Positions 1-64,000 of a stretch of DNA of 64,000 nt are shown piece after piece. Where the stretch lies: assembly GCA_902799685.1 (NCBI GenBank), contig CADCBO010000005.1, forward strand, positions 1 through 64,000, read 5' to 3'. How positions within the stretch are numbered: the stretch's first letter is position 1; every line of letters starts with the position of its first letter. The notes under the pieces were generated by a model. It worked only from the letters and a program-made list of their open reading frames with translations, was not told the DNA's origin and ran no database searches. Source of the DNA: an uncultured Bacteroidales bacterium (GTDB lineage: Bacteria > Bacteroidota > Bacteroidia > Bacteroidales > Bacteroidaceae). The position numbers and the translations under genes are program-made.

Positions 1-106
1 CAAAGTTAAGTTCAAATCGTTGCGGTCTCAAAAGCCTTGCAATATACTAATATTCAATAATTTCAAAGAACTTTAGCTGATTTTTAGTGGACAGCTATGG
101 AAAAAC

Positions 107-622
107 ATGAAAAAAAGGAACCCATCTTGTCTATTTGTAGGAGAAGCACCTGGTTATCGAGGATGTCTATTATCTGGCATACCTTTCACTGATGAATATA
201 CTCTTGTTTATAACCGCTTCTTTTATCAATTAAATAGTAGTATTAAAGTAAAAATTGAAATGGATAATACCATCAAACCCCAAACTGAGACTTCATCAAG
301 AGTGGTATGGGATTGTTTAGATCAATTACCTGAAAAAACAATTCCACTTATGTGGAACATATATCCATTTCATCCTAGCACAGTAGAGAATACTAATACT
401 AATAGACCTAATCGAACACCAAATAAAGCCGAGTGTGAACTTGGAAAAATTATTTTGAAAAGGTTATTATCTTGCTTTGAAATCAAGCAGTTATATGCTA
501 TAGGAAGAACTTCTGAACAGATACTAAAGAAAGAGTACTCAGATATTGTTTACTTAAGACACCCTGCACGTGGAGGTTCAAGTACATTTAAACAAATGTT
601 CAGTGACATATATAAAACCTAA
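107..622 (+). CDS. Uracil-DNA glycosylase superfamily protein, probably N-terminally shortened
   Basis: The 171-residue product has two marks of the uracil-DNA glycosylase superfamily: an early VGEAPGYRG-(x)-SGIPFTDE segment (motif 1, base pocket) and a late HPARGG segment (motif 2 region). Such enzymes excise damaged bases from DNA in the cytoplasm. Members I know usually have some tens of residues before VGEAPG, whereas here only nine precede it. The same frame is closed by a stop at 74-76, and the other two forward frames upstream also hit stops, so the N-terminus is either naturally short or lost. ATG 107 is the only ATG in frame. The gene is AT-rich compared with the core genes further right, which fits an acquired region. 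Substrate and activity are not shown by the sequence. Confidence 0.6.
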   Translation: MKKRNPSCLFVGEAPGYRGCLLSGIPFTDEYTLVYNRFFYQLNSSIKVKIEMDNTIKPQTETSSRVVWDCLDQLPEKTIPLMWNIYPFHPSTVENTNTNRPNRTPNKAECELGKIILKRLLSCFEIKQLYAIGRTSEQILKKEYSDIVYLRHPARGGSSTFKQMFSDIYKT

Positions 623-646
623 TTGTAGTTTATTTCTGATATACAT

Positions 647-1315
647 TTAGACTAAAGATCTCTTACTGGTACGATAACCAGATAATCCATCTATTAAGCA
701 GTAACGTATGTGGACCTGATAGTCTTCATTGTTCTGATATGGTACATTGAAGACTATTTCATTATCCTGATTCCTGATACCCAAATAACTGCGCATTTTA
801 CCTGGATTAAAGCCCACACCCAGAGAAGCAAGCTGTATCCGAGCTGACACGTGCCAGCGTTCAGGATGAACCGTATCTGCCAGAGTCAGCCGGCAACGGA
901 GTGTTGCTATACCATTGTTATGGGTTATCTGCAGCAGCTCCAATGCCGACGGTGGGAACTGTGGAAATGGCTGTGGTTCCGGCACGTGTTCACGGCCGAG
1001 CTGGGCGAAACCGTGATAGGCACTGACGAAAAGATTGAAACCGCTGATATGGTGCTTCTCGTTATAAGGCGGCCGGTGTGACGGCACTACCTTGGCATAC
1101 TCATTCCACTGGAGTTGTACGGAGTGCTCCAGATGTTGCCAGGCAACAATGGCACGATGATGCACCAGCTGCTGGTCAAGTTGTGCCCCGGTACCGGGGA
1201 ATCTGGGATTGGGTTTACGCTTCCAGAAGCACTGGCCATTGCGATGGTAGAAGGTGATATCACCTATTGAGGACCAACAGTCCTGAATTAGTACGGTGGG
1301 CTTGAACTTAGGCAT
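647..1315 (-). CDS. Hypothetical protein, 222 aa
   Basis: This is a complete leftward frame of 222 residues with no signal peptide or membrane segment. The N-terminal third is rich in Trp, His and Pro (for example FYHRNGQCFWKRKPNPRFPGT), followed by ISGFNLFVSAYHGF. The layout of a short Gly/aromatic N-terminus and a later SGFNLFVSAY segment vaguely recalls small Bacteroidetes proteins such as DUF6266, but I cannot assign it. It lies between two genes that look like uracil-DNA glycosylases and is transcribed against both of them. Base use is more GC-rich than in those two neighbours. Confidence 0.6.
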   Translation of the reverse strand: MPKFKPTVLIQDCWSSIGDITFYHRNGQCFWKRKPNPRFPGTGAQLDQQLVHHRAIVAWQHLEHSVQLQWNEYAKVVPSHRPPYNEKHHISGFNLFVSAYHGFAQLGREHVPEPQPFPQFPPSALELLQITHNNGIATLRCRLTLADTVHPERWHVSARIQLASLGVGFNPGKMRSYLGIRNQDNEIVFNVPYQNNEDYQVHIRYCLIDGLSGYRTSKRSLV

Positions 1316-1428
1316 GGTTTCATGGTGTTAGTATTGCTATAAAACTACATCTTTTTTTTGGAATATAAGGACTACAGTTGCATCATTCTTTTTTTTTCGC
1401 TTTATTTGAAAATCTAATAAATACAATT

Positions 1429-2514
1429 ATGGCCTTCACATTTAAAGTTCCCCTAGCACGCAAGTCATTAACTGGTGGTGATGTACTTTTTCTTTGTGCA
1501 CAGAACAGTTTTATCTTACCTCACGATCTTGCAGGAGCTATTCTGTATGCTGATATTATTGAAGGATGCAGAGAGCAAATACCTATACTTCATGGTATAT
1601 GTTATCCGACTTTTGATACATTTTTATCAAACTCAGATTGGTATCTGGGTGCATTAGAAGATCTTGGGTATCTTGATATAGTTGATGAATACAACAGTAT
1701 CAATAAGGATGTATACGAATTAGTAAAAAAAGAATATCCTGAAAAGAATGATAATGCCTTAATTGAAAAAATAATTGCCCTTTTACCACAGAAATATTTA
1801 GAGGTCATAAAAAAACGAGAGGCATTAGAAAGAAGTTTGCGCCCTGATTTGTGCGAATCCGATATTAGATATGTAAATGTAGAAAAGGTAATAGATACAA
1901 AACTCCTTAATTCTCTGTTTCCCAAGGATTCAGACAATGATATTATTAAAAGGGGATATGCTATTGAACAGTTCCTTCCTCAAAACACTGTCCTATTTTT
2001 GGGACTTAACCCTTCATTTTCCCCACAGCAAGATGAACAGTATATGCATTCGCATTTCTATAGGAATGAATTGTCCAATAAACTACATAGGCACTTTAAA
2101 AGAGAGAAAGAACTTCTTGAACATCTCTATTCCTTTGGTCTTGATTACAAAAGTAAAGAGATGCCACATCATGACCTTCTCTGCATGAGAGAGCAGCAAA
2201 GTGGCATAGTTCTTGATATGTGTAAAAAGGATGCTGACTTTTTTGAAAAACAGATCTTTTTGTCAACACAGGTTATTGAAGCGGCAACCCCCATTCTTAT
2301 TGTTGCAGAAAATTCTGAATTACGTAGAATAATCTTTGAAGAGGAGAAAGTCTTTAAATTCGCTTATTGGGATGAGCAATTAGGCGTGGATTTCTTTTAT
2401 GTTGGTAATAAGCCCACGCCCATTCTATTTACTGGTATGATATCATCGCTTAATAACGGCTCCTATTTCTCTCTTAGATGGCATATTCAACATATTCTTG
2501 AGCAGATAAGATAA
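1429..2514 (+). CDS. Large uracil-DNA-glycosylase-like protein, 361 aa
   Basis: The central part reads LFLGLNPSFS, then HHDLL, then a C-terminal half with PILIVAENSELRR. The order of GLNPS, a conserved aromatic/His patch and a late hydrophobic strand followed by Asn is what distant uracil-DNA glycosylase superfamily proteins show, so I place it there with moderate trust. The first ~170 residues are an unassigned N-terminal domain. A TTG at 1378 would extend the frame by 17 residues, but ATG 1429 has an A/T-rich leader typical of Bacteroidales and gives a conventional start (MAFTFKVPLARK). It is the second such gene within 2.5 kb. Confidence 0.5.
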   Translation: MAFTFKVPLARKSLTGGDVLFLCAQNSFILPHDLAGAILYADIIEGCREQIPILHGICYPTFDTFLSNSDWYLGALEDLGYLDIVDEYNSINKDVYELVKKEYPEKNDNALIEKIIALLPQKYLEVIKKREALERSLRPDLCESDIRYVNVEKVIDTKLLNSLFPKDSDNDIIKRGYAIEQFLPQNTVLFLGLNPSFSPQQDEQYMHSHFYRNELSNKLHRHFKREKELLEHLYSFGLDYKSKEMPHHDLLCMREQQSGIVLDMCKKDADFFEKQIFLSTQVIEAATPILIVAENSELRRIIFEEEKVFKFAYWDEQLGVDFFYVGNKPTPILFTGMISSLNNGSYFSLRWHIQHILEQIR

Positions 2515-2568
2515 ATGTGTCACAATTGAATACATAGCTCATCTGAATGCGGCCTTTTGGGGCCCGAT

Positions 2569-2769
2569 CTAGGTTGATAATGGCTTGATGCCTGTACTAT
2601 TCTCATGTGTGGCGGGCGCGAAAGCGTCCGCCGTTCTTTTGTAGCGGGTGAATGTCTGGTATGATTGCGTGCGTCTTTTGTCCGTCTCAGCGATGTCTGG
2701 GCTGTGGAGGACGTGTCTGAGATTTGGATATATGTGCAGCACCTGCCCTACTGTAGAGAAATACGCCAT
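2569..2769 (-). CDS. Possible small protein, 66 aa (weak)
   Basis: A leftward frame starting MAYFSTVGQVLHIYP can be read for 66 residues. Composition is not obviously random, but part of it covers a strong hairpin with a GAAA loop (2611-2632), which argues for structured RNA rather than protein. No family is recognised. It may be a chance frame or a gene remnant at the edge of the GC-rich block. Confidence 0.2.
   Translation of the reverse strand: MAYFSTVGQVLHIYPNLRHVLHSPDIAETDKRRTQSYQTFTRYKRTADAFAPATHENSTGIKPLST
2611..2632 (+). other. Hairpin with GAAA tetraloop
   Basis: Nine bases at 2611-2619 pair with 2624-2632 (one G-U) around a GAAA loop on the + strand. GNRA loops are typical of folded RNAs, and the loop would only be GNRA if the + strand is the RNA. 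It lies about 250 bp left of the GC-rich block. Confidence 0.45.
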
Positions 2770-3391
2770 TCCTAGAGGGTTTCTATGACTACTACAGCAC
2801 CTCTGATGGTAATGGGTACCACCGGAGATGCTCAGGCTACAACTCTTTATCACCTCCGATATAAATAACTACCTTATCCGTAGATCATGCGGAGGAGGCC
2901 TGAGCGGGAACGCGAGTGATTCCGCGAAGGCGGCCGGAACGCCGCAGACGGCTGCTGATACGCAGACGGTAGGCGCGGCAGGCTCTTTGGGATGACGGTA
3001 CTCCGGAAGTAGCGCAGTGGAGGCTCGGAGCCCACAGCCTTGGCCGTGGGCTTCGGCCGTAACGGAGCGGATGGAGGAGCGCCGGCAGCACAATGTGCCT
3101 GACACGCCGGGCAAAGCCCACCCTGCTTCCAAGCGCACCGAGGCAGGCGGTCTCAGACCGTGGGGCTGGGCCGCAGTGCAGCGGAGGTGCTGGCGGGCGG
3201 TGCAATGGAGGCCGGACGGCGGAGTGGAGTGTGTACTGCGTGTTGCCGCGTGGAGTCCGCGTGTTTGGTTGGCGTGCTTGGTGTTGTTAGCGGAAACACC
3301 CTGTACACACGGAACGGAGACGGCCGGACGGAATGGAACTGGCCACCAGTGCCGGAGCGTAACCGTGGGCCAGACACCGGTATGTGACGGC

Positions 3392-3829
3392 CGGGGAAAA
3401 CCTGCAGAATGTCTCTGTCCTGATGATGCGCCCGCGAGGGAACGTATTCAATGATAACATTCCGGATGGCGGGATGCGGGCCGTGATGGACCGCACCCTA
3501 AAACATACCCGGGACGGGGACCGCTGGCGGCTGTGCCGCCGGGGGTGCACGGCACGCTACCGAGGAGTGCAGTGGAGGCTGTACCTTATGGAGGCTGCTG
3601 TGCAGACCCATAAGGTTCTGGTGGAACGTAACGACCCAGCACCCGTGAGGGTTGCGCCTGACGCTGGCGGCAGGAAGCGCAGGTGCGATACATATGTTCG
3701 GACGGTAAGACCGCCCCACTACGGGAGCTATTTAATATAGTGGATATTATGTAATGCGGAGAGAGTGCGGGAACGGAGTATTACATAATACCGTTCCATT
3801 ATGTTAAATAGCGGGGAAAGCCTGCAGAA
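3392..3829 (+). repeat. Two copies of an 18-base unit, cggggaaaRcctgcagaa
   Basis: The unit is at 3392-3409 and again at 3812-3829, differing at one position. The second copy begins at the last base of the long hairpin arm at 3727-3812. Exact spacing is 420 bases. Confidence 0.8.
3727..3812. repeat. Long imperfect hairpin, ~27 bp of stem
   Basis: Three helices stack: 3727-3735 with 3804-3812 (9 bp, perfect), 3738-3744 with 3795-3801 (7 bp, one G-U) and 3745-3755 with 3780-3790 (11 bp, perfect). Only the bases 3791-3794 and two pairs at 3736-3737/3802-3803 interrupt the pairing, leaving a 24-base apical region. An alternative small stem 3770-3776 with 3791-3797 is also possible. Confidence 0.8.
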
Positions 3830-3894
3830 CAGTATCTAAGCGCACTTTTTCCCATTGCGGCCCGAAGCCGCAATTAAAAGAAGCGTGGAGCACG

Positions 3895-3952
3895 ATTGCT
3901 ATATCTATGCCTGGAACAGTGCTTGCACCGTGGAGGGTGTAGATATAGTAAT
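3895..3952. repeat. Second strong hairpin in the GC-rich block
   Basis: Bases 3895-3912 pair with 3935-3952 over 18 positions with four G-U pairs, leaving a 22-base loop. A separate perfect 8-bp stem (3854-3861 with 3867-3874, loop ccgaa) lies 20 bases to its left. Confidence 0.7.
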
Positions 3953-4059
3953 GGTGCGGAACACCTTATTATTGGTAAGCCTGGGGGTTTGATACGGCCG
4001 GCTACTTGCAGGAGGCTTCACGGGAAGAACAGACGGGGACTGGAACTGAAAAGGATTGA

Positions 4060-4151
4060 ATTAGGCTCTATACCCTATTTTCCAGGCGCCGGCTGTTCTG
4101 GGTTAAACAATCCAGACAGTGGCCACCGGGCGGGAGGATTAGGCTCTATAC
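4060..4151 (+). repeat. Direct repeat attaggctctatac
   Basis: The 14-base unit is present at 4060-4073 and 4138-4151, 78 bases apart. The flanks differ. It could be a conserved loop or single-stranded joint of a repeated RNA fold. Confidence 0.75.
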
Positions 4152-4363
4152 GGTTACATCGGCTGGAGCGGGATGCGGAGGCCGATGGATGAGGGCCACT
4201 GGCTGCTACCTCTATAGGGCGGGGCCGTAAGTATTTCTCTGCTGCCATTTGCAGACTGCCTGATGATACGCAGATAACAGCCCGCGGGACGGGGATATCG
4301 GCCGTGAGGGCATCGGCCGAAATACATCGGACTTATCGGATATACACTTCGGAAGCAGCGGCA

Positions 4364-4612
4364 TCAGGACCATTCGCGGTGGCGGTAGTATTCATCCCAG
4401 GAGGCCCTGAAATTGTAGGGCGCATCAGAGTTGCGGCGGTTACGACGGCATTGCTTTTTGTAGCTCCAGAGACCCCATTTGTAGAGGATATGCTGAAGGG
4501 AGGCATCGCACTCGATGTAGTTACGTACACGTTCACGGAGGTTCAGGTTAGATAGGGCTTTGATGATGGAACGGCAAACATTTCTAAAGGACTTTAAGAT
4601 ATTGATATCCAT
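4364..4612 (-). CDS. Small basic protein, 82 aa, unknown
   Basis: The leftward frame begins MDINILKSFRNVCRS and is rich in Arg, Lys, Tyr and Trp, with codon use like that of normal Bacteroidales genes. This supports it being real although the antisense frame 4304-4555 is also open. An exact TATATTTG promoter element on the same strand lies at 4638-4645, giving a leader of about 20 bases. The strongly basic, aromatic character suggests nucleic-acid binding, which is inference only. It is the only plausible gene attached to the GC-rich block to its left and would be transcribed into that block. Confidence 0.45.
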   Translation of the reverse strand: MDINILKSFRNVCRSIIKALSNLNLRERVRNYIECDASLQHILYKWGLWSYKKQCRRNRRNSDAPYNFRASWDEYYRHREWS

Positions 4613-4637
4613 ACTGCAAACGGTTTAAATACACATT

Positions 4638-4645
4638 CAAATATA
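4638..4645 (-). promoter_or_regulatory. Bacteroidetes -7 element (TATATTTG)
   Basis: On the minus strand the sequence is TATATTTG, matching TAnnTTTG. No clear -33 TTG is found at the normal distance. It would start transcripts near 4631, just before the 82-residue frame. Confidence 0.45.
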
Positions 4646-4692
4646 GCAAAAATATGGATTTGATGGTGCTGTTTTTATTTAAAATAATAATG

Positions 4693-4803
4693 TACCTTTG
4701 TATCGCAAACAAGGAGGAGAAGGCGCTGGCTGTGAAGCCGGGCCTTTTTAATTTCAATTATTGGAAAAGGACTGAGAAGGCTGGTTGTGGAACCGGCCTT
4801 TTC
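4693..4803 (+). promoter_or_regulatory. TACCTTTG element followed by two similar terminator-like hairpins
   Basis: TACCTTTG is at 4693-4700. Downstream are two related hairpins: 4720-4745 followed by five T, and 4777-4786 paired with 4791-4800 (10 bp, one G-U, loop gtgg) followed by T. Both have the pattern aaggc..gg..tgtg..cc..cctt. The pair could be a double terminator, a short RNA of about 100 bases, or a leader that controls the acetyltransferase at 4868. A second TATATTTG at 4834-4841 could serve that gene directly. Confidence 0.45.
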
Positions 4804-4867
4804 TATTGTGTGGTGGGAAGATGGGGAAAATCAGTATATTTGCTTCTGCAACAAGCAACATGTCATC

Positions 4868-5518
4868 ATGAAGAAGATTACAAACAGGCCCGACCCGAAT
4901 GCAGTTTTTCCGAATCCTAAGATTCCAAGCCTCTGCTTCATTAAGAATGTAGTGAAGAATCCCCGTATCATCATCGGTGATTATACCTACTATGACGATG
5001 TGGATGGTGCAGACCAGTTTGAGAAGCACGTTACACACTTCTATGATTTCATAGGTGACAAACTTATCATCGGTAAGTTCTGCGCCATCGCAAAAGGTGT
5101 AGAGTTTGTGATGAATGGTGCCAACCATCGGATGGACGGCGTGACCACTTACCCATTCTATGTGATAGGCGGTGATTGGGGTTCTGCTATTGCACCGGTG
5201 AAGAATGAGCTTCCCCTGAAGGGCGATACTGTTGTGGGTAATGATGTCTGGATTGGCCAGAATGTAACTATCATGCCTGGTGTTCATATTGGCGACGGTG
5301 CCATTATAGGTACCAACTCTGTTGTGGCGAAGGATATTCCTCCTTATTCAGTTGCCGTAGGCAATCCTTGCCGGGTTGTAAGGAAGCGTTTTGATGATGA
5401 ACTTATAGCTTATCTGCTGGACCTGAAATGGTGGGATTGGGACATCGAGAAGATTGAAGCAAACTTTGAGGCCCTGTCAAGCGGCGACCTATCTCTTATC
5501 AGAAAGATTGATAAATAG
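4868..5518 (+). CDS. Xenobiotic O-acetyltransferase (Vat/CatB hexapeptide family)
   Basis: The 216-residue product is a left-handed beta-helix acyltransferase. Family members move acetyl from acetyl-CoA to a hydroxyl of streptogramin A or chloramphenicol in the cytoplasm. Visible marks: IIIGDYTYYD near residue 35, the NGANHRMDG block with the expected catalytic His at 87, the hexapeptide repeat run VVGNDVWIGQNVTIMPGV and IGTNSVV, and the family C-terminus PYSVAVGNPCRVVRKRF. ATG 4868 is chosen because it gives the usual family length and start; an upstream GTG frame reads through the hairpins. The substrate cannot be told from sequence, so resistance is possible but not shown. A terminator follows. 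Confidence 0.85.
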   Translation: MKKITNRPDPNAVFPNPKIPSLCFIKNVVKNPRIIIGDYTYYDDVDGADQFEKHVTHFYDFIGDKLIIGKFCAIAKGVEFVMNGANHRMDGVTTYPFYVIGGDWGSAIAPVKNELPLKGDTVVGNDVWIGQNVTIMPGVHIGDGAIIGTNSVVAKDIPPYSVAVGNPCRVVRKRFDDELIAYLLDLKWWDWDIEKIEANFEALSSGDLSLIRKIDK

Positions 5519-5540
5519 ATTCTTTTTAGGGTGTATAGAA

Positions 5541-5586
5541 AAGGTGCATCGGCTATCATCGGACGGCCAGATGCACCTTCTTTTTA
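5541..5586 (+). terminator. Rho-independent terminator after the acetyltransferase
   Basis: Bases 5541-5550 pair with 5570-5579 (10 bp) and a run of T follows from 5581. Confidence 0.8.
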
Positions 5587-5657
5587 GCCGCCCCGTAATT
5601 ATCGGCTTTCGTGAAAGGCGATAGTTACGGGACGGAACCGATGCGCAGCATCGGCTG

Positions 5658-5969
5658 TTACGCAGGTGCTTGGGTTATCCGGGTGCGTAGATTTCGGACC
5701 TCTTCTTTCAGTTGGACGTTCTCCTTGCAGAGTTGGTCTACTGAGTACTTCAATTCGCCGTTCTCCTTGCGGAGGGCGACTACTTCACGGTTGACTGTTG
5801 TCAGGTCCTCTATCAGGCGCTTGTTTTCCATCGAGAGAATATCGATGGACTCCTGCATGTTCTTGAGGAAGTCGTTCCTCCTTTTCCTCTTGCCGGCAAG
5901 CCAGCCTGCAGCTGCTGTTACTATTGGTACCAGGCAGTCTGTGATTATGGTTGCTATTTGTGTCTCCAT
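5658..5969 (-). CDS. Holin-like small membrane/coiled-coil protein, 103 aa
   Basis: From the Met at 5969 the product starts METQIATIITDC, has one hydrophobic segment (about residues 5-25, ending WLAGKRKRR), and then a long charged coiled coil (about residues 35-100). It follows the endolysin gene by 13 bases, so it is the last gene of the lysis cassette. Position and one N-terminal TM fit a holin or inner-membrane lysis accessory. A longer frame from 6014 would overlap the endolysin and lacks a better start. No sequence motif proves holin function. Confidence 0.5.
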   Translation of the reverse strand: METQIATIITDCLVPIVTAAAGWLAGKRKRRNDFLKNMQESIDILSMENKRLIEDLTTVNREVVALRKENGELKYSVDQLCKENVQLKEEVRNLRTRITQAPA

Positions 5970-5982
5970 GGTGATGTTGCTG

Positions 5983-6408
5983 TTATGAGTAATACAATTT
6001 GATTTCTTGCTCACGGCGTTTGATCAATCCGGGTAACTTCTTATCGCCGGCGTAAACCCAGCGGCGGAACTCATCGGCTATCTTGGGGTCACCCGGATTG
6101 CGTTCAACGAGCTTGCGCAGAGTGCTTACTCGGAAGGCCTGGGTGCCTATGTTGAAGACAAAGGAGACCAGGGCATCGAACTGTTCCTGAGTGAGGTCTG
6201 CATCGATGCGGTTGACTTCATCCTCAGCGTGCTTGATATCTTGCTTCAGGAACGCATCTGCAGTCTTTTCCGTAATGAGCATTCCGCGGTTAACGCCATC
6301 GGTGTGGCCGTAGCCTATGGTCCACTTGCCTGCAGGGCAAAGGTATGAGTTGAGGCGTAGCTGCTCAAAACTCTTGATGAGCAGGATTGCATAGTTGGTT
6401 GATTTCAT
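5983..6408 (-). CDS. Phage-type endolysin, GH24 lysozyme
   Basis: This 141-residue protein cuts the glycan strand of peptidoglycan. The GH24 catalytic spacing is intact: Glu15 (IKSFEQL), Cys24 in the position that is Asp or Cys in the family, and Thr30 within KWTIGYGHT. The C-terminal ALVSFVFNIG and GLIKRREQE segments are also typical. It has no signal peptide, so it needs a holin to reach the wall. It sits between a spanin-like and a holin-like gene, all leftward, as in phage lysis modules. No capsid, tail or integrase genes are seen nearby. Confidence 0.9.
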   Translation of the reverse strand: MKSTNYAILLIKSFEQLRLNSYLCPAGKWTIGYGHTDGVNRGMLITEKTADAFLKQDIKHAEDEVNRIDADLTQEQFDALVSFVFNIGTQAFRVSTLRKLVERNPGDPKIADEFRRWVYAGDKKLPGLIKRREQEIKLYYS

Positions 6409-6445
6409 GGTTGTGTTGTGTTTTTATGGTTGTTTGAACGGTGTG

Positions 6446-6979
6446 TCATTGGTTCCTGCGCCCCTGGAGCAACACTATGATGAATGCCAGGAGCAGGAAG
6501 ATGTAGAAGATCTTGTCTATCCAAGGTGATGCCCGGGGAGGATTTGATTGGGACTCAGTTTCATTGCTCTCTGATTCATCTTGGGTCTGTTCTGCATTGG
6601 TTGTATGGATTACGGTGGTTGTATCGTTCTGCAGCTGCTCTTCCTGGGTGATGATGATAGTGCCTCCACCCTGCCCGATGAGGGCGGCGGCCAGATCCTG
6701 GATTGGTGCGGGGAGTTCTTGGCGTGCGGGCATCGGCCCCGGGGCGATATCGGGTGCGGCGGGTTTGGAGAACGCAGGTGTTTGCATCGGAAGAAAGGTT
6801 ATGGTGGTTGTGGTCTTCCGGGTGTTCAGGATGCTTTGCGCTGCGCTGTCTATGGTATTCGTCAGGCTGCTTGAGATGGTGGACTGGGTGCTGCTCATCT
6901 GCTTGGTGGAGCGGCAGCTGATGGTCATCAGAAGTATGATGGTGATGGCCACGATGCGGGTGGTGTTCGTGTTCTTCAT
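6446..6979 (-). CDS. Unimolecular-spanin-like lipoprotein, 177 aa
   Basis: The product has an N-terminal lipoprotein signal (hydrophobic residues 8-20, TISC with the lipid-modified Cys at 22), a polar Thr/Gln/Pro-rich middle, and one C-terminal membrane helix (about 152-172, KIFYIFLLLAFIIVLLQ) ending in GRRNQ. A protein fixed to the outer membrane by lipid and to the inner membrane by a C-terminal helix is the design of a unimolecular spanin such as phage T1 gp11, which fuses the two membranes at lysis. It is the first gene of the leftward cassette, 37 bases ahead of the endolysin. Confidence 0.65.
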   Translation of the reverse strand: MKNTNTTRIVAITIILLMTISCRSTKQMSSTQSTISSSLTNTIDSAAQSILNTRKTTTTITFLPMQTPAFSKPAAPDIAPGPMPARQELPAPIQDLAAALIGQGGGTIIITQEEQLQNDTTTVIHTTNAEQTQDESESNETESQSNPPRASPWIDKIFYIFLLLAFIIVLLQGRRNQ

Positions 6980-6997
6980 GGTGCTAACGATTTATAG

Positions 6998-7028
6998 CAA
7001 AGGTAACAATTTTGAAAGAAGTGTGCAA
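6998..7028 (-). promoter_or_regulatory. Promoter of the lysis cassette
   Basis: On the minus strand TTG (7026-7028), 20 bases, TACCTTTG (6998-7005): a full Bacteroidetes housekeeping promoter. It fires about 12 bases before the spanin start at 6979. Confidence 0.7.
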
Positions 7029-7067
7029 GATACACCTCTCAGTTGAAAAATAGATTTCGGCTCTGAG

Positions 7068-7098
7068 TTTTGGGTTATTCAAGAATTGCCTATATTTG
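7068..7098 (+). promoter_or_regulatory. Promoter of the candidate structured RNA
   Basis: TTTTG (7068-7072), 18 bases, TATATTTG (7091-7098): an exact match to the Bacteroidetes promoter. Transcription should begin near 7104, over 200 bases before the next gene. Confidence 0.7.
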
Positions 7099-7102
7099 CC
7101 AC

Positions 7103-7318
7103 GTAATCACTGGCCTTGTTTGGTGATTTGGACATATTGAAATATTAGTGATTTTCACTTTTCGTTAGTGAGTTTTGAAGACGGCAAACTAAAGAACTTG
7201 TACACGAAACGATTAGGGAAAGGACACCCCTGTAATGTGGGTGTTTCCCTCGTTTGTGTACACTGAGGCACTTGCCGTCGCCCAAAACTCACTCGAGGGG
7301 CATCCACATTATTTTTTT
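7103..7318 (+). ncRNA. Candidate ~215-nt structured RNA (6S-like or leader RNA)
   Basis: The stretch from the promoter to a run of seven T (7312-7318) has no gene but folds well. A small stem forms at 7105-7110/7123-7128. A long rod follows: 7169-7177 with 7284-7292 (9 bp), 7181-7188 with 7272-7279 (8 bp), 7202-7212 with 7250-7259 (one bulge) and 7215-7229 with 7239-7250 (3-base bulge). The apical segment 7233-7243 can alternatively pair with 7301-7311, directly before the T run, so two exclusive folds are possible. A long rod with internal loops and its own promoter recalls 6S RNA; a leader controlling the gene at 7326 is the main alternative. I did not recognise an established family. Confidence 0.5.
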
Positions 7319-7325
7319 GATTTGC

Positions 7326-7745
7326 ATGAGTAACCAAAGTTCGTACAAGATTCTCCCGGAGATGGAGATTTTCGCAGATACTTATAAAGGACATGATAAA
7401 GCTCCAATGAAGTATCTGTATCATTCTGACGACATGAACGACATTAAAGAGACCATTGCTAAAATGACCCTTGTTTGCCTTCTGCAGGATGAGCCCAGGA
7501 TTAATCCTGATGACATGACACAAACTATCAAAGCAACGATGCTTGAGTTTGCTACCCCCTACCTTCAGCGCTATGCGGCTTTCACGGCTTGGATCAATCC
7601 CAACTACACGGAGAATGACTATGCCGAGATATATGCCAGCGCCTACACCTATTACTTTGACCACGCAAAGAACCTGATGGAGGAGTTTGCATTGGACGGT
7701 GAGATGTGGAAGCAGGGCTTTGAGGGGACTCTGTTTATTGACTAA
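7326..7745 (+). CDS. Hypothetical protein, 139 aa
   Basis: A soluble, acidic protein, mostly predicted helical, starting MSNQSSYKILPEMEIF. It has no signal or membrane segment and no family I recognise. ATG 7326 lies eight bases after the T run that ends the candidate RNA; the frame upstream of it runs back through the hairpin from a TTG and is unlikely to be used. Its last 11 bases overlap the end of the convergent amidase-like gene. Confidence 0.6.
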   Translation: MSNQSSYKILPEMEIFADTYKGHDKAPMKYLYHSDDMNDIKETIAKMTLVCLLQDEPRINPDDMTQTIKATMLEFATPYLQRYAAFTAWINPNYTENDYAEIYASAYTYYFDHAKNLMEEFALDGEMWKQGFEGTLFID

Positions 7746-8331
7746 GCTTTAGGTACTGCCGAATGGCCTGAGCGTGAACGCTGGCCAGCATTGAGATTCC
7801 ACCCCTTTGGTGGAGGAGGTCTGCGTTTTGGCGGTTGTCAATGTGAAGGCAGGTGGCCAGTACTGCAGGGCTACTGGAGATGTCCAGGAACCGGGCGGTT
7901 GAATGCTCCCTTTGGCTGATGCCGGCTGCTTGGTTGGAGATTGCGCTGCGGCCCAGGATCCTTAAGGCCTCACGGATTAGAAGGTCTGATAATTGGTCTG
8001 ACTGAGGATTGGTAGGCTGGCTTGTCACGGTAAAGCCTGAGGCTGCATGCCATTGGTCATCCTGAGCGGAGGCACCCAGTTGGAGAATGACGTTCAAGTT
8101 GGCGGATGGTGCTTGAGTCCGGGACTGCCTGGTTATCCTACGGATCAAGTTCTCAATGGGTGCTGTGATTATCCGGATTGATGCGGACGGTGTGTCTTTG
8201 GTGAACGGCTCCAGCTGGAGTTTGATTTGCTCTGTGAGGTCGTTTAGGATTTGGCAGGCTGTGATTGTGGTGCCAGGGATGTGCCGGTCCAATGGGGCCG
8301 GAATCTGGGGATAGATTACGTTGATGTTCAT
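7735..8331 (-). CDS. Amidase_3-like protein with catalytic residues apparently lost, 198 aa
   Basis: The order of segments follows N-acetylmuramoyl-L-alanine amidase (Amidase_3): a start strand, a helix (ILNDLTEQIKLQLEPF), a strand where active enzymes have xSxHxNA, then WHAASGFTV, a Ser/Leu helix (QSDQLSDLLIREAL) and SSPAVLATCLHIDN...LASVHAQAIRQYL. In active enzymes the last block has a metal-linked Glu (AVLVE-like), here Thr, and the SxHxNA His is replaced (LQLGASA). No signal peptide is seen. It may be an inactive wall-binding relative or a decaying phage gene. Assignment is by eye and moderate. Confidence 0.5.
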   Translation of the reverse strand: MNINVIYPQIPAPLDRHIPGTTITACQILNDLTEQIKLQLEPFTKDTPSASIRIITAPIENLIRRITRQSRTQAPSANLNVILQLGASAQDDQWHAASGFTVTSQPTNPQSDQLSDLLIREALRILGRSAISNQAAGISQREHSTARFLDISSSPAVLATCLHIDNRQNADLLHQRGGISMLASVHAQAIRQYLKLSQ

Positions 8332-8357
8332 GGTATGTGTGTTTTATGGTATTTATA

Positions 8358-8386
8358 CAAAGATACTGATTATTGAGGTGAGACAA
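8358..8386 (-). promoter_or_regulatory. Promoter of the amidase-like gene
   Basis: Minus-strand TTG (8384-8386), 18 bases, TATCTTTG (8358-8365), with the start codon at 8331. Confidence 0.6.
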
Positions 8387-8459
8387 TAGGATGCCGGAAT
8401 AATTGCTATCTTTGCTATTGAAATACGCTATGAGATTAGCGGATTTTAAAGTATCTACC

Positions 8460-8489
8460 GACCCCGGAGTCCATACGGATTCCGGGGTC
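8460..8489. terminator. Strong 13-bp hairpin, probably a terminator or end of a small RNA
   Basis: Bases 8460-8472 pair with 8477-8489 (one G-U) around the loop atac. No long T run follows on either side. A TATCTTTG on the + strand at 8407-8414 could start a transcript of about 75 bases that ends here. Nothing else is seen between 8332 and 8546 apart from the near-direct repeat atgtaggtag at 8511-8520 and 8522-8531. Confidence 0.45.
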
Positions 8490-8546
8490 ATTGATTAGGG
8501 CACAAAAAAAATGTAGGTAGAATGTAGGTAGGTTTTTAAAAGAGAA

Positions 8547-8571
8547 ATGCCCTACAAGGCTTGTAGGGCAT
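8547..8571 (-). terminator. Terminator of the tRNA-Asp gene
   Basis: A perfect 11-bp stem (8547-8557 with 8561-8571) sits just downstream of the tRNA on the minus strand and is followed there by a T-rich stretch. Confidence 0.75.
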
Positions 8572-8578
8572 CTTTGTG

Positions 8579-8652
8579 CGGTGCGTATGGGACTCGAACC
8601 CATGACCTCCGCCGTGACAGGGCGGCATTCTAACCAGCTGAACTAACGCACC
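8579..8652 (-). tRNA. tRNA-Asp (GTC)
   Basis: The minus strand gives a complete cloverleaf: acceptor 8646-8652 with 8580-8586, anticodon loop ctGTCac, T arm ggttcgagtcc, and discriminator G at 8579. CCA is not encoded. The 3' end faces the accessory region, the usual side for integration of mobile elements. Confidence 0.95.
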
Positions 8653-8718
8653 TCGCTGTTTTGCGGTGACAAAGGTAAGCACATTTTTTATTCCCACAAG
8701 CGTCTGTGCTGATTTTTT

Positions 8719-9249
8719 TCAAAAAAAATTCTGCATTATCAGGACATCGCTGTATGACTCATCTTTGACCAGCCAGTCCTTCAGGCAGCCGCTTTTGGTG
8801 AAACCATTGCTGGCAAATAATTTAATGCTCTGCTTGTTGTCCGAAGGCACATGACAGAACAACTGGCGCAAGCGCAGTACTTTCTGTGCATACTGTGATA
8901 CAATCTTGATGGCGGCCGAGGCTATCCCCTGCCCTCGGTGTTCTGACAGCAGAGCAATGCCTATCTCGGCGCGGCCGTTATACGGGTCAATGTCTGTCAG
9001 GTCCACACTTCCCAGAACCTCACCATCGGCCTCACGGACAATCATAAACCTGACCTGACGGTCTGTATAGAAGTCGTGCTGTGACTGAACTATATATTTC
9101 TTTATCTGGTACCGTGAAAAAGGCACGGCGTTGCCCGATACCATCCATAATGAGGTATCGTTCTCCATATTGAACAATACGTCCAAATCCTCCGGCTCGG
9201 GAGCGCGGAGCAGATATGTGCCGTCACTTAGCAATCCCTTCTGTATCAT
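8719..9249 (-). CDS. GNAT family N-acetyltransferase (RimJ/RimL type)
   Basis: The 176-residue product shows the GNAT fold: N-terminal YLLRAPEPEDLDVLF, central IVREADGEVLGSVDLTDIDPYNGRAEIGIAL, the acetyl-CoA loop EHRGQGIASAA and the late NKQSIKLFASNGF strand-helix. It uses acetyl-CoA to acetylate an amine, commonly a protein N-terminus or small molecule; the target is unknown. It overlaps the glycosyltransferase gene by four bases (ATGA) and ends a leftward operon with recR. Confidence 0.85.
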   Translation of the reverse strand: MIQKGLLSDGTYLLRAPEPEDLDVLFNMENDTSLWMVSGNAVPFSRYQIKKYIVQSQHDFYTDRQVRFMIVREADGEVLGSVDLTDIDPYNGRAEIGIALLSEHRGQGIASAAIKIVSQYAQKVLRLRQLFCHVPSDNKQSIKLFASNGFTKSGCLKDWLVKDESYSDVLIMQNFF

Positions 9250-10445
9250 AGCGTTTCGTAATCTGTTATAAGTTTACCTGTTTGTGATGAATAGAGACCC
9301 ATGGTATATCGTTTGTTTTCCGATGCACGGGCATACATCCAGTCCAGAATCTCATTGTATGAAAATGCTGATGTATCAAACAACACCGCTTTTATATCTT
9401 TGAGGGGAGCATCAGATGACGCTGCTTCCATTCCGGCAAGTGATGAATCGATATCATCCAAAGCCTTGACAAAGCGCACGTTACGCAGCACGGCACTGCC
9501 TGCAAGCAAACGCTCCACAGGGGCAAACGTCTCCTGGCGTCCCACGTACAGGCAGTTTTCGGAACAGTCTGCCAGCTTATGCCTGCGGGCCCTGATGTTC
9601 TGCATTATGAATGTGGTCATTTTCTTTACGCCCACCACAATCTTAACAAGCAACGCAAAAACAGTGCTGTAATGACGGAAATGCTTGTTGAAGAATATCA
9701 GCATGGCATCATAAAACACCTTGGCGTAACGGTATGAGGTCTTTACTGTGCTCTCGCCCTTATAATGGACTATAGGCAGCGGCAGATAGCGGTTCACGTA
9801 CCCTGACTGCAGTATTCTGTATGAGAGGTCAATGTCCTCGCCGTACATAAAGAATGCCTCGTCAAATCCGCCGGTCTTGTCAATAGCCTCCTTACGTATA
9901 AACATGAATGCTCCTGATACAACGTCTATGGGACACTCTTTTTCCCTGTCCAGATACGTGAGATGATACTTGGCAAACACTTTGGAGCGTGGGAATATAC
10001 GGCCCATTCCGGTCATGTGCCAGAATGACACCGACGGTGTGGGCAATGAACGGCGCGACTCCAGTGCGAATGTTCCGTCGCCATACTGCATTCGCACGCC
10101 AACGGCACCTGTCTCGGGGTGTGCGTCCATATACGCGATGCATCCCGGGATGGTTCGCTCTGCAACCACCGTATCGGGATTGAGAAAAAGCACATAGCGT
10201 CCTGTGGCTTTGGCAAGGGCTATATTGTTGGCTTTTCCGAATCCGGCGTTCTGATCATTGGCTATGATCTCCACCTGACTGAAACGTTCACGCAGATACT
10301 CTACCGATCCGTCATCGGACTTGTTGTCAACTACCAGTATCTGCGCGTCGGGAACCGAACGCAGCACGGAGTGAAGGCACTGCTCAATGTAGTACTTTAC
10401 CCTGTAACTGACAATTATCACGCTTACGTCCGGCATAGGTATCAA
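9246..10445 (-). CDS. Family 2 glycosyltransferase with extra C-terminal domain
   Basis: Residues 1-270 form a GT-A domain like that of rhamnosyltransferases: VDNKSDDGS (nucleotide binding), GFGKANNIALA, FLNPDTVV in the DxD position, and GAFMFIRKEAIDKTGGFDEAFFMYGEDIDLSYR, the typical acceptor loop with ED. It moves a sugar from an NDP donor to a glycan at the inner face of the membrane. A C-terminal ~120 residues (CLYVGRQE...) look like an added Rossmann-type domain. Four-base overlaps on both sides show translation coupling within the recR operon. Confidence 0.85.
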   Translation of the reverse strand: MIPMPDVSVIIVSYRVKYYIEQCLHSVLRSVPDAQILVVDNKSDDGSVEYLRERFSQVEIIANDQNAGFGKANNIALAKATGRYVLFLNPDTVVAERTIPGCIAYMDAHPETGAVGVRMQYGDGTFALESRRSLPTPSVSFWHMTGMGRIFPRSKVFAKYHLTYLDREKECPIDVVSGAFMFIRKEAIDKTGGFDEAFFMYGEDIDLSYRILQSGYVNRYLPLPIVHYKGESTVKTSYRYAKVFYDAMLIFFNKHFRHYSTVFALLVKIVVGVKKMTTFIMQNIRARRHKLADCSENCLYVGRQETFAPVERLLAGSAVLRNVRFVKALDDIDSSLAGMEAASSDAPLKDIKAVLFDTSAFSYNEILDWMYARASENKRYTMGLYSSQTGKLITDYETL

Positions 10446-10879
10446 TAGAAGCCTGTTTCGTGTTCTATACCTGCCTTGGTGGGGATTGCAAACATGGAGC
10501 AGATGGCTCCAATGGCAGCTATGTAGAGCCCTATGGAGTCATTTATGAGGTAATACAGCACCACGCCGAACTCTACCACCACAAAGAAAGCGGCCAAACG
10601 GAGCCAGGAGCAGGTCATATAGATGTGCTCTATCTTATCTTCGGGGTACTCCTTCTCATCCAGACGGTCCACCATCTTCTTGAACCCGCGAAGTGCTAGC
10701 GGTATCAGGGCCAATGATGCCAGCACGCCTATCACTTCCAGCACATATATGGTCTTGGGTTGTGTGACGGCGCCTGACTTAAGTGCCCCTGTCTCAAACA
10801 AGAGTGCAGTCACACCGGCAATGACATAGATGGCAATCCATCCGGTCATCAGTTTGATTGACATTTTCTTTGTATCCAT
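10442..10879 (-). CDS. Four-helix membrane protein, 145 aa
   Basis: From ATG 10879 the product starts MDTKKMSIKLMTGW and has four hydrophobic segments (about residues 8-28, 45-62, 90-112, 115-135). No catalytic motif is visible. It lies between recR and the glycosyltransferase in one operon, with a 16-base gap after recR and a 4-base overlap with the glycosyltransferase. An upstream start at 10981 would overlap recR and is unlikely. Function is unknown. Confidence 0.75.
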   Translation of the reverse strand: MDTKKMSIKLMTGWIAIYVIAGVTALLFETGALKSGAVTQPKTIYVLEVIGVLASLALIPLALRGFKKMVDRLDEKEYPEDKIEHIYMTCSWLRLAAFFVVVEFGVVLYYLINDSIGLYIAAIGAICSMFAIPTKAGIEHETGFY

Positions 10880-10895
10880 TCTTATTGCAAATGTT

Positions 10896-11504
10896 CTATG
10901 AAAAAGGTATGCGGTCCACGATGGAACGTCCCAGAGACACCTCATCGGCATACTCCAGGTTATTGCCCACAGCCACGCCACGGGCTATCACGCTCAGCTT
11001 CACGCCCAGCGGCTGCAGCTTACGCGAAATGAAGAAGTTTGTGGTATCGCCCTCCATTGTGGGGCTCAGCGCAAGAATCACCTCATTGATACCGCCCTCC
11101 TGCACTCGCTCCACCAGGCTGGCTATCTGCAGATCCTGCGGTCCTATGCCGTCCATGGGCGAAATGATACCGCCCAACACATGATACAGCCCGTTATACT
11201 GCATGGTGCTCTCAATGGCCAGCACGTCCTGTACGTTCTCAACCACACAAAGTATCGAACCGTCACGCTTGGGATTGGCACAGATGTCGCATACATCGGA
11301 ATCCGATATGTTATGACACACCTTGCAGTAATGTATGTCCTGCTTCAGCGTGGAGAATACCCGCCCAAAGGTGCTGACCTCCTCGTCCGGACGCGACAGC
11401 ATGTGCAGCACCAGACGCAAGGCGGTCTTACGGCCTATTCCGGGGAGTTTTGAGAACTCTCCCACTGCCCTTTCTAATGCCGATGACGGATACTCTTTGT
11501 TCAT
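10896..11504 (-). CDS. recR: Recombination protein RecR
   Basis: This 202-residue protein loads RecA at gaps together with RecO/RecF. The helix-hairpin-helix [13 protein letters not shown], the four-Cys zinc finger (Cys60, Cys63, Cys72, Cys75) and the Toprim domain starting [15 protein letters not shown] with [16 protein letters not shown] are all present. ATG 11504 ([17 protein letters not shown]) gives the normal length; the longer open frame upstream runs antisense to engB. It is the first gene of a leftward operon. Confidence 0.97.
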
Positions 11505-11579
11505 TTTACTTCCAATGCTCTGCAAAAATAACTGATTCGGCCAAAAATTCGTACTTTTGTGGTCACAAAACCCGCACAA

Positions 11580-12176
11580 ATGGAGATAAAGAGTGCCGAA
11601 TTCATAATCAGCAACACCGATATCAGCAAATGCCCGCAGCACAACCGCCCGGAGTACGCTTTTATAGGGCGCTCCAACGTGGGCAAGTCCAGCCTCATCA
11701 ACATGCTCACAGGTCGCAAGGGGTTGGCCATGACATCGGCTACACCGGGCAAGACACTCCTTATCAACCATTTCCTCATAAACAAGGATTGGTATCTGGT
11801 TGACCTGCCGGGCTACGGCTATGCAAAACGGGGCCACAAGCAGCAGGAAGAACTGAAGCGGATAATCAACAGCTACATACTGGAGCGCCCCCAGCTAACA
11901 TCACTTTTTGTGCTGATAGACAGCCGTCTTGAACCTCAGAAGATAGACCTGGAGTTCATAGAATGGCTTGGGGTGAACGCCGTCCCCTTCGGCATAATAT
12001 TTACTAAGGCCGATAAGCTGGGCCGCGGCCGGCTCACAGAAAACGTAAAGAAATTCCTGGACACCCTGTTGGAACAATGGGAGGAACTACCGCCCCACTT
12101 CATTACCTCATCACTGGACAAATCTGGCCGCGACGAAGTCCTGGACTACATATCCACCATCAACAAATCCCTGTAA
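11580..12176 (+). CDS. engB: Ribosome biogenesis GTPase EngB (YsxC/YihA)
   Basis: A 198-residue GTPase needed for large ribosomal subunit assembly. G motifs: [12 protein letters not shown] (G1), TPGKT (G2), DLPGYG (G3), FTKADKLG (G4), TSSLDKSG (G5). ATG 11580 gives [11 protein letters not shown], the usual start; TACTTTTG at 11551-11558 is a good -7 element just upstream. It is divergent from recR. Confidence 0.97.
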
Positions 12177-12255
12177 TAACACAATCTTTGCCACTGTTTC
12201 TATACACTACAAGAGCTATACCTCTGCTGTGAAGTAGAAGGCATACTCAAGCTAT

Positions 12256-13194
12256 TCAAATAAACATATAGACCGTTGCCGCTATAATAATAAGCAATAT
12301 AAGCAGGCCTATGAACAACAGGAAGTAAAGACCTGTCTTTACGGTCAGCCAGAAACTCTCTTTGTAACCGATTCCAAACAACTGATGATAATCAATCATT
12401 ATCAGCAGGCCCATAAAAAGAAACCCAATCTTATTATTCTGACCTAATGACAGTATCAGCACAAACAGCATAAAGAAACTGAACTGGCACAGTACGTACG
12501 CCGCAGTTGTGGCCGATGCGGCCCACCCCATGGATTGTTTGCGCAGAACTATGCGCATGGCCGGCCAAAGCAGCAGGAAAAACCCCAGGAAATATTGCAG
12601 GCCCTGGCTTCGCAATGCGCTCTCAAATGCAGCCAGCGATGCTTTCTTGGGTGAATCTACAGCTTCAGGATGACTGTCCAGATGCATCAGTATGTCTACC
12701 TCTTCAAGGTACGCCATCAGGTTATCTGTTTTAACCTTGATATGCTGGTTGATCTCTGCCATCTCGACCGAATCCACTTTCGAGTAATCCAGATTGAGAT
12801 ATGACCCCGTTTGTAAAATGGAATCTGTATCAGCATCAACCGTTGCAACATCCTTCTTGACATCGAATTCCGGATGAGCAATCGATGAAACCAGTGAAAA
12901 GAAAGCATAGAATATGATGAGCGATGTAAGCGGAGCCAGATAAAGGTCATGTTTACCTTTTATATAATCACGTATCATGTAACCCGGGCGCAACAGCAGA
13001 TGCACAAATGTACGCTTGGCATCATCATTCAGGAAAGGAATGCTGTCAAACGCTCCGCGATAAAACCCCTTCACGTTACCCTCAGGCACATCATCGGCAA
13101 CCATCCATTCTGATTTCCACGGGTTATAACCCAGAACCTGCCATATATGGAATGCCCTTTGCCTTACCTTAAAACTATGTTTCTTTCCTTTCAT
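12256..13194 (-). CDS. DUF3667 membrane protein
   Basis: The 312-residue product has a soluble N-terminus followed by TFVHLLLRPGYMIRDYIKGKHDLYLAPLTSLIIFYAFF, the Pro/Gly-Tyr-Ile-Gly-Lys signature of DUF3667, a polar middle (about residues 120-190) and four or five C-terminal membrane helices. Function of the family is unknown. ATG 13194 (MKGKKHSFKVRQ) is preferred to the one at 13233. It is divergent from the BlaI-type regulator, with the promoter zone 13195-13306 between them. Confidence 0.8.
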   Translation of the reverse strand: MKGKKHSFKVRQRAFHIWQVLGYNPWKSEWMVADDVPEGNVKGFYRGAFDSIPFLNDDAKRTFVHLLLRPGYMIRDYIKGKHDLYLAPLTSLIIFYAFFSLVSSIAHPEFDVKKDVATVDADTDSILQTGSYLNLDYSKVDSVEMAEINQHIKVKTDNLMAYLEEVDILMHLDSHPEAVDSPKKASLAAFESALRSQGLQYFLGFFLLLWPAMRIVLRKQSMGWAASATTAAYVLCQFSFFMLFVLILSLGQNNKIGFLFMGLLIMIDYHQLFGIGYKESFWLTVKTGLYFLLFIGLLILLIIIAATVYMFI

Positions 13195-13252
13195 AACCGC
13201 CCGCAAAATTACAAAAAATATGAGTCTTTGCATTTATTAACTAAATGAATCG

Positions 13253-13281
13253 TTGATAAACTATTTTACTAGTTATATTTG
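13253..13281 (+). promoter_or_regulatory. Promoter of the blaI-type operon
   Basis: TTG (13253-13255), 18 bases, TATATTTG (13274-13281). The spacer ends in actagt, a 6-bp palindrome (13268-13273) that could be part of an operator, but BlaI boxes are not clearly visible. Confidence 0.65.
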
Positions 13282-13306
13282 CATCGTCAATAGTTACACA
13301 ACGAAT

Positions 13307-13678
13307 ATGAGTAAAACTGAGATAACCAAGCTAAGTGAGAAGAAGGAGGTCATAATGAACCACTTCTGGGATAAGGGCGCACTGTTTGTACGGGAGCTCC
13401 GTGAACTCTATCCGGAGCCCAAACCCCATTTCAATACGCTCTCCACACAGGTACGTGAACTGGAATCCGACGGATTCCTGGACCACAAGGCATACGGCCC
13501 CACCTATCAGTACTTCCCCATCGTGACGCGCAGCGAGTACAGCAAGTTCTCCATGGGCGGATTCATAGGCAACTACTTTGGTTCATACCTGAATGCGGTA
13601 TCGGCCTTTGTGGGTGACGGCAAGGTATCCATTGATGAACTGAAAGAACTCATCCAACATCTGGAAAACAACAAGTAA
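13307..13678 (+). CDS. BlaI/MecI/CopY family repressor
   Basis: The 123-residue protein is a winged-helix repressor: MSKTEITKLSEKKEVIMNHFW, then VRELRELYP...NTLSTQVRELESDGFLDHKAYGPTYQYFP (recognition helix and wing), and a short dimerisation tail. In the family it binds operator dyads and is removed by a BlaR1-type protease, which is encoded directly downstream after 11 bases. ATG 13307 is chosen for the usual family start. The pair probably controls itself and an unlinked target; no beta-lactamase is nearby. Confidence 0.9.
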   Translation: MSKTEITKLSEKKEVIMNHFWDKGALFVRELRELYPEPKPHFNTLSTQVRELESDGFLDHKAYGPTYQYFPIVTRSEYSKFSMGGFIGNYFGSYLNAVSAFVGDGKVSIDELKELIQHLENNK

Positions 13679-13689
13679 CATCTACAGCT

Positions 13690-15336
13690 ATGGTCTCTTT
13701 CCTTACCTACCAATTGAAAGTTGCGGTCATAATGGCCGTCTTCTACATATTCTACCGTCTGTTCCTGATTAAGGATTCATGGCACAGACTCAACAGGATT
13801 GTGCTTTTGAGTACGGCTGTGCTATCATTTCTCCTCCCTGTTTGCATTATTACAATCCACAAGACAGAGGTAGTACCTATGCCGGTGGCCCAACTTGTGC
13901 AAGCCGTCTCAAGCACTCCTGCCCAGCCATCCACACCGTGGTGGCATATTGCGCTCATGGCAGTCTATGCCGCAGGCGTAATCTTTGTACTGGTTAGAGT
14001 TCTAACATCGGTCCTGCGCGTACGTAGTATAATAAGGCACGCACGCAAGGAGATTTTGGCGGATGGCACCACGATTTATATTATGCCTGGCAATGCGGCA
14101 TCATTCAGCTGGATGGGACACATTGTAATATCTGAGGCTGACTGGAACAACAACGAAAGTGCAATCATACGCCATGAGAAAGCCCACGTAGCACTTCGCC
14201 ATTCAATTGATGTGCTTGTTACCGATCTTATAGCCGCCATACAGTGGTTCAACCCCGCCATCTGGATGCTGCACATAGACCTGCGCGCCGTCCATGAATA
14301 TGAGGCTGATGACACTGTTCTGCGTGCCGGCACCGATTTACGTAGTTATCAGTATCTGCTCATAAGCAAAGCGGCCGCAATGAACGGATACACAATAGCT
14401 AATAATTTCAATCACAGTATTTTAAAAAACAGAATTTTTATGATGGAAAAGGAAAAAACAACCAGAAGGAGTCTGCTTAGAGCACTCTATCTTCTCCCCT
14501 TAGTTTGCATTTCTTTGGCTCTCAATGCCCAGACCAAGGTCAACTACGTGTACAATGACGGAAATAATAGTTCCGGCCTGTTAATTCATGACAACAATAC
14601 CGTCATCCCCAGAATAGCTTTCGATGAGATAAAGATGGATGGAGAATCATTGGAAGGTATGACGCTTGATGGGATCCTAAGATTACTCCCGTCTCTACAG
14701 ACCGACACTCAAGGCAATATCACAACAACACAGGGAGATCAAATCAAAAGAATTATAATCAACGGAAAGGTTCTCTACAAAAAAGAGGAATCTGCTAATG
14801 CAGGTACAGATAACTCCAAAATAAGTGATGTTGATTCTGAGACAGACATGGACATGGAGTTTTCCAGCCATTCTGATGAATCAGTTGATGGGATTATCAA
14901 ATCATTACCCGGTGTGGAATTTGATGAGTATGGCAAGATGACCGTTAACGGCAAGGCAGTAAGAAAGATTCTGGTCAATGGAAAGGAGTATTTCAGCGAT
15001 GCCCAAAGTCCTAATTATGCCAATGATATAGTTGATGAAGTTGAGGGGAAAACCCCTGAGGGTTATAGCCGGAACATAATGGTAAACATTGATAGAAACA
15101 CAGATCAGGTTTCTATTACAAGTGAAGACCAGCCAGATTCTAAATGGAACGCAACCGCTTACCGCATTCCTGATGCCGAAACATTAAAAGGCTTGGTTCA
15201 TATTGACGAAGAAACTGGAGAAATGACAGTGAATGGGAAAATAGTTTCACGAGTGATCGTTAATGGGAAGGCCGTTCCCATGAATGAAGTAGACTCCATA
15301 TCTCGCGCAGTTCTCAAACAAGCAATGGGAGAATAA
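13690..15336 (+). CDS. BlaR1/M56 family metallopeptidase with TonB-plug-like repeats
   Basis: The N-terminal ~290 residues are an M56 sensor: membrane helices near 8-28, 35-55, 90-110 and 265-285, with a cytosolic HEKAH zinc site (about 162-166) and EYEAD further on. The product would cut the upstream BlaI-type repressor on a signal. After the last helix, the outer portion has three similar units, at about 326-360, 399-436 and 499-530, of the form D-G-(I/L)-x(2)-LP-(G/S)-...-G-(N/K)-(I/M)-T...NGK. Such units resemble the DxLxxLPGVxxDxxGxIxVNGK segment of SusC-like TonB receptor plugs. Beta-lactam-binding motifs were not seen in this part. Length 548. Confidence 0.85.
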   Translation: MVSFLTYQLKVAVIMAVFYIFYRLFLIKDSWHRLNRIVLLSTAVLSFLLPVCIITIHKTEVVPMPVAQLVQAVSSTPAQPSTPWWHIALMAVYAAGVIFVLVRVLTSVLRVRSIIRHARKEILADGTTIYIMPGNAASFSWMGHIVISEADWNNNESAIIRHEKAHVALRHSIDVLVTDLIAAIQWFNPAIWMLHIDLRAVHEYEADDTVLRAGTDLRSYQYLLISKAAAMNGYTIANNFNHSILKNRIFMMEKEKTTRRSLLRALYLLPLVCISLALNAQTKVNYVYNDGNNSSGLLIHDNNTVIPRIAFDEIKMDGESLEGMTLDGILRLLPSLQTDTQGNITTTQGDQIKRIIINGKVLYKKEESANAGTDNSKISDVDSETDMDMEFSSHSDESVDGIIKSLPGVEFDEYGKMTVNGKAVRKILVNGKEYFSDAQSPNYANDIVDEVEGKTPEGYSRNIMVNIDRNTDQVSITSEDQPDSKWNATAYRIPDAETLKGLVHIDEETGEMTVNGKIVSRVIVNGKAVPMNEVDSISRAVLKQAMGE

Positions 15337-15353
15337 TAAAATCCAAAGTGACT

Positions 15354-15379
15354 AAGGGGACGGTTGACTCCGTCCCCTT
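15354..15379 (+). terminator. Terminator after the M56 gene
   Basis: Perfect 10-bp GC-rich stem (15354-15363 with 15370-15379). The rest of the 280-base gap up to 15618 holds only the promoter of the next gene. Confidence 0.75.
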
Positions 15380-15516
15380 TGCCAACATTTATTTTCTTGA
15401 AGTGAATTTGGTTTCTTAAGGAATACCTATGAGCCTCAACAACGGCGTCTTAATAGCTCTATGTCCATAACTTTTACATAATACTGACAAAATTAACGGT
15501 CATACGGGTTCAAACT

Positions 15517-15566
15517 ATAATCTTGGTTAAGGGATTTGGTGGCAAGAAAAATGAGTGATATGTTTG
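15517..15566 (+). promoter_or_regulatory. Promoter of the first propeller lipoprotein, with shared upstream box
   Basis: TTTG (15535-15538), 20 bases, TATGTTTG (15559-15566). Just upstream is ataatcttggttaa (15517-15530), which also occurs at the same place before another propeller gene (33456-33469). Confidence 0.65.
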
Positions 15567-15617
15567 AGCCACAAAACGAGAATTATCCCTGTTTATCAAC
15601 CTATTTAGTCTTTCATT

Positions 15618-16703
15618 ATGAGAAAAATTGTTTGTATCCCTTTGTCTGCTGTTTTGTTATGCGGATGTTCTAACTCAAACAAGTCTGGCATCTTTATTCC
15701 TGAGGTAAAAGAACTGGATTATGGTCACCAGGCCAGATCTAAAATCACGCCCATCCAACTGGATTATTGCCCTTTGGGAGCGGATGATGTGGTGGCCTTT
15801 GACAAATACCTACTATTCACTACAAATGATCCATCCGGTTATATAAGGATATATGATATTGACAAAGGCACAGAAGTGGCTTCCATAGTAAAGAAAGGCC
15901 GCGCTGCCAATGAATTAACTGAGCATCCGAGGACCGTCAGCGAACAAGTGTATCTGTCTGACGGCGACATAATATTCCCTGTCATTGACAATAGAACCAT
16001 AAAGGAAATCAATATCACCCAATCCATCCAAAAAGGAGCGGCTGTAATAAATGCCAGTACACCATGCCTATTCCTGCTTGATGGCAATACTACCCTTATT
16101 GATAATGATATCTCCAAGACTTTTATATACCAAAAACCAAAGATGCATGACGGAGAATGTGATCCTCCAGTATTTTACATTCAGCAGGCGGGAGGAGAAA
16201 AGAAGATCATCCCGGTTCACAAACAGGTCATGCCTGCCGGTGATGGAGTTAATGCAGAGGTTAATGTTGAATTATATGCACTATATATGGGAGGTATTAA
16301 AAAACACCCCACAAAAAACATCATTGTCCATTCCCTTCAGAATATGAACTATCTGATTTTCTTTGATCTGGATAAAGACAAATGCTTTGCCGTTCATCAG
16401 AAAGGAGCCAGAACATATGATGATAAGGCAGAATACGTTCCTGGGAACATGACTTTTGGTGATGCCGCTGTTTCTGAAGACTATATCTTCATCAATTATC
16501 GTGATAATATTACAGCTGGTGGGGAATCAGATAAAGAGTGTGAAGTTCTTGTCTTTGACTGGAGCGGAAACTATATAGGTGGCTTCACGTCCGATGCATC
16601 ACTCCACCGTTTAACCTATAGTGAAGCCAACAAGTCATTGTATTGCTGCAATATCAGTGATGAGATATTGTATCAGATACCAATCAAGGACTTTCTGAAA
16701 TGA
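15618..16703 (+). CDS. BF3164-type 6-bladed beta-propeller lipoprotein (copy 1)
   Basis: The 361-residue product has an SpII signal ending LLCGC, so it is a lipoprotein. Family marks are GRAANEL at the first blades, KHPTKNIIV, YLIFFDLDKDKCFAVHQKGA and EVLVFDWSGNYIGGF, the pattern of BF3164-family lipoproteins with a six-bladed propeller. The family has no proven ligand. It heads a pair with the next gene; both leaders contain tgagccacaaaac (15565-15577 and 16725-16737), a trace of duplication. Confidence 0.8.
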   Translation: MRKIVCIPLSAVLLCGCSNSNKSGIFIPEVKELDYGHQARSKITPIQLDYCPLGADDVVAFDKYLLFTTNDPSGYIRIYDIDKGTEVASIVKKGRAANELTEHPRTVSEQVYLSDGDIIFPVIDNRTIKEINITQSIQKGAAVINASTPCLFLLDGNTTLIDNDISKTFIYQKPKMHDGECDPPVFYIQQAGGEKKIIPVHKQVMPAGDGVNAEVNVELYALYMGGIKKHPTKNIIVHSLQNMNYLIFFDLDKDKCFAVHQKGARTYDDKAEYVPGNMTFGDAAVSEDYIFINYRDNITAGGESDKECEVLVFDWSGNYIGGFTSDASLHRLTYSEANKSLYCCNISDEILYQIPIKDFLK

Positions 16704-16745
16704 GCGTTTAAATGATTGATAGACTGAGCCACAAAACAACCTATT

Positions 16746-17915
16746 ATGAAAAAACTGCTGTCATTAAACCTTACTGTTTTGCTGCTTGTAGCAGTATCAT
16801 GCTCTGATAACAAGCCTGCACCTGGTAGCAACGAGATATTCGTTGACTTTAAGAGTGAAAGCCCAATGGTGGTAAACGGCCCGGAGGACATTTTCTATTA
16901 TTCAGACTATATAGATTCTGTTGTTTATGTCCCTCTGGAGACATCTGATGAATGCCTTGTAGGTGAAGTTACTGACATGCATTTTGTCAATGACCGTATA
17001 TTCGTAAAGTCTGGATTATACAGTATTTTCATATTCGGCAAAGATGGAAAATTTATTTCAAAAGTATCCCGGCGCGGCAGAGGTCACGGCGAATATACCA
17101 ATATGGCCGGTTGGGATGTCAATCCGTCAAATAATGAAATCAACATTTACTCTAATGCCGATGAAACAGTTTACGTTTATTCCATCCAAGGGAATTTCTT
17201 GAGAAGTGTCAGGCTAGGAGAAGGTATTCACCGCGATTTCTGCGTGTTGCCCAACGGCAATTACCTGTTCTATACGCCAGACTATATGAAGAATAATTAT
17301 CGTGGTGTATTGCAGACAGACCCGGAGGGCAAAATCATCAATCAGCCATTGGTATTATCGGGCTCTGCAAGAAAATGTATTCTATTTAACAAGAACTTTG
17401 TTCATCTCAGTAACGGGCAAGTGGGCTTGATTGGTCCGTTTGGCTTTGACAACATTTACCATATCAATACTGATACTTCAGAGATTGCCTACCATATCAC
17501 CACTAATGTAAAAATTGCGCAAAGCGTGCTTGAAGATGATACACCGGGAAGTTTCATGGAACAGGAATTGTATTGCCTGGAGGATTATCTTGAAACCGAC
17601 AATCTGGTTATATTTCACATGAGCAACATGAAGGAAAAAGGCGTGGATGTAAAATATGACAAACGGACAGGCAAAACATTTTGCAGGTCTTGGAAATGGG
17701 AAAACGACCAACCCCAGTTGTTAGGCACACACTTCCTGCCTAGCGACAAGATGCTATGGGAAGACGGCGGACGATGGGCAGATTATGGCGTGATTTTGTC
17801 AGAAATAAGCACCTCTTTCCTAATGCAAATGCCGGAAGAGATGCGGAATCAGATTGCTCCCGATTGCACAATGGACTCCAATCCGGTTGTCTGCCTGTAC
17901 TACTACAAGCGGTAA
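16746..17915 (+). CDS. 6-bladed beta-propeller lipoprotein (copy 2)
   Basis: A 389-residue lipoprotein (VAVSC-SDNK) of the DUF4934/5128-like branch of the propeller family. The DSVVYVPLETSDECLVGEV start, RRGRGHGEYTNMAGWDV in the first blade pair and the C-terminal SNPVVCLYYYKR tail are typical. Acidic residues after the Cys fit export to the cell surface, as known for Bacteroidetes lipoproteins. It follows copy 1 after 42 bases and is probably co-transcribed. Confidence 0.8.
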   Translation: MKKLLSLNLTVLLLVAVSCSDNKPAPGSNEIFVDFKSESPMVVNGPEDIFYYSDYIDSVVYVPLETSDECLVGEVTDMHFVNDRIFVKSGLYSIFIFGKDGKFISKVSRRGRGHGEYTNMAGWDVNPSNNEINIYSNADETVYVYSIQGNFLRSVRLGEGIHRDFCVLPNGNYLFYTPDYMKNNYRGVLQTDPEGKIINQPLVLSGSARKCILFNKNFVHLSNGQVGLIGPFGFDNIYHINTDTSEIAYHITTNVKIAQSVLEDDTPGSFMEQELYCLEDYLETDNLVIFHMSNMKEKGVDVKYDKRTGKTFCRSWKWENDQPQLLGTHFLPSDKMLWEDGGRWADYGVILSEISTSFLMQMPEEMRNQIAPDCTMDSNPVVCLYYYKR

Positions 17916-18046
17916 TACCAATCCCTTGATAGTCGTTATTTAAGCATTTATGTATAGTTTTATAACTTTTTTGTCGTGTTTTGTTGTTTTATTGTAATGT
18001 ATTGTTTACTTTTGCGCCATCATTAACCTTTAAAACAACTTGAATT

Positions 18047-18532
18047 ATGAGAAAAAAGCATCATCTACTGGACCACAAATGGCAGAAAATAGGATTCATA
18101 ATCTTTGCGGTTTGCGTTCTTTTATGCCTGGTTTTCTGGCAAGCCATTATCAATGACCTACTCCCGTATGTATTCATTAAGGATGTACAGACTGACCCGG
18201 CAGGATCCGGATGGGCATCGGCACTGGTATTGTTGTTTACGCCAATATCATTCGCTCTCATGGCGCTGTCACAGGAAAAGCTGGAAGATGAGAGAATTGT
18301 TGAAATCCGTCATCAGGCACTGGTGACTATCGTTATCATATACATTGTCTGGTCATTATTAATGTTTCTGTCTTCTCCTTTTTTAGTCCGTTTTGTTTCA
18401 CCCACCACGTTTGGCAAAATCAACATGATTCTAAAAATTCCAACCGGAGTAACAGCCTTTATGGGATACTACCTGCTGATTTTCAAATTATCTTTGTGGA
18501 AACAAAACCGGGAGTTGAGCGATGAAGAATAA
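18047..18532 (+). CDS. Four-TM membrane protein paired with an XRE regulator
   Basis: The 161-residue product has hydrophobic segments near 14-32, 55-75, 92-112 and 130-150 and charged ends. It overlaps the following XRE gene by 11 bases, the arrangement of small membrane proteins that travel with one-domain XRE regulators. No motif points to transport or catalysis. TACTTTTG about 30 bases upstream, with TTG 20 bases before it, is a likely promoter. Confidence 0.7.
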   Translation: MRKKHHLLDHKWQKIGFIIFAVCVLLCLVFWQAIINDLLPYVFIKDVQTDPAGSGWASALVLLFTPISFALMALSQEKLEDERIVEIRHQALVTIVIIYIVWSLLMFLSSPFLVRFVSPTTFGKINMILKIPTGVTAFMGYYLLIFKLSLWKQNRELSDEE

Positions 18533-18722
18533 TCTCAGAGTGGAACGCGCCCGCGTGCGCATGACCCAGCAGGATCTGGCCGACAAGACCGGCGTGACCC
18601 GACAGACCATCGTAGCCATAGAGCAAGGCAAGTTCAACCCCTCCACCGTACTGGCCCTGAAGATGGCCCGCGTATTCGGTGTAACCATCGAAGCCCTTTT
18701 TGAACTTGAAGATACTGACTGA
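18522..18722 (+). CDS. XRE-family transcriptional regulator, 66 aa
   Basis: A single helix-turn-helix domain of the Cro/CI type: VERARVRMTQQDLADKTGVTRQTIVAIEQGKFNPSTVLALKMARVFGVTIEALFEL. Short regulators like this bind their own promoter as dimers. GC content and codon use are higher than in the membrane gene it overlaps. It is followed after 21 bases by another propeller lipoprotein, so that gene may be in the same transcript. Confidence 0.92.
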   Translation: MKNNLRVERARVRMTQQDLADKTGVTRQTIVAIEQGKFNPSTVLALKMARVFGVTIEALFELEDTD

Positions 18723-18743
18723 TAATCTAAATATTGCATTAAT

Positions 18744-19937
18744 ATGAGACTCCTTAAGACTGTTATTTGCTGTTCAATGTCCTTAGTGATGTTTGCCTGC
18801 GTATCATGCGGCAGGAAAGATACGGGTGTGGTTCTTATTGACCCGGATAAGGCCGTAGAGGCGGTATTGGAAGACGTTGCCTCTGACATCAGGATTATTC
18901 CCCTGAAATCAGACAGACCTATTCCGGGCATCAACATGTTTTTCTTCTATGACGACTATTTCTTTGGTACCAATGTGAACCGCGATATGAGTAATGATTT
19001 GGTCTTCAAAAATCTAAGTGTATTTGATTCTGACGGTAATTGTCTGGGAATCATTGACAGGCTTGGACGCGGACACGACGAGTATCTGGCGCTGAGAAAC
19101 TTCTTATATTTTGAAGATGAGCACATGTTGACTCTATACAACTCTGATCGTATGAACAGTACAAAATACTCCTATAGACTGCCCAGTATGGAGTATTTGG
19201 GCAGTAAGCCTTCATTTTTCATGGTCGGATTGGATCAGTCAGTACACATGGGCGATGGCCGCACCCTTTTGCAAACATTCAGAGGGGATGATACAAAAAG
19301 AGACTTGACGATGGCAATTTTCCGGCCCGATACAATACTGATGGCTACCGATTACGGTGAATTTGTAGGCAACCGAATTTCGTCCACATTCTACCATCAT
19401 AAGTTTACAAATTACAAGAATCCGCTGTTAGGTTTCTTTGGCTACAACAATGAAATATACAGCATTGACAATGATGACAGCCTGAAACTTGAATTCAGCT
19501 TTACATTCGGAAACAAAGGATTGCCCAAGTCGTATACAGATGATCCTAACCATCCGGGTCCATATATAGTAAGCCCTATGCAATACATGGAAGACGGTTC
19601 TTACATTCTCTTTTATGTTCCCGTAAAAAACGGCAACCTGATCAGTTTCATCTATAGTCGGCCTCAATATGATAACATAGAAGGTTTCATGAATTACTAC
19701 GTAACCAACGGAAACAGGAGCGCCAACTATTCAGATCTGAAAATTCCGGGACTGAAATTTGAGCCCACTCTGGCTGGAGTAAACGGAACTTCATACGTCT
19801 TTCAAATGACAAGCACTCCGGAAATAGATGAGTCCGTGCCGATGTCCAGACTAGGCCAGCAGATTCTGGATGCGTTCAAGGCTCAGAATGATGACAACCC
19901 CATCCTACTGCAGTTCAGGTTCAAGGACCTGAATTAA
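18744..19937 (+). CDS. 6-bladed beta-propeller lipoprotein (copy 3)
   Basis: A 397-residue lipoprotein (FACVSC). It has IRIIPLKSDRPIPGINMFF, LGRGHDEYLALRNF (the GRxxxEY family motif), and the C-terminal NPILLQFRFKDLN tail. Sequence is further from copies 1 and 2 than those from other members, so it is an older branch. It sits directly behind the XRE gene, and an ABC transporter pair converges on it. Confidence 0.75.
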   Translation: MRLLKTVICCSMSLVMFACVSCGRKDTGVVLIDPDKAVEAVLEDVASDIRIIPLKSDRPIPGINMFFFYDDYFFGTNVNRDMSNDLVFKNLSVFDSDGNCLGIIDRLGRGHDEYLALRNFLYFEDEHMLTLYNSDRMNSTKYSYRLPSMEYLGSKPSFFMVGLDQSVHMGDGRTLLQTFRGDDTKRDLTMAIFRPDTILMATDYGEFVGNRISSTFYHHKFTNYKNPLLGFFGYNNEIYSIDNDDSLKLEFSFTFGNKGLPKSYTDDPNHPGPYIVSPMQYMEDGSYILFYVPVKNGNLISFIYSRPQYDNIEGFMNYYVTNGNRSANYSDLKIPGLKFEPTLAGVNGTSYVFQMTSTPEIDESVPMSRLGQQILDAFKAQNDDNPILLQFRFKDLN

Positions 19938-19959
19938 GCGGCGCTGATTTTTGCTGGTT

Positions 19960-20631
19960 TTATGACATTATATACCCCAAGCGCACCAGGTCGTCACGGG
20001 AGTGGATTTGGTATGTGAAACCGTCGCGGAGCAGGAACAAGTCATCGGCCACACGGAGTATCTCCACATAGATGTGGTCGGTTATAATAATACCCTTGTT
20101 TGCCTTCTGCTCTTGAATCAGGGCACGAATCTTCTCATCATAAACGGGAGCTATGTTTGAGAAGGGCTCGTCAAGGATGCAGAATTCGGCATCGGAATTA
20201 AGAATCAGATTGAGTTCCGCAATCCTGCGGTCGCCGCCCGAAAGTTCCTTTACCTTATGGTTTCGGTAACAGTCATATTTATCGTCAAACCGGATCAGGT
20301 CCTCATAATCAACGCCATACAACTCATATGCTTGCGGCAGGGTTATGCCTGGCGGAATAAAATGTTCTTGCGGCAGATACTTTACCCGTAGTCCGATGTG
20401 CCCGTAGTCGGTACGCGGTTCATCATTAAGACGAACATACTTGTTCTGTGGCCTTATGCCACCCATGATGCACTTGAACAGGCAGGATTTACCTGTACCG
20501 TTACGACCCAGCACTCCCGTCACCCTACCCTTATAAGATGTCACGAATGCGCTCTGCAGAACCGTATTATCACCAAAACGCAGCTGCACGCTGTCTATCA
20601 GCAGTTTTCCGTTTTCATTCTCCTGCTCCAT
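19960..20631 (-). CDS. ABC transporter ATP-binding protein
   Basis: The 223-residue ATPase has Walker A GRNGTGKSC, Q-loop LPQEH, signature LSGGDRR, Walker B EFCILDEPFSN and switch His in IITDHIY. Cargo cannot be told. It is translated one base after the small membrane protein upstream, with which it probably forms a minimal transporter. Confidence 0.9.
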   Translation of the reverse strand: MEQENENGKLLIDSVQLRFGDNTVLQSAFVTSYKGRVTGVLGRNGTGKSCLFKCIMGGIRPQNKYVRLNDEPRTDYGHIGLRVKYLPQEHFIPPGITLPQAYELYGVDYEDLIRFDDKYDCYRNHKVKELSGGDRRIAELNLILNSDAEFCILDEPFSNIAPVYDEKIRALIQEQKANKGIIITDHIYVEILRVADDLFLLRDGFTYQIHSRDDLVRLGYIMS

Positions 20632-20632
20632 C

Positions 20633-20980
20633 TCAATTCAGTTGTAATAAGGTGAACAACGGTGGCGCCACAAATATCAGCAGCCTGAAAAACAGATACT
20701 CCATCACAATGGGAATGACATAGTACTCAGTCCTACTTATGCCAAGATTGAGCCAGAAGTATATTGCACTGCTACGGTCAAACTTACGGAACAGATAGAT
20801 TATTATGGGAATAGAAAGTATCTTAAATATCTTGCACAGGAATATTCCTTCCGACAACCCTTCCGTATCACCAGAGTTAATCCCCACAATGACAAACGCG
20901 CACAATGACACCAGACCGGCCACGACAAAATATCCGCTGCCGTATCTGAATGACAATCCTATCTTACGCAACAAGGTCAT
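20633..20980 (-). CDS. Small membrane protein, likely partner of the ABC ATPase
   Basis: The 115-residue product has three hydrophobic segments (about 17-35, 50-68, 90-110). It is shorter than usual ABC permeases and may be a half-permease or an accessory. It begins the two-gene leftward operon. Confidence 0.6.
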   Translation of the reverse strand: MTLLRKIGLSFRYGSGYFVVAGLVSLCAFVIVGINSGDTEGLSEGIFLCKIFKILSIPIIIYLFRKFDRSSAIYFWLNLGISRTEYYVIPIVMEYLFFRLLIFVAPPLFTLLQLN

Positions 20981-21130
20981 GACTCAGTTATTGTGAAATT
21001 TACAAATATAGGAAAAACAGGCATAACCGCAGGACTGACAGTAACATTTTATATTTTTGTCAAACTTAATAACATTTTATAGTCCTGTGCGTCTATTGTA
21101 AGACAACTAAACCTTAAAACTTATCTCAAT

Positions 21131-21643
21131 ATGACCGTTAGATCAACCTTTAAACGTGTGTGTGGAGTAATTTTGCTTATGATTCTTGTTTGCATTCCGC
21201 AGTCAGCCGGTGCAAGAAATACTGCCACATTAAGTAGTGATACAGTTAGCTTACACAAAAGTCTAAGCAATCTTAATCTCAGCCAGATGCTTCAGTCGGC
21301 AGAGAATCTTATCAATCAAATCTCCGTTAAATTAGCGGCTGACATAGACCCCGCAGACCTGAATCTCAAACTTGATTTTGACTTTGATATTAAGAACAGT
21401 CAACCCTTCCTGCTTGTACAGGTAATCTACAACACTCTTTCTGGCGATGACGGCCTGATCAACCAGCTGAAAGACAAGGAGATAAAGAAATTTGATAAAA
21501 AGACTCTCAACAAACTGAAGAGGCAGTTCACCAAGAGGTCAAACAAGGAGATCAGAGAACTGTGCGAGGGAGACCGTCAAACCCAGAAAGAGCTCAAGAA
21601 GAAAATCAAGAAACTGCTTGACGGAATCCAAATCAAAGAATAA
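21131..21643 (+). CDS. Secreted helical protein, 170 aa, unknown
   Basis: An SpI signal (about residues 10-28, VCIPQSAGA) is followed by a polar helical protein with SLHKSLSNLNLSQML and a Lys-rich C-terminus. No family is recognised. A strong terminator-like palindrome starts six bases after its stop. Confidence 0.6.
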   Translation: MTVRSTFKRVCGVILLMILVCIPQSAGARNTATLSSDTVSLHKSLSNLNLSQMLQSAENLINQISVKLAADIDPADLNLKLDFDFDIKNSQPFLLVQVIYNTLSGDDGLINQLKDKEIKKFDKKTLNKLKRQFTKRSNKEIRELCEGDRQTQKELKKKIKKLLDGIQIKE

Positions 21644-21649
21644 AAACAG

Positions 21650-21719
21650 TACAATTGGGGTCAGACCCCTTTTGTACTATTTTCAAAAATGATACAAAAG
21701 GGGTCTGACCCCAATTGTA
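21650..21719. repeat. 27-bp perfect inverted repeat carrying GGGGTCWGACCCC
   Basis: Arm 21650-21676 is the exact complement of 21693-21719, with a 16-base loop. Each arm also contains a shorter palindrome (ggggtc-a-gacccc), so two small hairpins are an alternative to the large one. Such units are often dispersed repeats in bacterial genomes. Here it probably also ends transcription. Confidence 0.85.
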
Positions 21720-21727
21720 TCATTTTT

Positions 21728-21795
21728 AAATGAAAAAGTTCGCTGCTGTGGCGAACTTTTTTCATTTTTGCGTGTATGCATTCGTGAAGCGCTTC
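21728..21795 (+). promoter_or_regulatory. Hairpin, -7-like element and TGAAGCGCTTCA operator of the first sigma operon
   Basis: A 16-bp stem (21728-21743 with 21751-21767, one bulge) is followed by CATTTTTG (21763-21770), which overlaps its end and may be the -7 element. Fourteen bases later is the perfect 12-bp palindrome tgaagcgcttca (21785-21796). The second operon has the same palindrome core at the same distance. Confidence 0.5.
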
Positions 21796-21832
21796 AAACA
21801 AAACTGAGTGTATCACGTAAAAGAAGAAAAAA

Positions 21833-23020
21833 ATGAAAAGAATACTGTTCCCAATGATAATGTTGGCTGTTTTCCTGACAGCCTATGCATCAGCAAAAAC
21901 CGATAAACCTGACTCCCAGGACAAGCCCCAGCAGATTGTCTCATTTGTAAAGACAGAGCATGATGCCGCATGGTACGCACGCCAGGCTGAACTTTGGAAG
22001 GCCCAGGTTACATTGACCCCTGATAATGACGACGCCTGGATAAACTGGTTCCATGCCACCCGTTACAAACTGATGTTTGAGAGTGAGGACGGTGATTATG
22101 ATGACACCCCCCTTATTGAGATTGCCGAAAAGGCACGCAAGGAACGCCCTGAAAGCTATGCCCGATATTGTCTGGATTACTACAGCACCATGTGGTTCAA
22201 TGGATACGACGACCTTGAGGACAATATGGAGAAAGCCATTAAGATGCGTCCCGACAACGCCTATATGTATAAGGATTACGTTGTTTATCTTCTCAATAAG
22301 GGAAATACGGAACTGATGACTGACATCCTGAAGAAATGGTACGAAACCGGCGAGTTCTCATACACCTTACTCTCCTACGCCTATAATCAGCTGGCCGGAA
22401 TGGAACATGACGGAATACTGTTTGTAAACGGTGATGTCCCTACTTTCTCAAGTCTCATGATTCAATATGGAAAAGGACTGAATACTGACAAGACGGTCAT
22501 ATGCATAAGCCTTCTCTATTCACCCGAGTACCTCAAGAATATCTGCAATCAGCTGGGTATAGCTCAGGTAAGCGGTCCTACAGACTGGAGCGAGGAGGGA
22601 ATGCAGAAATGGGAGGAGGAGTTCTTACTTAACGTAGCAAACAAGACCGGACGTCCCATCTATTTCTCAACATTACTGTCAAATCTGCCTTTCAAAGACA
22701 AATTGTATTCTGAGGGTCTTGTCTATAAATACAGCCCCAAGCGTTATGACAATCTCTCTGTAAAGCGCCGCAACTTTGAGGATATCTACCTGACAGACTA
22801 TCTCTATGAGACATTCACCCCAGAAACATACGAAGCATCGGCCTACAGACTAAATCTGAATTATATACCATGCTTCAAGTCTCTGCTTGATTTCTACAAG
22901 GAGAACGGTGACAGGCGTCAGATGCGCAAGCTGTACTCAATGATGAAACGCATTGTTGCCCGCACGGAGAATATCAGTGATGAGGAACGCAAACGTTATA
23001 ACGATGAAATTGACCGCTGA
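21833..23020 (+). CDS. Secreted TPR-like protein, first copy (395 aa)
   Basis: After a signal peptide (AYASA, cut near residue 21) the product is a helical-repeat protein: HDAAWYARQAELWKAQVTLTPDNDDAWINWFHATR resembles a TPR motif, and MEKAIKMRPDNAYMYKDYVVYLL is another. The C-terminal half (SEGLVYKYSPKRYDNLSVKRRNFEDIYLTDYLYETF) is well conserved in the second copy at 23964. It is likely in the periplasm. Its end overlaps the sigma gene by 17 bases, so the two are coupled. It may sense or act in the signal that controls the sigma factor, which is inference. Confidence 0.75.
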   Translation: MKRILFPMIMLAVFLTAYASAKTDKPDSQDKPQQIVSFVKTEHDAAWYARQAELWKAQVTLTPDNDDAWINWFHATRYKLMFESEDGDYDDTPLIEIAEKARKERPESYARYCLDYYSTMWFNGYDDLEDNMEKAIKMRPDNAYMYKDYVVYLLNKGNTELMTDILKKWYETGEFSYTLLSYAYNQLAGMEHDGILFVNGDVPTFSSLMIQYGKGLNTDKTVICISLLYSPEYLKNICNQLGIAQVSGPTDWSEEGMQKWEEEFLLNVANKTGRPIYFSTLLSNLPFKDKLYSEGLVYKYSPKRYDNLSVKRRNFEDIYLTDYLYETFTPETYEASAYRLNLNYIPCFKSLLDFYKENGDRRQMRKLYSMMKRIVARTENISDEERKRYNDEIDR

Positions 23021-23510
23021 TACGTTCCGCAAACTCTACCTTGAGCACGGCCCGCGTGCCCAAGGTTTCTTCCTGAGGATGACCGGTTATGACCGTGAAC
23101 TGGCCCGTGACCTGACGCAGGACCTGTTCATGCGCCTGTGGTCCGCCAGATACAGTTATGATCCCAAGCGGCCGTTCCGTACCTGGATGTTCGCCATAGC
23201 ATACAACATGCTTAAGAACGAGTATCGCCGGCAGATGACAGTCATGGAGTATGTAGAGAATGCCGATAAGGAGGAACCTGTTATAGAAACCGATAATCTG
23301 GAAAAGCAGCAGCGCGACCAGATTCTGAGTGATGCCATCGGCCGTCTTCCGGAACCGCAAAAGGTTGTTTTCCTGCTCCGTTATGAAGAAGAGATGCCTC
23401 TGTCAGAGATAGCCCGCGTATGCAGCATCCCTGAGGGAACTGTAAAATCACGTCTGTTCAGCGCGCTGACAGCCGTGCGTGAATATTGTAAAAACAATGA
23501 AAATCAATAA
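23004..23510 (+). CDS. ECF sigma factor, first copy (168 aa)
   Basis: Region 2 is DLTQDLFMRLWSARYSYDPKRPFRTWMFAIAYNMLKNEYRR (core binding and -10 contact), region 4 is LPEPQKVVFLLRY...LSEIARVCSIPEGTVKSRLFSALTAVREY. There is no region 3, as usual in ECF factors. ATG 23004 is preferred as it aligns with the start of the second copy; the longer frame from 22953 lies fully inside the upstream gene. A small membrane protein that overlaps its end is a probable anti-sigma partner. Confidence 0.93.
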   Translation: MKLTADTFRKLYLEHGPRAQGFFLRMTGYDRELARDLTQDLFMRLWSARYSYDPKRPFRTWMFAIAYNMLKNEYRRQMTVMEYVENADKEEPVIETDNLEKQQRDQILSDAIGRLPEPQKVVFLLRYEEEMPLSEIARVCSIPEGTVKSRLFSALTAVREYCKNNENQ

Positions 23511-23826
23511 TATGGACAAACTGACTGAACTTGAAAAAGAGAGCCTGGAACTTCTTTCCGCTATCAAATCCAAAGCTGATAAAGAGAATCTGGAGATGCC
23601 CCTACCCTTACTGGACATCACGGAAAACGAGCCAAAACTACTGCGTCGCCGCATACCGTCTTGGGTAGCTGCAGCGGCCATGATTGCAGGCATCGCGATA
23701 GGTATCGCACTGCCCCAAATAGGCAGTACAGGACGAGACGCCAAAACATCCTTCAACTACGCAGACACTTGCCGCAGCGTAGCCCAAAACGATGTCAACC
23801 TCTCCCTCCTCATAACCTCTCTGTAA
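23497..23826 (+). CDS. Small single-TM protein, possible anti-sigma factor, first copy (109 aa)
   Basis: The start MKINNMDKLTELEKESLELLSAIKSKA is cytosolic and helical, RRRIPSWVAAAAMIAGIAIGIALPQ is a membrane helix (about residues 52-72), and ~35 residues follow outside. An amphipathic N-terminus plus one helix directly behind an ECF gene is the general layout of an anti-sigma factor, but it lacks the ZAS zinc motif, so this is inference. It overlaps the sigma gene by 14 bases. Confidence 0.65.
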   Translation: MKINNMDKLTELEKESLELLSAIKSKADKENLEMPLPLLDITENEPKLLRRRIPSWVAAAAMIAGIAIGIALPQIGSTGRDAKTSFNYADTCRSVAQNDVNLSLLITSL

Positions 23827-23864
23827 AAACTTTAAAAAATCTAATACCTACAGGAAAAAAATCA

Positions 23865-23917
23865 TTGTTTTGCCGAACCTTTTTTATGTTTGTGTGTGTT
23901 TATATATGAAGCGCTTC
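23865..23917 (+). promoter_or_regulatory. Promoter and GAAGCGCTTC operator of the second sigma operon
   Basis: TTG (23865-23867), 17 bases, TATGTTTG (23885-23892). The palindrome gaagcgcttc is at 23908-23917, about +9 to +18, where a bound repressor would block transcription. It equals the site before the first operon. The AAGCGCTT core recalls LacI-family operators. Confidence 0.6.
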
Positions 23918-23963
23918 TTCAAAACAAAAACATTACACATAAACATAAAAAAGTAAGAAGACA

Positions 23964-25232
23964 ATGAAAAAGATACTTGTTCCAATAATCCTGATAGCGG
24001 TTTTCTCTACTGTCACGGCATGGGCACAGACAGAAAGGCCGTCATCAATCGAGGCTCTACGTAGCGAGCATGACGCTCAATGGTACACGCATCAGGCTGC
24101 ACTCTGGGAGAAAGAGGTGCAGAAGAATCCCAATGATGATGAAGCGTGGTATTATTGGTTCACCTTCACTAAATCAAAGTTCACCAATGTTGCAACTACT
24201 AGAGGTGTTGATATGGAGGCAATGGCAAAAGAGATGGCAGCCATAGCAAACAGACTGCACAAGGAACGCCCCAACAGCTATGCACGGTATATCATTGATT
24301 TCAATTACACCCGCATGTTCAGAAGCTGGCCCGATTATCTGGACGAATTGGTAATCATGAGCAAGACACCTGATGCGGCCAAATTGGACGACATTCAGGA
24401 CAACATGCTGAAAGCCATAAAGATGCGCCCTGATTTTGAACCTATGTACGCGAGTTATGTAGCCTATCTGCTACAAAAAGGCAGGACAGACCTGATGGCC
24501 GACATCCTTAAACGCTGGTACAACACAGGCCGCTATTCATATACCATGCTGTCATACGCATACAACTGCCTGGCAGGCTTGGAGGAGAACGGAATCCTGT
24601 TTGTGAGCGGTGAGGAGGAGACTGTTGCATGCCTGCTGGTACAATATGGCAAGGGACTCTTTCAGGATCGTCTGGTAATAAACCTCAATCTGTTGCAGGA
24701 GCCTGATTACCTTGAGTATGTATGCAAGCTGCTTGGAGTTGAAGCCACACAGCCGCCTGCTGACAAGACCAACATGGATTATATGAACCCGTGGCGTGAG
24801 AACCTTATATTCTCCATAGCACACACATCAAAGCGTCCGGTCTATTTTACAAGCTATTACATACCTGAAATTTTCAAGAATTTCCTCTATTCCGAGGGAC
24901 TGGTCACCAAATACAGCACCAAGCGTTATGACAATTTGGCCGTAAAGCGCAGGAACTATGAATCGGTCTATCTCACTGACTATCTGTATGAGACATTCGT
25001 ACCCGAAGCTTTTGGTGAACATGCATACGCCATCAACCTGAATTTCATTCCTTGTTTCAAATCCCTGTTGGACTTTTACAAGGCCGAAGGGATGAAAACG
25101 GAGTATGACCGCCTTCGTAACCTAATGATACGCATTACGGAGACTTGTATCAAAGTCATGGATGTTGACCCGAATGAACATGACCATATTATGCAACTGA
25201 TGGAGAGATACCTGAATGAGATTGACCGCTGA
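23964..25232 (+). CDS. Secreted TPR-like protein, second copy (422 aa)
   Basis: A paralogue of the product at 21833: signal peptide (AWAQ), HDAQWYTHQAALWEKEVQKNPNDDEAWYYWF, KAIKMRPDFEPMYASYVAYLLQKG, and the long match STKRYDNLAVKRRNYESVYLTDYLYETFVPEAFGEHAY. It is longer by an insert near residues 75-130. Its last 17 bases overlap the second sigma gene exactly as in the first operon. Codon-level differences show the duplication is not very recent. Confidence 0.75.
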   Translation: MKKILVPIILIAVFSTVTAWAQTERPSSIEALRSEHDAQWYTHQAALWEKEVQKNPNDDEAWYYWFTFTKSKFTNVATTRGVDMEAMAKEMAAIANRLHKERPNSYARYIIDFNYTRMFRSWPDYLDELVIMSKTPDAAKLDDIQDNMLKAIKMRPDFEPMYASYVAYLLQKGRTDLMADILKRWYNTGRYSYTMLSYAYNCLAGLEENGILFVSGEEETVACLLVQYGKGLFQDRLVINLNLLQEPDYLEYVCKLLGVEATQPPADKTNMDYMNPWRENLIFSIAHTSKRPVYFTSYYIPEIFKNFLYSEGLVTKYSTKRYDNLAVKRRNYESVYLTDYLYETFVPEAFGEHAYAINLNFIPCFKSLLDFYKAEGMKTEYDRLRNLMIRITETCIKVMDVDPNEHDHIMQLMERYLNEIDR

Positions 25233-25722
25233 CACATTCCGCGCCCTGTACCTTGAGTACGGCCCGCGTGCCCAAGGTTTCTTTATGCGAATGACAGGTT
25301 ATGACATTGAACTGTCACGTGACCTGACACAGGACCTGTTCATGCGTCTGTGGTCAATCAAGGACAGATATGACTCCCAGCTTCCGTTCAACGCCTGGAT
25401 GTTTACCGTAGCGTACAACATGCTCAGGAACGAGCATCGCCGGCAGATGACAGTTATGGAATATGTATCGAGTGTTGACAGGGAAGAACCGGTTGAAGTG
25501 CCTGAGAAACTTGAACAGGAACAGCGCAGAAGCATGATCCATACTGCCGTAGAGAGATTGCCGGAACCGCAGAAAGTGGTATTTCTGCTCAAATACGGAG
25601 AGGACCTGACAATTACTGAGATTGCTAAAGTATGTGACATTCCTGAGGGTACGGTAAAATCAAGGATGTTCAGTGCCCTGAATGCCGTACGTGAATATTG
25701 TAAACTAAATGAAAAGTACTGA
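25216..25722 (+). CDS. ECF sigma factor, second copy (168 aa)
   Basis: Same length as the first copy and similar along the whole chain: MRLTADTFRALYLEYGPRAQGFFMRMTGYD, RNEHRRQMTVMEYVS, and LTITEIAKVCDIPEGTVKSRMFSALNAVREY. The differences lie mainly in the linker between regions 2 and 4 (about residues 85-105). Region 4 recognition residues are close, so the two factors may share target promoters. It overlaps both neighbours. Confidence 0.93.
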   Translation: MRLTADTFRALYLEYGPRAQGFFMRMTGYDIELSRDLTQDLFMRLWSIKDRYDSQLPFNAWMFTVAYNMLRNEHRRQMTVMEYVSSVDREEPVEVPEKLEQEQRRSMIHTAVERLPEPQKVVFLLKYGEDLTITEIAKVCDIPEGTVKSRMFSALNAVREYCKLNEKY

Positions 25723-26050
25723 TATGGACAAACTTACCGAACTTGAAAAAGAGAGCCAAGAGTTGCTTTCGGACTTCAAATCAATGATCAATGATGAGAA
25801 CAACGAATGGAAACTAGCCCCATTGGACATCACTGAGCAGAAGCAGCAAAAACTGTTCAGGCGCAGGATACCGTCATGGGTTGCAGTAGCGGCCATGATT
25901 ACGGGTATTGCCATAGGTTTTGCCATGCCTCACTATAAGATATCTCCAACAGGCAATCAGACGGCATTCAATTACGCAGATACCTGTCGCAGCATTGCAC
26001 AGGATGATGTCAATATTTCACTGCTTGTATCAGTTTCACAAAGATTTTAA
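25709..26050 (+). CDS. Small single-TM protein, possible anti-sigma factor, second copy (113 aa)
   Basis: Starts MKSTDMDKLTELEKESQELLSDFKSMI, with membrane segment RRRIPSWVAVAAMITGIAIGFAMPHY and a tail NYADTCRSIAQDDVNISLLVS that matches the first copy. It overlaps the sigma gene by 14 bases, as in the first operon. The conserved tail Cys (ADTCRS) in both copies is a possible sensory or structural residue. Confidence 0.65.
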   Translation: MKSTDMDKLTELEKESQELLSDFKSMINDENNEWKLAPLDITEQKQQKLFRRRIPSWVAVAAMITGIAIGFAMPHYKISPTGNQTAFNYADTCRSIAQDDVNISLLVSVSQRF

Positions 26051-26062
26051 AACATACAGAAT

Positions 26063-26764
26063 ATGAGAAAGAATAACGTAACCAACAGACCCTTCAGGGG
26101 TATATCAGCTGCCATTGCAACTACAGTAATTTTACTTATGGCCGGCAGCGTGAACGTAAGTGCACAGGATGAACCTATGACCCAGCCGGAGATAGCACCG
26201 GAATACCCAGGTGGCACTGTAGCATTGCTTTCATTCATACAACAGAACATAGAGTATCCCGAAGGGGCAAAAGAACAGGAAATACAAGGCCGCGTAATAG
26301 TCCAGTTTACAATTGAGAAAGACGGATCAGTATCGGACGTAAAAGTAGTGAAATCTGTTGATCCGCTGGTAGATGAACAAGTTGTCCGTGCCGTTTCAGC
26401 AATGCCCGCATGGAAACCTGGAATGCATGAGGGAAAGCCGGTACGTGTAAGTTATTCCCTACCTTTCCGTTTCAGGCTACAAGCTCCGCCTAAGGATGTC
26501 ATTCTGGTTCAGTATGCCAATGGCCAGGACGGCAAGAAGGATGTAACCTGCACCCTGACCAGCCAGAAAAAGCTCACTGAGCAGGAGCTGGCATCAGTCA
26601 TAGAGATGAAAGACCTGAATTCCAAGCTAAAGGAGGTGAGCAAAAAGAAGACCGAAGGATTCTTTGCCCTGCCCAACAACCCCGATACAATGGATGAGTT
26701 CAACGCTCTTGAGGAGGCACTGAACAAGGATGATAATCTTAAGGTCACCTACAAGCAGAACTGA
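26063..26764 (+). CDS. TonB C-terminal-domain protein, 233 aa
   Basis: After a signal or anchor segment (IATTVILLMAGSVNVSAQ) comes a TonB-C domain: EYPGGTVALLSFIQQNIEYPEGAKEQEIQGRVIVQFTIEKDGSVSDVKVVKSVDPLVDEQVVRAVSAMPAWKPG. Such domains energise or contact outer-membrane receptors. A further ~80-residue tail is unassigned. Without the usual proline spacer it may be a stand-alone periplasmic relative, not a true energy transducer. It comes 12 bases after the second sigma operon and may be its fourth gene. Confidence 0.85.
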   Translation: MRKNNVTNRPFRGISAAIATTVILLMAGSVNVSAQDEPMTQPEIAPEYPGGTVALLSFIQQNIEYPEGAKEQEIQGRVIVQFTIEKDGSVSDVKVVKSVDPLVDEQVVRAVSAMPAWKPGMHEGKPVRVSYSLPFRFRLQAPPKDVILVQYANGQDGKKDVTCTLTSQKKLTEQELASVIEMKDLNSKLKEVSKKKTEGFFALPNNPDTMDEFNALEEALNKDDNLKVTYKQN

Positions 26765-26784
26765 TTACTATTATTACACTCGTT

Positions 26785-27864
26785 ATGAGAAAAATAGTTT
26801 TCCTGCCACTTATGGCATTTGCTCTCCTGTCATGTAAAGAGAAGTCAAAGTTCCTGGTTGATGTTCATGAACTGGATTTCAGGAACAAGACAAGCAATGT
26901 CATTCACGGACAGACAGCAATATCTGAAATACCGGGAGTGGATGAGTTCGTGTTATTTGACACGCTGCTTATTTTTGACACAAACGATCCGTCGGGCCAA
27001 CTTAAGGTTTATAGTAAAAACTCATATAGGCTGCTGGGGGCGTACTGCCCCATGGGACGTGCCAGAAACGAGTTCATAAACACACTCCCCACAACCGACC
27101 AGATATACTATAACCGGCAAGGGCACGTGGTGTTTCCTGTAATGGATAAGCCGGATGTGCTGAAAGAGGTGGACATTACAGAGTCCTTAACTCAAGGCTA
27201 TACGGTTGTCTTGGATGTAAGGGAGTGCTTGCCGTTCAATAAGGGAGTAGTAGTATATCTGAACAATAATTTAGACTACAAGTTTGAGTTTGTAAGGAAC
27301 AAGTTTGAAGCCCATGAGGAAAAGAACAGCGTCCCCAGCATCTACAGACTCATAGAACCTTCCGGCAATGAGACTGAACTGGAGATATTCAGTTCAATGG
27401 TGGATAACATAAGTGAGAACAGATCAATAGCCCCATATTCAGGAACCCTGTACAAGCATCCCGACAGGAATATTGTAGTACAGAATTTCTCTTATATGGA
27501 GTATCTGCTTTTCTTTGATTTTGACAAGGGAACCAGATTCGCCATACATCAGAAAGACGCTCCCACTTTCGATGGGGTCTATGAAGGGAAAGGACGCGAG
27601 GATTACTTTTCATTTACCGATGCAGCCACGTCTGATAAGTATTTCATGATAATCTACTGGCGAGGAGACTATTTCCTTGATGTACCCAACCGTGAGGGTA
27701 ACAATGAGGTTCTGGTTTTTGACTGGAACGGCAACTACATAACCGGCTTCAAGATGGACCGTAAGGTTTCCCGTATTGAGTATGACGAGAGTCGCCATAT
27801 CCTATATGCCCTTGATGCCACCGAAACCCTCTACGCCTATGACCTTAATGGTAAGTTACCGTGA
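26785..27864 (+). CDS. BF3164-type 6-bladed beta-propeller lipoprotein (copy 4)
   Basis: A 359-residue lipoprotein (LLSC-KEKSK, an acidic/basic patch after Cys as in surface lipoproteins). It has GRARNEFINTLPTTDQIYYN, KHPDRNIVV, YLLFFDFDKGTRFAIHQKDAPTFDG and LYAYDLNGKLP at the end. The last two blocks are nearly those of copy 10 (35872). It is 20 bases after the TonB-domain gene and its stop is four bases into the frame of the next gene. Confidence 0.8.
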   Translation: MRKIVFLPLMAFALLSCKEKSKFLVDVHELDFRNKTSNVIHGQTAISEIPGVDEFVLFDTLLIFDTNDPSGQLKVYSKNSYRLLGAYCPMGRARNEFINTLPTTDQIYYNRQGHVVFPVMDKPDVLKEVDITESLTQGYTVVLDVRECLPFNKGVVVYLNNNLDYKFEFVRNKFEAHEEKNSVPSIYRLIEPSGNETELEIFSSMVDNISENRSIAPYSGTLYKHPDRNIVVQNFSYMEYLLFFDFDKGTRFAIHQKDAPTFDGVYEGKGREDYFSFTDAATSDKYFMIIYWRGDYFLDVPNREGNNEVLVFDWNGNYITGFKMDRKVSRIEYDESRHILYALDATETLYAYDLNGKLP

Positions 27865-27884
27865 TTCATGCTGCATATGATATT

Positions 27885-28940
27885 ATGAGAAGAGAACTGA
27901 TAACTCGTATATGCATTATCCTGAGTCTGGTCAGTGCAGCACTGCTGATGCCGGCATCGTGCGGAAATGGAGGCGAGAGCGTGTTTCTGGTCAAGCCCAA
28001 GGTCTATAAGGCCGCTCCTGCAGCCGATACGCTGAGCTCCACCCGCATCATTCAGGGCGACACACTCATCCTGTCGGTCGATGATGTCATGTTTTTCAAC
28101 GACATGTTTATCATCCAGTCACTTGAGACAAGCACATCGGTATTCAATCTGTTTGACTTGAACGGACGCATGGTAAGCCATTTCGGAAACATAGGGCGTG
28201 CAGAGAATGAGTTCTCAGAAGGGGCAAGCCTATACGGCCAGTATGATTCCAGACACATCTATGTGAATGACGTGAACGCCGCAGCCATAAAGTTCATTGA
28301 TATACCGGCATCGGCAGAGCAAGGCAGATGCATTGTAACCGGTAAGATTCCTACCACTGAACGGGTCATCAACGCCGTCGTGCTGGACGATTCTTCACTT
28401 GTATATGAGCAGATGAGTACCGATAATTTCCGCCTAAACATAAGACCGGCCAATGAGCCAGACCCCACCATGCAGATAGACCTGTACATTCCATCCGACG
28501 ACCCGTTCGGCACATACCGCAGTTTCATGAGAGTCAACCCCTCCAAGAGGATTGTAGCGCTGGCAATGAACCGCATGAACCAGATTAACTTCATATCATT
28601 GGACAACGGCAAGCGGGCATCCAGTTCCCTATACGAGCCTCCTGTCTTGCCTGATGAAAGACAAATGCGGTACTACTGCAACATCACCGCGTCGCGCAAC
28701 TACGTATATGCCCTCTATATGAACCAGACCTACGATGACTCATTCGAGGTTGAGAAACCCATGGAGATTCACGTCTTTGACTGGAGCGGCCGCCACATAA
28801 GGACCTACGCCACAAGGGAATACATCTGGCGCATCTCAGTCTCCCCCGATGACCGTACCCTGATAGCCTGCGATATGGACAACAGCGTCCTCAAGTACTC
28901 TATATCACTCTCGCCACAATCAAAAGGCTTAAACGAATGA
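27885..28940 (+). CDS. BF3164-like propeller lipoprotein (copy 5)
   Basis: From ATG 27885 the product is 351 residues with an SpII signal (LLMPASC). Marks are GNIGRAENEFSEGASLYG, the NPSKRIVALAMNRMNQINFISLD segment and IHVFDWSGRHIRTYATREYIWRISVSPDDRTLIACD. A GTG at 27861 would overlap the upstream stop and only lengthens the signal. The order copy 4-copy 5 is repeated as copy 10-copy 11, so the two genes were probably duplicated as a unit. Confidence 0.78.
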   Translation: MRRELITRICIILSLVSAALLMPASCGNGGESVFLVKPKVYKAAPAADTLSSTRIIQGDTLILSVDDVMFFNDMFIIQSLETSTSVFNLFDLNGRMVSHFGNIGRAENEFSEGASLYGQYDSRHIYVNDVNAAAIKFIDIPASAEQGRCIVTGKIPTTERVINAVVLDDSSLVYEQMSTDNFRLNIRPANEPDPTMQIDLYIPSDDPFGTYRSFMRVNPSKRIVALAMNRMNQINFISLDNGKRASSSLYEPPVLPDERQMRYYCNITASRNYVYALYMNQTYDDSFEVEKPMEIHVFDWSGRHIRTYATREYIWRISVSPDDRTLIACDMDNSVLKYSISLSPQSKGLNE

Positions 28941-28971
28941 TCTGCTGAGAGTCTTACTATTTTCATAACTA

Positions 28972-29130
28972 TCAGAAAGAAAAAGTAAGGAGCGACTGTA
29001 TGAAAGATGCTCCTTTACGCACCCTCTCTTTCTCTTCATCAGAAGCCTTACGCTCCTTATCCATCTCGGCCACGAACTCGAATGCATCGTCGCCCTTCAA
29101 AACTGGTGTTGGTTCAATCTGTTTTGCCAT
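28972..29130 (-). CDS. Short acidic protein, 52 aa, possible antitoxin-like
   Basis: From ATG 29130 the product is MAKQIEPTPVLKGDDAFEFV followed by a Lys/Glu helix and ending LLTFSF. I have an impression that short Bacteroidales proteins starting this way often lie beside toxin or acetyltransferase genes, but no such partner is here. It could be a solitary antitoxin remnant. Confidence 0.45.
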   Translation of the reverse strand: MAKQIEPTPVLKGDDAFEFVAEMDKERKASDEEKERVRKGASFIQSLLTFSF

Positions 29131-29345
29131 GACTACTAAATTTAAACTATAATACAAACATATCTTTACTCTTCTCATCGCAAATATAACACATAATTCT
29201 CAATTTACAACACACAAAATGTCACAGTCCCTTATGTATGCCTATATTTACAACAAAAAGTATAAATAATTGTCAAAATGTTTTGTGTTTTATATATAAT
29301 AGTTTTATTATCTGTAAGTTTGCAACAAATTAAATAATCAACCAA

Positions 29346-30494
29346 ATGAAAAAATCCTTTTCCAGTTTGACTCTGTTGTGGCTTTTGGCTTTGACAATAT
29401 GTTGCAACACCTCTAATCCTGATGGCGTTTCAGAATTCAAGTACAACATTACAATGACAGAATTGACTGAACCATCCTGGTATGATCTGGTTGACTCAGT
29501 CTCATACATAACCCTCAAGTCACCTGACAACACCGCTATGGGCGAGATCAAACAGCTCATAGTGAATAATGAGAGAATCTATGTCTTGGCCGATGGATTC
29601 TACTGCTTTGATATGGAAGGCAACTGTCTGTTCAAGCAGACTACCAAGGGACGTGCCAGGAATGAATTCATGGATGCAAGTTCAATGTCCGTATCAGACG
29701 GTCTGCTGTTCATTTATGACAGGATGCAGTATAAAGGCTTGTTCTTTAATGCTCTGACAGGACAGTATATCAGTACTCTGAACAGCACGCTTCACGGACG
29801 TGCCGGTTACTGCATAGGTGATCATGTCATTATCCATAACCTGAATGATGTAGATGAGGCAAGGTTCATAGTTCTTTCAAAGGAGAATCCTGAAAATATT
29901 CTGGATAATTACTTCTCAGAAAAGGAGCACCTGTCATCAATACGCGGTACAGACTCATGGGTGGATGACGGTCTGATTTACTCTTCATACAGGAGAGACC
30001 TTGCCTGGAAGATGACAGGCACGGAGTGTATTCCATATATCAGTATTACCGTTCCTGAGGAGCAAAAGCTGCCTGATCAACTCATTGATGAGATGATTGA
30101 CAACGGAACGATTTCTCCCCAAGGAGATGTAAGGGGGATTTACACCTATGGACTATCTGAAATAAAGGAATGTGACGGCTTTATTACGGGTCAACTTAAT
30201 GACGGAAAGAGTTTTATATATTTCATATTCGATAAGGGTTCCGGTAAATCACGTTTCTTTAAATATCCTGCAAAAGAGGTGTGGCAGCAACTTCCCATTG
30301 GTGAGAATGTATGCGCCGGTTATAAGGATTGCTTTTGTGCTATAGTAAACCCTGAGAGTATAATATTTTTAAAGACCATCTTAGGCAACATCGGCAAAGA
30401 ACCTACTCAAGAAAAATTCCGTCAGGCATATAACGCAATCAGCGCCCTCACAGAAAACGACTACGCCATTGTTGCACGCATCTGGCTTAAATAA
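29346..30494 (+). CDS. 6-bladed beta-propeller lipoprotein (copy 6)
   Basis: A 382-residue lipoprotein (LALTICC) of the DUF4934-like branch. SYITLKSPDNTAMGEIKQL and TKGRARNEFMDASSMSVSDGLLFIYD are the key segments. Its signal peptide (KSFSSLTLLWLLAL) is very close to that of the deleted copy at 34839. TAAGTTTG at 29315-29322 is the likely -7 element. The 215 bases between the small gene and this start are AT-rich and hold only this promoter. Confidence 0.78.
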   Translation: MKKSFSSLTLLWLLALTICCNTSNPDGVSEFKYNITMTELTEPSWYDLVDSVSYITLKSPDNTAMGEIKQLIVNNERIYVLADGFYCFDMEGNCLFKQTTKGRARNEFMDASSMSVSDGLLFIYDRMQYKGLFFNALTGQYISTLNSTLHGRAGYCIGDHVIIHNLNDVDEARFIVLSKENPENILDNYFSEKEHLSSIRGTDSWVDDGLIYSSYRRDLAWKMTGTECIPYISITVPEEQKLPDQLIDEMIDNGTISPQGDVRGIYTYGLSEIKECDGFITGQLNDGKSFIYFIFDKGSGKSRFFKYPAKEVWQQLPIGENVCAGYKDCFCAIVNPESIIFLKTILGNIGKEPTQEKFRQAYNAISALTENDYAIVARIWLK

Positions 30495-30507
30495 CATAGT
30501 TTTGCAA

Positions 30508-31263
30508 CTATGAGATAAACTTATCAGTTACTGATTCCCTGTATTTGAGAGATACAGGCAAATCTTTACCTTTAATAGTTATAGTATCAGTTGTGGCTTT
30601 ATCCACTTTTTTGCTGTTAACAAGGAATGAACGATGTATCCTTACGAAATCAGCCCCCAGCAATGCTTCCCATCCTGAGATGTTGGTTTTGTTGCGGAAA
30701 ATACGCTCATCGGTGGCGTGAACATACACCTCTGTATCACAAGATTCTACATACATTATCTCGCTTGGTAGTAGTGTCACTTTTTTCCTGTCTGAACAGA
30801 ATGTTATGGGAGTCTCTATCTTGGGGTAGTGATTTGCCATCCAATGATCAAGATATGTATTTCCAAGAGTCAACAAAACAATTATGACCGACAGGAACAA
30901 AGGATTAACAAGAATATGTGGGACCACTAATTTTGAGTAATGCCTGTAGTCGAAGAAATAGTATGTATAGCTTTGGAATACATTTAACCCTTCTCTCATA
31001 TTGCTGATGAAAAGATACGTCATAAAAATGAGAAGATACTCAAAGACAACAATAGCTAACGTTATGAAAACCACGTTCATTATTCCTTGGGAGCGCCTTT
31101 TGAATGACACTTGCGGATAAAGGAGTTTTGCGGCTACCGCACCAGGCAGATACATGGAGCCCAGCATCAGGGATTCCAGGAAAGAAAACCCTGTGCTTTT
31201 GACCATCAACGCAACTACAAGTATTGACAGTATCCAATAAGCCGTATTCAATAACACCTTCAT
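30508..31263 (-). CDS. Membrane-bound LytTR-family regulator
   Basis: The 251-residue protein has four membrane helices (about 5-23, 33-50, 62-85, 115-135) and then a LytTR DNA-binding domain: FCSDRKKVTLLPSEIMYVESCDTEVYVHATDERIFRNKTNISGWEALLGADFVRIHRSFLVNSKKVDKAT. LytTR domains bind with a beta-strand fold to direct repeats. A membrane part in place of a receiver suggests it senses a membrane or outside signal by itself. It converges on copy 6 and is divergent from the TM pair at 31493; TACCTTTG on the minus strand at 31300-31307 is its likely -7 element. Confidence 0.88.
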   Translation of the reverse strand: MKVLLNTAYWILSILVVALMVKSTGFSFLESLMLGSMYLPGAVAAKLLYPQVSFKRRSQGIMNVVFITLAIVVFEYLLIFMTYLFISNMREGLNVFQSYTYYFFDYRHYSKLVVPHILVNPLFLSVIIVLLTLGNTYLDHWMANHYPKIETPITFCSDRKKVTLLPSEIMYVESCDTEVYVHATDERIFRNKTNISGWEALLGADFVRIHRSFLVNSKKVDKATTDTITIKGKDLPVSLKYRESVTDKFIS

Positions 31264-31492
31264 TAGACTGTTATTATTCCAATGCGATCATATCATACCC
31301 AAAGGTAATCATTTGGTAGTATCGTGTATTTAAAAAACATCTCAAAATGTGTGAACAAAGGGTTTTATGGATTGTATAGATGGTTTTATTTACACCCATG
31401 AAGGCTTTTATATGTTTTATAAGGGGATTGTGTTTGAGAATTGGAATACTTTTGCGACAAACCTCTGTCTAATCTAAAAGCAAAATCAAATT

Positions 31493-31825
31493 ATGGAAGA
31501 AACAACCACCATTATCCGTATGATGTCACAAATGGGACTTGGCGCATGTATTGTCCTTACCATGCTGTTTGTCCTCATTTTCCTGTCGGCTTGGAAAGCT
31601 CCGGCATGGGTCAAGGACCTTGGGTCAATAGCTGTCGCCATTGCCCTTATATTCTGTGCCCGAGGAGTGATAATATGGGTAGATGACATAAGGCATGCGG
31701 GTGATATAAGTTCCACTGTGGTAGGCGGTGGGCTTGCATACGTGTTATTACCAATATGTTATGCAACCGTTATATGTATTACATCACGCATAATTGCTCT
31801 GATTCTTTCACCGCGTAAACATTAA
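31493..31825 (+). CDS. Small membrane protein with WKAPAW motif (110 aa)
   Basis: Three or four membrane helices (about 15-33, 45-62, 75-103) with LSAWKAPAWVKDLGS after the first. The next gene has the same plan and the motif SIWKAPAWTRKIGN. Position of the motif recalls small ExbB/TolQ-like proteins, but this is only an impression. TACTTTTG at 31447-31454 is a likely -7 element. It starts an operon with the next two genes. Confidence 0.65.
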   Translation: MEETTTIIRMMSQMGLGACIVLTMLFVLIFLSAWKAPAWVKDLGSIAVAIALIFCARGVIIWVDDIRHAGDISSTVVGGGLAYVLLPICYATVICITSRIIALILSPRKH

Positions 31826-31849
31826 GGAACCGTATTAAATCCGTTTGTT

Positions 31850-32179
31850 ATGGAACAGTCTGTTTTTCATCAGTTTGTAACGCCCGATGGCGGAATAGTA
31901 ATGATCATTGTTTTTGTGCTTTTACTGGTTTTTGAGATCGTATCGATATGGAAAGCTCCAGCTTGGACTAGAAAGATAGGCAACATATCCCTGTTAACCG
32001 GATTCCTATTCTTAGGAATCTGTTCATATACCGCGATGGATGAGACCTATATTTCCGGAGAATTCCATTATTTCCAATATCTTGAAAGTGCAACCAAAGG
32101 AGCATTCTCAGTTCTTTCAGGAAGTATCATTTTCCTTGTTTCGCGAATTGTGAACATAATACGTACACCACGAATCTAA
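31850..32179 (+). CDS. Small membrane protein with WKAPAW motif, paralogue (109 aa)
   Basis: Same length and helix plan as its upstream neighbour, sharing IWKAPAW and the following Arg/Lys-Ile-Gly. It ends IIRTPRI. It follows after 24 bases and is 11 bases ahead of propeller copy 7, so all three are likely one transcript, facing away from the membrane LytTR gene that may control them. Confidence 0.65.
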   Translation: MEQSVFHQFVTPDGGIVMIIVFVLLLVFEIVSIWKAPAWTRKIGNISLLTGFLFLGICSYTAMDETYISGEFHYFQYLESATKGAFSVLSGSIIFLVSRIVNIIRTPRI

Positions 32180-32190
32180 AAACAACCAAT

Positions 32191-33408
32191 ATGAATAAAA
32201 CTCTCTACAAATTACTGTTTGCGGCTTTCTTCACAGCCCTTATACTTTGTGCCTGCAAGAACAATGTCCAGCCTGACAACTCCTTGCAGATAACAAAAGA
32301 TGACGTTATCCATCTGGATGGTGCGTTTAATGACAACTTCCTGGAGAACTGGGAATACATCCTGCTTGAAGATGACACCCCAGAAGCTATGCTCGGCTAT
32401 GTAGATGGGCTGTTTTATGATGACGGACTGTTTTTTGTCTTTAGCGACAAATACAGCAACCACGCATCAATAAAGGTATTTGACAGCACAGGACACTATC
32501 AGCACGATATCGGCCAGACAGGCAGGGCGCGCAACGAGTACATACATCCCATTGACTGGGCCATAAACACATGGTGTAATGAGATAATCGTTATGGATAA
32601 CACCTCTTTCAACAAACGATACAGCTACAAAGGTGAATTTCTTGGGGAAGCCAAAAGACAATCAGGCGGAATAAATGATGGTTATATTGGCGGAGATATT
32701 TTAAAATGTATGTCTGACGGAACAATGATGTATTATTGCGGTCTGTGCATACTTCCTTCATTTGATTACTACATGGCTTACCCGGACGGAAACCTTGGCT
32801 CACCATTCAAGATGACAGACTATCACGCATATTGTGAGATGGACCCGATTGAATATGTAAGGCTGGCAGGAGATATAGGAGGTGTCATGCTAACATCCGT
32901 TTTTGCAAACGTCAAATCTGACACGACCTGGCTCTTGAGGCTGTTGGACAACCACATATATAAGGTATCTGATGATACCGCACAATGTGTGGCAAACATG
33001 AAATTCCTACCAGAAATACCTTATAAGACTAAATGCAACTATGACCATGAAAATGACAACAAGTATAAAGGACAGTGTATTCCCAATTACTTTTATGACA
33101 TGAAAGATTACCTTTACATTTGGTACTATTCTGCTGGTGAGTATCTGTTTGATAAAGCCTCATCAAAGATGTACCATATGGAATACGATTCCCTTGATGT
33201 TTCAATCCCGGATATAGGCTTTCCTTATGTCTATGACAATAGTATAATTGGTTGTGTTGATACGTGGAGCATCCAGAAAGCGCTCAAACTGATTGACAGC
33301 AAGGACTACGACCACCGCTACAGCCCTGAAGTGGAAGCTTTCTACCGCAAGGCAAAAGATTGTGAGAATCCTCCCATCATCATCGCCCATTACAAGAACA
33401 AACAATAA
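32191..33408 (+). CDS. 6-bladed beta-propeller lipoprotein (copy 7)
   Basis: The longest copy, 405 residues, lipoprotein signal LILCAC-KNN. Segments DIGQTGRARNEYIHPIDWAINTW and NFLENWEYILLEDDTPEAMLGYVDGLFYDDGLFFVFSD put it in the branch of copy 8. It is rich in Asp and Tyr, unusual even for this family. It follows the WKAPAW pair in one operon. Confidence 0.78.
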   Translation: MNKTLYKLLFAAFFTALILCACKNNVQPDNSLQITKDDVIHLDGAFNDNFLENWEYILLEDDTPEAMLGYVDGLFYDDGLFFVFSDKYSNHASIKVFDSTGHYQHDIGQTGRARNEYIHPIDWAINTWCNEIIVMDNTSFNKRYSYKGEFLGEAKRQSGGINDGYIGGDILKCMSDGTMMYYCGLCILPSFDYYMAYPDGNLGSPFKMTDYHAYCEMDPIEYVRLAGDIGGVMLTSVFANVKSDTTWLLRLLDNHIYKVSDDTAQCVANMKFLPEIPYKTKCNYDHENDNKYKGQCIPNYFYDMKDYLYIWYYSAGEYLFDKASSKMYHMEYDSLDVSIPDIGFPYVYDNSIIGCVDTWSIQKALKLIDSKDYDHRYSPEVEAFYRKAKDCENPPIIIAHYKNKQ

Positions 33409-33455
33409 CAGCCAGCACAAACTTCTTTATGGATTAAACCGAGACAATTAAATCA

Positions 33456-33505
33456 ATAATCTTGGTTAAAGGTTTTTGGAGCATAAAGAAGTAATAGTAC
33501 CTTTG
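33456..33505 (+). promoter_or_regulatory. Promoter of propeller copy 8 with the shared upstream box
   Basis: TTTTG (33474-33478), 19 bases, TACCTTTG (33498-33505). The 14-base box ataatcttggttaa is at 33456-33469, immediately before the -33 element, exactly as in front of copy 1. Confidence 0.7.
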
Positions 33506-33537
33506 ATATGATTTACATACATGTATTAGGTGTATAA

Positions 33538-34671
33538 ATGAAAAGGAAACTATTTGCATTTGGAAGTGTTGTATTAAGTCTGGCCAGTATAATGCTAATT
33601 TCGTTTGCATCGTGCGGCAAGGGCAAGTGCATACAGGCCATTCCCGTTGAGGAGGTGAAAGACACATATTTCCTTGATGAGATTGCCGTCAGCCGCAGCT
33701 TTGTGTTGCTTGATGACAGCTCTCTGGACGCGATTGTAGGCGATATTACCCAGGTTATGGTTGATGACGGGCTGATTTTTGTCTCGCACATCCCTAATGC
33801 TAAAGGCAACGATATTGACCAGATAATATCGGTCTATGACAAGGAGGGACGGTTCCTGAACAAGATAGGACAAAGGGGACGTGCCCGGAACGAGTTCTTG
33901 CGCATACGGTCATGGTGTATAGATAAGGATAGCAAAGAGGTTCTGATGTATGACCTGGACGCTTACGCCATAAAGAAATACATGTATGACGGGACTTTCA
34001 TCAGCCAGACCTCAATTCCCAAGGAGATTGATTTGATGAAGCTTTTCCTTACTGACAAAAGGATGTACGTTCAGTCAATGGTTCCCAATGATACATCGGA
34101 TGACTTTATGGAGTTAAAGGAGGATGGTTCATACACGCCATTACTGCCTATGAGGCAGATGGCAACTGACGGAGGCTGGCGCGTGGGTATTGTCAGCCAT
34201 TTTAGAGACCAGGACCTGAAAGATTTCTACCACCTGCGGGCGTTTGACAATATGCTCTACAGGATCTCTGATGGCAAAGCTGACTCATGCGGATATTTTG
34301 AGTTCATTGACGTGCCCCCAGCCAACAAACTGGAGAACCTGACTTTTGATTATCTGATTACCCTGAAGCAGCCCAACGAATGCTATGAGACTCCATCCTA
34401 TTTTGTGGCAAGTGAATTTGAGGCTGCCGATTATGTGTATCAGAAGCCCACAGGCAAATGCACCTGTTACAGGTATGACATAGCCAAGCTGCCCTACCGC
34501 CGCAAGATAGTAGGCGTGGCTGGCGATGTTCTGATAGCCGGCGTTAGCGCATCAGATGCACAGATTGCCCTGAAGGAGCATCCGGAACTCATTCCGGAGC
34601 AGGACAAGGTCATGCTGGAAGCTGTTGCAGGCAGAGAGAATGATGCGTTGGTGTTCTATCACTTGAAATAG
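33538..34671 (+). CDS. 6-bladed beta-propeller lipoprotein (copy 8)
   Basis: A 377-residue lipoprotein (ISFASC). Key segments: SRSFVLLDDSSLDAIVGDITQVMVDDGLIFVSH, IGQRGRARNEFLRIRSWCIDKD and the tail ENDALVFYHLK. The tail is matched by a remnant on the other strand at 34794-34826, so a second copy of this kind once lay there in inverted order. A strong hairpin follows. Confidence 0.8.
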   Translation: MKRKLFAFGSVVLSLASIMLISFASCGKGKCIQAIPVEEVKDTYFLDEIAVSRSFVLLDDSSLDAIVGDITQVMVDDGLIFVSHIPNAKGNDIDQIISVYDKEGRFLNKIGQRGRARNEFLRIRSWCIDKDSKEVLMYDLDAYAIKKYMYDGTFISQTSIPKEIDLMKLFLTDKRMYVQSMVPNDTSDDFMELKEDGSYTPLLPMRQMATDGGWRVGIVSHFRDQDLKDFYHLRAFDNMLYRISDGKADSCGYFEFIDVPPANKLENLTFDYLITLKQPNECYETPSYFVASEFEAADYVYQKPTGKCTCYRYDIAKLPYRRKIVGVAGDVLIAGVSASDAQIALKEHPELIPEQDKVMLEAVAGRENDALVFYHLK

Positions 34672-34729
34672 GCAGAAGAGATATTTTCTCAAACTGCTTT
34701 CTACAAATGGAAACAGATCCTTGTTTGAA

Positions 34730-34786
34730 TATTGAAAAGTCAGCCAGAACCATTGAAATCCATTGATTCTGGCTGAATTTTCAATA
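34730..34786. terminator. Bidirectional hairpin between convergent propeller genes
   Basis: Bases 34730-34749 pair with 34767-34786 with one mismatch. It lies between the stop of copy 8 and the convergent pseudogene. Confidence 0.75.
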
Positions 34787-34793
34787 TACGATT

Positions 34794-35165
34794 CCAGTGA
34801 TAGAACACCAGTGCATCATTCTCCCTATATGCAATGACCTAATCCTTCACTCTCGAATAGAAAAGGACGGGATTGGAGTCATCGAACACATGGATTGCAT
34901 TCAGATCCTGAATGAAGATCAGGTTTTCATCCACGTGTATATCTTTCACTATGCTTACCAACCCATCAATTGAATCTGTACTCAACCGGATTGTTGTCAG
35001 TGAGTCAAACACAGAGAAATAGTCAAAATGCTCAGTACGCTCCTCATGTACCAACGGCACATTTATGGTGACTTCCGCATTTGATTCATGAGGTTGTTTA
35101 CCGCAAGCCAAAACGGCAAAAGCCAATAGCCACAACAATGTTAATTTGGAAAAGGTTCTTTTCAT
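34794..35165 (-). pseudogene. Internally deleted propeller lipoprotein (copy 9)
   Basis: The open frame 34839-35165 gives 108 residues: a lipoprotein signal like that of copy 6 (KLTLLWLLAFAVLAC), the normal first ~85 residues (DSLTTIRLSTDSIDGLVSIVKDIHVDENLIF) and then directly DDSNPVLFYSRVKD, which resembles the C-terminal tail of copies 2 and 3. The middle ~270 residues are missing with frame kept. Beyond the stop, bases 34794-34826 still read ENDALVFYH in another frame, the tail of copy 8. So remnants of two propeller genes are joined here. Confidence 0.65.
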
Positions 35166-35227
35166 TTGGTTGAATATGTTATTTATTGCCAGAGAAAACC
35201 AACCGGTGAATGTGACAAAAAGTAACT

Positions 35228-35638
35228 TTATACAAGATTGAGCTCCGAAATCTCGGAAGCAAAAGCTTTCATAGTTCTTTCTATCCTGGATGCTGTGCGT
35301 TTGGAGGGATGCCTTACGCCTGTGACATAATGACTTAACTGACGTTGGTTTATGCCGGTTATACGCTCCAGTCCCGCCAATGAAAATGCGTATGAGTAGT
35401 AATTAAGGAAAGAAGCCACATCATACTGGAAAACGAACTTGACATTGGGGAATGGTTTGCCTTCTGATGCATAGACACGCTTCAAATCCTCTACTCCAGC
35501 CATGAAATCCTCCTCGGTTTCACGTGCGGTGTTTCCTTCACCTATGCAACCAAATTCACAGTTGTTGCTTGAGATGTAAGCGGAATAATCACCCTTAACA
35601 CCTCTTTCTATTGTTACTTTTACTGTTTTCAAGTTCAT
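35228..35638 (-). CDS. HicB-like protein with helix-turn-helix, no HicA seen
   Basis: The 136-residue product starts with a partial RNase-H-like HicB fold (VTIERGVKGDYSAYISSNNCEFGCIGEGNTARETEEDFMAGVEDL) and ends with an XRE-like helix-turn-helix (LAGLERITGINQRQLSHYVTGVRHPSKRTASRIERTM). HicB antitoxins neutralise HicA mRNA interferases and repress their own promoter. No HicA-sized gene lies on either side, so this is an orphan regulator. TATCTTTG on the minus strand at 35651-35658 is its probable -7 element. Confidence 0.8.
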   Translation of the reverse strand: MNLKTVKVTIERGVKGDYSAYISSNNCEFGCIGEGNTARETEEDFMAGVEDLKRVYASEGKPFPNVKFVFQYDVASFLNYYSYAFSLAGLERITGINQRQLSHYVTGVRHPSKRTASRIERTMKAFASEISELNLV

Positions 35639-35800
35639 TGTATTTCATCGCAAAGATAGTAAAATTAATATCAAATTAAATCATGTTTCTCAAAAAAAAT
35701 GTGTTTCCGGTTTACGCAAGCAAGGTCGTAAAACACGTTTTTCACGATGCTAAGATAGTGAATAATGATGTAATTACGTCTAATAAAAATGGTTAAACGA

Positions 35801-35832
35801 TTTGGAAACGATGAAATAGAGCACTAATTTTG
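35801..35832 (+). promoter_or_regulatory. Promoter of propeller copy 10
   Basis: TTTG (35801-35804), 20 bases, TAATTTTG (35825-35832), 40 bases before the start codon. Confidence 0.65.
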
Positions 35833-35871
35833 AAAGACAAAACCTTATAACTTGATTAGTCCTGTTTCTTT

Positions 35872-36981
35872 ATGAGAAAAGCAGTCCAGTATCTGTGTGT
35901 GGCGATGGTTGCATCACTCATGTTCTCTTGCAGCAGTAAGCCTAACCTTATGCTCCCCACCCGCCAGGTTGATTACCGCAACAAGTCTGAGATAACTATC
36001 AAAGGAAGGCTTGTAATCAATGACGTACTAGGTGCAGAGCGCATGATGGTTTTTGACACTCTCCTGATGGTAACCTGTAATAATCCCGCAAGCCAACTGA
36101 TGGTTTACAGCACCAACACACTACAACCAATAGGCGGTTTCTGCACCCGAGGACGCGCCGGCAATGAGTTTCTACGGCTTTACAGCACAACTGAACAGAG
36201 ATATTACGATGAGAATCATCACGTGATTGTACCTCTGGTTGACTATATGGATGTCATTAAGGAGGTGGATGTTACTGAGTCGCTAAACGAACAACGTACC
36301 GTAATTAAGAAGACCACTGATATAATGCCGTTCGTGGATGCAATTACAGTTTTTATCGATAACGATACAGATAACCGCTTTCTGTACGAACATGCCGTAA
36401 CAACAATCAGGGAAGAAGGAAACAATAGGATACATGAACTTGACCAGACCAGAATCCCTGTTAGAATATCCACGCAAAAGGCCGGTGATGAAATGCAAGA
36501 GATACCGCTGTTCAGGAGAAAGGTTGATGTATCTGACGAGCATTATGTCGTCATGCCATACGCCGCGCTTATAAAAAAACATCCCCAAAGGAATCTCATA
36601 GTATATGAATGCCTTAATATGGATTATCTTCTTTTCATTGATCTGGATGATAATGAGAAGAGTTTTGCCATACACCAAAAAGGCTCGACAACCTTTGACG
36701 ACACTTACATTGATTCCGGCGAATACTTTATAGGCTGTGCCACAGCTACAGATTATCTGTTTGTTTTATACTACCACGGCGACTACACTCTTAAAAACAA
36801 GGACTCAGGCCAAATGCTACCGGAACTTTTGGCGTTTGACTGGACAGGAAACCTGATAAAGAGTTTCAAGATGGACAGAGAGATTTTCGGCCTGGCTTAT
36901 GACGAACTTCACAAAATCCTGTTCTGCTTAAACACTACAGAGGATCTGTATGCCTATGACTTGAACGGAATGATACCCTGA
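35872..36981 (+). CDS. BF3164-type 6-bladed beta-propeller lipoprotein (copy 10)
   Basis: A 369-residue lipoprotein (LMFSC-SSK). TRGRAGNEFLRLYSTTEQRYYDENHHVIVPLVDYMDVIKEVDVTESL is close to copy 4, as are KKHPQRNLIVYE, YLLFIDLDDNEKSFAIHQKGSTTFDD and the end TTEDLYAYDLNGMIP. Copy 4 and copy 10 are the closest pair in the array. It begins a two-gene unit with copy 11. Confidence 0.8.
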   Translation: MRKAVQYLCVAMVASLMFSCSSKPNLMLPTRQVDYRNKSEITIKGRLVINDVLGAERMMVFDTLLMVTCNNPASQLMVYSTNTLQPIGGFCTRGRAGNEFLRLYSTTEQRYYDENHHVIVPLVDYMDVIKEVDVTESLNEQRTVIKKTTDIMPFVDAITVFIDNDTDNRFLYEHAVTTIREEGNNRIHELDQTRIPVRISTQKAGDEMQEIPLFRRKVDVSDEHYVVMPYAALIKKHPQRNLIVYECLNMDYLLFIDLDDNEKSFAIHQKGSTTFDDTYIDSGEYFIGCATATDYLFVLYYHGDYTLKNKDSGQMLPELLAFDWTGNLIKSFKMDREIFGLAYDELHKILFCLNTTEDLYAYDLNGMIP

Positions 36982-37049
36982 TATTCTTTCACTTGTAATA
37001 ACAAATCAGCACCTTTCACGTTTCTTTACTACAACATTATAAATTATTT

Positions 37050-38213
37050 ATGAAAAGTCTTTTTCACTCAGTCATTCTTGCTGCATCAATACTATTAGCA
37101 TTATCCGTTGTCTCCTGCAAGGAAAAGAATAACAACGAATACTACACCCCGCGTGAGATTACGGCCGCTACTGATGTACCCAAGTACAATCTGAAGCTGA
37201 ACCGCATTGATTTGGAATGCTTTGGAGTACACGATATCATAGCCGTAGATTCCATGATTGTGGCTATAACCAGCAACACGCAGTCATTGATTCAGGTTTT
37301 TGACTATTCAGGCAAGCCCATAGCTATGCTGTCGCCCAGCGGACGTGCAGGAAACGAGTTCCTTCAGGTCTATTACACCAATCAGAACGTCATGATAGAC
37401 GGTGACAGGTATCTGTATGTGGGAGATCATGATAATCTTTATCTGTACAACCTTTCCGGTTCCATCAGGAACGGAGCAAACCTCAAGCCGCAAAAGCTGT
37501 TGAAGATCCCTGATTACAGAGACAGAGCCAACGGTTTCAACATACTGTTTCGCAGCGACGGATCTTATTTTCAATACACAGGAGCAACCTATGATGAAAT
37601 TATTCTTTCGGCCACTGATTACACCATCAATCCTGACGGCAGTATTTCCATAAACAATATGCCCGAATTTGAATACAATCCCCCAACATACACTCTTGTA
37701 AAACCGGACAGCAGCATCACGACATTTGACATATATCCTCAACTCCCTGATTTCAAGGAGGATATCTGGGCACAAAGACTTTATCATTCTAACGTAAGAT
37801 TGTCCCATGACGGCCAGAAGGTAGTTGTTGTGGATGCAAATCAGGACCGAATGACTTTCATCGACCTTGAAACCGGCGATATGTTCGGCGTAAGAGGTCC
37901 CGATTTTATAGATTTTGTTGATATCGTAGATACGGGAAGTCCCTCAAAGATAGTTGAAGGAGTTTGGCAGGTAGTAACCTACGGGGATCACATTTATGTG
38001 CTCTATGACCATAATACCATCTATGAAGAGGCTCATGAAAACAAGCCCGCAAATACCACCATCCGCGTATTCACTTGGGACGGAGAGTTTATAGCAGACC
38101 TCATCCCCGATGCCCCTATCGACAATTTCTACATCGATGACAAAACCGGCAAGCTCATAGCCACAGACGATGACGAGCAGTTCTATATAGCTGACTTGCA
38201 AACACAATGGTAA
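37050..38213 (+). CDS. BF3164-like propeller lipoprotein (copy 11)
   Basis: A 387-residue lipoprotein (LSVVSC-KEKNN, a charged patch after Cys). LSPSGRAGNEFLQVYYTNQN, VVVVDANQDRMTFIDLETGD and IRVFTWDGEFIADLIPD mark the family. It takes the same place after copy 10 as copy 5 after copy 4 and is the right-hand end of the array; rho follows in the same direction. Confidence 0.78.
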   Translation: MKSLFHSVILAASILLALSVVSCKEKNNNEYYTPREITAATDVPKYNLKLNRIDLECFGVHDIIAVDSMIVAITSNTQSLIQVFDYSGKPIAMLSPSGRAGNEFLQVYYTNQNVMIDGDRYLYVGDHDNLYLYNLSGSIRNGANLKPQKLLKIPDYRDRANGFNILFRSDGSYFQYTGATYDEIILSATDYTINPDGSISINNMPEFEYNPPTYTLVKPDSSITTFDIYPQLPDFKEDIWAQRLYHSNVRLSHDGQKVVVVDANQDRMTFIDLETGDMFGVRGPDFIDFVDIVDTGSPSKIVEGVWQVVTYGDHIYVLYDHNTIYEEAHENKPANTTIRVFTWDGEFIADLIPDAPIDNFYIDDKTGKLIATDDDEQFYIADLQTQW

Positions 38214-38252
38214 AAAAACATCGCCTAAGTATTTCTTATCGGAATTTTACTG

Positions 38253-38397
38253 TATCTTTGCACCCGTAAGCCGCAATACAGTCCTGTTCAAGGATTATCG
38301 ATAGCGGTGTTCAATCCGATTTTTCATATACTCATACCTTACGTAATATCAATGCGCACGCTGTGCGTTATAGGTATTGCAAAGGTCCAATAAAACA
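38253..38397 (+). promoter_or_regulatory. rho promoter element and long leader
   Basis: TATCTTTG is at 38253-38260, leaving a leader of about 130 bases. It includes a short GC-rich hairpin (atgcgcac..gtgcgttat, 38351-38370). rho genes are often autoregulated through their leaders; nothing here proves it. Confidence 0.5.
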
Positions 38398-40401
38398 ATG
38401 TACGACATACTGCAATTAAAGAGCAAGAGTCTGGAAGAGCTCCAGGCCATTGCAAAGGAGATGGGCATCAAGGCCAAGGATGACAAGAACCAGCTGGTGT
38501 ATGACATTCTGGATGAGCAGGCTATATCGGCCGCCAAGAACAAGCCCGAAAAAGAGCGCCGCGACCGTAAGAAGGTGGCCCGCAAGAATGCGCCAGAGAA
38601 AGTCTATACCGCCGATGAGAACGGCAAGGCCAAGTCCCTTGAAAAGAAAGACAATGCCACCAAGCCCGAACAAAAAGAGCCAAAGGAAGTAAAGGAGGCC
38701 GAAAAGCCGCAGGCAGTCAAGGATGACAAGCCACAGCAGGAAGCTGCTCCGGCATCACAAGGCAAGAAAAAGCGTGGCCGCCCGGCAAGCAAGCAGGCCA
38801 ATGCAAAGACACCTGAACAGGAGCAGTCTGCCAAACAACCGGCAACTGTAGAGGAACCGAAGGAGGAACTCCCCCAGCCCGCACCACAGGCTAACGCGTC
38901 AAAGCGTCGTGGCCGTCCGCGCAAGCAACAGGTTGAGGTTCCTCTGCCCGAGATAGATGATGAGAATGTAACCCAGGCTGTTTCTGACAATTTTGATTCT
39001 GATGAAGAGCCTGTTCAGAGGCCTGTTGAAGCCGCACCTCTGCGTCAGGAGCCCGTTCAGGAAGATTTCCAGGAACAGCAGGAGCAATCCCGTCAGGAAC
39101 AGTTCCGCGGAGAACAGCCCTACCAGCAGAACGGACAACAGAACGGACAGCGCCAGCAGAATGGACAGCAGAACAATCAGCGCCAGCAGAACCAGAATAA
39201 TCAGCAGAACCAGAACAACCAGAACAACCAGAACGGACAGCAGTTCCAGCAGAACCGCCGCCAGGAGGAGCGCATGTATGACTTTGGTGACGTACTGCGC
39301 GGTGAAGGCGTTCTGGAGATCATGCCCGATAACTACGGATTCCTGCGTTCATCGGACTACAACTATCTGGCATCGCCCGATGACATTTACGTATCACAGT
39401 CACAGATCAAATTGTTCGGCCTTAAGACAGGTGACGTTGTGGAGGGTGTCATCCGTCCGCCGCGTGAAGGTGAGAAGTATTTTCCGCTGGTCAAGGTGTT
39501 CCGCATAAACGGTCTGGAGCCCTCTGTAGCACGTGACCGCGTTCCGTTTGAGCACCTTACCCCACTCTTCCCGGATGAGAAATTCACCCTGTGCAACGGC
39601 AAGAATGATAACCTGTCGGCCCGCGTGGTTGATATGTTCGCTCCCATAGGTAAGGGACAGCGCGCCCTGATAGTTGCCCAGCCCAAGACCGGTAAGACAA
39701 TACTGCTCAAGGATATTGCAAACTCAATTGCTGCCAATCATCCCGAGGCTTACATGATAATGCTGCTCATTGATGAGCGCCCCGAGGAGGTTACCGATAT
39801 GGCCCGCAGCGTAAAGGCCGAGGTCATTGCATCAACATTCGATGAGCCCGCCGAGCATCACGTGAAGATTGCCAGCATCGTCATTGAGAAGGCCAAGCGC
39901 ATGGTTGAGTGCGGACACGATGTTGTGATATTCCTGGACTCGATAACCCGTCTGGCACGCGCCTACAACACCGTAGCACCGGCATCAGGCAAGGTACTCT
40001 CAGGTGGTGTCGATGCCAATGCACTGCACAAGCCCAAGCGTTTCTTTGGAGCCGCACGTAATATTGAAAACGGCGGATCACTCACAATCGTGGCAACCGC
40101 CCTTATCGATACCGGCTCCAAGATGGATGAGGTTATCTTTGAGGAGTTCAAGGGTACCGGTAACATGGAGCTCCAGCTGGACCGCAACCTGAGCAACAAG
40201 CGTATATTCCCGGCCGTGAACATAGTGGCATCAAGCACACGCCGCGACGATTTGCTGCTTGACCAGACCACTCTGGACCGCATGTGGATACTGCGCAAGT
40301 ACCTTAGCGACATGAATCCCATCGAGGCAATGGAGTTCGTCAAAGACCGTCTTGAAAACACTCAAGACAACGCGGAATTCCTTGCCAGCATGAATTCCTG
40401 A
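38398..40401 (+). CDS. rho: Transcription termination factor Rho with Q/N-rich insert
   Basis: The 667-residue protein is the RNA-dependent ATPase that ends transcription. Residues 1-40 are the Rho N-terminal SAP-like domain ([20 protein letters not shown]). About residues 45-300 are a disordered, first Lys/Pro/Glu- then Gln/Asn-rich insert. The RNA-binding cold-shock domain begins [17 protein letters not shown], and the ATPase has Walker A QPKTGKT, Walker [12 protein letters not shown] and the R-loop region. Length exceeds E. coli Rho (419) by the insert. Published work on Bacteroides thetaiotaomicron links such an insert to Rho condensates. ATG 38398 gives [10 protein letters not shown]. 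Confidence 0.97.
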
Positions 40402-40414
40402 CCCGGTGCACAAA

Positions 40415-40534
40415 GGGGCACAAAAGGGACGGTTCTTATTGTGCCCTTATGACACTTTAAGAACCGTCCCTAATTTATTACTATTAGCTGATTAACTCAA
40501 AAGGGCACAATAAGAACCGTCCCTTTTGTGCCCC
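40415..40534. repeat. 34-bp perfect inverted repeat between rho and the DUF3127 gene
   Basis: Arm 40415-40448 is the exact complement of 40501-40534. The 52-base centre contains a third partial copy (aagaaccgtccc, 40459-40470) which could pair with the left arm instead. It fills the space between two convergent genes and ends directly at the stop codon of the second one, so it can serve as a two-way terminator. Confidence 0.85.
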
Positions 40535-40915
40535 TCAGAACGGCAGATCATCCTTTTCATTTGAGGGAGCGAAGGGATCCGGAGCAGCAGGTGCTGCAGC
40601 GGCTGAAGCGTAGGGCTGTGCTGCAGGAGCAGCGCCGTTCACGTCATGACTTACGCGCCAGGCGCGGATATCGTTATACCAGCGGCCGTTGAACTCGCGG
40701 GCGTTGATATCGAAACTGACCACTACCTCATCACCTATGTTGATGGCGGCCTGCTGTATCTTGTCCTCACCAAAGATGCTGAACATCATCTTCTTGGGAT
40801 ACTGCTCGCCGATTGTCTCCAATACGTACTCCTGAATTTTCCACGGATTGCCTGATGCCTTGGCCACACCTGAACGGGGCTCAAGGACTGCGATAATTTT
40901 ACCTGTGATATCCAT
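40535..40915 (-). CDS. DUF3127 family protein (OB-fold-like)
   Basis: The 126-residue product follows DUF3127: MDITGKIIAVLEPRSGVAKASGNPWKIQEYVLET, KMMFSIFGEDKI, VSFDINAREFNGRWYNDIRAWRV, and an Ala/Pro-rich tail ending DDLPF. The acidic, hydrophobic C-terminal tip is like that of single-stranded-DNA-binding proteins, and the family is thought to have an OB fold. It converges with rho. Confidence 0.88.
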   Translation of the reverse strand: MDITGKIIAVLEPRSGVAKASGNPWKIQEYVLETIGEQYPKKMMFSIFGEDKIQQAAINIGDEVVVSFDINAREFNGRWYNDIRAWRVSHDVNGAAPAAQPYASAAAAPAAPDPFAPSNEKDDLPF

Positions 40916-41017
40916 TATTCTATTGTGTTTGAAAAAGTTTTCCGCGAATTTAAGTCATTTCCCTTTTCCGCCCCACATTTTTACATTTAATTTTTCCACA
41001 TTACCGTTACTTTTCAT

Positions 41018-41025
41018 TATCTTTG
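41018..41025 (+). promoter_or_regulatory. dnaN -7 element (TATCTTTG)
   Basis: An exact TAnnTTTG match 39 bases before dnaN. No clear -33 element. Confidence 0.5.
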
Positions 41026-41064
41026 TGAGACGCACAAACTGATAAATAACAAAACAGATCATAT

Positions 41065-42189
41065 ATGAATTTCACAGTATCAAGTCAGGCTCTTTCAAGC
41101 CGTCTGCAGGCCATCAGCCGCGTAATTAACCCTAAAGCTATCTACCCAATCCTTGAGGATTTCCTGTTCCGTATAGAGGAAGGAAAACTGACCGTAACCG
41201 CTGCCGACAACGACACCACTCTGGAGACCGTTGTCGATATAGTGGAGTCCGATAATGACGGCCAGATTGCACTGCCCGCCAAGACCCTTCTGGATGCCCT
41301 CAAGGAGATTCCTGAGCAGCCGCTAAAGTTCATGGTGAATGACAGCACCTATGAGGTGACCGTGAAATACCAGAACGGTGAGTACCAGCTGGTAGGCCAG
41401 AACGCCGATGAATACCCTACCCCCGCAGTACTCAAGGAAGATGCCGTATCGCTTACCCTGTCTGCCCAGATAGTTTCCGACGGTCTGGCACGCACCATAT
41501 TCGCCACTGCCGATGACGAACTCCGTCCCGTCATGAACGGCATATTCTTTGACATAAATGAAGAGGGCGCCACATTCGTTGCTTCCGACGGCCACAAGCT
41601 GGTTTGCAACCGCAACAGCAACGTAAAGGCCGACGGCAAGTCATCTTTCATACTGCCCAAGAAACCCGCGTCACTGTTCCGCTCACTAATAAGCAAGGAG
41701 GCCGAGGAGATAACAATAGAGTTTGACAGCCGCATAGCACGTTTCTCACTTCCTGAGTTCCGCATGGTTTGCCGCCTTATCGATGGCCGCTATCCCAACT
41801 ACGCATCGGTAATACCTCAGAACAATCCGCATCACCTGATTATGGACCGCCAGACCATGGTTACCGCACTGCGCCGCGTATCGGTGTTCTCACCTGCCAG
41901 CAGCGGTCTTATCAAGCTGCGCATAGAGAAAGACAAGGTTGACATATCAGCACAGGATATAGATTTCTCAACATCGGCCAAGGAGAGTCTCACATGCCAG
42001 TATGAAGGCGTTCCCATGAGCATAGGTTTCAAGGCTGCCTTCCTGATTGACATCCTGAACAACATACCCAGCCAGGAGATAACCATCCAGCTGGCTGATC
42101 CTTCACGCGCAGGCGTGATCGTTCCTACCGAGCAGGCTCAGGGCGAGAATCTGCTCATGTTGCTTATGCCAATGGTTCTGAACGACTGA
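41065..42189 (+). CDS. dnaN: DNA polymerase III beta subunit (sliding clamp)
   Basis: The 374-residue protein has the three-part clamp fold: MNFTVSSQALSSRLQAISRVINPKAIYPILEDFLF, DGLARTIFATADDELRPVMNGIFFD, and the C-terminal ENLLMLLMPMVLND. It encircles DNA and holds polymerase and repair enzymes. It shares one base with the downstream exonuclease gene and starts a compact replication/repair operon up to rlmB. Confidence 0.97.
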   Translation: MNFTVSSQALSSRLQAISRVINPKAIYPILEDFLFRIEEGKLTVTAADNDTTLETVVDIVESDNDGQIALPAKTLLDALKEIPEQPLKFMVNDSTYEVTVKYQNGEYQLVGQNADEYPTPAVLKEDAVSLTLSAQIVSDGLARTIFATADDELRPVMNGIFFDINEEGATFVASDGHKLVCNRNSNVKADGKSSFILPKKPASLFRSLISKEAEEITIEFDSRIARFSLPEFRMVCRLIDGRYPNYASVIPQNNPHHLIMDRQTMVTALRRVSVFSPASSGLIKLRIEKDKVDISAQDIDFSTSAKESLTCQYEGVPMSIGFKAAFLIDILNNIPSQEITIQLADPSRAGVIVPTEQAQGENLLMLLMPMVLND

Positions 42190-42953
42190 TGAAACTGAAT
42201 CTTGACAAACCCATAGTCTTCTTTGACCTGGAGACCACAGGCACCAATACTGTACAGGACCGTATAGTGGAGATTTCATATCTCAAGGTCTCACCCAACG
42301 GCAATGAGGACATGCATACCCGCCGCGTAAACCCCGAGATACATATCCCGGAGCAGGCTACCGCCGTTCATGGCATAACCGATGACGACGTCAAGGACTG
42401 CCCTACATTCAAGGAGATGGCCAAGGAGATAGCCCGTGACTTTGAGGGAAGTGACATAGCAGGTTTCAATTCAAACCGTTTTGACGTACCCCTGCTGGCC
42501 GAAGAATTCCTGCGTGCCGGTGTGGATATAGACCTGAGCCGTCACCGTTTCATTGATGTCCAGGTGATATTCCACAAGATGGAGCAGCGCACACTGTCGG
42601 CCGCCTACAAGTTCTACTGCGGCAAGGACCTGACCGATGCCCACAGCGCCGACGGAGATACCCGTGCCACATATGAGGTTCTGCAAGCACAGCTTGACCG
42701 CTATCCCGATGGCCTCAAGAATGACATGGGATGGCTATCCGAGTTCTCATCATTTACCCGCAACGTTGATTTTGCCGGCCGTATTGTAATGAATGACAAG
42801 GGCCAGGAGGTATTTAACTTTGGCAAATACAAGGATATACCTGTAATAGAGGTGTTCCGTCGCGACCCAGGATATTACTCATGGATACTCCAGGGTGATT
42901 TTGCACTCAACACCAAGCAGGTACTTACAAGAATAAAACTGCAGTCCAGATAA
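42189..42953 (+). CDS. DnaQ-like 3'-5' exonuclease
   Basis: A DEDDh exonuclease of 254 residues: FFDLETTGT (D, E), AGFNSNRFDVPLL (D), DAHSADGDTRATYE (His and Asp). The C-terminal ~80 residues (NFGKYKDIPVIEVFRRDPGYYSWILQGDFALNTKQVLTRI) are an extra domain common in Bacteroidetes relatives. It may proofread or act in repair; it directly follows the clamp gene. Confidence 0.93.
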   Translation: MKLNLDKPIVFFDLETTGTNTVQDRIVEISYLKVSPNGNEDMHTRRVNPEIHIPEQATAVHGITDDDVKDCPTFKEMAKEIARDFEGSDIAGFNSNRFDVPLLAEEFLRAGVDIDLSRHRFIDVQVIFHKMEQRTLSAAYKFYCGKDLTDAHSADGDTRATYEVLQAQLDRYPDGLKNDMGWLSEFSSFTRNVDFAGRIVMNDKGQEVFNFGKYKDIPVIEVFRRDPGYYSWILQGDFALNTKQVLTRIKLQSR

Positions 42954-45031
42954 TGGAGATACTGAACGGTAAACATATAGTACTGGGAGTAACCGGAAGC
43001 ATAGCTGCCTACAAGGCTGCCTATCTGGTGCGTCTGCTCATAAAGAAGGGAGCCGAGGTTCAGGTTGTAATGACCCCCGCCGCAAAGGAGTTCATCACTC
43101 CCCTCACCCTCTCCACCCTTACCCGCAAGCCCGTGGTAAGTGAGTTCTTTGACCGTCGTGACGGTTCCTGGAACAGCCATGTGGACCTGGGTCAGTGGGC
43201 CGATGCCATGCTCATTGCCCCCTGCACCGCATCCACCCTGGGTAAGATGGCAAGCGGTGTAGCCGACAACATGCTCATAACCACCTATTTCTCAATGAAA
43301 GCCCCGGTATTCATTGCACCCGCAATGGACCTGGATATGTACAGCCACCCCGTAACCCAGCGCAACATCCAGACTCTAACCTCCATAGGCAACATCTTCA
43401 TTGAGCCCGCCAGCGGTGAACTTGCCAGCCAGCTTGTAGGCAAAGGCCGTATGCAGGAGCCCGAGGTGGTTGTAACTGCACTTGAAGAGTATTTTTCAAA
43501 GCAGGCTCAGCTTTCAAAAAAAAAAGTCCTGATAACGGCGGGCCCCACCTATGAGGCCATAGACCCCGTACGTTTCATAGGCAATCACTCAACAGGCAAG
43601 ATGGGATTCGCGCTTGCCGAGGAGTGTGCCGCACGCGGTGCTGACGTGACACTTATTGCCGGCCCCGTGAATCTCAAGACCGTACATCCCGGAATAAACA
43701 GGATTGACGTTACATCGGCACAGCAGATGTATGAGGCGGCCATGGAGCATTTTCCGCAGTCCGATGCTGCCATACTGTGCGCCGCAGTAGCCGATTTCAC
43801 ACCGGCAGAGGTGGCACAGAGCAAGATAAAGCGTAAGGGAGAGATAACACTTACCCTAAAACCAAATCCGGACATAGCAGCATCACTTGGAGCCATCAAG
43901 CGCCCGGACCAGCGCATGGTAGGATTCGCGCTTGAGACCAATGACGAGTTCAGCAACGCCCAGGATAAGCTGGAGCGCAAGAACCTGGATTTCATAGTGC
44001 TCAACTCACTGCGTGACGAGGGCGCCGGATTCGGATATGACACCAACAAGGTCACGCTGATAGACCGCAAAGGAAGCGAGGAACTGCCCCTACAGTCCAA
44101 GAAGGATGTGGCAAAGGCAATAATCAGCAAACTTGCCGGACTGCTGTTCTGTCTTGCTTTCCTGCTGATGCCTTTCCGGGCACAGGCTCAGGAACTCAAC
44201 CCTACACTTACAATCAATACATCAAAGATCCAGGGTACGGACAAGGATGTTTTCAAATCATTGGAGAGCGCCATTAAGGAATTCCTGACCCACCAGGTAT
44301 GGACAGAATACCATTTTGCCGATAACGAGCGCATTCAGTGCAGCTTTAACCTGATAGTCAACCAGTATGAGAAAGAGAGCGGCAAGATGAATTGTGAACT
44401 GACCGTACAGAGCAACCGTCCCGTCTATGGTTCCACCTACAATACTACGGTTTTCAATTTCCGGGACACCGAGGTGGAGTTCAGCTATACCGAGCAGGAC
44501 CGCATAGAGTATTCACCGGGCATAACACCGGACAATAACCTTACGGCAATTCTGGCCTACTACAGTCTGCTTATCATCGGACTGGACTTTGACACCATGT
44601 CACCCAACGGCGGCACGGATATACTGCGTCAGGTTGAAAACATAGCCGCAGGCGCACAGTCACTCGGCAGCGGATGGCGTTCTTTCGATACCAAAGCCAA
44701 CCGCTACTCCATCATCAATGACTACATGAACGGCACACTGGCGGCATTCCGCCAACTGCAGTACAAATATCACCGTCAGGGACTGGACGACATGACCGCC
44801 AATGCCGACCGCGGCCGTGCCACTATCACGGAGAGCCTTAGCCTTTTACAGCAGACCAGACAGGCCAAGAGCACTTCGGCCCTGCCCACATTGTTTACCG
44901 AAATCAAGAAAAACGAGCTTTTAAGCATATACAGCGAAGGGATAAGCAAGGAGAAACAACAGGTCAAGGAGTTGCTGAGCCAGATAAATCCTTCGCTCTC
45001 AAATGACTGGAATACCATAAAGACTGACTGA
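42953..45031 (+). CDS. coaBC: CoaBC (PPC synthetase/decarboxylase) fused to a secreted DUF4835 protein
   Basis: Residues 1-390 are complete CoaBC, which makes 4'-phosphopantetheine from phosphopantothenate, Cys and CTP: flavin domain with VTGSIAAYKAAYLVR and PAMDLDMY, then the synthetase LITAGPTYEAIDPVRFIGNHSTGKMG and KPNPDIAASLG. At about 393 the frame runs without stop into LAGLLFCLAFLLMPFRAQAQELNPTLTI, which is a typical signal peptide, and on into ~280 residues like DUF4835 (EFLTHQVWTEYHFADNERIQCSFNL...). In related genomes I know these as separate genes. There is no ATG at the joint. Ten A at 43516-43525 lie between the two CoaBC domains. Confidence 0.9.
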   Translation: MEILNGKHIVLGVTGSIAAYKAAYLVRLLIKKGAEVQVVMTPAAKEFITPLTLSTLTRKPVVSEFFDRRDGSWNSHVDLGQWADAMLIAPCTASTLGKMASGVADNMLITTYFSMKAPVFIAPAMDLDMYSHPVTQRNIQTLTSIGNIFIEPASGELASQLVGKGRMQEPEVVVTALEEYFSKQAQLSKKKVLITAGPTYEAIDPVRFIGNHSTGKMGFALAEECAARGADVTLIAGPVNLKTVHPGINRIDVTSAQQMYEAAMEHFPQSDAAILCAAVADFTPAEVAQSKIKRKGEITLTLKPNPDIAASLGAIKRPDQRMVGFALETNDEFSNAQDKLERKNLDFIVLNSLRDEGAGFGYDTNKVTLIDRKGSEELPLQSKKDVAKAIISKLAGLLFCLAFLLMPFRAQAQELNPTLTINTSKIQGTDKDVFKSLESAIKEFLTHQVWTEYHFADNERIQCSFNLIVNQYEKESGKMNCELTVQSNRPVYGSTYNTTVFNFRDTEVEFSYTEQDRIEYSPGITPDNNLTAILAYYSLLIIGLDFDTMSPNGGTDILRQVENIAAGAQSLGSGWRSFDTKANRYSIINDYMNGTLAAFRQLQYKYHRQGLDDMTANADRGRATITESLSLLQQTRQAKSTSALPTLFTEIKKNELLSIYSEGISKEKQQVKELLSQINPSLSNDWNTIKTD

Positions 45032-46701
45032 TGCTAAAGGAAGTACACATTAGGAATTACGTTCTCATAGACCGTCTGGATATTGAATTCAGGGATGGTT
45101 TTTCTGTTATGACCGGTGAGACCGGTGCCGGTAAGTCCATAATCTTGGGTGCCATGAACCTGCTTCTGGGTGGGCGTGCCGACTCCAAGAACCTGCGTCA
45201 GGGCACTGACAAATGTACCATCGAAGGAATCTTCTCAATTGCGGGATACGGACTGGAGCAGTTCTTCCAGGACAACGAACTGGATTTTGACCCCGATGAA
45301 ACCATAATGCGCCGTGAACTCTCGGCATCGGGAAAGAGCCGCGCATTCATAAATGACACTCCAGTCACACTGACCCAAATGCGGGATTTGGGTTGCCGGC
45401 TGATTGACATTCACTCACAGCACCAGAATCTGGCTCTTGGTACTCAGCCATTCCAGCTTGATGTTGTGGATACTATAGCCGCTAACAATGCCGTCAAAAC
45501 TGCATATGAGCAGAGTTTTAACAAGTGGACAGAACTCAAGACACGTCTGGCCCGACTTATAGCCGAATTTGAATCCGACAATACAGACCGCAGTTATCTG
45601 CAATATCAGTTGGAAGCATTGGATACTGCTTGTCTCAAAGACGGTGAGCAGGAGGAGCTTGAACAGGAATCAGATATTCTGGACCATGCCGAGGAGATAA
45701 AGCAGGAACTGTTCAGTGCCTGCCAAACCCTGACGGCCGATGAGGACGGATGCCTGCAGAAACTGCGTAGCGCACTGCAGTCTCTGCGTACAGCCAGCAA
45801 AAACTACCCACAGGCCCAGGAGCTTGCAGAGCGTCTGGACAGCTGCATCATAGAACTTAAGGATATTGCCGATACGGTTGACGATGCCCAGGAGGAGATA
45901 ATATTCGACCCATCACGTCTGGAGAAGGTCAATGAGCGACTTGACCTTATCTACTCACTGGAGAAGAAGCACAAGAAAGAGAATATAGCCCAGCTTCTTG
46001 AAGTTGCCGATAGCATCCGCGCCCGTCTGGACCGATCTGATTCTTACGAGTATGACATAGAGCAGCTCACCAAACAGACCGGTAGCGCTCGCATTGAGAT
46101 GGAAAAACAGGCTGCAGAGCTATCCAAGACCAGAAAGAAAGCAGCAGATGTCATAATAAAGGATATAAAGGAACTGCTTGTACCGCTGGGAATTCCAAAC
46201 GTACAGTTCGGCATAGACATCCGGCCCTCTGCCGGTTTTGACCGCACCGGACATGATGACTTGAAGTTCATGTTCTCGGCCAACAAGTCTGTTCCAATGC
46301 AGGAGTTGCAGGCAGTGGCATCGGGCGGTGAAATAGCACGTGTCATGCTCTGCATCAAGTCGCTCATGGCCGGAGCACGCGCCCTGCCCACCATCATATT
46401 CGATGAGATTGACACCGGCGTATCCGGTGCAGTGGCCGAGCGTATGGCACTGCTCATGAAACAGATGTCCCAAGGTGACCGGCAGGTTCTGGCCATAACC
46501 CACCTGCCGCAGATAGCCGCACTTGGCCAGACCCACTACAAGGTATTCAAGACCGATGATAATGACGCCACACATACACGCATTTCGGTGCTCAGTGGCG
46601 ATGACCGCATACGCGAGATTGCAGGCATGATGAGCGGTGCCAAGCTCACACAGGCTGCTCTTGACAACGCAAAAGCACTTTTGGAGAACAATGGAAGATG
46701 A
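45031..46701 (+). CDS. recN: DNA repair protein RecN
   Basis: A 556-residue SMC-like ATPase for double-strand-break repair: Walker A GETGAGKSI, a long coiled coil (about 150-370), signature ASGGEIARVMLC and Walker B TIIFDEIDTGVSG, followed by AITHLPQIAALG. Its ATG uses the last base of the previous stop. The end overlaps rlmB by 11 bases. Confidence 0.96.
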   Translation: MLKEVHIRNYVLIDRLDIEFRDGFSVMTGETGAGKSIILGAMNLLLGGRADSKNLRQGTDKCTIEGIFSIAGYGLEQFFQDNELDFDPDETIMRRELSASGKSRAFINDTPVTLTQMRDLGCRLIDIHSQHQNLALGTQPFQLDVVDTIAANNAVKTAYEQSFNKWTELKTRLARLIAEFESDNTDRSYLQYQLEALDTACLKDGEQEELEQESDILDHAEEIKQELFSACQTLTADEDGCLQKLRSALQSLRTASKNYPQAQELAERLDSCIIELKDIADTVDDAQEEIIFDPSRLEKVNERLDLIYSLEKKHKKENIAQLLEVADSIRARLDRSDSYEYDIEQLTKQTGSARIEMEKQAAELSKTRKKAADVIIKDIKELLVPLGIPNVQFGIDIRPSAGFDRTGHDDLKFMFSANKSVPMQELQAVASGGEIARVMLCIKSLMAGARALPTIIFDEIDTGVSGAVAERMALLMKQMSQGDRQVLAITHLPQIAALGQTHYKVFKTDDNDATHTRISVLSGDDRIREIAGMMSGAKLTQAALDNAKALLENNGR

Positions 46702-47425
46702 AATGATATTCGGCATACGCGCCGTCATAGAAGCTGTTCAGGCCGGAAAGGAGATTGACCGCCTGCTCATAAAGAAGGATATGCAGGGTGATTTGTCGCG
46801 CGAGTTGTTCGCAGCAATCAAGGGGCTGGACATCTCCGTCCAGCGCGTTCCCGTTGAGAAACTGAACCGCATAACCCGCAAGAACCATCAGGGCGTAATA
46901 GCCTTCACCACCCAGATAACCTACCAGCACGTAGAGGACCTTGTACCGCTAATTTTTGAGCAGGGCAAAGACCCGTTCTTTGTGCTTCTGGACGGTGTGA
47001 CCGATGTGCGTAACTTCGGTGCCATAGCACGTACCGCAGAGTGTGCAGGCGTTGACGCCATCATCATCCCCTCCCGTAACAGCGTAAGCGTAAATGCCGA
47101 TGCCATCAAGACATCGGCCGGAGCACTCCACACCCTGCCCGTCTGCCGCGAAAGCAACATAAGCCAGACCATCAGGTTCCTAAAGAACAGCGGAATACGT
47201 ATTGTGGGTGCAACTGAGAAAGGTGATAAGGACTACACCAAAGGTGATTACACCGGTCCTGTCTGCCTTATCATGGGAGCCGAGGACAAGGGTATCCCTC
47301 AGGAGCATCTGACCCTTTGTGACGAATGGGCACGCATACCCATCCTGGGCAAGATAGAATCCCTTAATGTCTCTGTTGCAGCAGGAGTCCTTATGTATGA
47401 GATAGTTAAGCAAAGACTGGCTTAA
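46691..47425 (+). CDS. rlmB: 23S rRNA 2'-O-ribose methyltransferase RlmB
   Basis: The 244-residue SpoU-family enzyme methylates a ribose of 23S rRNA (G2251 in E. coli) with SAM. An N-terminal substrate-binding domain (FGIRAVIEAVQ) precedes the knotted catalytic domain with DGVTDVRNFGAIARTAECAGVDAI, IMGAEDKGIP and LNVSVAAGVLMYE. ATG 46691 gives MEDEMIFGIRAV. Confidence 0.95.
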   Translation: MEDEMIFGIRAVIEAVQAGKEIDRLLIKKDMQGDLSRELFAAIKGLDISVQRVPVEKLNRITRKNHQGVIAFTTQITYQHVEDLVPLIFEQGKDPFFVLLDGVTDVRNFGAIARTAECAGVDAIIIPSRNSVSVNADAIKTSAGALHTLPVCRESNISQTIRFLKNSGIRIVGATEKGDKDYTKGDYTGPVCLIMGAEDKGIPQEHLTLCDEWARIPILGKIESLNVSVAAGVLMYEIVKQRLA

Positions 47426-47505
47426 GCATTACCTTTATTTCCCTAAAGCGCTGATTGTCAATATGTCAGCCCTGCTTTGATAATCTACGACATTTTGTCG
47501 CAGAA

Positions 47506-47520
47506 TGGCTCGTGGCTTGC
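47506..47520 (+). promoter_or_regulatory. Sigma-54-like promoter of clpB
   Basis: TGGCTCG (47506-47512), 4 bases, TTGC (47517-47520): GG and GC are exactly ten bases apart as in -24/-12 promoters. Upstream are TGTCA at 47456-47460 and 47464-47468 and the inverted repeat cgaca-ttt-tgtcg (47488-47500), which may bind an activator. No TAnnTTTG element is seen in 47426-47560. Confidence 0.5.
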
Positions 47521-47560
47521 TTATTGCGGGGTATCTCCATAGAAATTAAAACATACAACT

Positions 47561-49717
47561 ATGGAATACAACCAGAACAATCAGAACAAACCCCAGAACC
47601 TTGAGCAGTTCGCCATTAACCTTAATGAGCGTGCGCGCAAGGGTAAGCTCGACCCGGTTATAGGCCGTGACGAGGAGATTAGGCGTGTTCTCCAGATTCT
47701 GAGCCGCCGAACCAAGAACAATCCTATACTTATAGGTGAGCCGGGTACCGGTAAGACCGCCATTATAGAGGGTCTTGCCCAGCGTATCGTACGCGGTGAC
47801 GTACCCGAGAACCTTAAGTCCAAGACAGTATATTCACTTGATATGGGTGCACTGGTAGCAGGCGCCAAATATAAAGGTGAATTCGAGGAGCGTCTTAAAG
47901 GCGTAATCAATGAGGTAATACAATCAGACGGTAATTTCATACTGTTCATAGATGAGATCCACACCCTGGTGGGTGCCGGAGCCGGTGAGGGCGCAATGGA
48001 TGCCGCCAACATACTTAAGCCTGCCCTGGCCCGCGGTGACCTTCGTGCCATTGGCGCCACCACCCTGAACGAGTATCAGAAATACTTTGAGAAGGACAAG
48101 GCCCTGGAGCGCCGTTTCCAGACAGTAATGGTTGATGAGCCCGATGTACAGAGTTCCATCTCCATTCTGCGTGGACTAAAGGAGCGCTATGAGAACCACC
48201 ACAAGGTACGTATCATGGATGAGGCCGTGATAGCCGCTGTGGAGCTATCAAACCGTTACATAACCGAGCGTTTCCTGCCCGATAAGGCCATTGACCTTAT
48301 GGATGAAGCCGCAGCCAAACTGCGTATGGAGCGCAACTCGGTACCCGAGGAACTGGATGAGATTACCCGACGCCTAAAGCAGCTTGAGATAGAGCGTGCC
48401 GCAATAAAGCGTGAGAACGACTCCGTAAAACTCAAGCAACTGAACGCCGAGATTGATGATCTGCAGAAGCAGGAGAAACAGATCCGTGAGAAATGGGAGT
48501 CAGAAAAGGCTCTGGTAGCCAAGATTCAACAGGATAAGCAGCATATAGAGCAGCTCAAGATAGAAGCAGACAATGCCGAGCGTGACGGCAACTACGGCCG
48601 TGTGGCCGAAATCCGTTACGGCAAGCTTAAGGATTTGGAAGCCGATATAGCCCGCATCCAGGAGGAACTTCACACCAAGCAGGGCGACAGCGCCCTTGTA
48701 AAAGAAGAGGTTACCGCCGATGACATAGCCGAGGTGGTATCGCGCTGGACCGGCATACCTGTAAACCGTATGCTGGAGAGCGAGCGTGAAAAGCTTCTGC
48801 ATCTGGAAGAGGAACTGCACAAGCGTGTTGTAGGCCAGGAGGAGGCCATAAGCGCCGTAGCAAACGCCGTACGCCGCAGCCGTGCCGGACTGCAGGATCC
48901 CAAGCGTCCTATAGGCAGTTTCATATTCCTGGGCACCACCGGTGTGGGTAAGACAGAGCTTGCCAAGGCCCTGGCCGAGTACCTGTTCAATGATGAGAAG
49001 CTGATGACGCGTATCGATATGAGTGAGTATCAGGAGAAATTCTCAGTGACACGTCTTATAGGAGCGCCTCCAGGATACGTGGGTTACGATGAGGGTGGCC
49101 AGCTGACCGAGGCAGTACGCCGTAAGCCCTACTCCGTTGTGCTGTTTGATGAGATTGAGAAGGCTCACCCCGACGTGTTCAACATACTGCTGCAGGTACT
49201 TGATGACGGCCGTCTGACCGACAACAAGGGCCGTACGGTTAACTTCAAGAACACCATCATAATCATGACCAGCAATCTGGGCAGTGACTACATACGTGAG
49301 CGTTCCGCACAAGTGGGCACAACCGATGAGAGCCGTCAGCAGTGGCTGGACGAGACCCGTAAGCACCTGCTTGAGATGCTAAAGCAGACCATACGTCCGG
49401 AGTTCCTGAACCGTATTGATGAAACTGTAGTATTCATGCCTTTGCGTGAAAGTGAGATTCGCCAGATTGTAAAACTCCAGGCACAGGGTGTATGCCGTAT
49501 GCTTGCCGAGAGCGGAATCAATCTAACCATTGACGATTCTGCAATTGACCTGATATCAAATGCAGGTTATGATCCTGAGTTTGGAGCCCGCCCTGTAAAA
49601 CGTGCATTGCAGACACTGCTGCTCAACAGGCTCTCAACTATGATCCTTTCCGGAGATGTTGACCGTAACAAACCGGTTACAGCTTCAGGCAGCAACGGAG
49701 AAATAATATTCACTTAA
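47561..49717 (+). CDS. clpB: ClpB-type disaggregase lacking the N-terminal domain
   Basis: The 718-residue product has both AAA+ domains (Walker A GEPGTGKT and GTTGVGKT; Walker [19 protein letters not shown] and [16 protein letters not shown]) and the coiled middle domain (about 270-400), so it can resolve protein aggregates with DnaK. The ~150-residue Clp-N substrate domain of usual 860-residue ClpB is absent; instead the protein starts with [13 protein letters not shown]. There is an in-frame ATG and normal spacing, and no Clp-N remnant upstream, so it looks like the designed start. The middle domain separates it from ClpA/ClpC. Confidence 0.92.
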
Positions 49718-49720
49718 AAA

Positions 49721-49758
49721 TAACAATCCCCTTATGGGGTTTCATAAGGGGAATGTTA
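49721..49758 (+). terminator. Terminator after clpB
   Basis: A 16-bp stem with one mismatch (49721-49736 with 49743-49758). The next 230 bases are AT-rich and hold only the tRNA promoter. Confidence 0.75.
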
Positions 49759-49987
49759 CTTTCAATTATTGGAAAAAGTATCTGACTAGTATTTCTGTAT
49801 TTTTACATTGACAAAATTAGTTACTGAAATATTCACACACAGAGTTTTTGTTTTCAAAATGATTAATCAATGTTCCATTTAAGTTGTTAAAAAAACAAAT
49901 TCACACTTTTTATAGATCACAAAACAGATTCTTAGTGCAATTGAAAGTTTTTTTGGAGGCAAAACAAGCAGAATAAAAAAATTCCAT

Positions 49988-49995
49988 TACCTTTG
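49988..49995 (+). promoter_or_regulatory. -7 element of tRNA-Cys (TACCTTTG)
   Basis: Exact TAnnTTTG, 17 bases before the tRNA. Confidence 0.5.
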
Positions 49996-50012
49996 CAACC
50001 GCAAAAGCAAAT

Positions 50013-50083
50013 GGTACCTTGACCGAGCGGCTAGGTATCGGTCTGCAAAACCGAGTACGGCGGTTCGAGTCCGCCAGGTACCT
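50013..50083 (+). tRNA. tRNA-Cys (GCA)
   Basis: Acceptor 50013-50019 pairs with 50076-50082; anticodon loop ctGCAaa; T arm ggttcgagtcc; discriminator T, as expected for Cys. Full CCA is not encoded. Confidence 0.95.
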
Positions 50084-50093
50084 CCCAAGCAAG

Positions 50094-50118
50094 AATCCGG
50101 CCAGAGCCGGATTTTTGT
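50094..50118 (+). terminator. Terminator after tRNA-Cys
   Basis: Perfect 8-bp stem (50094-50101 with 50106-50113), loop caga, then T-rich sequence. Confidence 0.85.
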
Positions 50119-50151
50119 TTTGGAGGCACATGGCCAAATACCTTTTAAAAA

Positions 50152-51048
50152 ATGACTTCAAAAGCAGTTATTCGTTCAATGCGTTTGCGCACTTTGCCGC
50201 TTTCTACGGCGGGGATTGTGCTGGGAATTATGCTGGCTTGCGCCGGGCATCGGGTTGCCTGGTATGTCATTGTGTTGACTATTCTGACTACAATTTCACT
50301 GCAGATTCTTTCAAATATGTCCAATGAGCTGGGCGACTGGCTTAGCGGAGTGGACGGCAACGGACGCGAAGGACCTAAATACGGCATTGAGGGCGGCGGA
50401 CTTACCGAGGATGAGATGCGTTCCTGCATCAGGATAATGGTGCTGGTCTGCTGCATTCTTGGCCTTGGAATGATAAGAGCATCATTCGGAACAATACTAT
50501 GCGTGGAATCAGAGTGTCTTGTAGCGTTGGGCGCCGCAGCAATCTGGGCAGCAATGCACTACACCCTGGGCAAACATCCTTATGGCTATATCGGGCTGGG
50601 CGACATATTCGTATTCATTTTCTTTGGCCTGGTGCCTGTAGCAGGAGGTTATTATGTATGCTCACACCAGCTGGATTTAAGTACGCTTCTTCCCGGAACC
50701 GCCATCGGTCTCTTCAGCATGGGAGTGCTTAATGTCAACAATATGCGTGACATGAAATCGGACGCAGGCACACGCGTTACGGTTCCTCTCAAACTTGGAG
50801 AAAAAAGAGCCAAGATATACCACACTGTTCTGATTTGTGGCGGCTGGTGCCTTATGCTGCTACACACCATACTGTTCACAAAAGGCTGGCAACCATACCT
50901 TTATATATTGACCATACCTCTTTACATAAAGCATCTTAACGGGGTGTGGAAACGCTCCGGCCGAGAGCTTGACCCCATGCTGCCGCTGCTGGTCATATCG
51001 ACATTCATTTTTGCCCTGCTTGCAGGCACCGGTCATATTCTGCAATAG
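50152..51048 (+). CDS. menA: 1,4-dihydroxy-2-naphthoate polyprenyltransferase
   Basis: A 298-residue UbiA-family membrane enzyme that joins a polyprenyl chain to dihydroxynaphthoate in menaquinone synthesis. About eight membrane helices; SMRLRTLPLSTAGIVLG, the first Asp-rich motif region NMSNELGDWLSGVDGNGREGPKYGIEGGGL, and the second NNMRDMKSDAGTRVTVPLKLG. The gene for the next step follows after two bases. Confidence 0.93.
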   Translation: MTSKAVIRSMRLRTLPLSTAGIVLGIMLACAGHRVAWYVIVLTILTTISLQILSNMSNELGDWLSGVDGNGREGPKYGIEGGGLTEDEMRSCIRIMVLVCCILGLGMIRASFGTILCVESECLVALGAAAIWAAMHYTLGKHPYGYIGLGDIFVFIFFGLVPVAGGYYVCSHQLDLSTLLPGTAIGLFSMGVLNVNNMRDMKSDAGTRVTVPLKLGEKRAKIYHTVLICGGWCLMLLHTILFTKGWQPYLYILTIPLYIKHLNGVWKRSGRELDPMLPLLVISTFIFALLAGTGHILQ

Positions 51049-51050
51049 CT

Positions 51051-51740
51051 ATGCCCAAGAAAGAAGGAATACGTGAACTTTTTGATGACATTGCGGTCAA
51101 GTATGACCGTTTCAACCACATCTCATCATTCGGAGCAGACCGCTCATGGCGCCGCAAGGCGGTGCGTGCCATAGCCGATACGGACCAGCCCATACAAGTG
51201 CTCGACGTGGCCACCGGCACGGCCGATTTTGCCATAGCCGTATCAAGAAAGGCAGCCCAAGGATCACAGATAACCGGAATTGACCTCTCTGACGGAATGC
51301 TTGAGGTTGGCCGCAAGAAGTGCCAGGGCCTACCAATAGAGCTTGAGGTTGGCGATGCCGAGAACCTGCGCTTTACAGACGGCTCCTTTGATCGCGTATG
51401 CGTGGCTTTCGGGGTCCGTAACTTTGAGAACCTGATGCAGGGCCTTAAGGAGATGCTGCGCGTATTAAGACCAGGCGGAAAGCTGGTGATATTGGAGCTA
51501 TCCTACCCCAAGAACAGGCTGATATTCAGTTTCTACAAATTCTATTCTCTCAAGGTCCTGCCAAGGATAGGAGCCGGAATGACAGGCAACAAAGGGGCTT
51601 TCACCTATCTGCCTGATTCAATACTCAAATTTCCCCTGCCGGAAAAATTCATACCGATGCTTACGGAGGCCGGATTCTCGTCGGTAAAAGCCCGTCAGTT
51701 CATGTTCGGAGTCTGCCGCATGTATATTGCTGTCAAATAA
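51051..51740 (+). CDS. menG: Demethylmenaquinone methyltransferase
   Basis: The 229-residue SAM enzyme does the last step of menaquinone synthesis. FDDIAVKYDRFNHISSFGADRSWRRKAV is the family N-terminus, VLDVATGTADFAI is the SAM-binding loop, and FDRVCVAFGVRNFENLMQGLKEMLRVLRPGGKLVILE is typical UbiE/MenG. As MenA is adjacent, menaquinone is the natural product. Confidence 0.95.
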   Translation: MPKKEGIRELFDDIAVKYDRFNHISSFGADRSWRRKAVRAIADTDQPIQVLDVATGTADFAIAVSRKAAQGSQITGIDLSDGMLEVGRKKCQGLPIELEVGDAENLRFTDGSFDRVCVAFGVRNFENLMQGLKEMLRVLRPGGKLVILELSYPKNRLIFSFYKFYSLKVLPRIGAGMTGNKGAFTYLPDSILKFPLPEKFIPMLTEAGFSSVKARQFMFGVCRMYIAVK

Positions 51741-51817
51741 CATTCTATTTGAACAACAATAGAATAACCAAACGACTTTTTTTCTAAATTCGCAGTCACA
51801 AACAATAATAGAATAAT

Positions 51818-52594
51818 ATGAAAAAGTATTTGCTCACCCTGTCTGCTGCATTTGTTGCATTATCCGCATTCTTCCTGACATCCTGTGAGAAAGAAGACCC
51901 GGATGCCATATCCATTAGTGATGCCAAGAAAGGCGTTCAGATAATCAAAGGAAAAGACGGTAAAGAATATGAGGTTGTCAACCTGGGTCTTCCATCAGGC
52001 AACCTTTGGGCCGTATGCAACATAGGTGCCTCCAGCCCTGAAGAAACAGGCAGTTTCTTTGCTTGGGGTGAAACCGCGCCCAAGAACAACTTCACCTGGA
52101 CAAACTACAAATGGGGCGAGAGACTGGAAATAACCAAATACTGTTTTGACGAGGAGAAAGGAGACATAGACAGCCTGTCTGTCCTTGACATATCCGATGA
52201 TGCAGCCAATTATATTATGGGTGACGGCTGGCAGATACCTTCGGCCGAAGATTTCAATGAGATACTCAGGTCAAGGAACTGTGACAAGAAATGGTGTAAA
52301 CTGAATGGAACAGGAGGATTCCTTTTTACAAGCGTAAAGAAAGGATATGAAGGCAACAGCCTGTTCATTCCCCTGTCAGGAATGCAAGACTATGAAAAGA
52401 TTCGTTTCCAGGATCAATACGGCTACTATTGGTGCAATGAACTCTATTTTGACAATATAAACAGGAAATATATGTCAAATGAAGCCAGCGTGCTTTGGCT
52501 TGAACATCTGGAGGATGTTGACAATAAGCTTGTCGATTTCAGGACCCGTTATCTGGGATTGCCTATACGTCCTGTTTACGTACTACCGCAGTGA
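51818..52594 (+). CDS. Lipoprotein with FISUMP-like domain
   Basis: Lipoprotein signal FFLTSC-EKEDPD with acid residues after Cys, the pattern of surface-exposed Bacteroidetes lipoproteins. The body is like the Fibrobacter succinogenes major paralogous domain: YEVVNLGLPSGNLWAVCNIGASSPEETGSFFAWGETAPK, YIMGDGWQIPSAEDFNEI and FIPLSG. Function is unknown. The closeness to men genes seems incidental, as a 77-base gap separates them. Confidence 0.8.
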   Translation: MKKYLLTLSAAFVALSAFFLTSCEKEDPDAISISDAKKGVQIIKGKDGKEYEVVNLGLPSGNLWAVCNIGASSPEETGSFFAWGETAPKNNFTWTNYKWGERLEITKYCFDEEKGDIDSLSVLDISDDAANYIMGDGWQIPSAEDFNEILRSRNCDKKWCKLNGTGGFLFTSVKKGYEGNSLFIPLSGMQDYEKIRFQDQYGYYWCNELYFDNINRKYMSNEASVLWLEHLEDVDNKLVDFRTRYLGLPIRPVYVLPQ

Positions 52595-52638
52595 GTCAAC
52601 CGATTTTATATTTGAGCCTTATATAAAACAACAGGAAA

Positions 52639-53220
52639 ATGGCAATTAATTTCAAGGAGATAGCAGGAGCATTCGTGGTTCTGTTTGCCATTCTGGATAT
52701 CACAGGCTCCATACCCATCATAATAGACCTGCAGCATAAGACGGGTAAAGTTCCCGCCTTAAAGGTTACGCTCATTTCATGGATAATGCTCACCATCATC
52801 TATTATCTGGGTGATGGTGTCCTTTCACTTTTTGGAGTGGATATTGAATCATTCGCTGTGGCCGGTTCCATTATAATTCTGGCCATAGGATTTGAAATGA
52901 CATTCGATATAACCATATTCAAATATGATGCAGGTCCTAAGGAGGTTTCATCTTTTGTACCGTTGGTTTTCCCCCTGATTGTAGGCGCCGGTTCATTCAC
53001 CACCCTGCTCTCTTTAAAGGCCGAGTATTCAGCCATCAATATCATGATTGCATTGGCGTTGAATATGCTGTTCATATTCATTGTACTCAGGTCTATCAGC
53101 AGAATTGAAAAGATTCTGGGCCCAGGACTCATCTATGTGCTCAGAAAGTTCTTCGGCATCATTCTGCTGGCCATCGCGGTCAAGCTTTTCACCAGCAACA
53201 TAGGACATCTGATAGGATAA
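52639..53220 (+). CDS. MarC family integral membrane protein
   Basis: The 193-residue product has six membrane helices and the MarC pattern FVVLFAILDITGSIPIIIDL, FAVAGSIIILAIGFEMTF and PLVFPLIVGAGSFTTLL. The role of the family is uncertain; an early link to antibiotic resistance was not upheld. It is 8 bases ahead of phoH. Confidence 0.9.
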   Translation: MAINFKEIAGAFVVLFAILDITGSIPIIIDLQHKTGKVPALKVTLISWIMLTIIYYLGDGVLSLFGVDIESFAVAGSIIILAIGFEMTFDITIFKYDAGPKEVSSFVPLVFPLIVGAGSFTTLLSLKAEYSAINIMIALALNMLFIFIVLRSISRIEKILGPGLIYVLRKFFGIILLAIAVKLFTSNIGHLIG

Positions 53221-53227
53221 ACAAAGC

Positions 53228-54211
53228 ATGATAGAAAAGCACCTTGTCCTGAACGATGCCGACCCCGCAGTATTCTACGGAGTCAACAACACCAATATGC
53301 AGCTTCTCAAGGCACTGTTTCCCAAGCTGCGCATAGTGGCACGCGGCAATGTGCTCCGTATCATGGGCAGCGAAGACGAAACCACCCGTTTTGAGCAGGC
53401 TGTGCTCAAGCTTGAACAGTACTGCTCCAAGTACAATTCACTCAAAGAGGAGGTGATTGTAGATATCGTGAACGGTCAGGAACCTGGTGGAGAGAAGAGC
53501 TCCGATGTGATTCTGTTCGGAGTGACAGGCCGCCCTATCCTGCCCCGCAGCATAAACCAGAAGAAACTGGTCACTGACTATGAAACGCACGATATGCTTT
53601 TTGCCATAGGTCCGGCAGGATCCGGTAAGACATACACAGCCATTGCACTTGCCGTACGTGCGCTCAAGAACAAAGAGGTCAAGCGCATAGTTTTGTGCCG
53701 CCCCGCAGTTGAGGCCGGTGAGAAACTGGGATTCCTGCCAGGTGACATGCGTGAAAAGATAGACCCCTTCCTGCAGCCCCTGTATGACGCCCTTCAGGAT
53801 ATGATTCCTACAGCCAAGCTTAAGGAGTACATGGACCTGAACATCATACAGATTGCGCCGCTGGCTTTCATGCGTGGCCGTACGCTGAATGATGCCGTAG
53901 TGATACTTGATGAAGCTCAGAACACAACACCTCAGCAGATCAAGATGTTCCTCACGCGCATGGGCTGGAACACCAAGATGATTGTCACGGGTGACCTGAC
54001 CCAGATAGACCTGCCTCCCACACAGATATCGGGTCTGGTACAGGCTCTGGATATTCTGGACGGTGTTGAAGGTCTGAGCATAATCCGCATGACCAAGAAG
54101 GATATAGTGCGCCACAAACTGGTAACACGCGTTGTAGATGCTTATGACCGTTACGAGCAAGCGCATAAGACTAATAAAAAAAGAACAATAAAACAAAATA
54201 AAGATGAGTAA
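53228..54211 (+). CDS. phoH: PhoH family ATPase
   Basis: 327 residues. An N-terminal KH-like nucleic-acid domain ([25 protein letters not shown]) precedes the ATPase with Walker [40 protein letters not shown], and Walker [25 protein letters not shown]. PhoH proteins act in RNA metabolism. It overlaps purC by eight bases. Confidence 0.93.
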
Positions 54212-55151
54212 CGCACTTACAAGAACTGACTTCAACTTCAAAGGACAGAAGAGTGTTTATCACGGTAAAGTCCGTGACGTGTATAACATTGACGATGACC
54301 TGATGGTCATGGTTGCCACTGACCGTATATCGGCCTTTGACGTTATCCTGCCCAAGGGTATTCCCTTCAAGGGCCAGGTTCTGAACCAGATTGCAGCCAA
54401 GTTCCTGGACGCAACCGCCGATATCTGCCCCAACTGGAAGCTGGCCACCCCTGATCCTATGGTTACCGTAGGACTCAAGTGCGAGGGATTCCGCGTTGAG
54501 ATGATCATTCGCGGTTATCTGACCGGCTCTGCATGGCGTGACTACAAGGCCGGATGCCGTAACCTTTGCGGAAACATCCTGCCCGAGGGCATGAAAGAGA
54601 ACCAGAAGTTCCCGGAGCCCCTTATCACCCCCACCACCAAAGCCGAGGAGGGTCATGATGAGAACATCTCCAAGGAGGAGATTATCCGTCAGGGCTTGGT
54701 AAGTAAAGAGGATTATGAGATTATGGAGAAGTACACCCGTGCCCTCTTTAAGCGTGGTACAGAAATAGCTGCACAGAAAGGTCTGATCCTGGTTGACACC
54801 AAGTATGAGTTCGGAAAGCGTGACGGCAAGGTTTATCTGATCGATGAGATCCACACCCCCGACAGTTCACGTTATTTCTACGCTGACGGCTATCAGGAGA
54901 AGTTCCTTAAGGGTGAGCCCCAGAAGCAGCTCTCCAAGGAGTTTGTACGTCAGTGGCTTATTGAGCACAACTTCATGAACCAGCCCGGTCAGGTTATGCC
55001 AGAGATTACCGATGCATACGCAGAGAGCGTATCGGACCGTTACATAGAGCTTTATGAGCACATCGTGGGTGAAAAGTTTGTAAAGGAGAGCGGCACAGAC
55101 CTTGCCGCCCGTATTGAAAAGAACGTGACTGACTGGTTGGCAAAGAGATAA
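54204..55151 (+). CDS. purC: SAICAR synthetase (phosphoribosylaminoimidazole-succinocarboxamide synthase)
   Basis: A 315-residue purine biosynthesis ligase joining CAIR and aspartate with [42 protein letters not shown] is the ATP-binding signature, followed by [17 protein letters not shown] and the second signature [14 protein letters not shown]. The length matches the long SAICAR synthetase form. Another purine gene, purM, lies 2.6 kb downstream. Confidence 0.96.
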
Positions 55152-55152
55152 T

Positions 55153-56205
55153 ATGCTGTTTTCCCTGTTCGTGCTAGGCAGTGTGCTGTTGTTCCTTGTC
55201 AGGACAGTGAACAACAAGCTGAATAATCCCGAAGACACCTCTTTGGATATTGATGATGCTGAATCTGAACCTAAGGAGGATCTTAATCAACCGGTAAGCG
55301 AGCCCCTCGATACTCCCTCAACTCCTGAACAACCTACAGTTCATATTGAGCCTGCTCCTGTATTTAAGGATGAGCGGTCCCGGATGCATGAGACTGGCGC
55401 ACCAAAAACAGACAGGAAGGACAATGATAATATTCCTGTGCGTCCCAACAGTTCATACGGACACCTGTTCGGACTGATAGGCAAACCTCTGGCCCACTCC
55501 GCATCAAAGGTACGTTTCAACAGGATGTTCCGCGAGCAGCATATCGATGCTCACTATGAGAACTTTGAACTGGACAGCATAGAACAGGTCAAGAATCTTG
55601 TTGAAAGCAATCCCAACCTGTGCGGATTCAACGTGACCATACCCTACAAGCAGGATATAATCCCCTACCTGGACCGTCTGGAGAAGACTGCACAGGCCAT
55701 AGGCGCAGTAAACACCGTCAAGGTGCTTCACCGTGACGGAGGCGTGGAGCTTGTAGGATACAATACTGACTGGATAGGATTCTGCAAATCATTCGGACAA
55801 CTTATTGAAGGACATCACAAGGCGCTTATTTTGGGAACCGGAGGTGTCTCAAAAGCCGTAAAATACGCCCTGGACACCCTTGGGATAGAGAATAAGTTCG
55901 TATCACGCAACTCCACGTTCGATATCATGGGCTATTATGAACTGTCGCCCTCAATCATCGATGAGTATGACGTGATAGTAAACTGCACTCCCATGGGAAT
56001 GTGGCCTGAAACCGAACAGTGTCCCGATATACCTTATACTTTCCTTTCAGAGAATCATCTGCTTCTGGATGTGATTGCCAACCCTGACGAGACGCTGTTC
56101 ATGAAAAAAGGCCGCGAGCACGGAGCTACCGTCAAGGGAGGTAAGGATATGCTTGAACAGCAGGCAGTTGCCGCATGGGAAATCTGGAACAGGATAGGAG
56201 AATAA
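55153..56205 (+). CDS. aroE: Shikimate dehydrogenase with N-terminal membrane anchor and linker
   Basis: Residues ~102-350 are normal AroE, which reduces 3-dehydroshikimate with NADPH: FGLIGKPLAHSASKVRFN (substrate serines 116 and 118), NVTIPYKQ with catalytic Lys166, GYNTDWIGF with Asp206, and ILGTGGVSKAV for NADPH. Before this are a membrane helix (residues 2-18, LFSLFVLGSVLLFLVR) and ~80 residues of Pro/Glu/Asp-rich disordered linker. Ordinary AroE is ~250-280 residues and soluble. The frame and codon use are continuous, so the anchor is real coding sequence, though a later start cannot be fully excluded (no good ATG before Met at ~78). Confidence 0.9.
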   Translation: MLFSLFVLGSVLLFLVRTVNNKLNNPEDTSLDIDDAESEPKEDLNQPVSEPLDTPSTPEQPTVHIEPAPVFKDERSRMHETGAPKTDRKDNDNIPVRPNSSYGHLFGLIGKPLAHSASKVRFNRMFREQHIDAHYENFELDSIEQVKNLVESNPNLCGFNVTIPYKQDIIPYLDRLEKTAQAIGAVNTVKVLHRDGGVELVGYNTDWIGFCKSFGQLIEGHHKALILGTGGVSKAVKYALDTLGIENKFVSRNSTFDIMGYYELSPSIIDEYDVIVNCTPMGMWPETEQCPDIPYTFLSENHLLLDVIANPDETLFMKKGREHGATVKGGKDMLEQQAVAAWEIWNRIGE

Positions 56206-56210
56206 ACCGC

Positions 56211-57104
56211 ATGAGAAAAATTGTCATAGCTGTTTTATTTGTCATAAGTACCGTGCTGGCATCGGCCAAGGTGTATAAGCCTTCCGATATCCAACCCGTA
56301 CACCTGCAGGACCGCGACCGCTATGTGTGCAATCCTGACGGGATACTGTCGGAGGCAGCTGTGGATAGCATCGACGCGGCATTCCGTATTATCGAGGACA
56401 GCACAGGCATCCAGACTCTGGTGGCCGTATTGAGTGAGATTGACCCAGATGACTGCTTTGAGTTTACCCACCAGCTTGGTGAAAAGGTTGGTGTAGGCCG
56501 CTCCAGCTCCGATAATGGCCTTGTCATTCTGCTCTGCACCGGTGAACGCTGCATCCAGTTCGCTACCGGATACGGCATAGAGGGCGTTCTGCCCGATGCC
56601 ATCTGCAAACGCGTGCAGGAACGTTATATGAACCGTTATTTTGCCGATGACAATTGGGATGCAGGTATGATGGCCGGTGCTGAGGCACTGAAAGAGATTC
56701 TGCTCAAGGGTGAATATGATGAGGACGACGATGATGATAAAGCCGCCATAGCCGGGATATCTGTTTTCCTGGCCATGATCCTTGGGGTCATCATTCTTAT
56801 TGTCATTATTGACCGCAGGAGCCGCAAGTGCCCCAAATGCGGAAAGATAGCTTTGAAACAGGTTGGAGTATCAACCATATCAAAGAGAAACGGGGTTAAG
56901 AAGGAACTGCTTACGTTCAAGTGTACCCACTGCGGATTCATCGCTACCCGTAACCGTACATCATACTACTCTACCGGCACCGGCGGTGGCGGACACCATC
57001 TTGGCGGCGGATTCGGAGGAGGATTCGGCGGAGGCGGCGGCCATATAGGCGGAAGCTACGGCGGAGGCCATTTTGGCGGAGGCGGTGCCGGATCGCGTTT
57101 TTGA
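56211..57104 (+). CDS. TPM-domain protein with zinc ribbon and Gly-rich tail
   Basis: From ATG 56211 (297 residues): signal peptide ending VLASA, a TPM domain with VCNPDGILSEAAVDSIDAAFRIIEDSTGIQTLVAVL and SSSDNGLVILLCTGERCIQFATGYGIEGVLPDA, a membrane helix (about 180-202), then CPKCGKIALKQVG...FKCTHCGF, a four-Cys ribbon on the cytosolic side, and a Gly-rich tail ending SRF. The first part overlaps the end of aroE only if an earlier start is used. It is paired with lemA. Confidence 0.85.
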   Translation: MRKIVIAVLFVISTVLASAKVYKPSDIQPVHLQDRDRYVCNPDGILSEAAVDSIDAAFRIIEDSTGIQTLVAVLSEIDPDDCFEFTHQLGEKVGVGRSSSDNGLVILLCTGERCIQFATGYGIEGVLPDAICKRVQERYMNRYFADDNWDAGMMAGAEALKEILLKGEYDEDDDDDKAAIAGISVFLAMILGVIILIVIIDRRSRKCPKCGKIALKQVGVSTISKRNGVKKELLTFKCTHCGFIATRNRTSYYSTGTGGGGHHLGGGFGGGFGGGGGHIGGSYGGGHFGGGGAGSRF

Positions 57105-57139
57105 ACAGAAAAAAATATAACACATAAAATTAAAGGATT

Positions 57140-57724
57140 ATGAAAAAGAAAAGTACTTGGATTATCATTGCTGTCATAGCAGTTATTGTACTTTGGGGCA
57201 TCAAAGTCAACAACAGCATGGTTACTATGGAAGAGGGTGTAAATACAGCCTGGAGTAACGTGGAGAACGTATATCAGCGCCGTGCCGACCTCATCCCCAA
57301 CCTTGTAAATACAGTTAAGGGATACGCACAGCATGAGACATCGACCTTTGAAGCTGTTGTCAATGCCCGCGCCAAGGCCACAAGCATCAGCGTTGACCCT
57401 GAGAACATGACAGCAGAGCAGCTCAAGGAGTTCCAGAAAGCCCAGAATGAGGTAGGCGGAGCACTTGGACGCCTCATTGCCATAAGCGAGGCTTATCCTG
57501 AACTCAAGGCCAATGAGAACTTCAAGGAACTGCAGGCCCAGCTTGAGGGTACTGAGAACCGCATTGCCGTAGAGCGCAAGAATTTCAATGAGGAGGCCAA
57601 GAAGTTCAACACATACATACGCAAGTTCCCGCAGAGCATCATTGCCGGAATGCGCAACTTTGAGAAAAAGCCCTACTTTGAGGCCGATGAAGGTGCGAAC
57701 AAGGCTCCTACAGTACAGTTCTGA
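57140..57724 (+). CDS. lemA: LemA family protein
   Basis: The 194-residue product has one N-terminal membrane helix (IIIAVIAVIVLWGIKV) and the LemA helical bundle: NTAWSNVENVYQRRADLIPNLVNTVKGYAQHE, ENRIAVERKNFNEEAKKFNTYIRKFPQSIIA. LemA and TPM genes are often neighbours and their products are thought to act together at the envelope. Confidence 0.95.
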   Translation: MKKKSTWIIIAVIAVIVLWGIKVNNSMVTMEEGVNTAWSNVENVYQRRADLIPNLVNTVKGYAQHETSTFEAVVNARAKATSISVDPENMTAEQLKEFQKAQNEVGGALGRLIAISEAYPELKANENFKELQAQLEGTENRIAVERKNFNEEAKKFNTYIRKFPQSIIAGMRNFEKKPYFEADEGANKAPTVQF

Positions 57725-57726
57725 TT

Positions 57727-58890
57727 ATGAATGAAAGATATATGCTGCGTGGCGTATCGGCATCGAAAGAGGATGTCCACAACGCCATAAAGAACATAGA
57801 CAAGGGCCTTTATCCAAAAGCATTCTGCAAGATTATCCCCGATATCCTGGGCGGTGATCCGGAGTACTGCAACATAATGCATGCCGACGGAGCAGGCACC
57901 AAGTCATCACTGGCCTACGCCTACTGGAAAGAGACGGGTGACCTCTCGGTCTGGAAAGGCATAGCGCAAGATGCGCTCATCATGAATATCGATGACCTGC
58001 TCTGCGTAGGTGCCGTAGATAACATTCTGGTAAGCTCCACCATAGGCCGTAACAAGAACCTGGTTCCGGGCAGCGTAATAAGCGCCATAATAAACGGCAC
58101 CGATGAACTGCTGGCTGAACTGCGCCAGATGGGTGTTGGCGCATACGCCACAGGCGGTGAGACTGCCGATGTAGGTGACCTGGTACGCACCATCATAGTT
58201 GACAGCACCGTAACCTGCCGTATGAAACGCAGTGACGTGATCGACAACGCAAACATACGTCCGGGCGATGTTATTGTAGGTCTGGCATCTTTCGGTAAGG
58301 CTACATATGAGAAGGAGTACAACGGCGGCATGGGCAGCAACGGACTCACCAGTGCCCGTCACGACGTTTTCGGCAAGGAGATTGCAAAGAAGTATCCGGA
58401 AACATATGACCACGCAGTACCCGAGGATCTGGTTTATTCAGGTGGTCTGAACCTGACTGACATGGTTCAGGATTCACCCCTTGATGCAGGAAAGCTGGTA
58501 CTCTCTCCCACCCGCACCTATGCTCCGGTGGTAAAGAAACTGCTTGATGCGCTGCGCCCGCAGATTCACGGTATGGTTCACTGCTCAGGCGGTGCCCAGA
58601 CCAAGATACTGCACTTTGTGGAGAATGTACATGTGGTAAAGGACAACATGTTCCCCATCCCGCCATTGTTCCGCACCATTCAGGAGCAGAGCGGTACTGA
58701 CTGGAAAGAGATGTACAAGGTATTCAACTGCGGTCATCGTTTCGAAGTCTATCTGCCTCAGGAGTATGCCCAGCAGGTAATTGACATCAGCCGTTCATTC
58801 GGCATCGATGCCCAGATCATCGGCCGCATAGAACCCTCTGACCACACCCACCTGACCATCCACAGCCAATACGGCGTATTTGAATATTGA
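57727..58890 (+). CDS. purM: Phosphoribosylformylglycinamidine cyclo-ligase (AIR synthase)
   Basis: The 387-residue product closes the imidazole ring in purine synthesis. MHADGAGTKSSLAYAYWKETG, INGTDELLAELRQMGVGAYATGGETADVGDLVRT and GLASFGKATYEKEYNGGMGSNGLTSAR match the PurM/AIR-synthase fold. It is two bases after lemA, though the functions are not linked. The length is above E. coli PurM (345), in line with Bacteroidetes forms. Confidence 0.9.
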   Translation: MNERYMLRGVSASKEDVHNAIKNIDKGLYPKAFCKIIPDILGGDPEYCNIMHADGAGTKSSLAYAYWKETGDLSVWKGIAQDALIMNIDDLLCVGAVDNILVSSTIGRNKNLVPGSVISAIINGTDELLAELRQMGVGAYATGGETADVGDLVRTIIVDSTVTCRMKRSDVIDNANIRPGDVIVGLASFGKATYEKEYNGGMGSNGLTSARHDVFGKEIAKKYPETYDHAVPEDLVYSGGLNLTDMVQDSPLDAGKLVLSPTRTYAPVVKKLLDALRPQIHGMVHCSGGAQTKILHFVENVHVVKDNMFPIPPLFRTIQEQSGTDWKEMYKVFNCGHRFEVYLPQEYAQQVIDISRSFGIDAQIIGRIEPSDHTHLTIHSQYGVFEY

Positions 58891-58893
58891 TTC

Positions 58894-59092
58894 TTTTTGG
58901 AAGAGGAAGAGTACTTAGGCCTGTTGACGTCAAAACTTCGCTTCGCTCTTCCCCCCATCGAAAAAAAGTATCGATTCCGAAACTTTGTTCCAGAATCGAT
59001 ACTTTTTTTACGACGGTTCCCCCCGTTCACACGACACGGGCGTCGATGGTTTTGCCTGTCAACAGGCCTAAGTACTCTTCCTCTTCCAAAAA
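58894..59092. repeat. 199-bp nested palindrome with 35-bp perfect ends (MITE-like)
   Basis: Arm 58894-58928 is the exact complement of 59058-59092. Inside, 58961-58977 pairs perfectly with 58993-59009 (17 bp) and 58955-58961 with 59043-59049. It carries no gene. It lies three bases after the purM stop and 20 before the metA stop. It would fold as one long hairpin and stop transcription both ways; long exact ends also fit a small non-autonomous mobile element. Confidence 0.8.
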
Positions 59093-59111
59093 CACTCCCA
59101 AATGTGATTCT

Positions 59112-60029
59112 TCACCCTATCTCCTGCAGGTTATAAGGAGTTTCCTGATAGACGTAGTAGTTGAGCCAGTTTGAGTAGAACAGGTTGGCGTGGGCACGCC
59201 AGCGGTCTACCGGTCCCTTGGCGGGATCATCGTCACGATAGTAGTGCTTGGGCTTTTCTATGGGCAATCCCTTTGCCAGATCACGTTTGTACTCATTGTC
59301 AAGAGTATTCGGTGAATACTCCAAGTGGCCTGTAATGAATATCTCGCGTCCTTTGCGGGCCGATACCATGAATACTCCGGCCTCATCAGACTCAGACAGG
59401 AGTTTCAGTTCCTTATGAGCCAGAATATCATCTTTCCTGACTTCCGAGTGACGGCTGTGCGGAGCATAGAACTCATCGTCAAAACCACGGAATATAGGTA
59501 GCGGCTCGTCTATGGTCTTGTGCTTGAATATTCCGAACATCTTGGACGGCAGCGGATACTTGGGCACGCCGTAGAAATGATACATGGCGGCCTGAGCTGC
59601 CCAGCATATATATAATGTGGAGGTTACGTGAGTACGAGCCCAGTCAAATATCTCCTTAAGTTCATCCCAATATGAAACCTCTTCAAACTCCATCTGCTCC
59701 AAAGGCGCACCTGTCACTATGAATCCGTCAAACTTTTGGTCACGCATGCTGTCAAACGTCTCATAAAACACTCTCATATGCTCCACCGGAGTGTTTTTAG
59801 ATGTGTGACTGCGCAATTTCATCAACTTGAGCTCAATCTGCAAAGGTGTGTTTGATATCAGCCTGATAAGATCCGTCTCGGTGGTAATCTTAATGGGCAT
59901 CAGGTTGAGCACCACAATGCGCAGCGGACGTATGTCCTGGCTTGTGGCACGGCTGGTATCCATCACAAATATATTCTCACCTTTGAGAATCTCAATTGCA
60001 GGCAGTTTATCGGGCAGTTTAAGAGGCAT
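59112..60029 (-). CDS. metA: Homoserine O-acyltransferase MetA, probably acetyl-specific
   Basis: The 305-residue product activates homoserine for methionine synthesis. The catalytic triad is at the classic positions: Cys142 (YICWAAQ), His235 and Glu237 (TGHLEYS). Residue 111 is Glu (TGAPLE); published work on this family links Glu111 to acetyl-CoA and Gly111 to succinyl-CoA, so this enzyme should be an acetyltransferase despite the usual name. An O-acetylhomoserine sulfhydrylase gene lies just upstream on the same strand, in agreement. Confidence 0.93.
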   Translation of the reverse strand: MPLKLPDKLPAIEILKGENIFVMDTSRATSQDIRPLRIVVLNLMPIKITTETDLIRLISNTPLQIELKLMKLRSHTSKNTPVEHMRVFYETFDSMRDQKFDGFIVTGAPLEQMEFEEVSYWDELKEIFDWARTHVTSTLYICWAAQAAMYHFYGVPKYPLPSKMFGIFKHKTIDEPLPIFRGFDDEFYAPHSRHSEVRKDDILAHKELKLLSESDEAGVFMVSARKGREIFITGHLEYSPNTLDNEYKRDLAKGLPIEKPKHYYRDDDPAKGPVDRWRAHANLFYSNWLNYYVYQETPYNLQEIG

Positions 60030-60055
60030 CTTGTACTATGTTTTATAAAACCGCA

Positions 60056-60086
60056 TATTCACCACCCCTTTTAGGAATGGTGAATA
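60056..60086 (-). terminator. Hairpin between metY and metA
   Basis: 9-bp perfect stem (60056-60064 with 60078-60086) lies in the 100-base gap. It could reduce read-through from metY into metA or protect a processed mRNA end. Confidence 0.5.
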
Positions 60087-60129
60087 CACAGCAAAATTAG
60101 CTAAAACTTAAAACAACTAGGTATAAATA

Positions 60130-61365
60130 TCATATTTTGGCAAAAGCCTGGTCAAGGTCCGCAATGATATCGTCTATATGCTCGACACCGATTGACAGAC
60201 GTACTGTTGTGGGAGTGATGTGCTGCTCGGCCAACTCCTTGGATGTCATCTGGGAGTGTGTGGTGGTGTAAGGATGTATCACAAGGCTCTTTACATCGGC
60301 CACATTTGCCAGCAGTGAGAATATCTGCAGTGAGTCAATGAACCTCCAGGTATCTTCCTGGGTTCCGTTAACCTCAAATGTGAAGATTGATCCTCCGCCA
60401 TTTGGGAAATACTTCTGATACAGTGCATGATCCGGATGATCGGGCAGTGACGGATGGTTGACCTTTGATACCTTGGGATTCTTGGCAAGGTACTGAACAA
60501 CTTTGAGTGCGTTCTCCACGTGACGCTCTATGCGCAGAGGCAGAGACTCGACACCCTGCAGCAGGATCCATGCATTGAACGGGCTGATTGCAGCACCGGT
60601 GTCACGCAGGATGACGGCACGGATACGGGTTACGAATGCGGCTGCACCGGCTACATCGGCAAATACTGCGGCCTTCCAGTTGAATGAGCCACCGTCAACT
60701 ATGATACCGCCCAGTGATGAACCGTGACCGCCGATGAACTTGGTTGCTGAGTGAACCACGATGTCTGCGCCGTGCTCAAGCGGACGGATAAGGATGGGAG
60801 CGAATGTGTTGTCCACGATGAATACGATACCATGCTTGTGAGCGATCTCGGCTACGGCTTCCAGATTGGTAACGTCACTGTTGGGGTTACCGAATGTCTC
60901 GGCATAGATTGCCTTTGTGTTGGGGCGGATAGCGGCTTCAAGAGCCTTCAGGTCATTCACCTTAACTATGGTGTTGCTTACGCCCTGGGTTGAAAGTGTG
61001 TGTGTTATCAGGTTGAATGAACCGCCGTACAGATTGTCAGCTGCCACGATGTGGTCACCAGCCTGGGCAATGTTCTGCAGGGCGTATGTTACTGCGGCTG
61101 CACCCGATGCAACTGCCAGAGCTGCCACGCCACCCTCAAGAGCGGCAACGCGCTTCTCAAGCACATCCTGTGTCGAGTTGGTCAGACGGCCGTAAATGTT
61201 ACCGGCATCACGCAGGCCAAAACGGTCAGCAGCATGCTGTGAGTTACGGAACACGTAAGATGTGGTCTGATAGATAGGTACTGCGCGTGCATCGGACGCG
61301 GGATCGGGCTGCTCCTGGCCTACATGGAGTGCCAGAGTCTCAAGATGAAATTTGTTGTTTGCCAT
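60130..61365 (-). CDS. metY: O-acetylhomoserine sulfhydrylase
   Basis: A 411-residue PLP enzyme making homocysteine from O-acetylhomoserine and sulfide. FHLETLALHVGQEQPDPASDARAVPIYQTTSYVF is the typical start, IVVHSATKFIGGHGSSLGG holds the PLP Lys, and SLVIHPYTTTHSQMTSKELAEQHITPTTVRLSIGVEHIDDIIADLDQAF is the end. Together with the MetA it forms a two-step direct sulfhydrylation route. Confidence 0.95.
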   Translation of the reverse strand: MANNKFHLETLALHVGQEQPDPASDARAVPIYQTTSYVFRNSQHAADRFGLRDAGNIYGRLTNSTQDVLEKRVAALEGGVAALAVASGAAAVTYALQNIAQAGDHIVAADNLYGGSFNLITHTLSTQGVSNTIVKVNDLKALEAAIRPNTKAIYAETFGNPNSDVTNLEAVAEIAHKHGIVFIVDNTFAPILIRPLEHGADIVVHSATKFIGGHGSSLGGIIVDGGSFNWKAAVFADVAGAAAFVTRIRAVILRDTGAAISPFNAWILLQGVESLPLRIERHVENALKVVQYLAKNPKVSKVNHPSLPDHPDHALYQKYFPNGGGSIFTFEVNGTQEDTWRFIDSLQIFSLLANVADVKSLVIHPYTTTHSQMTSKELAEQHITPTTVRLSIGVEHIDDIIADLDQAFAKI

Positions 61366-61411
61366 ATTCCTTATATTTTCATTTGTTATTGTTTCTGTTC
61401 TTTTGACGATG

Positions 61412-61442
61412 CAAAGTTACGGCCGATAGAAAATTCCACCAA
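61412..61442 (-). promoter_or_regulatory. Promoter of metY
   Basis: On the minus strand TTG (61440-61442), 20 bases, TAACTTTG (61412-61419). The A/T-rich stretch 61443-61520 between the divergent genes, including ctaccttta near 61470, would hold the lrp promoter and any Lrp sites. Confidence 0.6.
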
Positions 61443-61522
61443 ACATATTACATTATTAAAGAAAAACAAACTACCTTTACCAAAAATCAAAGAAAATAAA
61501 CCAATAAAAACAACAATAAACT

Positions 61523-62023
61523 ATGGAAAAGGAGAATATTTCAACTCTGATTGAGCCAAAAGCCGGTGAACTGGATGCCACAGACATCAAAATCCTGACT
61601 TGCCTGCAGGATAATTCACGCCTCACAACAAAAGAACTTGCCGCAAAAGTACATCTTTCCACGACTCCCGTATTCGAGCGTCAGAAACGTCTGGAGCGTG
61701 AAGGCTATATAAAGAAGTATATAGCAGTGCTTGACCCCGAGAAACTTAATCTGGGCTTTGTGGTATTCTGCTGCGTAAAGCTACGTGAAATGACACGAGA
61801 GACCGCCTACACTTTTGAAGAAGCCGCGCGTAATATGAAAGAGGTGGCAGAGTGCTACAACATCTCCGGTGAGTTCGACTACCTGCTCAAGGTATATTGT
61901 CCCGATATGCGCTCTTACAAAGAGTTCATCATGAACGTCCTGGGCACCACCGACACCGTAGGCTCCATCCAGTCCATGTTCGTAATGAGTCCCATCAAGA
62001 AAACTTTCGGCCTCTCAATCTGA
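61523..62023 (+). CDS. Lrp/AsnC family regulator
   Basis: 166 residues: LDATDIKILTCLQDNSRLTTKELAAKVHLSTTPVFERQKRLEREGYIKKYIAVLDPEKL is the helix-turn-helix and hinge, and the C-terminal half (FDYLLKVYCPDMRSYKEFIMNVLG) is the RAM ligand domain. Divergent placement next to metY suggests it controls methionine synthesis and itself in response to an amino acid; this is inference. Confidence 0.93.
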   Translation: MEKENISTLIEPKAGELDATDIKILTCLQDNSRLTTKELAAKVHLSTTPVFERQKRLEREGYIKKYIAVLDPEKLNLGFVVFCCVKLREMTRETAYTFEEAARNMKEVAECYNISGEFDYLLKVYCPDMRSYKEFIMNVLGTTDTVGSIQSMFVMSPIKKTFGLSI

Positions 62024-62098
62024 AAAAAACATTAACAAAAACGGGAGAGTTTCGTCTTTATGGTGTATTGCTTGAAACGAAACTAAAACACTATAAAA

Positions 62099-62902
62099 AT
62101 GAAAACAAGATCCTACTTTGTTTACGCCTTGTGCGCACTCCTGCAGTCTTGCAATTTTGCCAATGCCCAGATTGTATGGCTTTCTACCAAGAATATGGAC
62201 TTTACCGACTGTGACCGCCAGGAACGCCAGGTCAAACCGTTTGACGCCGTTTCAAACTCCTGCCCGTTTGATGTCTATTATGAGCAGTCCGATGAACAGT
62301 ATGTTATTGTTGAGGGTGATAAGGAATACTTTGGACGTCTTCACACTGATGTCAGACGCGGAGTGCTGGAGATAACCATAGACCCGGCCAGATACCGTAA
62401 CGTGCGTTTGAGAGTCAAGGTAGGCTCACCTGAGATCAATCAGATTTCCATGGCCGGAAGCGGCAGCATCCACTGCACATCCGATATTGTTGCAGACTCT
62501 GAGTTAAACGTGCGTTTGGCCGGAAGCGGTGACATAGTTGCACAAAAGATCAAGTGCACCACCCTGCAGAGTACCGTATCCGGATCGGGTGACCTTAAGA
62601 TAGCCGATATTGATGCCGGTGATGCCAGCATCAGCATTGCAGGCAGCGGCGACTGGAGTGCGGCACGCATCAAGACAGGTAACCTTACACTGTCAATAGC
62701 CGGATCGGGCGATATTGAGATTGTCCATGCCGAGGTTGAGAATACCCTTACAGCAAACGTGGCAGGCAGCGGCGACATCGATGTCAACGGCCGTGCCCGC
62801 AACGTTAACGCCAAGGTGGTGGGTTCAGGCGATATTTCCGGCAGACTCTCTTACGACAACATCAGCAAGAGCAGATCCGGCAGCGGCGATATTGATTGGT
62901 AA
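62099..62902 (+). CDS. Head-GIN domain protein (DUF2807)
   Basis: The 267-residue product has a signal peptide (cut near NFANA) and a beta-helix with six or more repeats of GSGD about 20 residues apart, as in DUF2807 (putative autotransporter adhesin, head-GIN). VKPFDAVSNSCPFDVYYEQSDEQYVIVEGD is the usual start. Probably exported; function unknown. The only other Cys pair near the start could form a disulfide. Confidence 0.88.
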   Translation: MKTRSYFVYALCALLQSCNFANAQIVWLSTKNMDFTDCDRQERQVKPFDAVSNSCPFDVYYEQSDEQYVIVEGDKEYFGRLHTDVRRGVLEITIDPARYRNVRLRVKVGSPEINQISMAGSGSIHCTSDIVADSELNVRLAGSGDIVAQKIKCTTLQSTVSGSGDLKIADIDAGDASISIAGSGDWSAARIKTGNLTLSIAGSGDIEIVHAEVENTLTANVAGSGDIDVNGRARNVNAKVVGSGDISGRLSYDNISKSRSGSGDIDW

Positions 62903-62912
62903 CCGGCCTTTA

Positions 62913-64000
62913 TCAGGGGATATTGCGCAGGATAGCCAGCAGGTGGTCAAACACCATGGGCACCGTGGCCAGCTCCAGACGCTCTGACGGAGAGTGTACG
63001 CCGCGCAGCGTAGGTCCTACCGATATCATGTCCAGGTCCGGGTATGAGGTCAGGAACAGTCCGCACTCCAGACCGGCATGGATAGCCTTGACCTTGGGGT
63101 CACGACCAAACAGCTCCTTGTACGTGCGCACAGAGATATCCAGTAATTCAGACTTGGGATTAGGTGCCCAACCAGGATAGCCGTCATTACGCTCCACCTT
63201 GGCTCCAGCCAGACGGAAACAGGCTGCAAGAGTCTCCTGAACAGCATATTTGGCAGATTCCACGCTGCTTCGCTGGCTGGCCAGCATGGTAACCTTACCA
63301 TTCTCCGTGCGTATGCGCGCCAGATTTGAACTCGTCTCTACCAGTCCCGGTACATCCATGCTCATGGCATACACTCCATTGAACACGGCATATATGGAAC
63401 GTATTATGTTACGTGCCACAGCAGGTTCAATGCATTCTGCCACAGCATCGGTACTCTCCATAAAGAACTTGGCCTCACGCTCAGTCACGTGATACTCATC
63501 CTGTATCTCCGATGCAAACACGTTGAAATCAACCCGTATCTTCTCTCGGTCAGCATAAGGAACGGCTATGACGGCCTGTGCATCACGCGGAATGGCATTG
63601 TGCAGGTTACCGCCGCTTATTGAGCAGAGCCTCAGGTCATACTTGTCAATAGCACCGTTAAGGAAACGTGCCAGAATCTTGTTGGCATTGGCATAACCTT
63701 TGTCTATATCATCGCCCGAATGCCCGCCGTGAAGTTTATCTACACCCACGCGCAGGAAGAAATACCCATCGGGCACTGAAGCAGGCCTGTAATCGAACTC
63801 TACCGAAGTGTTTATGCCCCCTGCGCAGCCTATGAATATCTCACCTTCATCCTCCGAATCCAGGTTAACAAGCATCTTGCCGTTCATCATGCCGGGCTTG
63901 AGGTGAGTGGCGCCCGTAAGACCGGTCTCCTCGGATACAGTGAACAGACACTCCACGGGACCATGCTCTATCTCCTTGCTGTCCAGCACAGCCAGAGCCA
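62913..64000 (-). CDS. pepD: Aminoacyl-histidine dipeptidase PepD, 5' end beyond the window
   Basis: The frame is open to the right edge, so the N-terminal part (about 120 residues with the first metal ligands) lies outside. The visible 362 residues have VEDSE-like HGPVECLFTVSEETGLTGATHL (catalytic Glu and metal Glu), GVDKLHGGHSGDDIDKG and the C-terminal AIHAGLECGLF of M20 PepD. It splits Xaa-His dipeptides in the cytoplasm using zinc. Confidence 0.93.
   Translation of the reverse strand, partial: ALAVLDSKEIEHGPVECLFTVSEETGLTGATHLKPGMMNGKMLVNLDSEDEGEIFIGCAGGINTSVEFDYRPASVPDGYFFLRVGVDKLHGGHSGDDIDKGYANANKILARFLNGAIDKYDLRLCSISGGNLHNAIPRDAQAVIAVPYADREKIRVDFNVFASEIQDEYHVTEREAKFFMESTDAVAECIEPAVARNIIRSIYAVFNGVYAMSMDVPGLVETSSNLARIRTENGKVTMLASQRSSVESAKYAVQETLAACFRLAGAKVERNDGYPGWAPNPKSELLDISVRTYKELFGRDPKVKAIHAGLECGLFLTSYPDLDMISVGPTLRGVHSPSERLELATVPMVFDHLLAILRNIP

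Follow-up and report, generated by a model that had tools for sequence, protein, structure and literature searches.

What is a run of eleven propeller lipoprotein genes doing in one place on a Bacteroidaceae chromosome? The window analysed here, a 64,000-nucleotide stretch from an uncultured Bacteroidales bacterium (contig CADCBO010000005.1), carries eleven genes for 6-bladed propeller lipoproteins, ten of them intact and one with an internal deletion, within 22.6 kb before rho (15618-38213). An earlier note, made from the letters alone, had read this array as a variable surface system of paralogues with local regulators. We found that array members come, go and swap pieces between species.

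Composition of the array

The count of ten intact copies and one deleted copy was borne out by the open reading frames (351–405 aa in the intact genes, n = 10; 108 aa in the truncated one) and by their Pfam families, which divide the array into five TolB_like (PF15869) and five DUF5128 (PF17170) members plus the deleted copy. With curated cut-offs of 22.9 bits for PF17170 and 29.2 bits for PF15869, P2, P3, P6, P7 and P8 passed the former (42–124 bits) and P4, P5, P10 and P11 the latter (31.7–44.5 bits). P1 scored 24.7 bits against PF15869, under the cut-off that its orthologue in the relative G012 passed at 29.8 bits, and P9tr matched PF17170 weakly (14.7 bits, also under the cut-off). The two branches that the earlier note had proposed are real as families but do not strictly alternate, the order being T-DD-TT-DDDD-TT (T, TolB_like; D, DUF5128), and DUF4934 fails as a branch name, PF16288 being matched by P2 only. 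A lipoprotein-type signal ending in Cys starts all 11 copies (ten called by script, P5 by eye), and GRxxxE is present in every intact copy; the F or Y said to follow it is found in nine of the ten, P1 having L. A search of NCBIfam gave no useful name for the array proteins, and P2 had no close orthologue in the sequences compared (best match 27%). The P1 orthologues of L037 and G012 sit between engB and BlaI. The array carrier is a gut bacterium, and about 14 more propeller genes lie elsewhere in its genome.

Table 1. Features of the array locus, in window coordinates
Feature	Position	Strand	Evidence and relatives
P1, TolB_like-type propeller lipoprotein	15618-16703	+	Pfam below cut-off; orthologues 90% (L037), 89% (G012)
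P2, DUF5128/DUF4934 propeller lipoprotein	16746-17915	+	PF17170 124 bits, PF16288 57.9 bits
memX (small membrane protein) and XRE regulator	18047-18722	+	HTH_3
XRE gene	18522-18722	+	HTH_3, 53.1 bits; stops 21 bp 5' of P3
P3, DUF5128 propeller lipoprotein	18744-19937	+	Pfam; 70% in G007, 54% in G015
Cassette copy a: secreted TPR-like protein, ECF sigma, small one-TM protein (putative anti-sigma)	21833-23826	+	
Cassette copy b, same three genes	23964-26050	+	45, 69 and 63% identical to copy a
TonB C-terminal domain protein	26063-26764	+	PF03544 82.6 bits; 20 bp 5' of P4
P4, TolB_like propeller lipoprotein	26785-27864	+	Pfam
P5, TolB_like propeller lipoprotein	27885-28940	+	Pfam; 50% relatives at other loci of G014, G016
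P6, DUF5128 propeller lipoprotein	29346-30494	+	Pfam
LytTR regulator	30508-31263	-	PF04397 50.1 bits
m1 and m2, related small membrane proteins	31493-32179	+	m2 ends 11 bp 5' of P7
P7, DUF5128 propeller lipoprotein	32191-33408	+	Pfam; 99% in G012
P8, DUF5128 propeller lipoprotein	33538-34671	+	Pfam; structure model
P9tr, propeller gene minus its middle	34792-35165	-	Weak Pfam; remnant match
P9tr, N-terminal ORF (108 aa)	34839-35165	-	
P9tr, short C-terminal remnant	34792-34834	-	
HicB-like protein, C-terminal HTH	35228-35638	-	Weak HTH_3
P10, TolB_like propeller lipoprotein	35872-36981	+	Pfam
P11, TolB_like propeller lipoprotein	37050-38213	+	Pfam; tree group of 8 rows, as many genomes
Block 98.0% identical to G012	30492-35132		DNA comparison

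The predicted fold of P8 is an NHL-repeat-like propeller. Its model (pLDDT 83.4) matched 4raa best (TM 0.64/0.67, 15% identity) and animal NHL domains next; 4raa is Bacteroides fragilis BF0058, a putative exported protein whose entry title names no function. Both the P8 and the P4 models also matched the DUF4221 protein BVU_1028 (3s9j), another Bacteroides propeller, which differs in its Pfam family and matches weakly. The P4 model was poor (pLDDT 67) and supports nothing beyond 'propeller', and the TolB_like profile found no match among PDB sequences at 0.01.

Variation and exchange between species

When we compared 17 intervals between engB/M56 and rho in the genus, we counted between none and four propellers (four in G002) at the slot where the window species has ten intact ones; in three of these intervals, from more distant species (L023-L025), engB and rho are direct neighbours with nothing between them. 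This comparison excludes one-to-one conservation of the array across the relatives. The word 'variable' is supported between species by these counts, by deletion scars, by a 98%-identical block and by unlike combinations of start and mature domain. In G012, P6 is reduced to a scar of its start and the truncated P9tr is also present; the C-terminal remnant of P9tr matches the end of P8 in inverted orientation.

The LytTR-m1-m2-P7-P8 block is 98.0% identical to G012 over 4641 bp, compared with 85.1% over 9160 bp of the downstream flank and 75.8% over 3621 bp of the upstream flank; dS relative to G012 was 0.018 for LytTR and 0.039 for P7, versus 0.282 for P1. A gene of G006 fuses a P3-like start to a P8-like mature domain, and the mature part of P8 is 94% identical in DNA to this differently started gene. 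Four pairs of genes (three of them independent) shared 53–72 bp of 5' DNA at 83–98% with mature parts that were at most 33% identical or gave no match, and internal windows (three per gene, 89 genes) yielded no such pair when the limits were 50 bp, 80% and mature parts ≤33% identical, a cut-off chosen after a looser run had been seen. With the looser limits (40 bp, 78%, mature parts <45% identical or a score <150 bits) there were 29 internal pairs versus 12 at the 5' end, an excess that in our opinion arises because of the conserved GRxxxE stretch.

Age and selection

The pairs P4-P5 and P10-P11 had been taken for a duplicated unit. We rejected this as a recent event: P4 and P10 are 38% identical, P5 and P11 gave no BLAST match at 1e-3, and the genes fall in separate tree groups. 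Our phylogeny covered the TolB_like branch, where P1, P5 and P11 each join genes from other genomes, P4 lies 1.9 changes per column from P10, and P5 and P11 are united only through long branches flagged by the program. Array members of this branch do not cluster together, and recent tandem duplication is not supported for them. Gene-average dN/dS was 0.13–0.34 in seven pairs of P1, P3, P7, P8 and P11, with no diversifying selection seen at gene level. The array copies are ancient, and purifying selection acts on them.

Surface or periplasmic side

PMC5080379 and PMC6222051 describe the export signal of Bacteroidetes lipoproteins as acidic residues right after the Cys, a rule derived in genera other than that of the window. 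It was found in 0 of 11 array members (ten by script, P5 by eye), and residues +2 to +6 are on average net basic in the ten script-called copies. A small control of SusD-type loci, four of six called, had a mean net acidic value of 1.25 (three acidic, one neutral) and the strict motif in none of the four. Besides P5, L037_12923, L040_6013, L064 and L068 were read by eye for the lipobox, and the script failed on or mis-called L042, L046, L051, L070, L072 and the fusion rows. Among 24 called rows of relatives, three had a C-x-D-D start, all of them rho-side DUF5128 genes (two read by eye); given these rows, location may differ between members. The 'surface' of the earlier note is not supported by the leaders, which instead favour the periplasmic location that it had set against its own reading. 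Judged by sequence, a set of binding proteins kept inside the outer membrane describes the array better than a variable surface coat does.

BtuG is likewise a propeller. According to PMC6143338 and PMC10404256 it is a surface lipoprotein that captures vitamin B12. It resembles the array proteins in being a propeller lipoprotein, one that Bacteroides uses for ligand capture, and differs from them in being surface-exposed and complexed with a TonB-dependent transporter; no such transporter was found among the array ORFs scanned with Pfam.

Regulators and modules beside the propellers

Of the interspersed regulators, Pfam confirmed the XRE, the two ECF sigmas and LytTR, and placed BlaI/M56 directly upstream of the array. 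The HicB label of the remaining one goes back to the look of its N-terminus; the scan gave it no HicB match and a sub-cut-off HTH_3 (21.9 versus 23 bits). The TPR-like label of the secreted cassette protein, which had no Pfam match, was also given by look.

That these regulators act locally is supported for some members by spacing (XRE-P3, ECF/anti-sigma-TonB-P4-P5 and m1-m2-P7, with gaps of 11–21 bp at XRE-P3, TonB-P4 and m2-P7) and by the memX-XRE-P3 order, which is preserved in G007, but most propeller clusters outside the array have no regulator nearby. Relatives of memX lie close to four propeller loci elsewhere, at two of these together with XRE, and the window genome has a second cluster with LytTR, m1-like and P7-like genes. 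In a proximity test on six genomes, which misses faint propellers and used random placement ignoring contig ends, 7 of 71 propeller clusters had an ECF gene within 4 kb, versus 2.35 expected (P about 0.009), and 5 of 71 had a BlaI gene within 4 kb, versus 1.83 expected (P = 0.036), among the matches listed. With the distance widened to 5 kb there were eight ECF cases, five of which were one orthologous sigma locus, and the BlaI association was not robust (P = 0.17 at 3 kb, 0.07 at 5 kb), again among the matches listed. We rejected a regulator neighbourhood as a defining feature, these counts among the matches listed being weak outside the array locus.

One gene of G009 fuses an anti-sigma-like N-terminus, for which Pfam gives no match, to a propeller, possibly an assembly effect in a MAG. 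No open-frame match over both halves appeared in 201 family genomes (up to seven candidates scored in each; G009 not among them), and sensor fusion as a general rule was discarded.

Arrays and NVEALA peptides in other genera

DUF5128 propellers occurred in 66 of 201 Bacteroidaceae genomes, and propeller arrays were found in other genera of the family, one exceeding the window array in size (G230, with 24 recognised propellers over about 49 kb; G122 has nine over 20 kb). Such clusters (for example L132-L139) are like the window array in having both families, lipoprotein leaders and a tandem arrangement, whereas they stand at another chromosomal place; several have NVEALA genes, and signal peptidase I and Wzy_C-type genes also occur in or near such clusters, all absent from the window array. 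Small NVEALA (PF14055) peptide genes often lie just upstream of these propellers; where the gene downstream of an NVEALA-like ORF could be read (18 ORFs; L134, L136-L139), it was a recognised propeller in 16 cases. Searches with PF14055 and the motif found no gene for an NVEALA peptide either in the window or elsewhere in its genome, the motif being absent from window positions 13–38.5 kb, and PF14055 at E 0.01 had no match in G000 or in 11 of 12 genus genomes, the lone genus match being a sub-cut-off 19 bits in G014. Because the window genome has no NVEALA gene, the link to these peptides is by analogy. A search of titles (NVEALA, DUF4934, DUF5128, BF3164 and the Pfam accessions) found no functional paper on these propellers or NVEALA.

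Possible roles of the array

Our best explanation is tentative, held with somewhat less than even confidence. It takes engB-rho as a regulator-rich chromosomal slot in which old, divergent, NHL-like propellers of two related families have gathered, most likely proteins that face the periplasm from the outer membrane. Each propeller would have a small ligand of its own, plausibly a short peptide, and would bind it through variable propeller faces; binding would be read out through the apparently co-transcribed modules (XRE/memX, ECF/anti-sigma/TonB and LytTR/m1/m2) or would simply protect the cell. Between species, members are gained, lost and exchanged, and where an exchange breaks at the signal peptide, as some do, a different mature domain is left behind a given start. 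Counted against this explanation is the position of most propellers of the genus, away from XRE/ECF/LytTR-type regulators. Propellers serve as sensor domains of some kinases, and it is conceivable, if rather unlikely, that each array member is a periplasmic sensor subunit for the regulator next to it (ECF/anti-sigma, M56/BlaI or LytTR). Gene spacing, XRE-P3 conservation, the second LytTR cluster with its m1-like and P7-like genes, the anti-sigma-like fusion in G009 and the ECF enrichment (7/71 versus 2.35 expected, among the matches listed) agree with such a role. However, the fusion is isolated (none in 201 family genomes, up to seven candidates scored in each), five of eight ECF cases are one orthologous sigma locus and BlaI is not robust across 3, 4 and 5 kb, both among the matches listed, and the majority of propellers have no such neighbour.

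We consider it unlikely that engB-rho just accepts genes and that its propellers have unrelated, separate jobs. The empty site of three congeneric species, the ancient divergence of the members, the low G+C of the array (0.42–0.44, versus 0.51 downstream and 0.48 upstream) and the remnants of other genes at 28805-29178 fit a tolerant site, but ten members of two related families are hard to obtain by neutral insertion alone, and both the propeller-rich arrays of other genera and purifying selection argue against it. A supply of alternative outer-surface lipoproteins, used to bind ligands from host or diet or to escape phages and immunity, would agree with species differing in gene content and exchanging pieces, and with the export-signal-like start of three rho-side propellers in relatives; with 0 of 11 array members carrying an export signal, dN/dS of 0.13–0.34 and no recombinase among 30 ORFs scanned with Pfam, this role appears quite improbable. 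For Bacteroidales, PMC10470768 reports acquired systems of interbacterial defence that include orphan immunity genes. Their likeness to the array is one of working only (divergent, exchanged gene arrays without a cognate toxin nearby); their protein families are other than propellers, for which an immunity role is putative. It is a long shot that the array is an orphan immunity or interceptor bank, in which each propeller would recognise a small Cys-containing NVEALA-type (or similar) peptide of neighbouring Bacteroidaceae and the bank would be updated by uptake of mature domains behind resident starts, the peptides themselves being absent. If true, a lineage without the peptides renews its propellers by taking up mature domains. 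The variable slot, the exchange and the NVEALA-propeller order in other genera make peptide recognition directly testable with one peptide and one propeller.

Array content

The genome carrying the window (2.81 Mb, 86% complete, placed at the Bacteroidaceae level) holds ten intact genes for propeller lipoproteins, plus an eleventh lacking its middle, between the engB/DUF3667/BlaI/M56 side and rho, and about 14 more propeller genes outside this array. ORF calls and Pfam families bear out the earlier note's count of ten intact copies and one deleted. Two families are present, TolB_like (PF15869) and DUF5128 (PF17170), and they follow one another in blocks: a single TolB_like gene, a DUF5128 pair, a TolB_like pair, four DUF5128 genes and a final TolB_like pair. 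A structure model of P8 (pLDDT 83.4, pTM 0.84) best matched 4raa from Bacteroides fragilis, followed by NHL domains; the model of P4 was weaker (pLDDT 67.4) and matched propellers of many kinds.

Features of the array and its surroundings (window positions)
Feature	Position	Remark
engB	11559-12176	upstream side of array
DUF3667 gene		between engB and array, engB side
BlaI/M56	13253-15336	upstream side of array
TolB_like members		P1, P4, P5, P10, P11
DUF5128 members		P2, P3, P6, P7, P8, P9tr (internally deleted)
Palindromic intergenic element	21641-21730	
Cassette	21833-26050	mid-array
Remnant	28805-29178 (-)	
LytTR to P9tr block	30492-35132	compared with G012
rho	from 38398	downstream boundary of array
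Inverted repeat	40414-40535	between rho and DUF3127 gene; 39-bp arms, 97% complementary

Variation of the engB-rho slot

We compared 17 distinct intervals, drawn from two sets with several contigs in common: 16 regions of the genus lying upstream of rho, and 26 loci that surround the cassette (a unit of TPR-like, ECF sigma and one-TM genes). Each interval ran from rho to engB, except that L040, L042 and L047 reached M56 only, so that their propeller counts are minima. Loci cut by contig ends (L011, L015, L016, L020, L046, L048 and L043), L026 (G001, engB not found), loci lacking rho and duplicates were left out. Eight intervals contained no recognised propeller (L012, L017, L021, L047, L055, L023, L024 and L025), two contained one (L019 and L051), four contained two (L013, L022, L037 and L040), two contained three (L018 and L042) and one, from G002 (L014 with L036), contained four; the window has ten plus the deleted one. 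L022 has an extra ORF of 356 aa with a similar motif that the profiles did not call. L023, L024 and L025, from three species of the genus, are the empty form of the slot: engB adjoins rho across a gap of about 190-215 bp. The locus had been described as variable, and between species it is, with zero to four propellers in 17 intervals and an empty site in three. No engB, M56 or cassette query matched L027-L030, the four regions that come from other families within the order. In G002 and G009, propellers also lie directly downstream of rho. Across 19 genus genomes, many of them incomplete, the matches listed numbered 1 to 21 per genome for DUF5128 and 0 to 10 for the TolB_like profile. Two contigs of MAG UBA1192 (G014), L042 and L053, both include the region beside rho; three propellers are present on one and none in the part seen of the other, and this MAG may combine material from two strains or species.

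Exchange, loss and age of members

The block from LytTR to P9tr was 98.0% identical to G012 over 4641 bp, compared with 85.1% over 9160 bp downstream and 75.8% over 3621 bp upstream. In 250-bp windows identity stayed at 98-100% as far as about 33.2 kb, fell to 91-97% in the P8 part and was 98-99% in P9tr. Synonymous divergence (dS) from G012 was 0.018 for LytTR (five changes in all), 0.039 for P7 (14 changes), 0.156 for P8 and 0.282 for P1. Because of the block's identity and the low dS relative to P1, we read at least the LytTR-m1-m2-P7 part (m1 and m2 being related small membrane protein genes) as recently exchanged. At the same place in G012, P6 is gone except for its start, and HicB-P10-P11 is gone except for the end of P11, fused to the start of P9tr. 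At a different site, G006 carries the P2 end together with XRE and the small membrane protein gene memX, in a stretch that matches the window at 91% over 1100 bp; its engB and M56 are 83% and 85% identical to those of the window. In one G006 gene the start resembles P3 (84% over 73 bp) and the mature part resembles P8 (94% over 1060 bp). Similarly, the 5' ends of P6 and P9tr are 83% identical over 71 bp and those of two P8-like G002 genes are 94% identical over 70 bp, with mature parts unlike in both pairs. We found four such pairs (three independent) versus none for internal windows (three per gene, 89 genes); the cut-off was set once a looser run had given more matches for the internal-window control.

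For the TolB_like branch, a tree of 49 rows placed P1, P5 and P11 each with genes from other genomes and put 1.9 changes per column between P4 and P10. The dN/dS of five propellers in seven pairs was 0.13-0.34 (dS of the P11 pairs being near saturation), compared with 0.05-0.08 (ABC, dnaN, rho) and 0.17-0.22 (the TPR-like, LytTR and TonB neighbours). These ratios indicate that the propellers are under purifying selection, perhaps relaxed; they gave no gene-level sign of antigenic diversification in those seven pairs.

Cell location

Surface export of lipoproteins in this phylum requires acidic residues right after the lipid-bearing Cys, according to two studies (PMC5080379, PMC6222051). The earlier note had proposed a surface system. 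This proposal lacks support: none of the 11 array members has the export motif, and residues +2 to +6 average a net basic excess of one (ten members called by script). Nor did any of the 12 called propeller rows elsewhere in the genome have it (two corrected by eye). Three of the 24 rows that could be called in relatives did (one by script, two by eye), all from one rho-side DUF5128 group that is absent from the window. Of six SusD-type control loci, four could be called; three were net acidic and one neutral, and none had the strict motif. Together, these signals lean towards array lipoproteins that are not surface-exported, though they are not proof.

Possible small peptide partners and ligands

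DUF5128 was present in 66 of 201 Bacteroidaceae genomes (at most ten candidates per genome scored). We read loci in six genomes of other genera, picked for closely spaced matches; recognised propellers number 24 within about 49 kb of G230 and nine within 20 kb of G122. Upstream of propellers, we found 19 small ORFs resembling NVEALA (small peptide family PF14055) in L134 and L136-L139, and none in L132, L133 or L135. A recognised propeller was next downstream of 16 of the 18 with a readable downstream gene, within 190 bp in 15 of the 16; the other two are followed by ORFs of 333 and 385 aa that the profiles did not call. In L136-L139 these ORFs share a conserved leader, whereas their ends vary and carry Cys, so that they look like small secreted peptide precursors. 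PF14055 matched in all six of these genomes and, among 12 genomes of the window's genus, in G014 only, below the cut-off. From the pairing in other genera we infer propeller function: it suggests that the ligands may be peptides. The most likely role of the array propellers would be ligand binding on the periplasmic side.

The nearest relatives of P5 are in G014 and G016. The G014 relative (L094) is grouped with signal peptidase I and a Wzy_C-type gene, about 5.5 kb from that genome's weak NVEALA match. A comparable peptidase/Wzy_C/propeller cluster (L063), with no PF14055 match, exists in the genome of the window itself. One B. thetaiotaomicron table lists the 6-bladed propeller BT0664 at -4.2 (second column 0.353) and the O-antigen ligase family gene BT0662 at -9.3 (second column 0.132), neither significant (PMC10434189).

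Regulatory modules, cassette and repeats

Short gene spacing in the ORF list suggests that three modules may each be jointly transcribed: XRE-P3 (21 bp), anti-sigma b-TonB-P4-P5 (12, 20 and 20 bp) and m1-m2-P7 (11 bp ahead of P7). G007 keeps the XRE-P3 pairing. In the window's genome, a second cluster (C20, L071) combines a propeller resembling P7 (48%) with LytTR (44%) and an m1-like gene (31%), in a different order. The cassette is a tandem duplicate with three genes per copy, encoding a secreted TPR-like protein (no Pfam match), an ECF sigma and a one-TM putative anti-sigma, which are 45%, 69% and 63% identical between copies; relatives carry it in one or two copies. In G009 (L013:17369-19308), an ECF sigma precedes an ORF that fuses an anti-sigma-like TM part to a propeller, and no second such fusion was found in 201 genomes (at most seven candidates per genome scored). 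An orthologous ECF sigma with a partner gene of 309-318 aa lies beside or near DUF5128 propellers in L118-L122 (G010, G002, G006, G009 and G007).

Elements similar to the palindromic one lie close to propeller loci on C10, C18, C20 and C26 of the window's genome; the comparison covered propeller loci only, and the element may therefore be a REP-like repeat dispersed more widely. The remnant, in a stretch mostly common to G012, had no family match; we take it to resemble an acetyltransferase start and a small antitoxin-like ORF.
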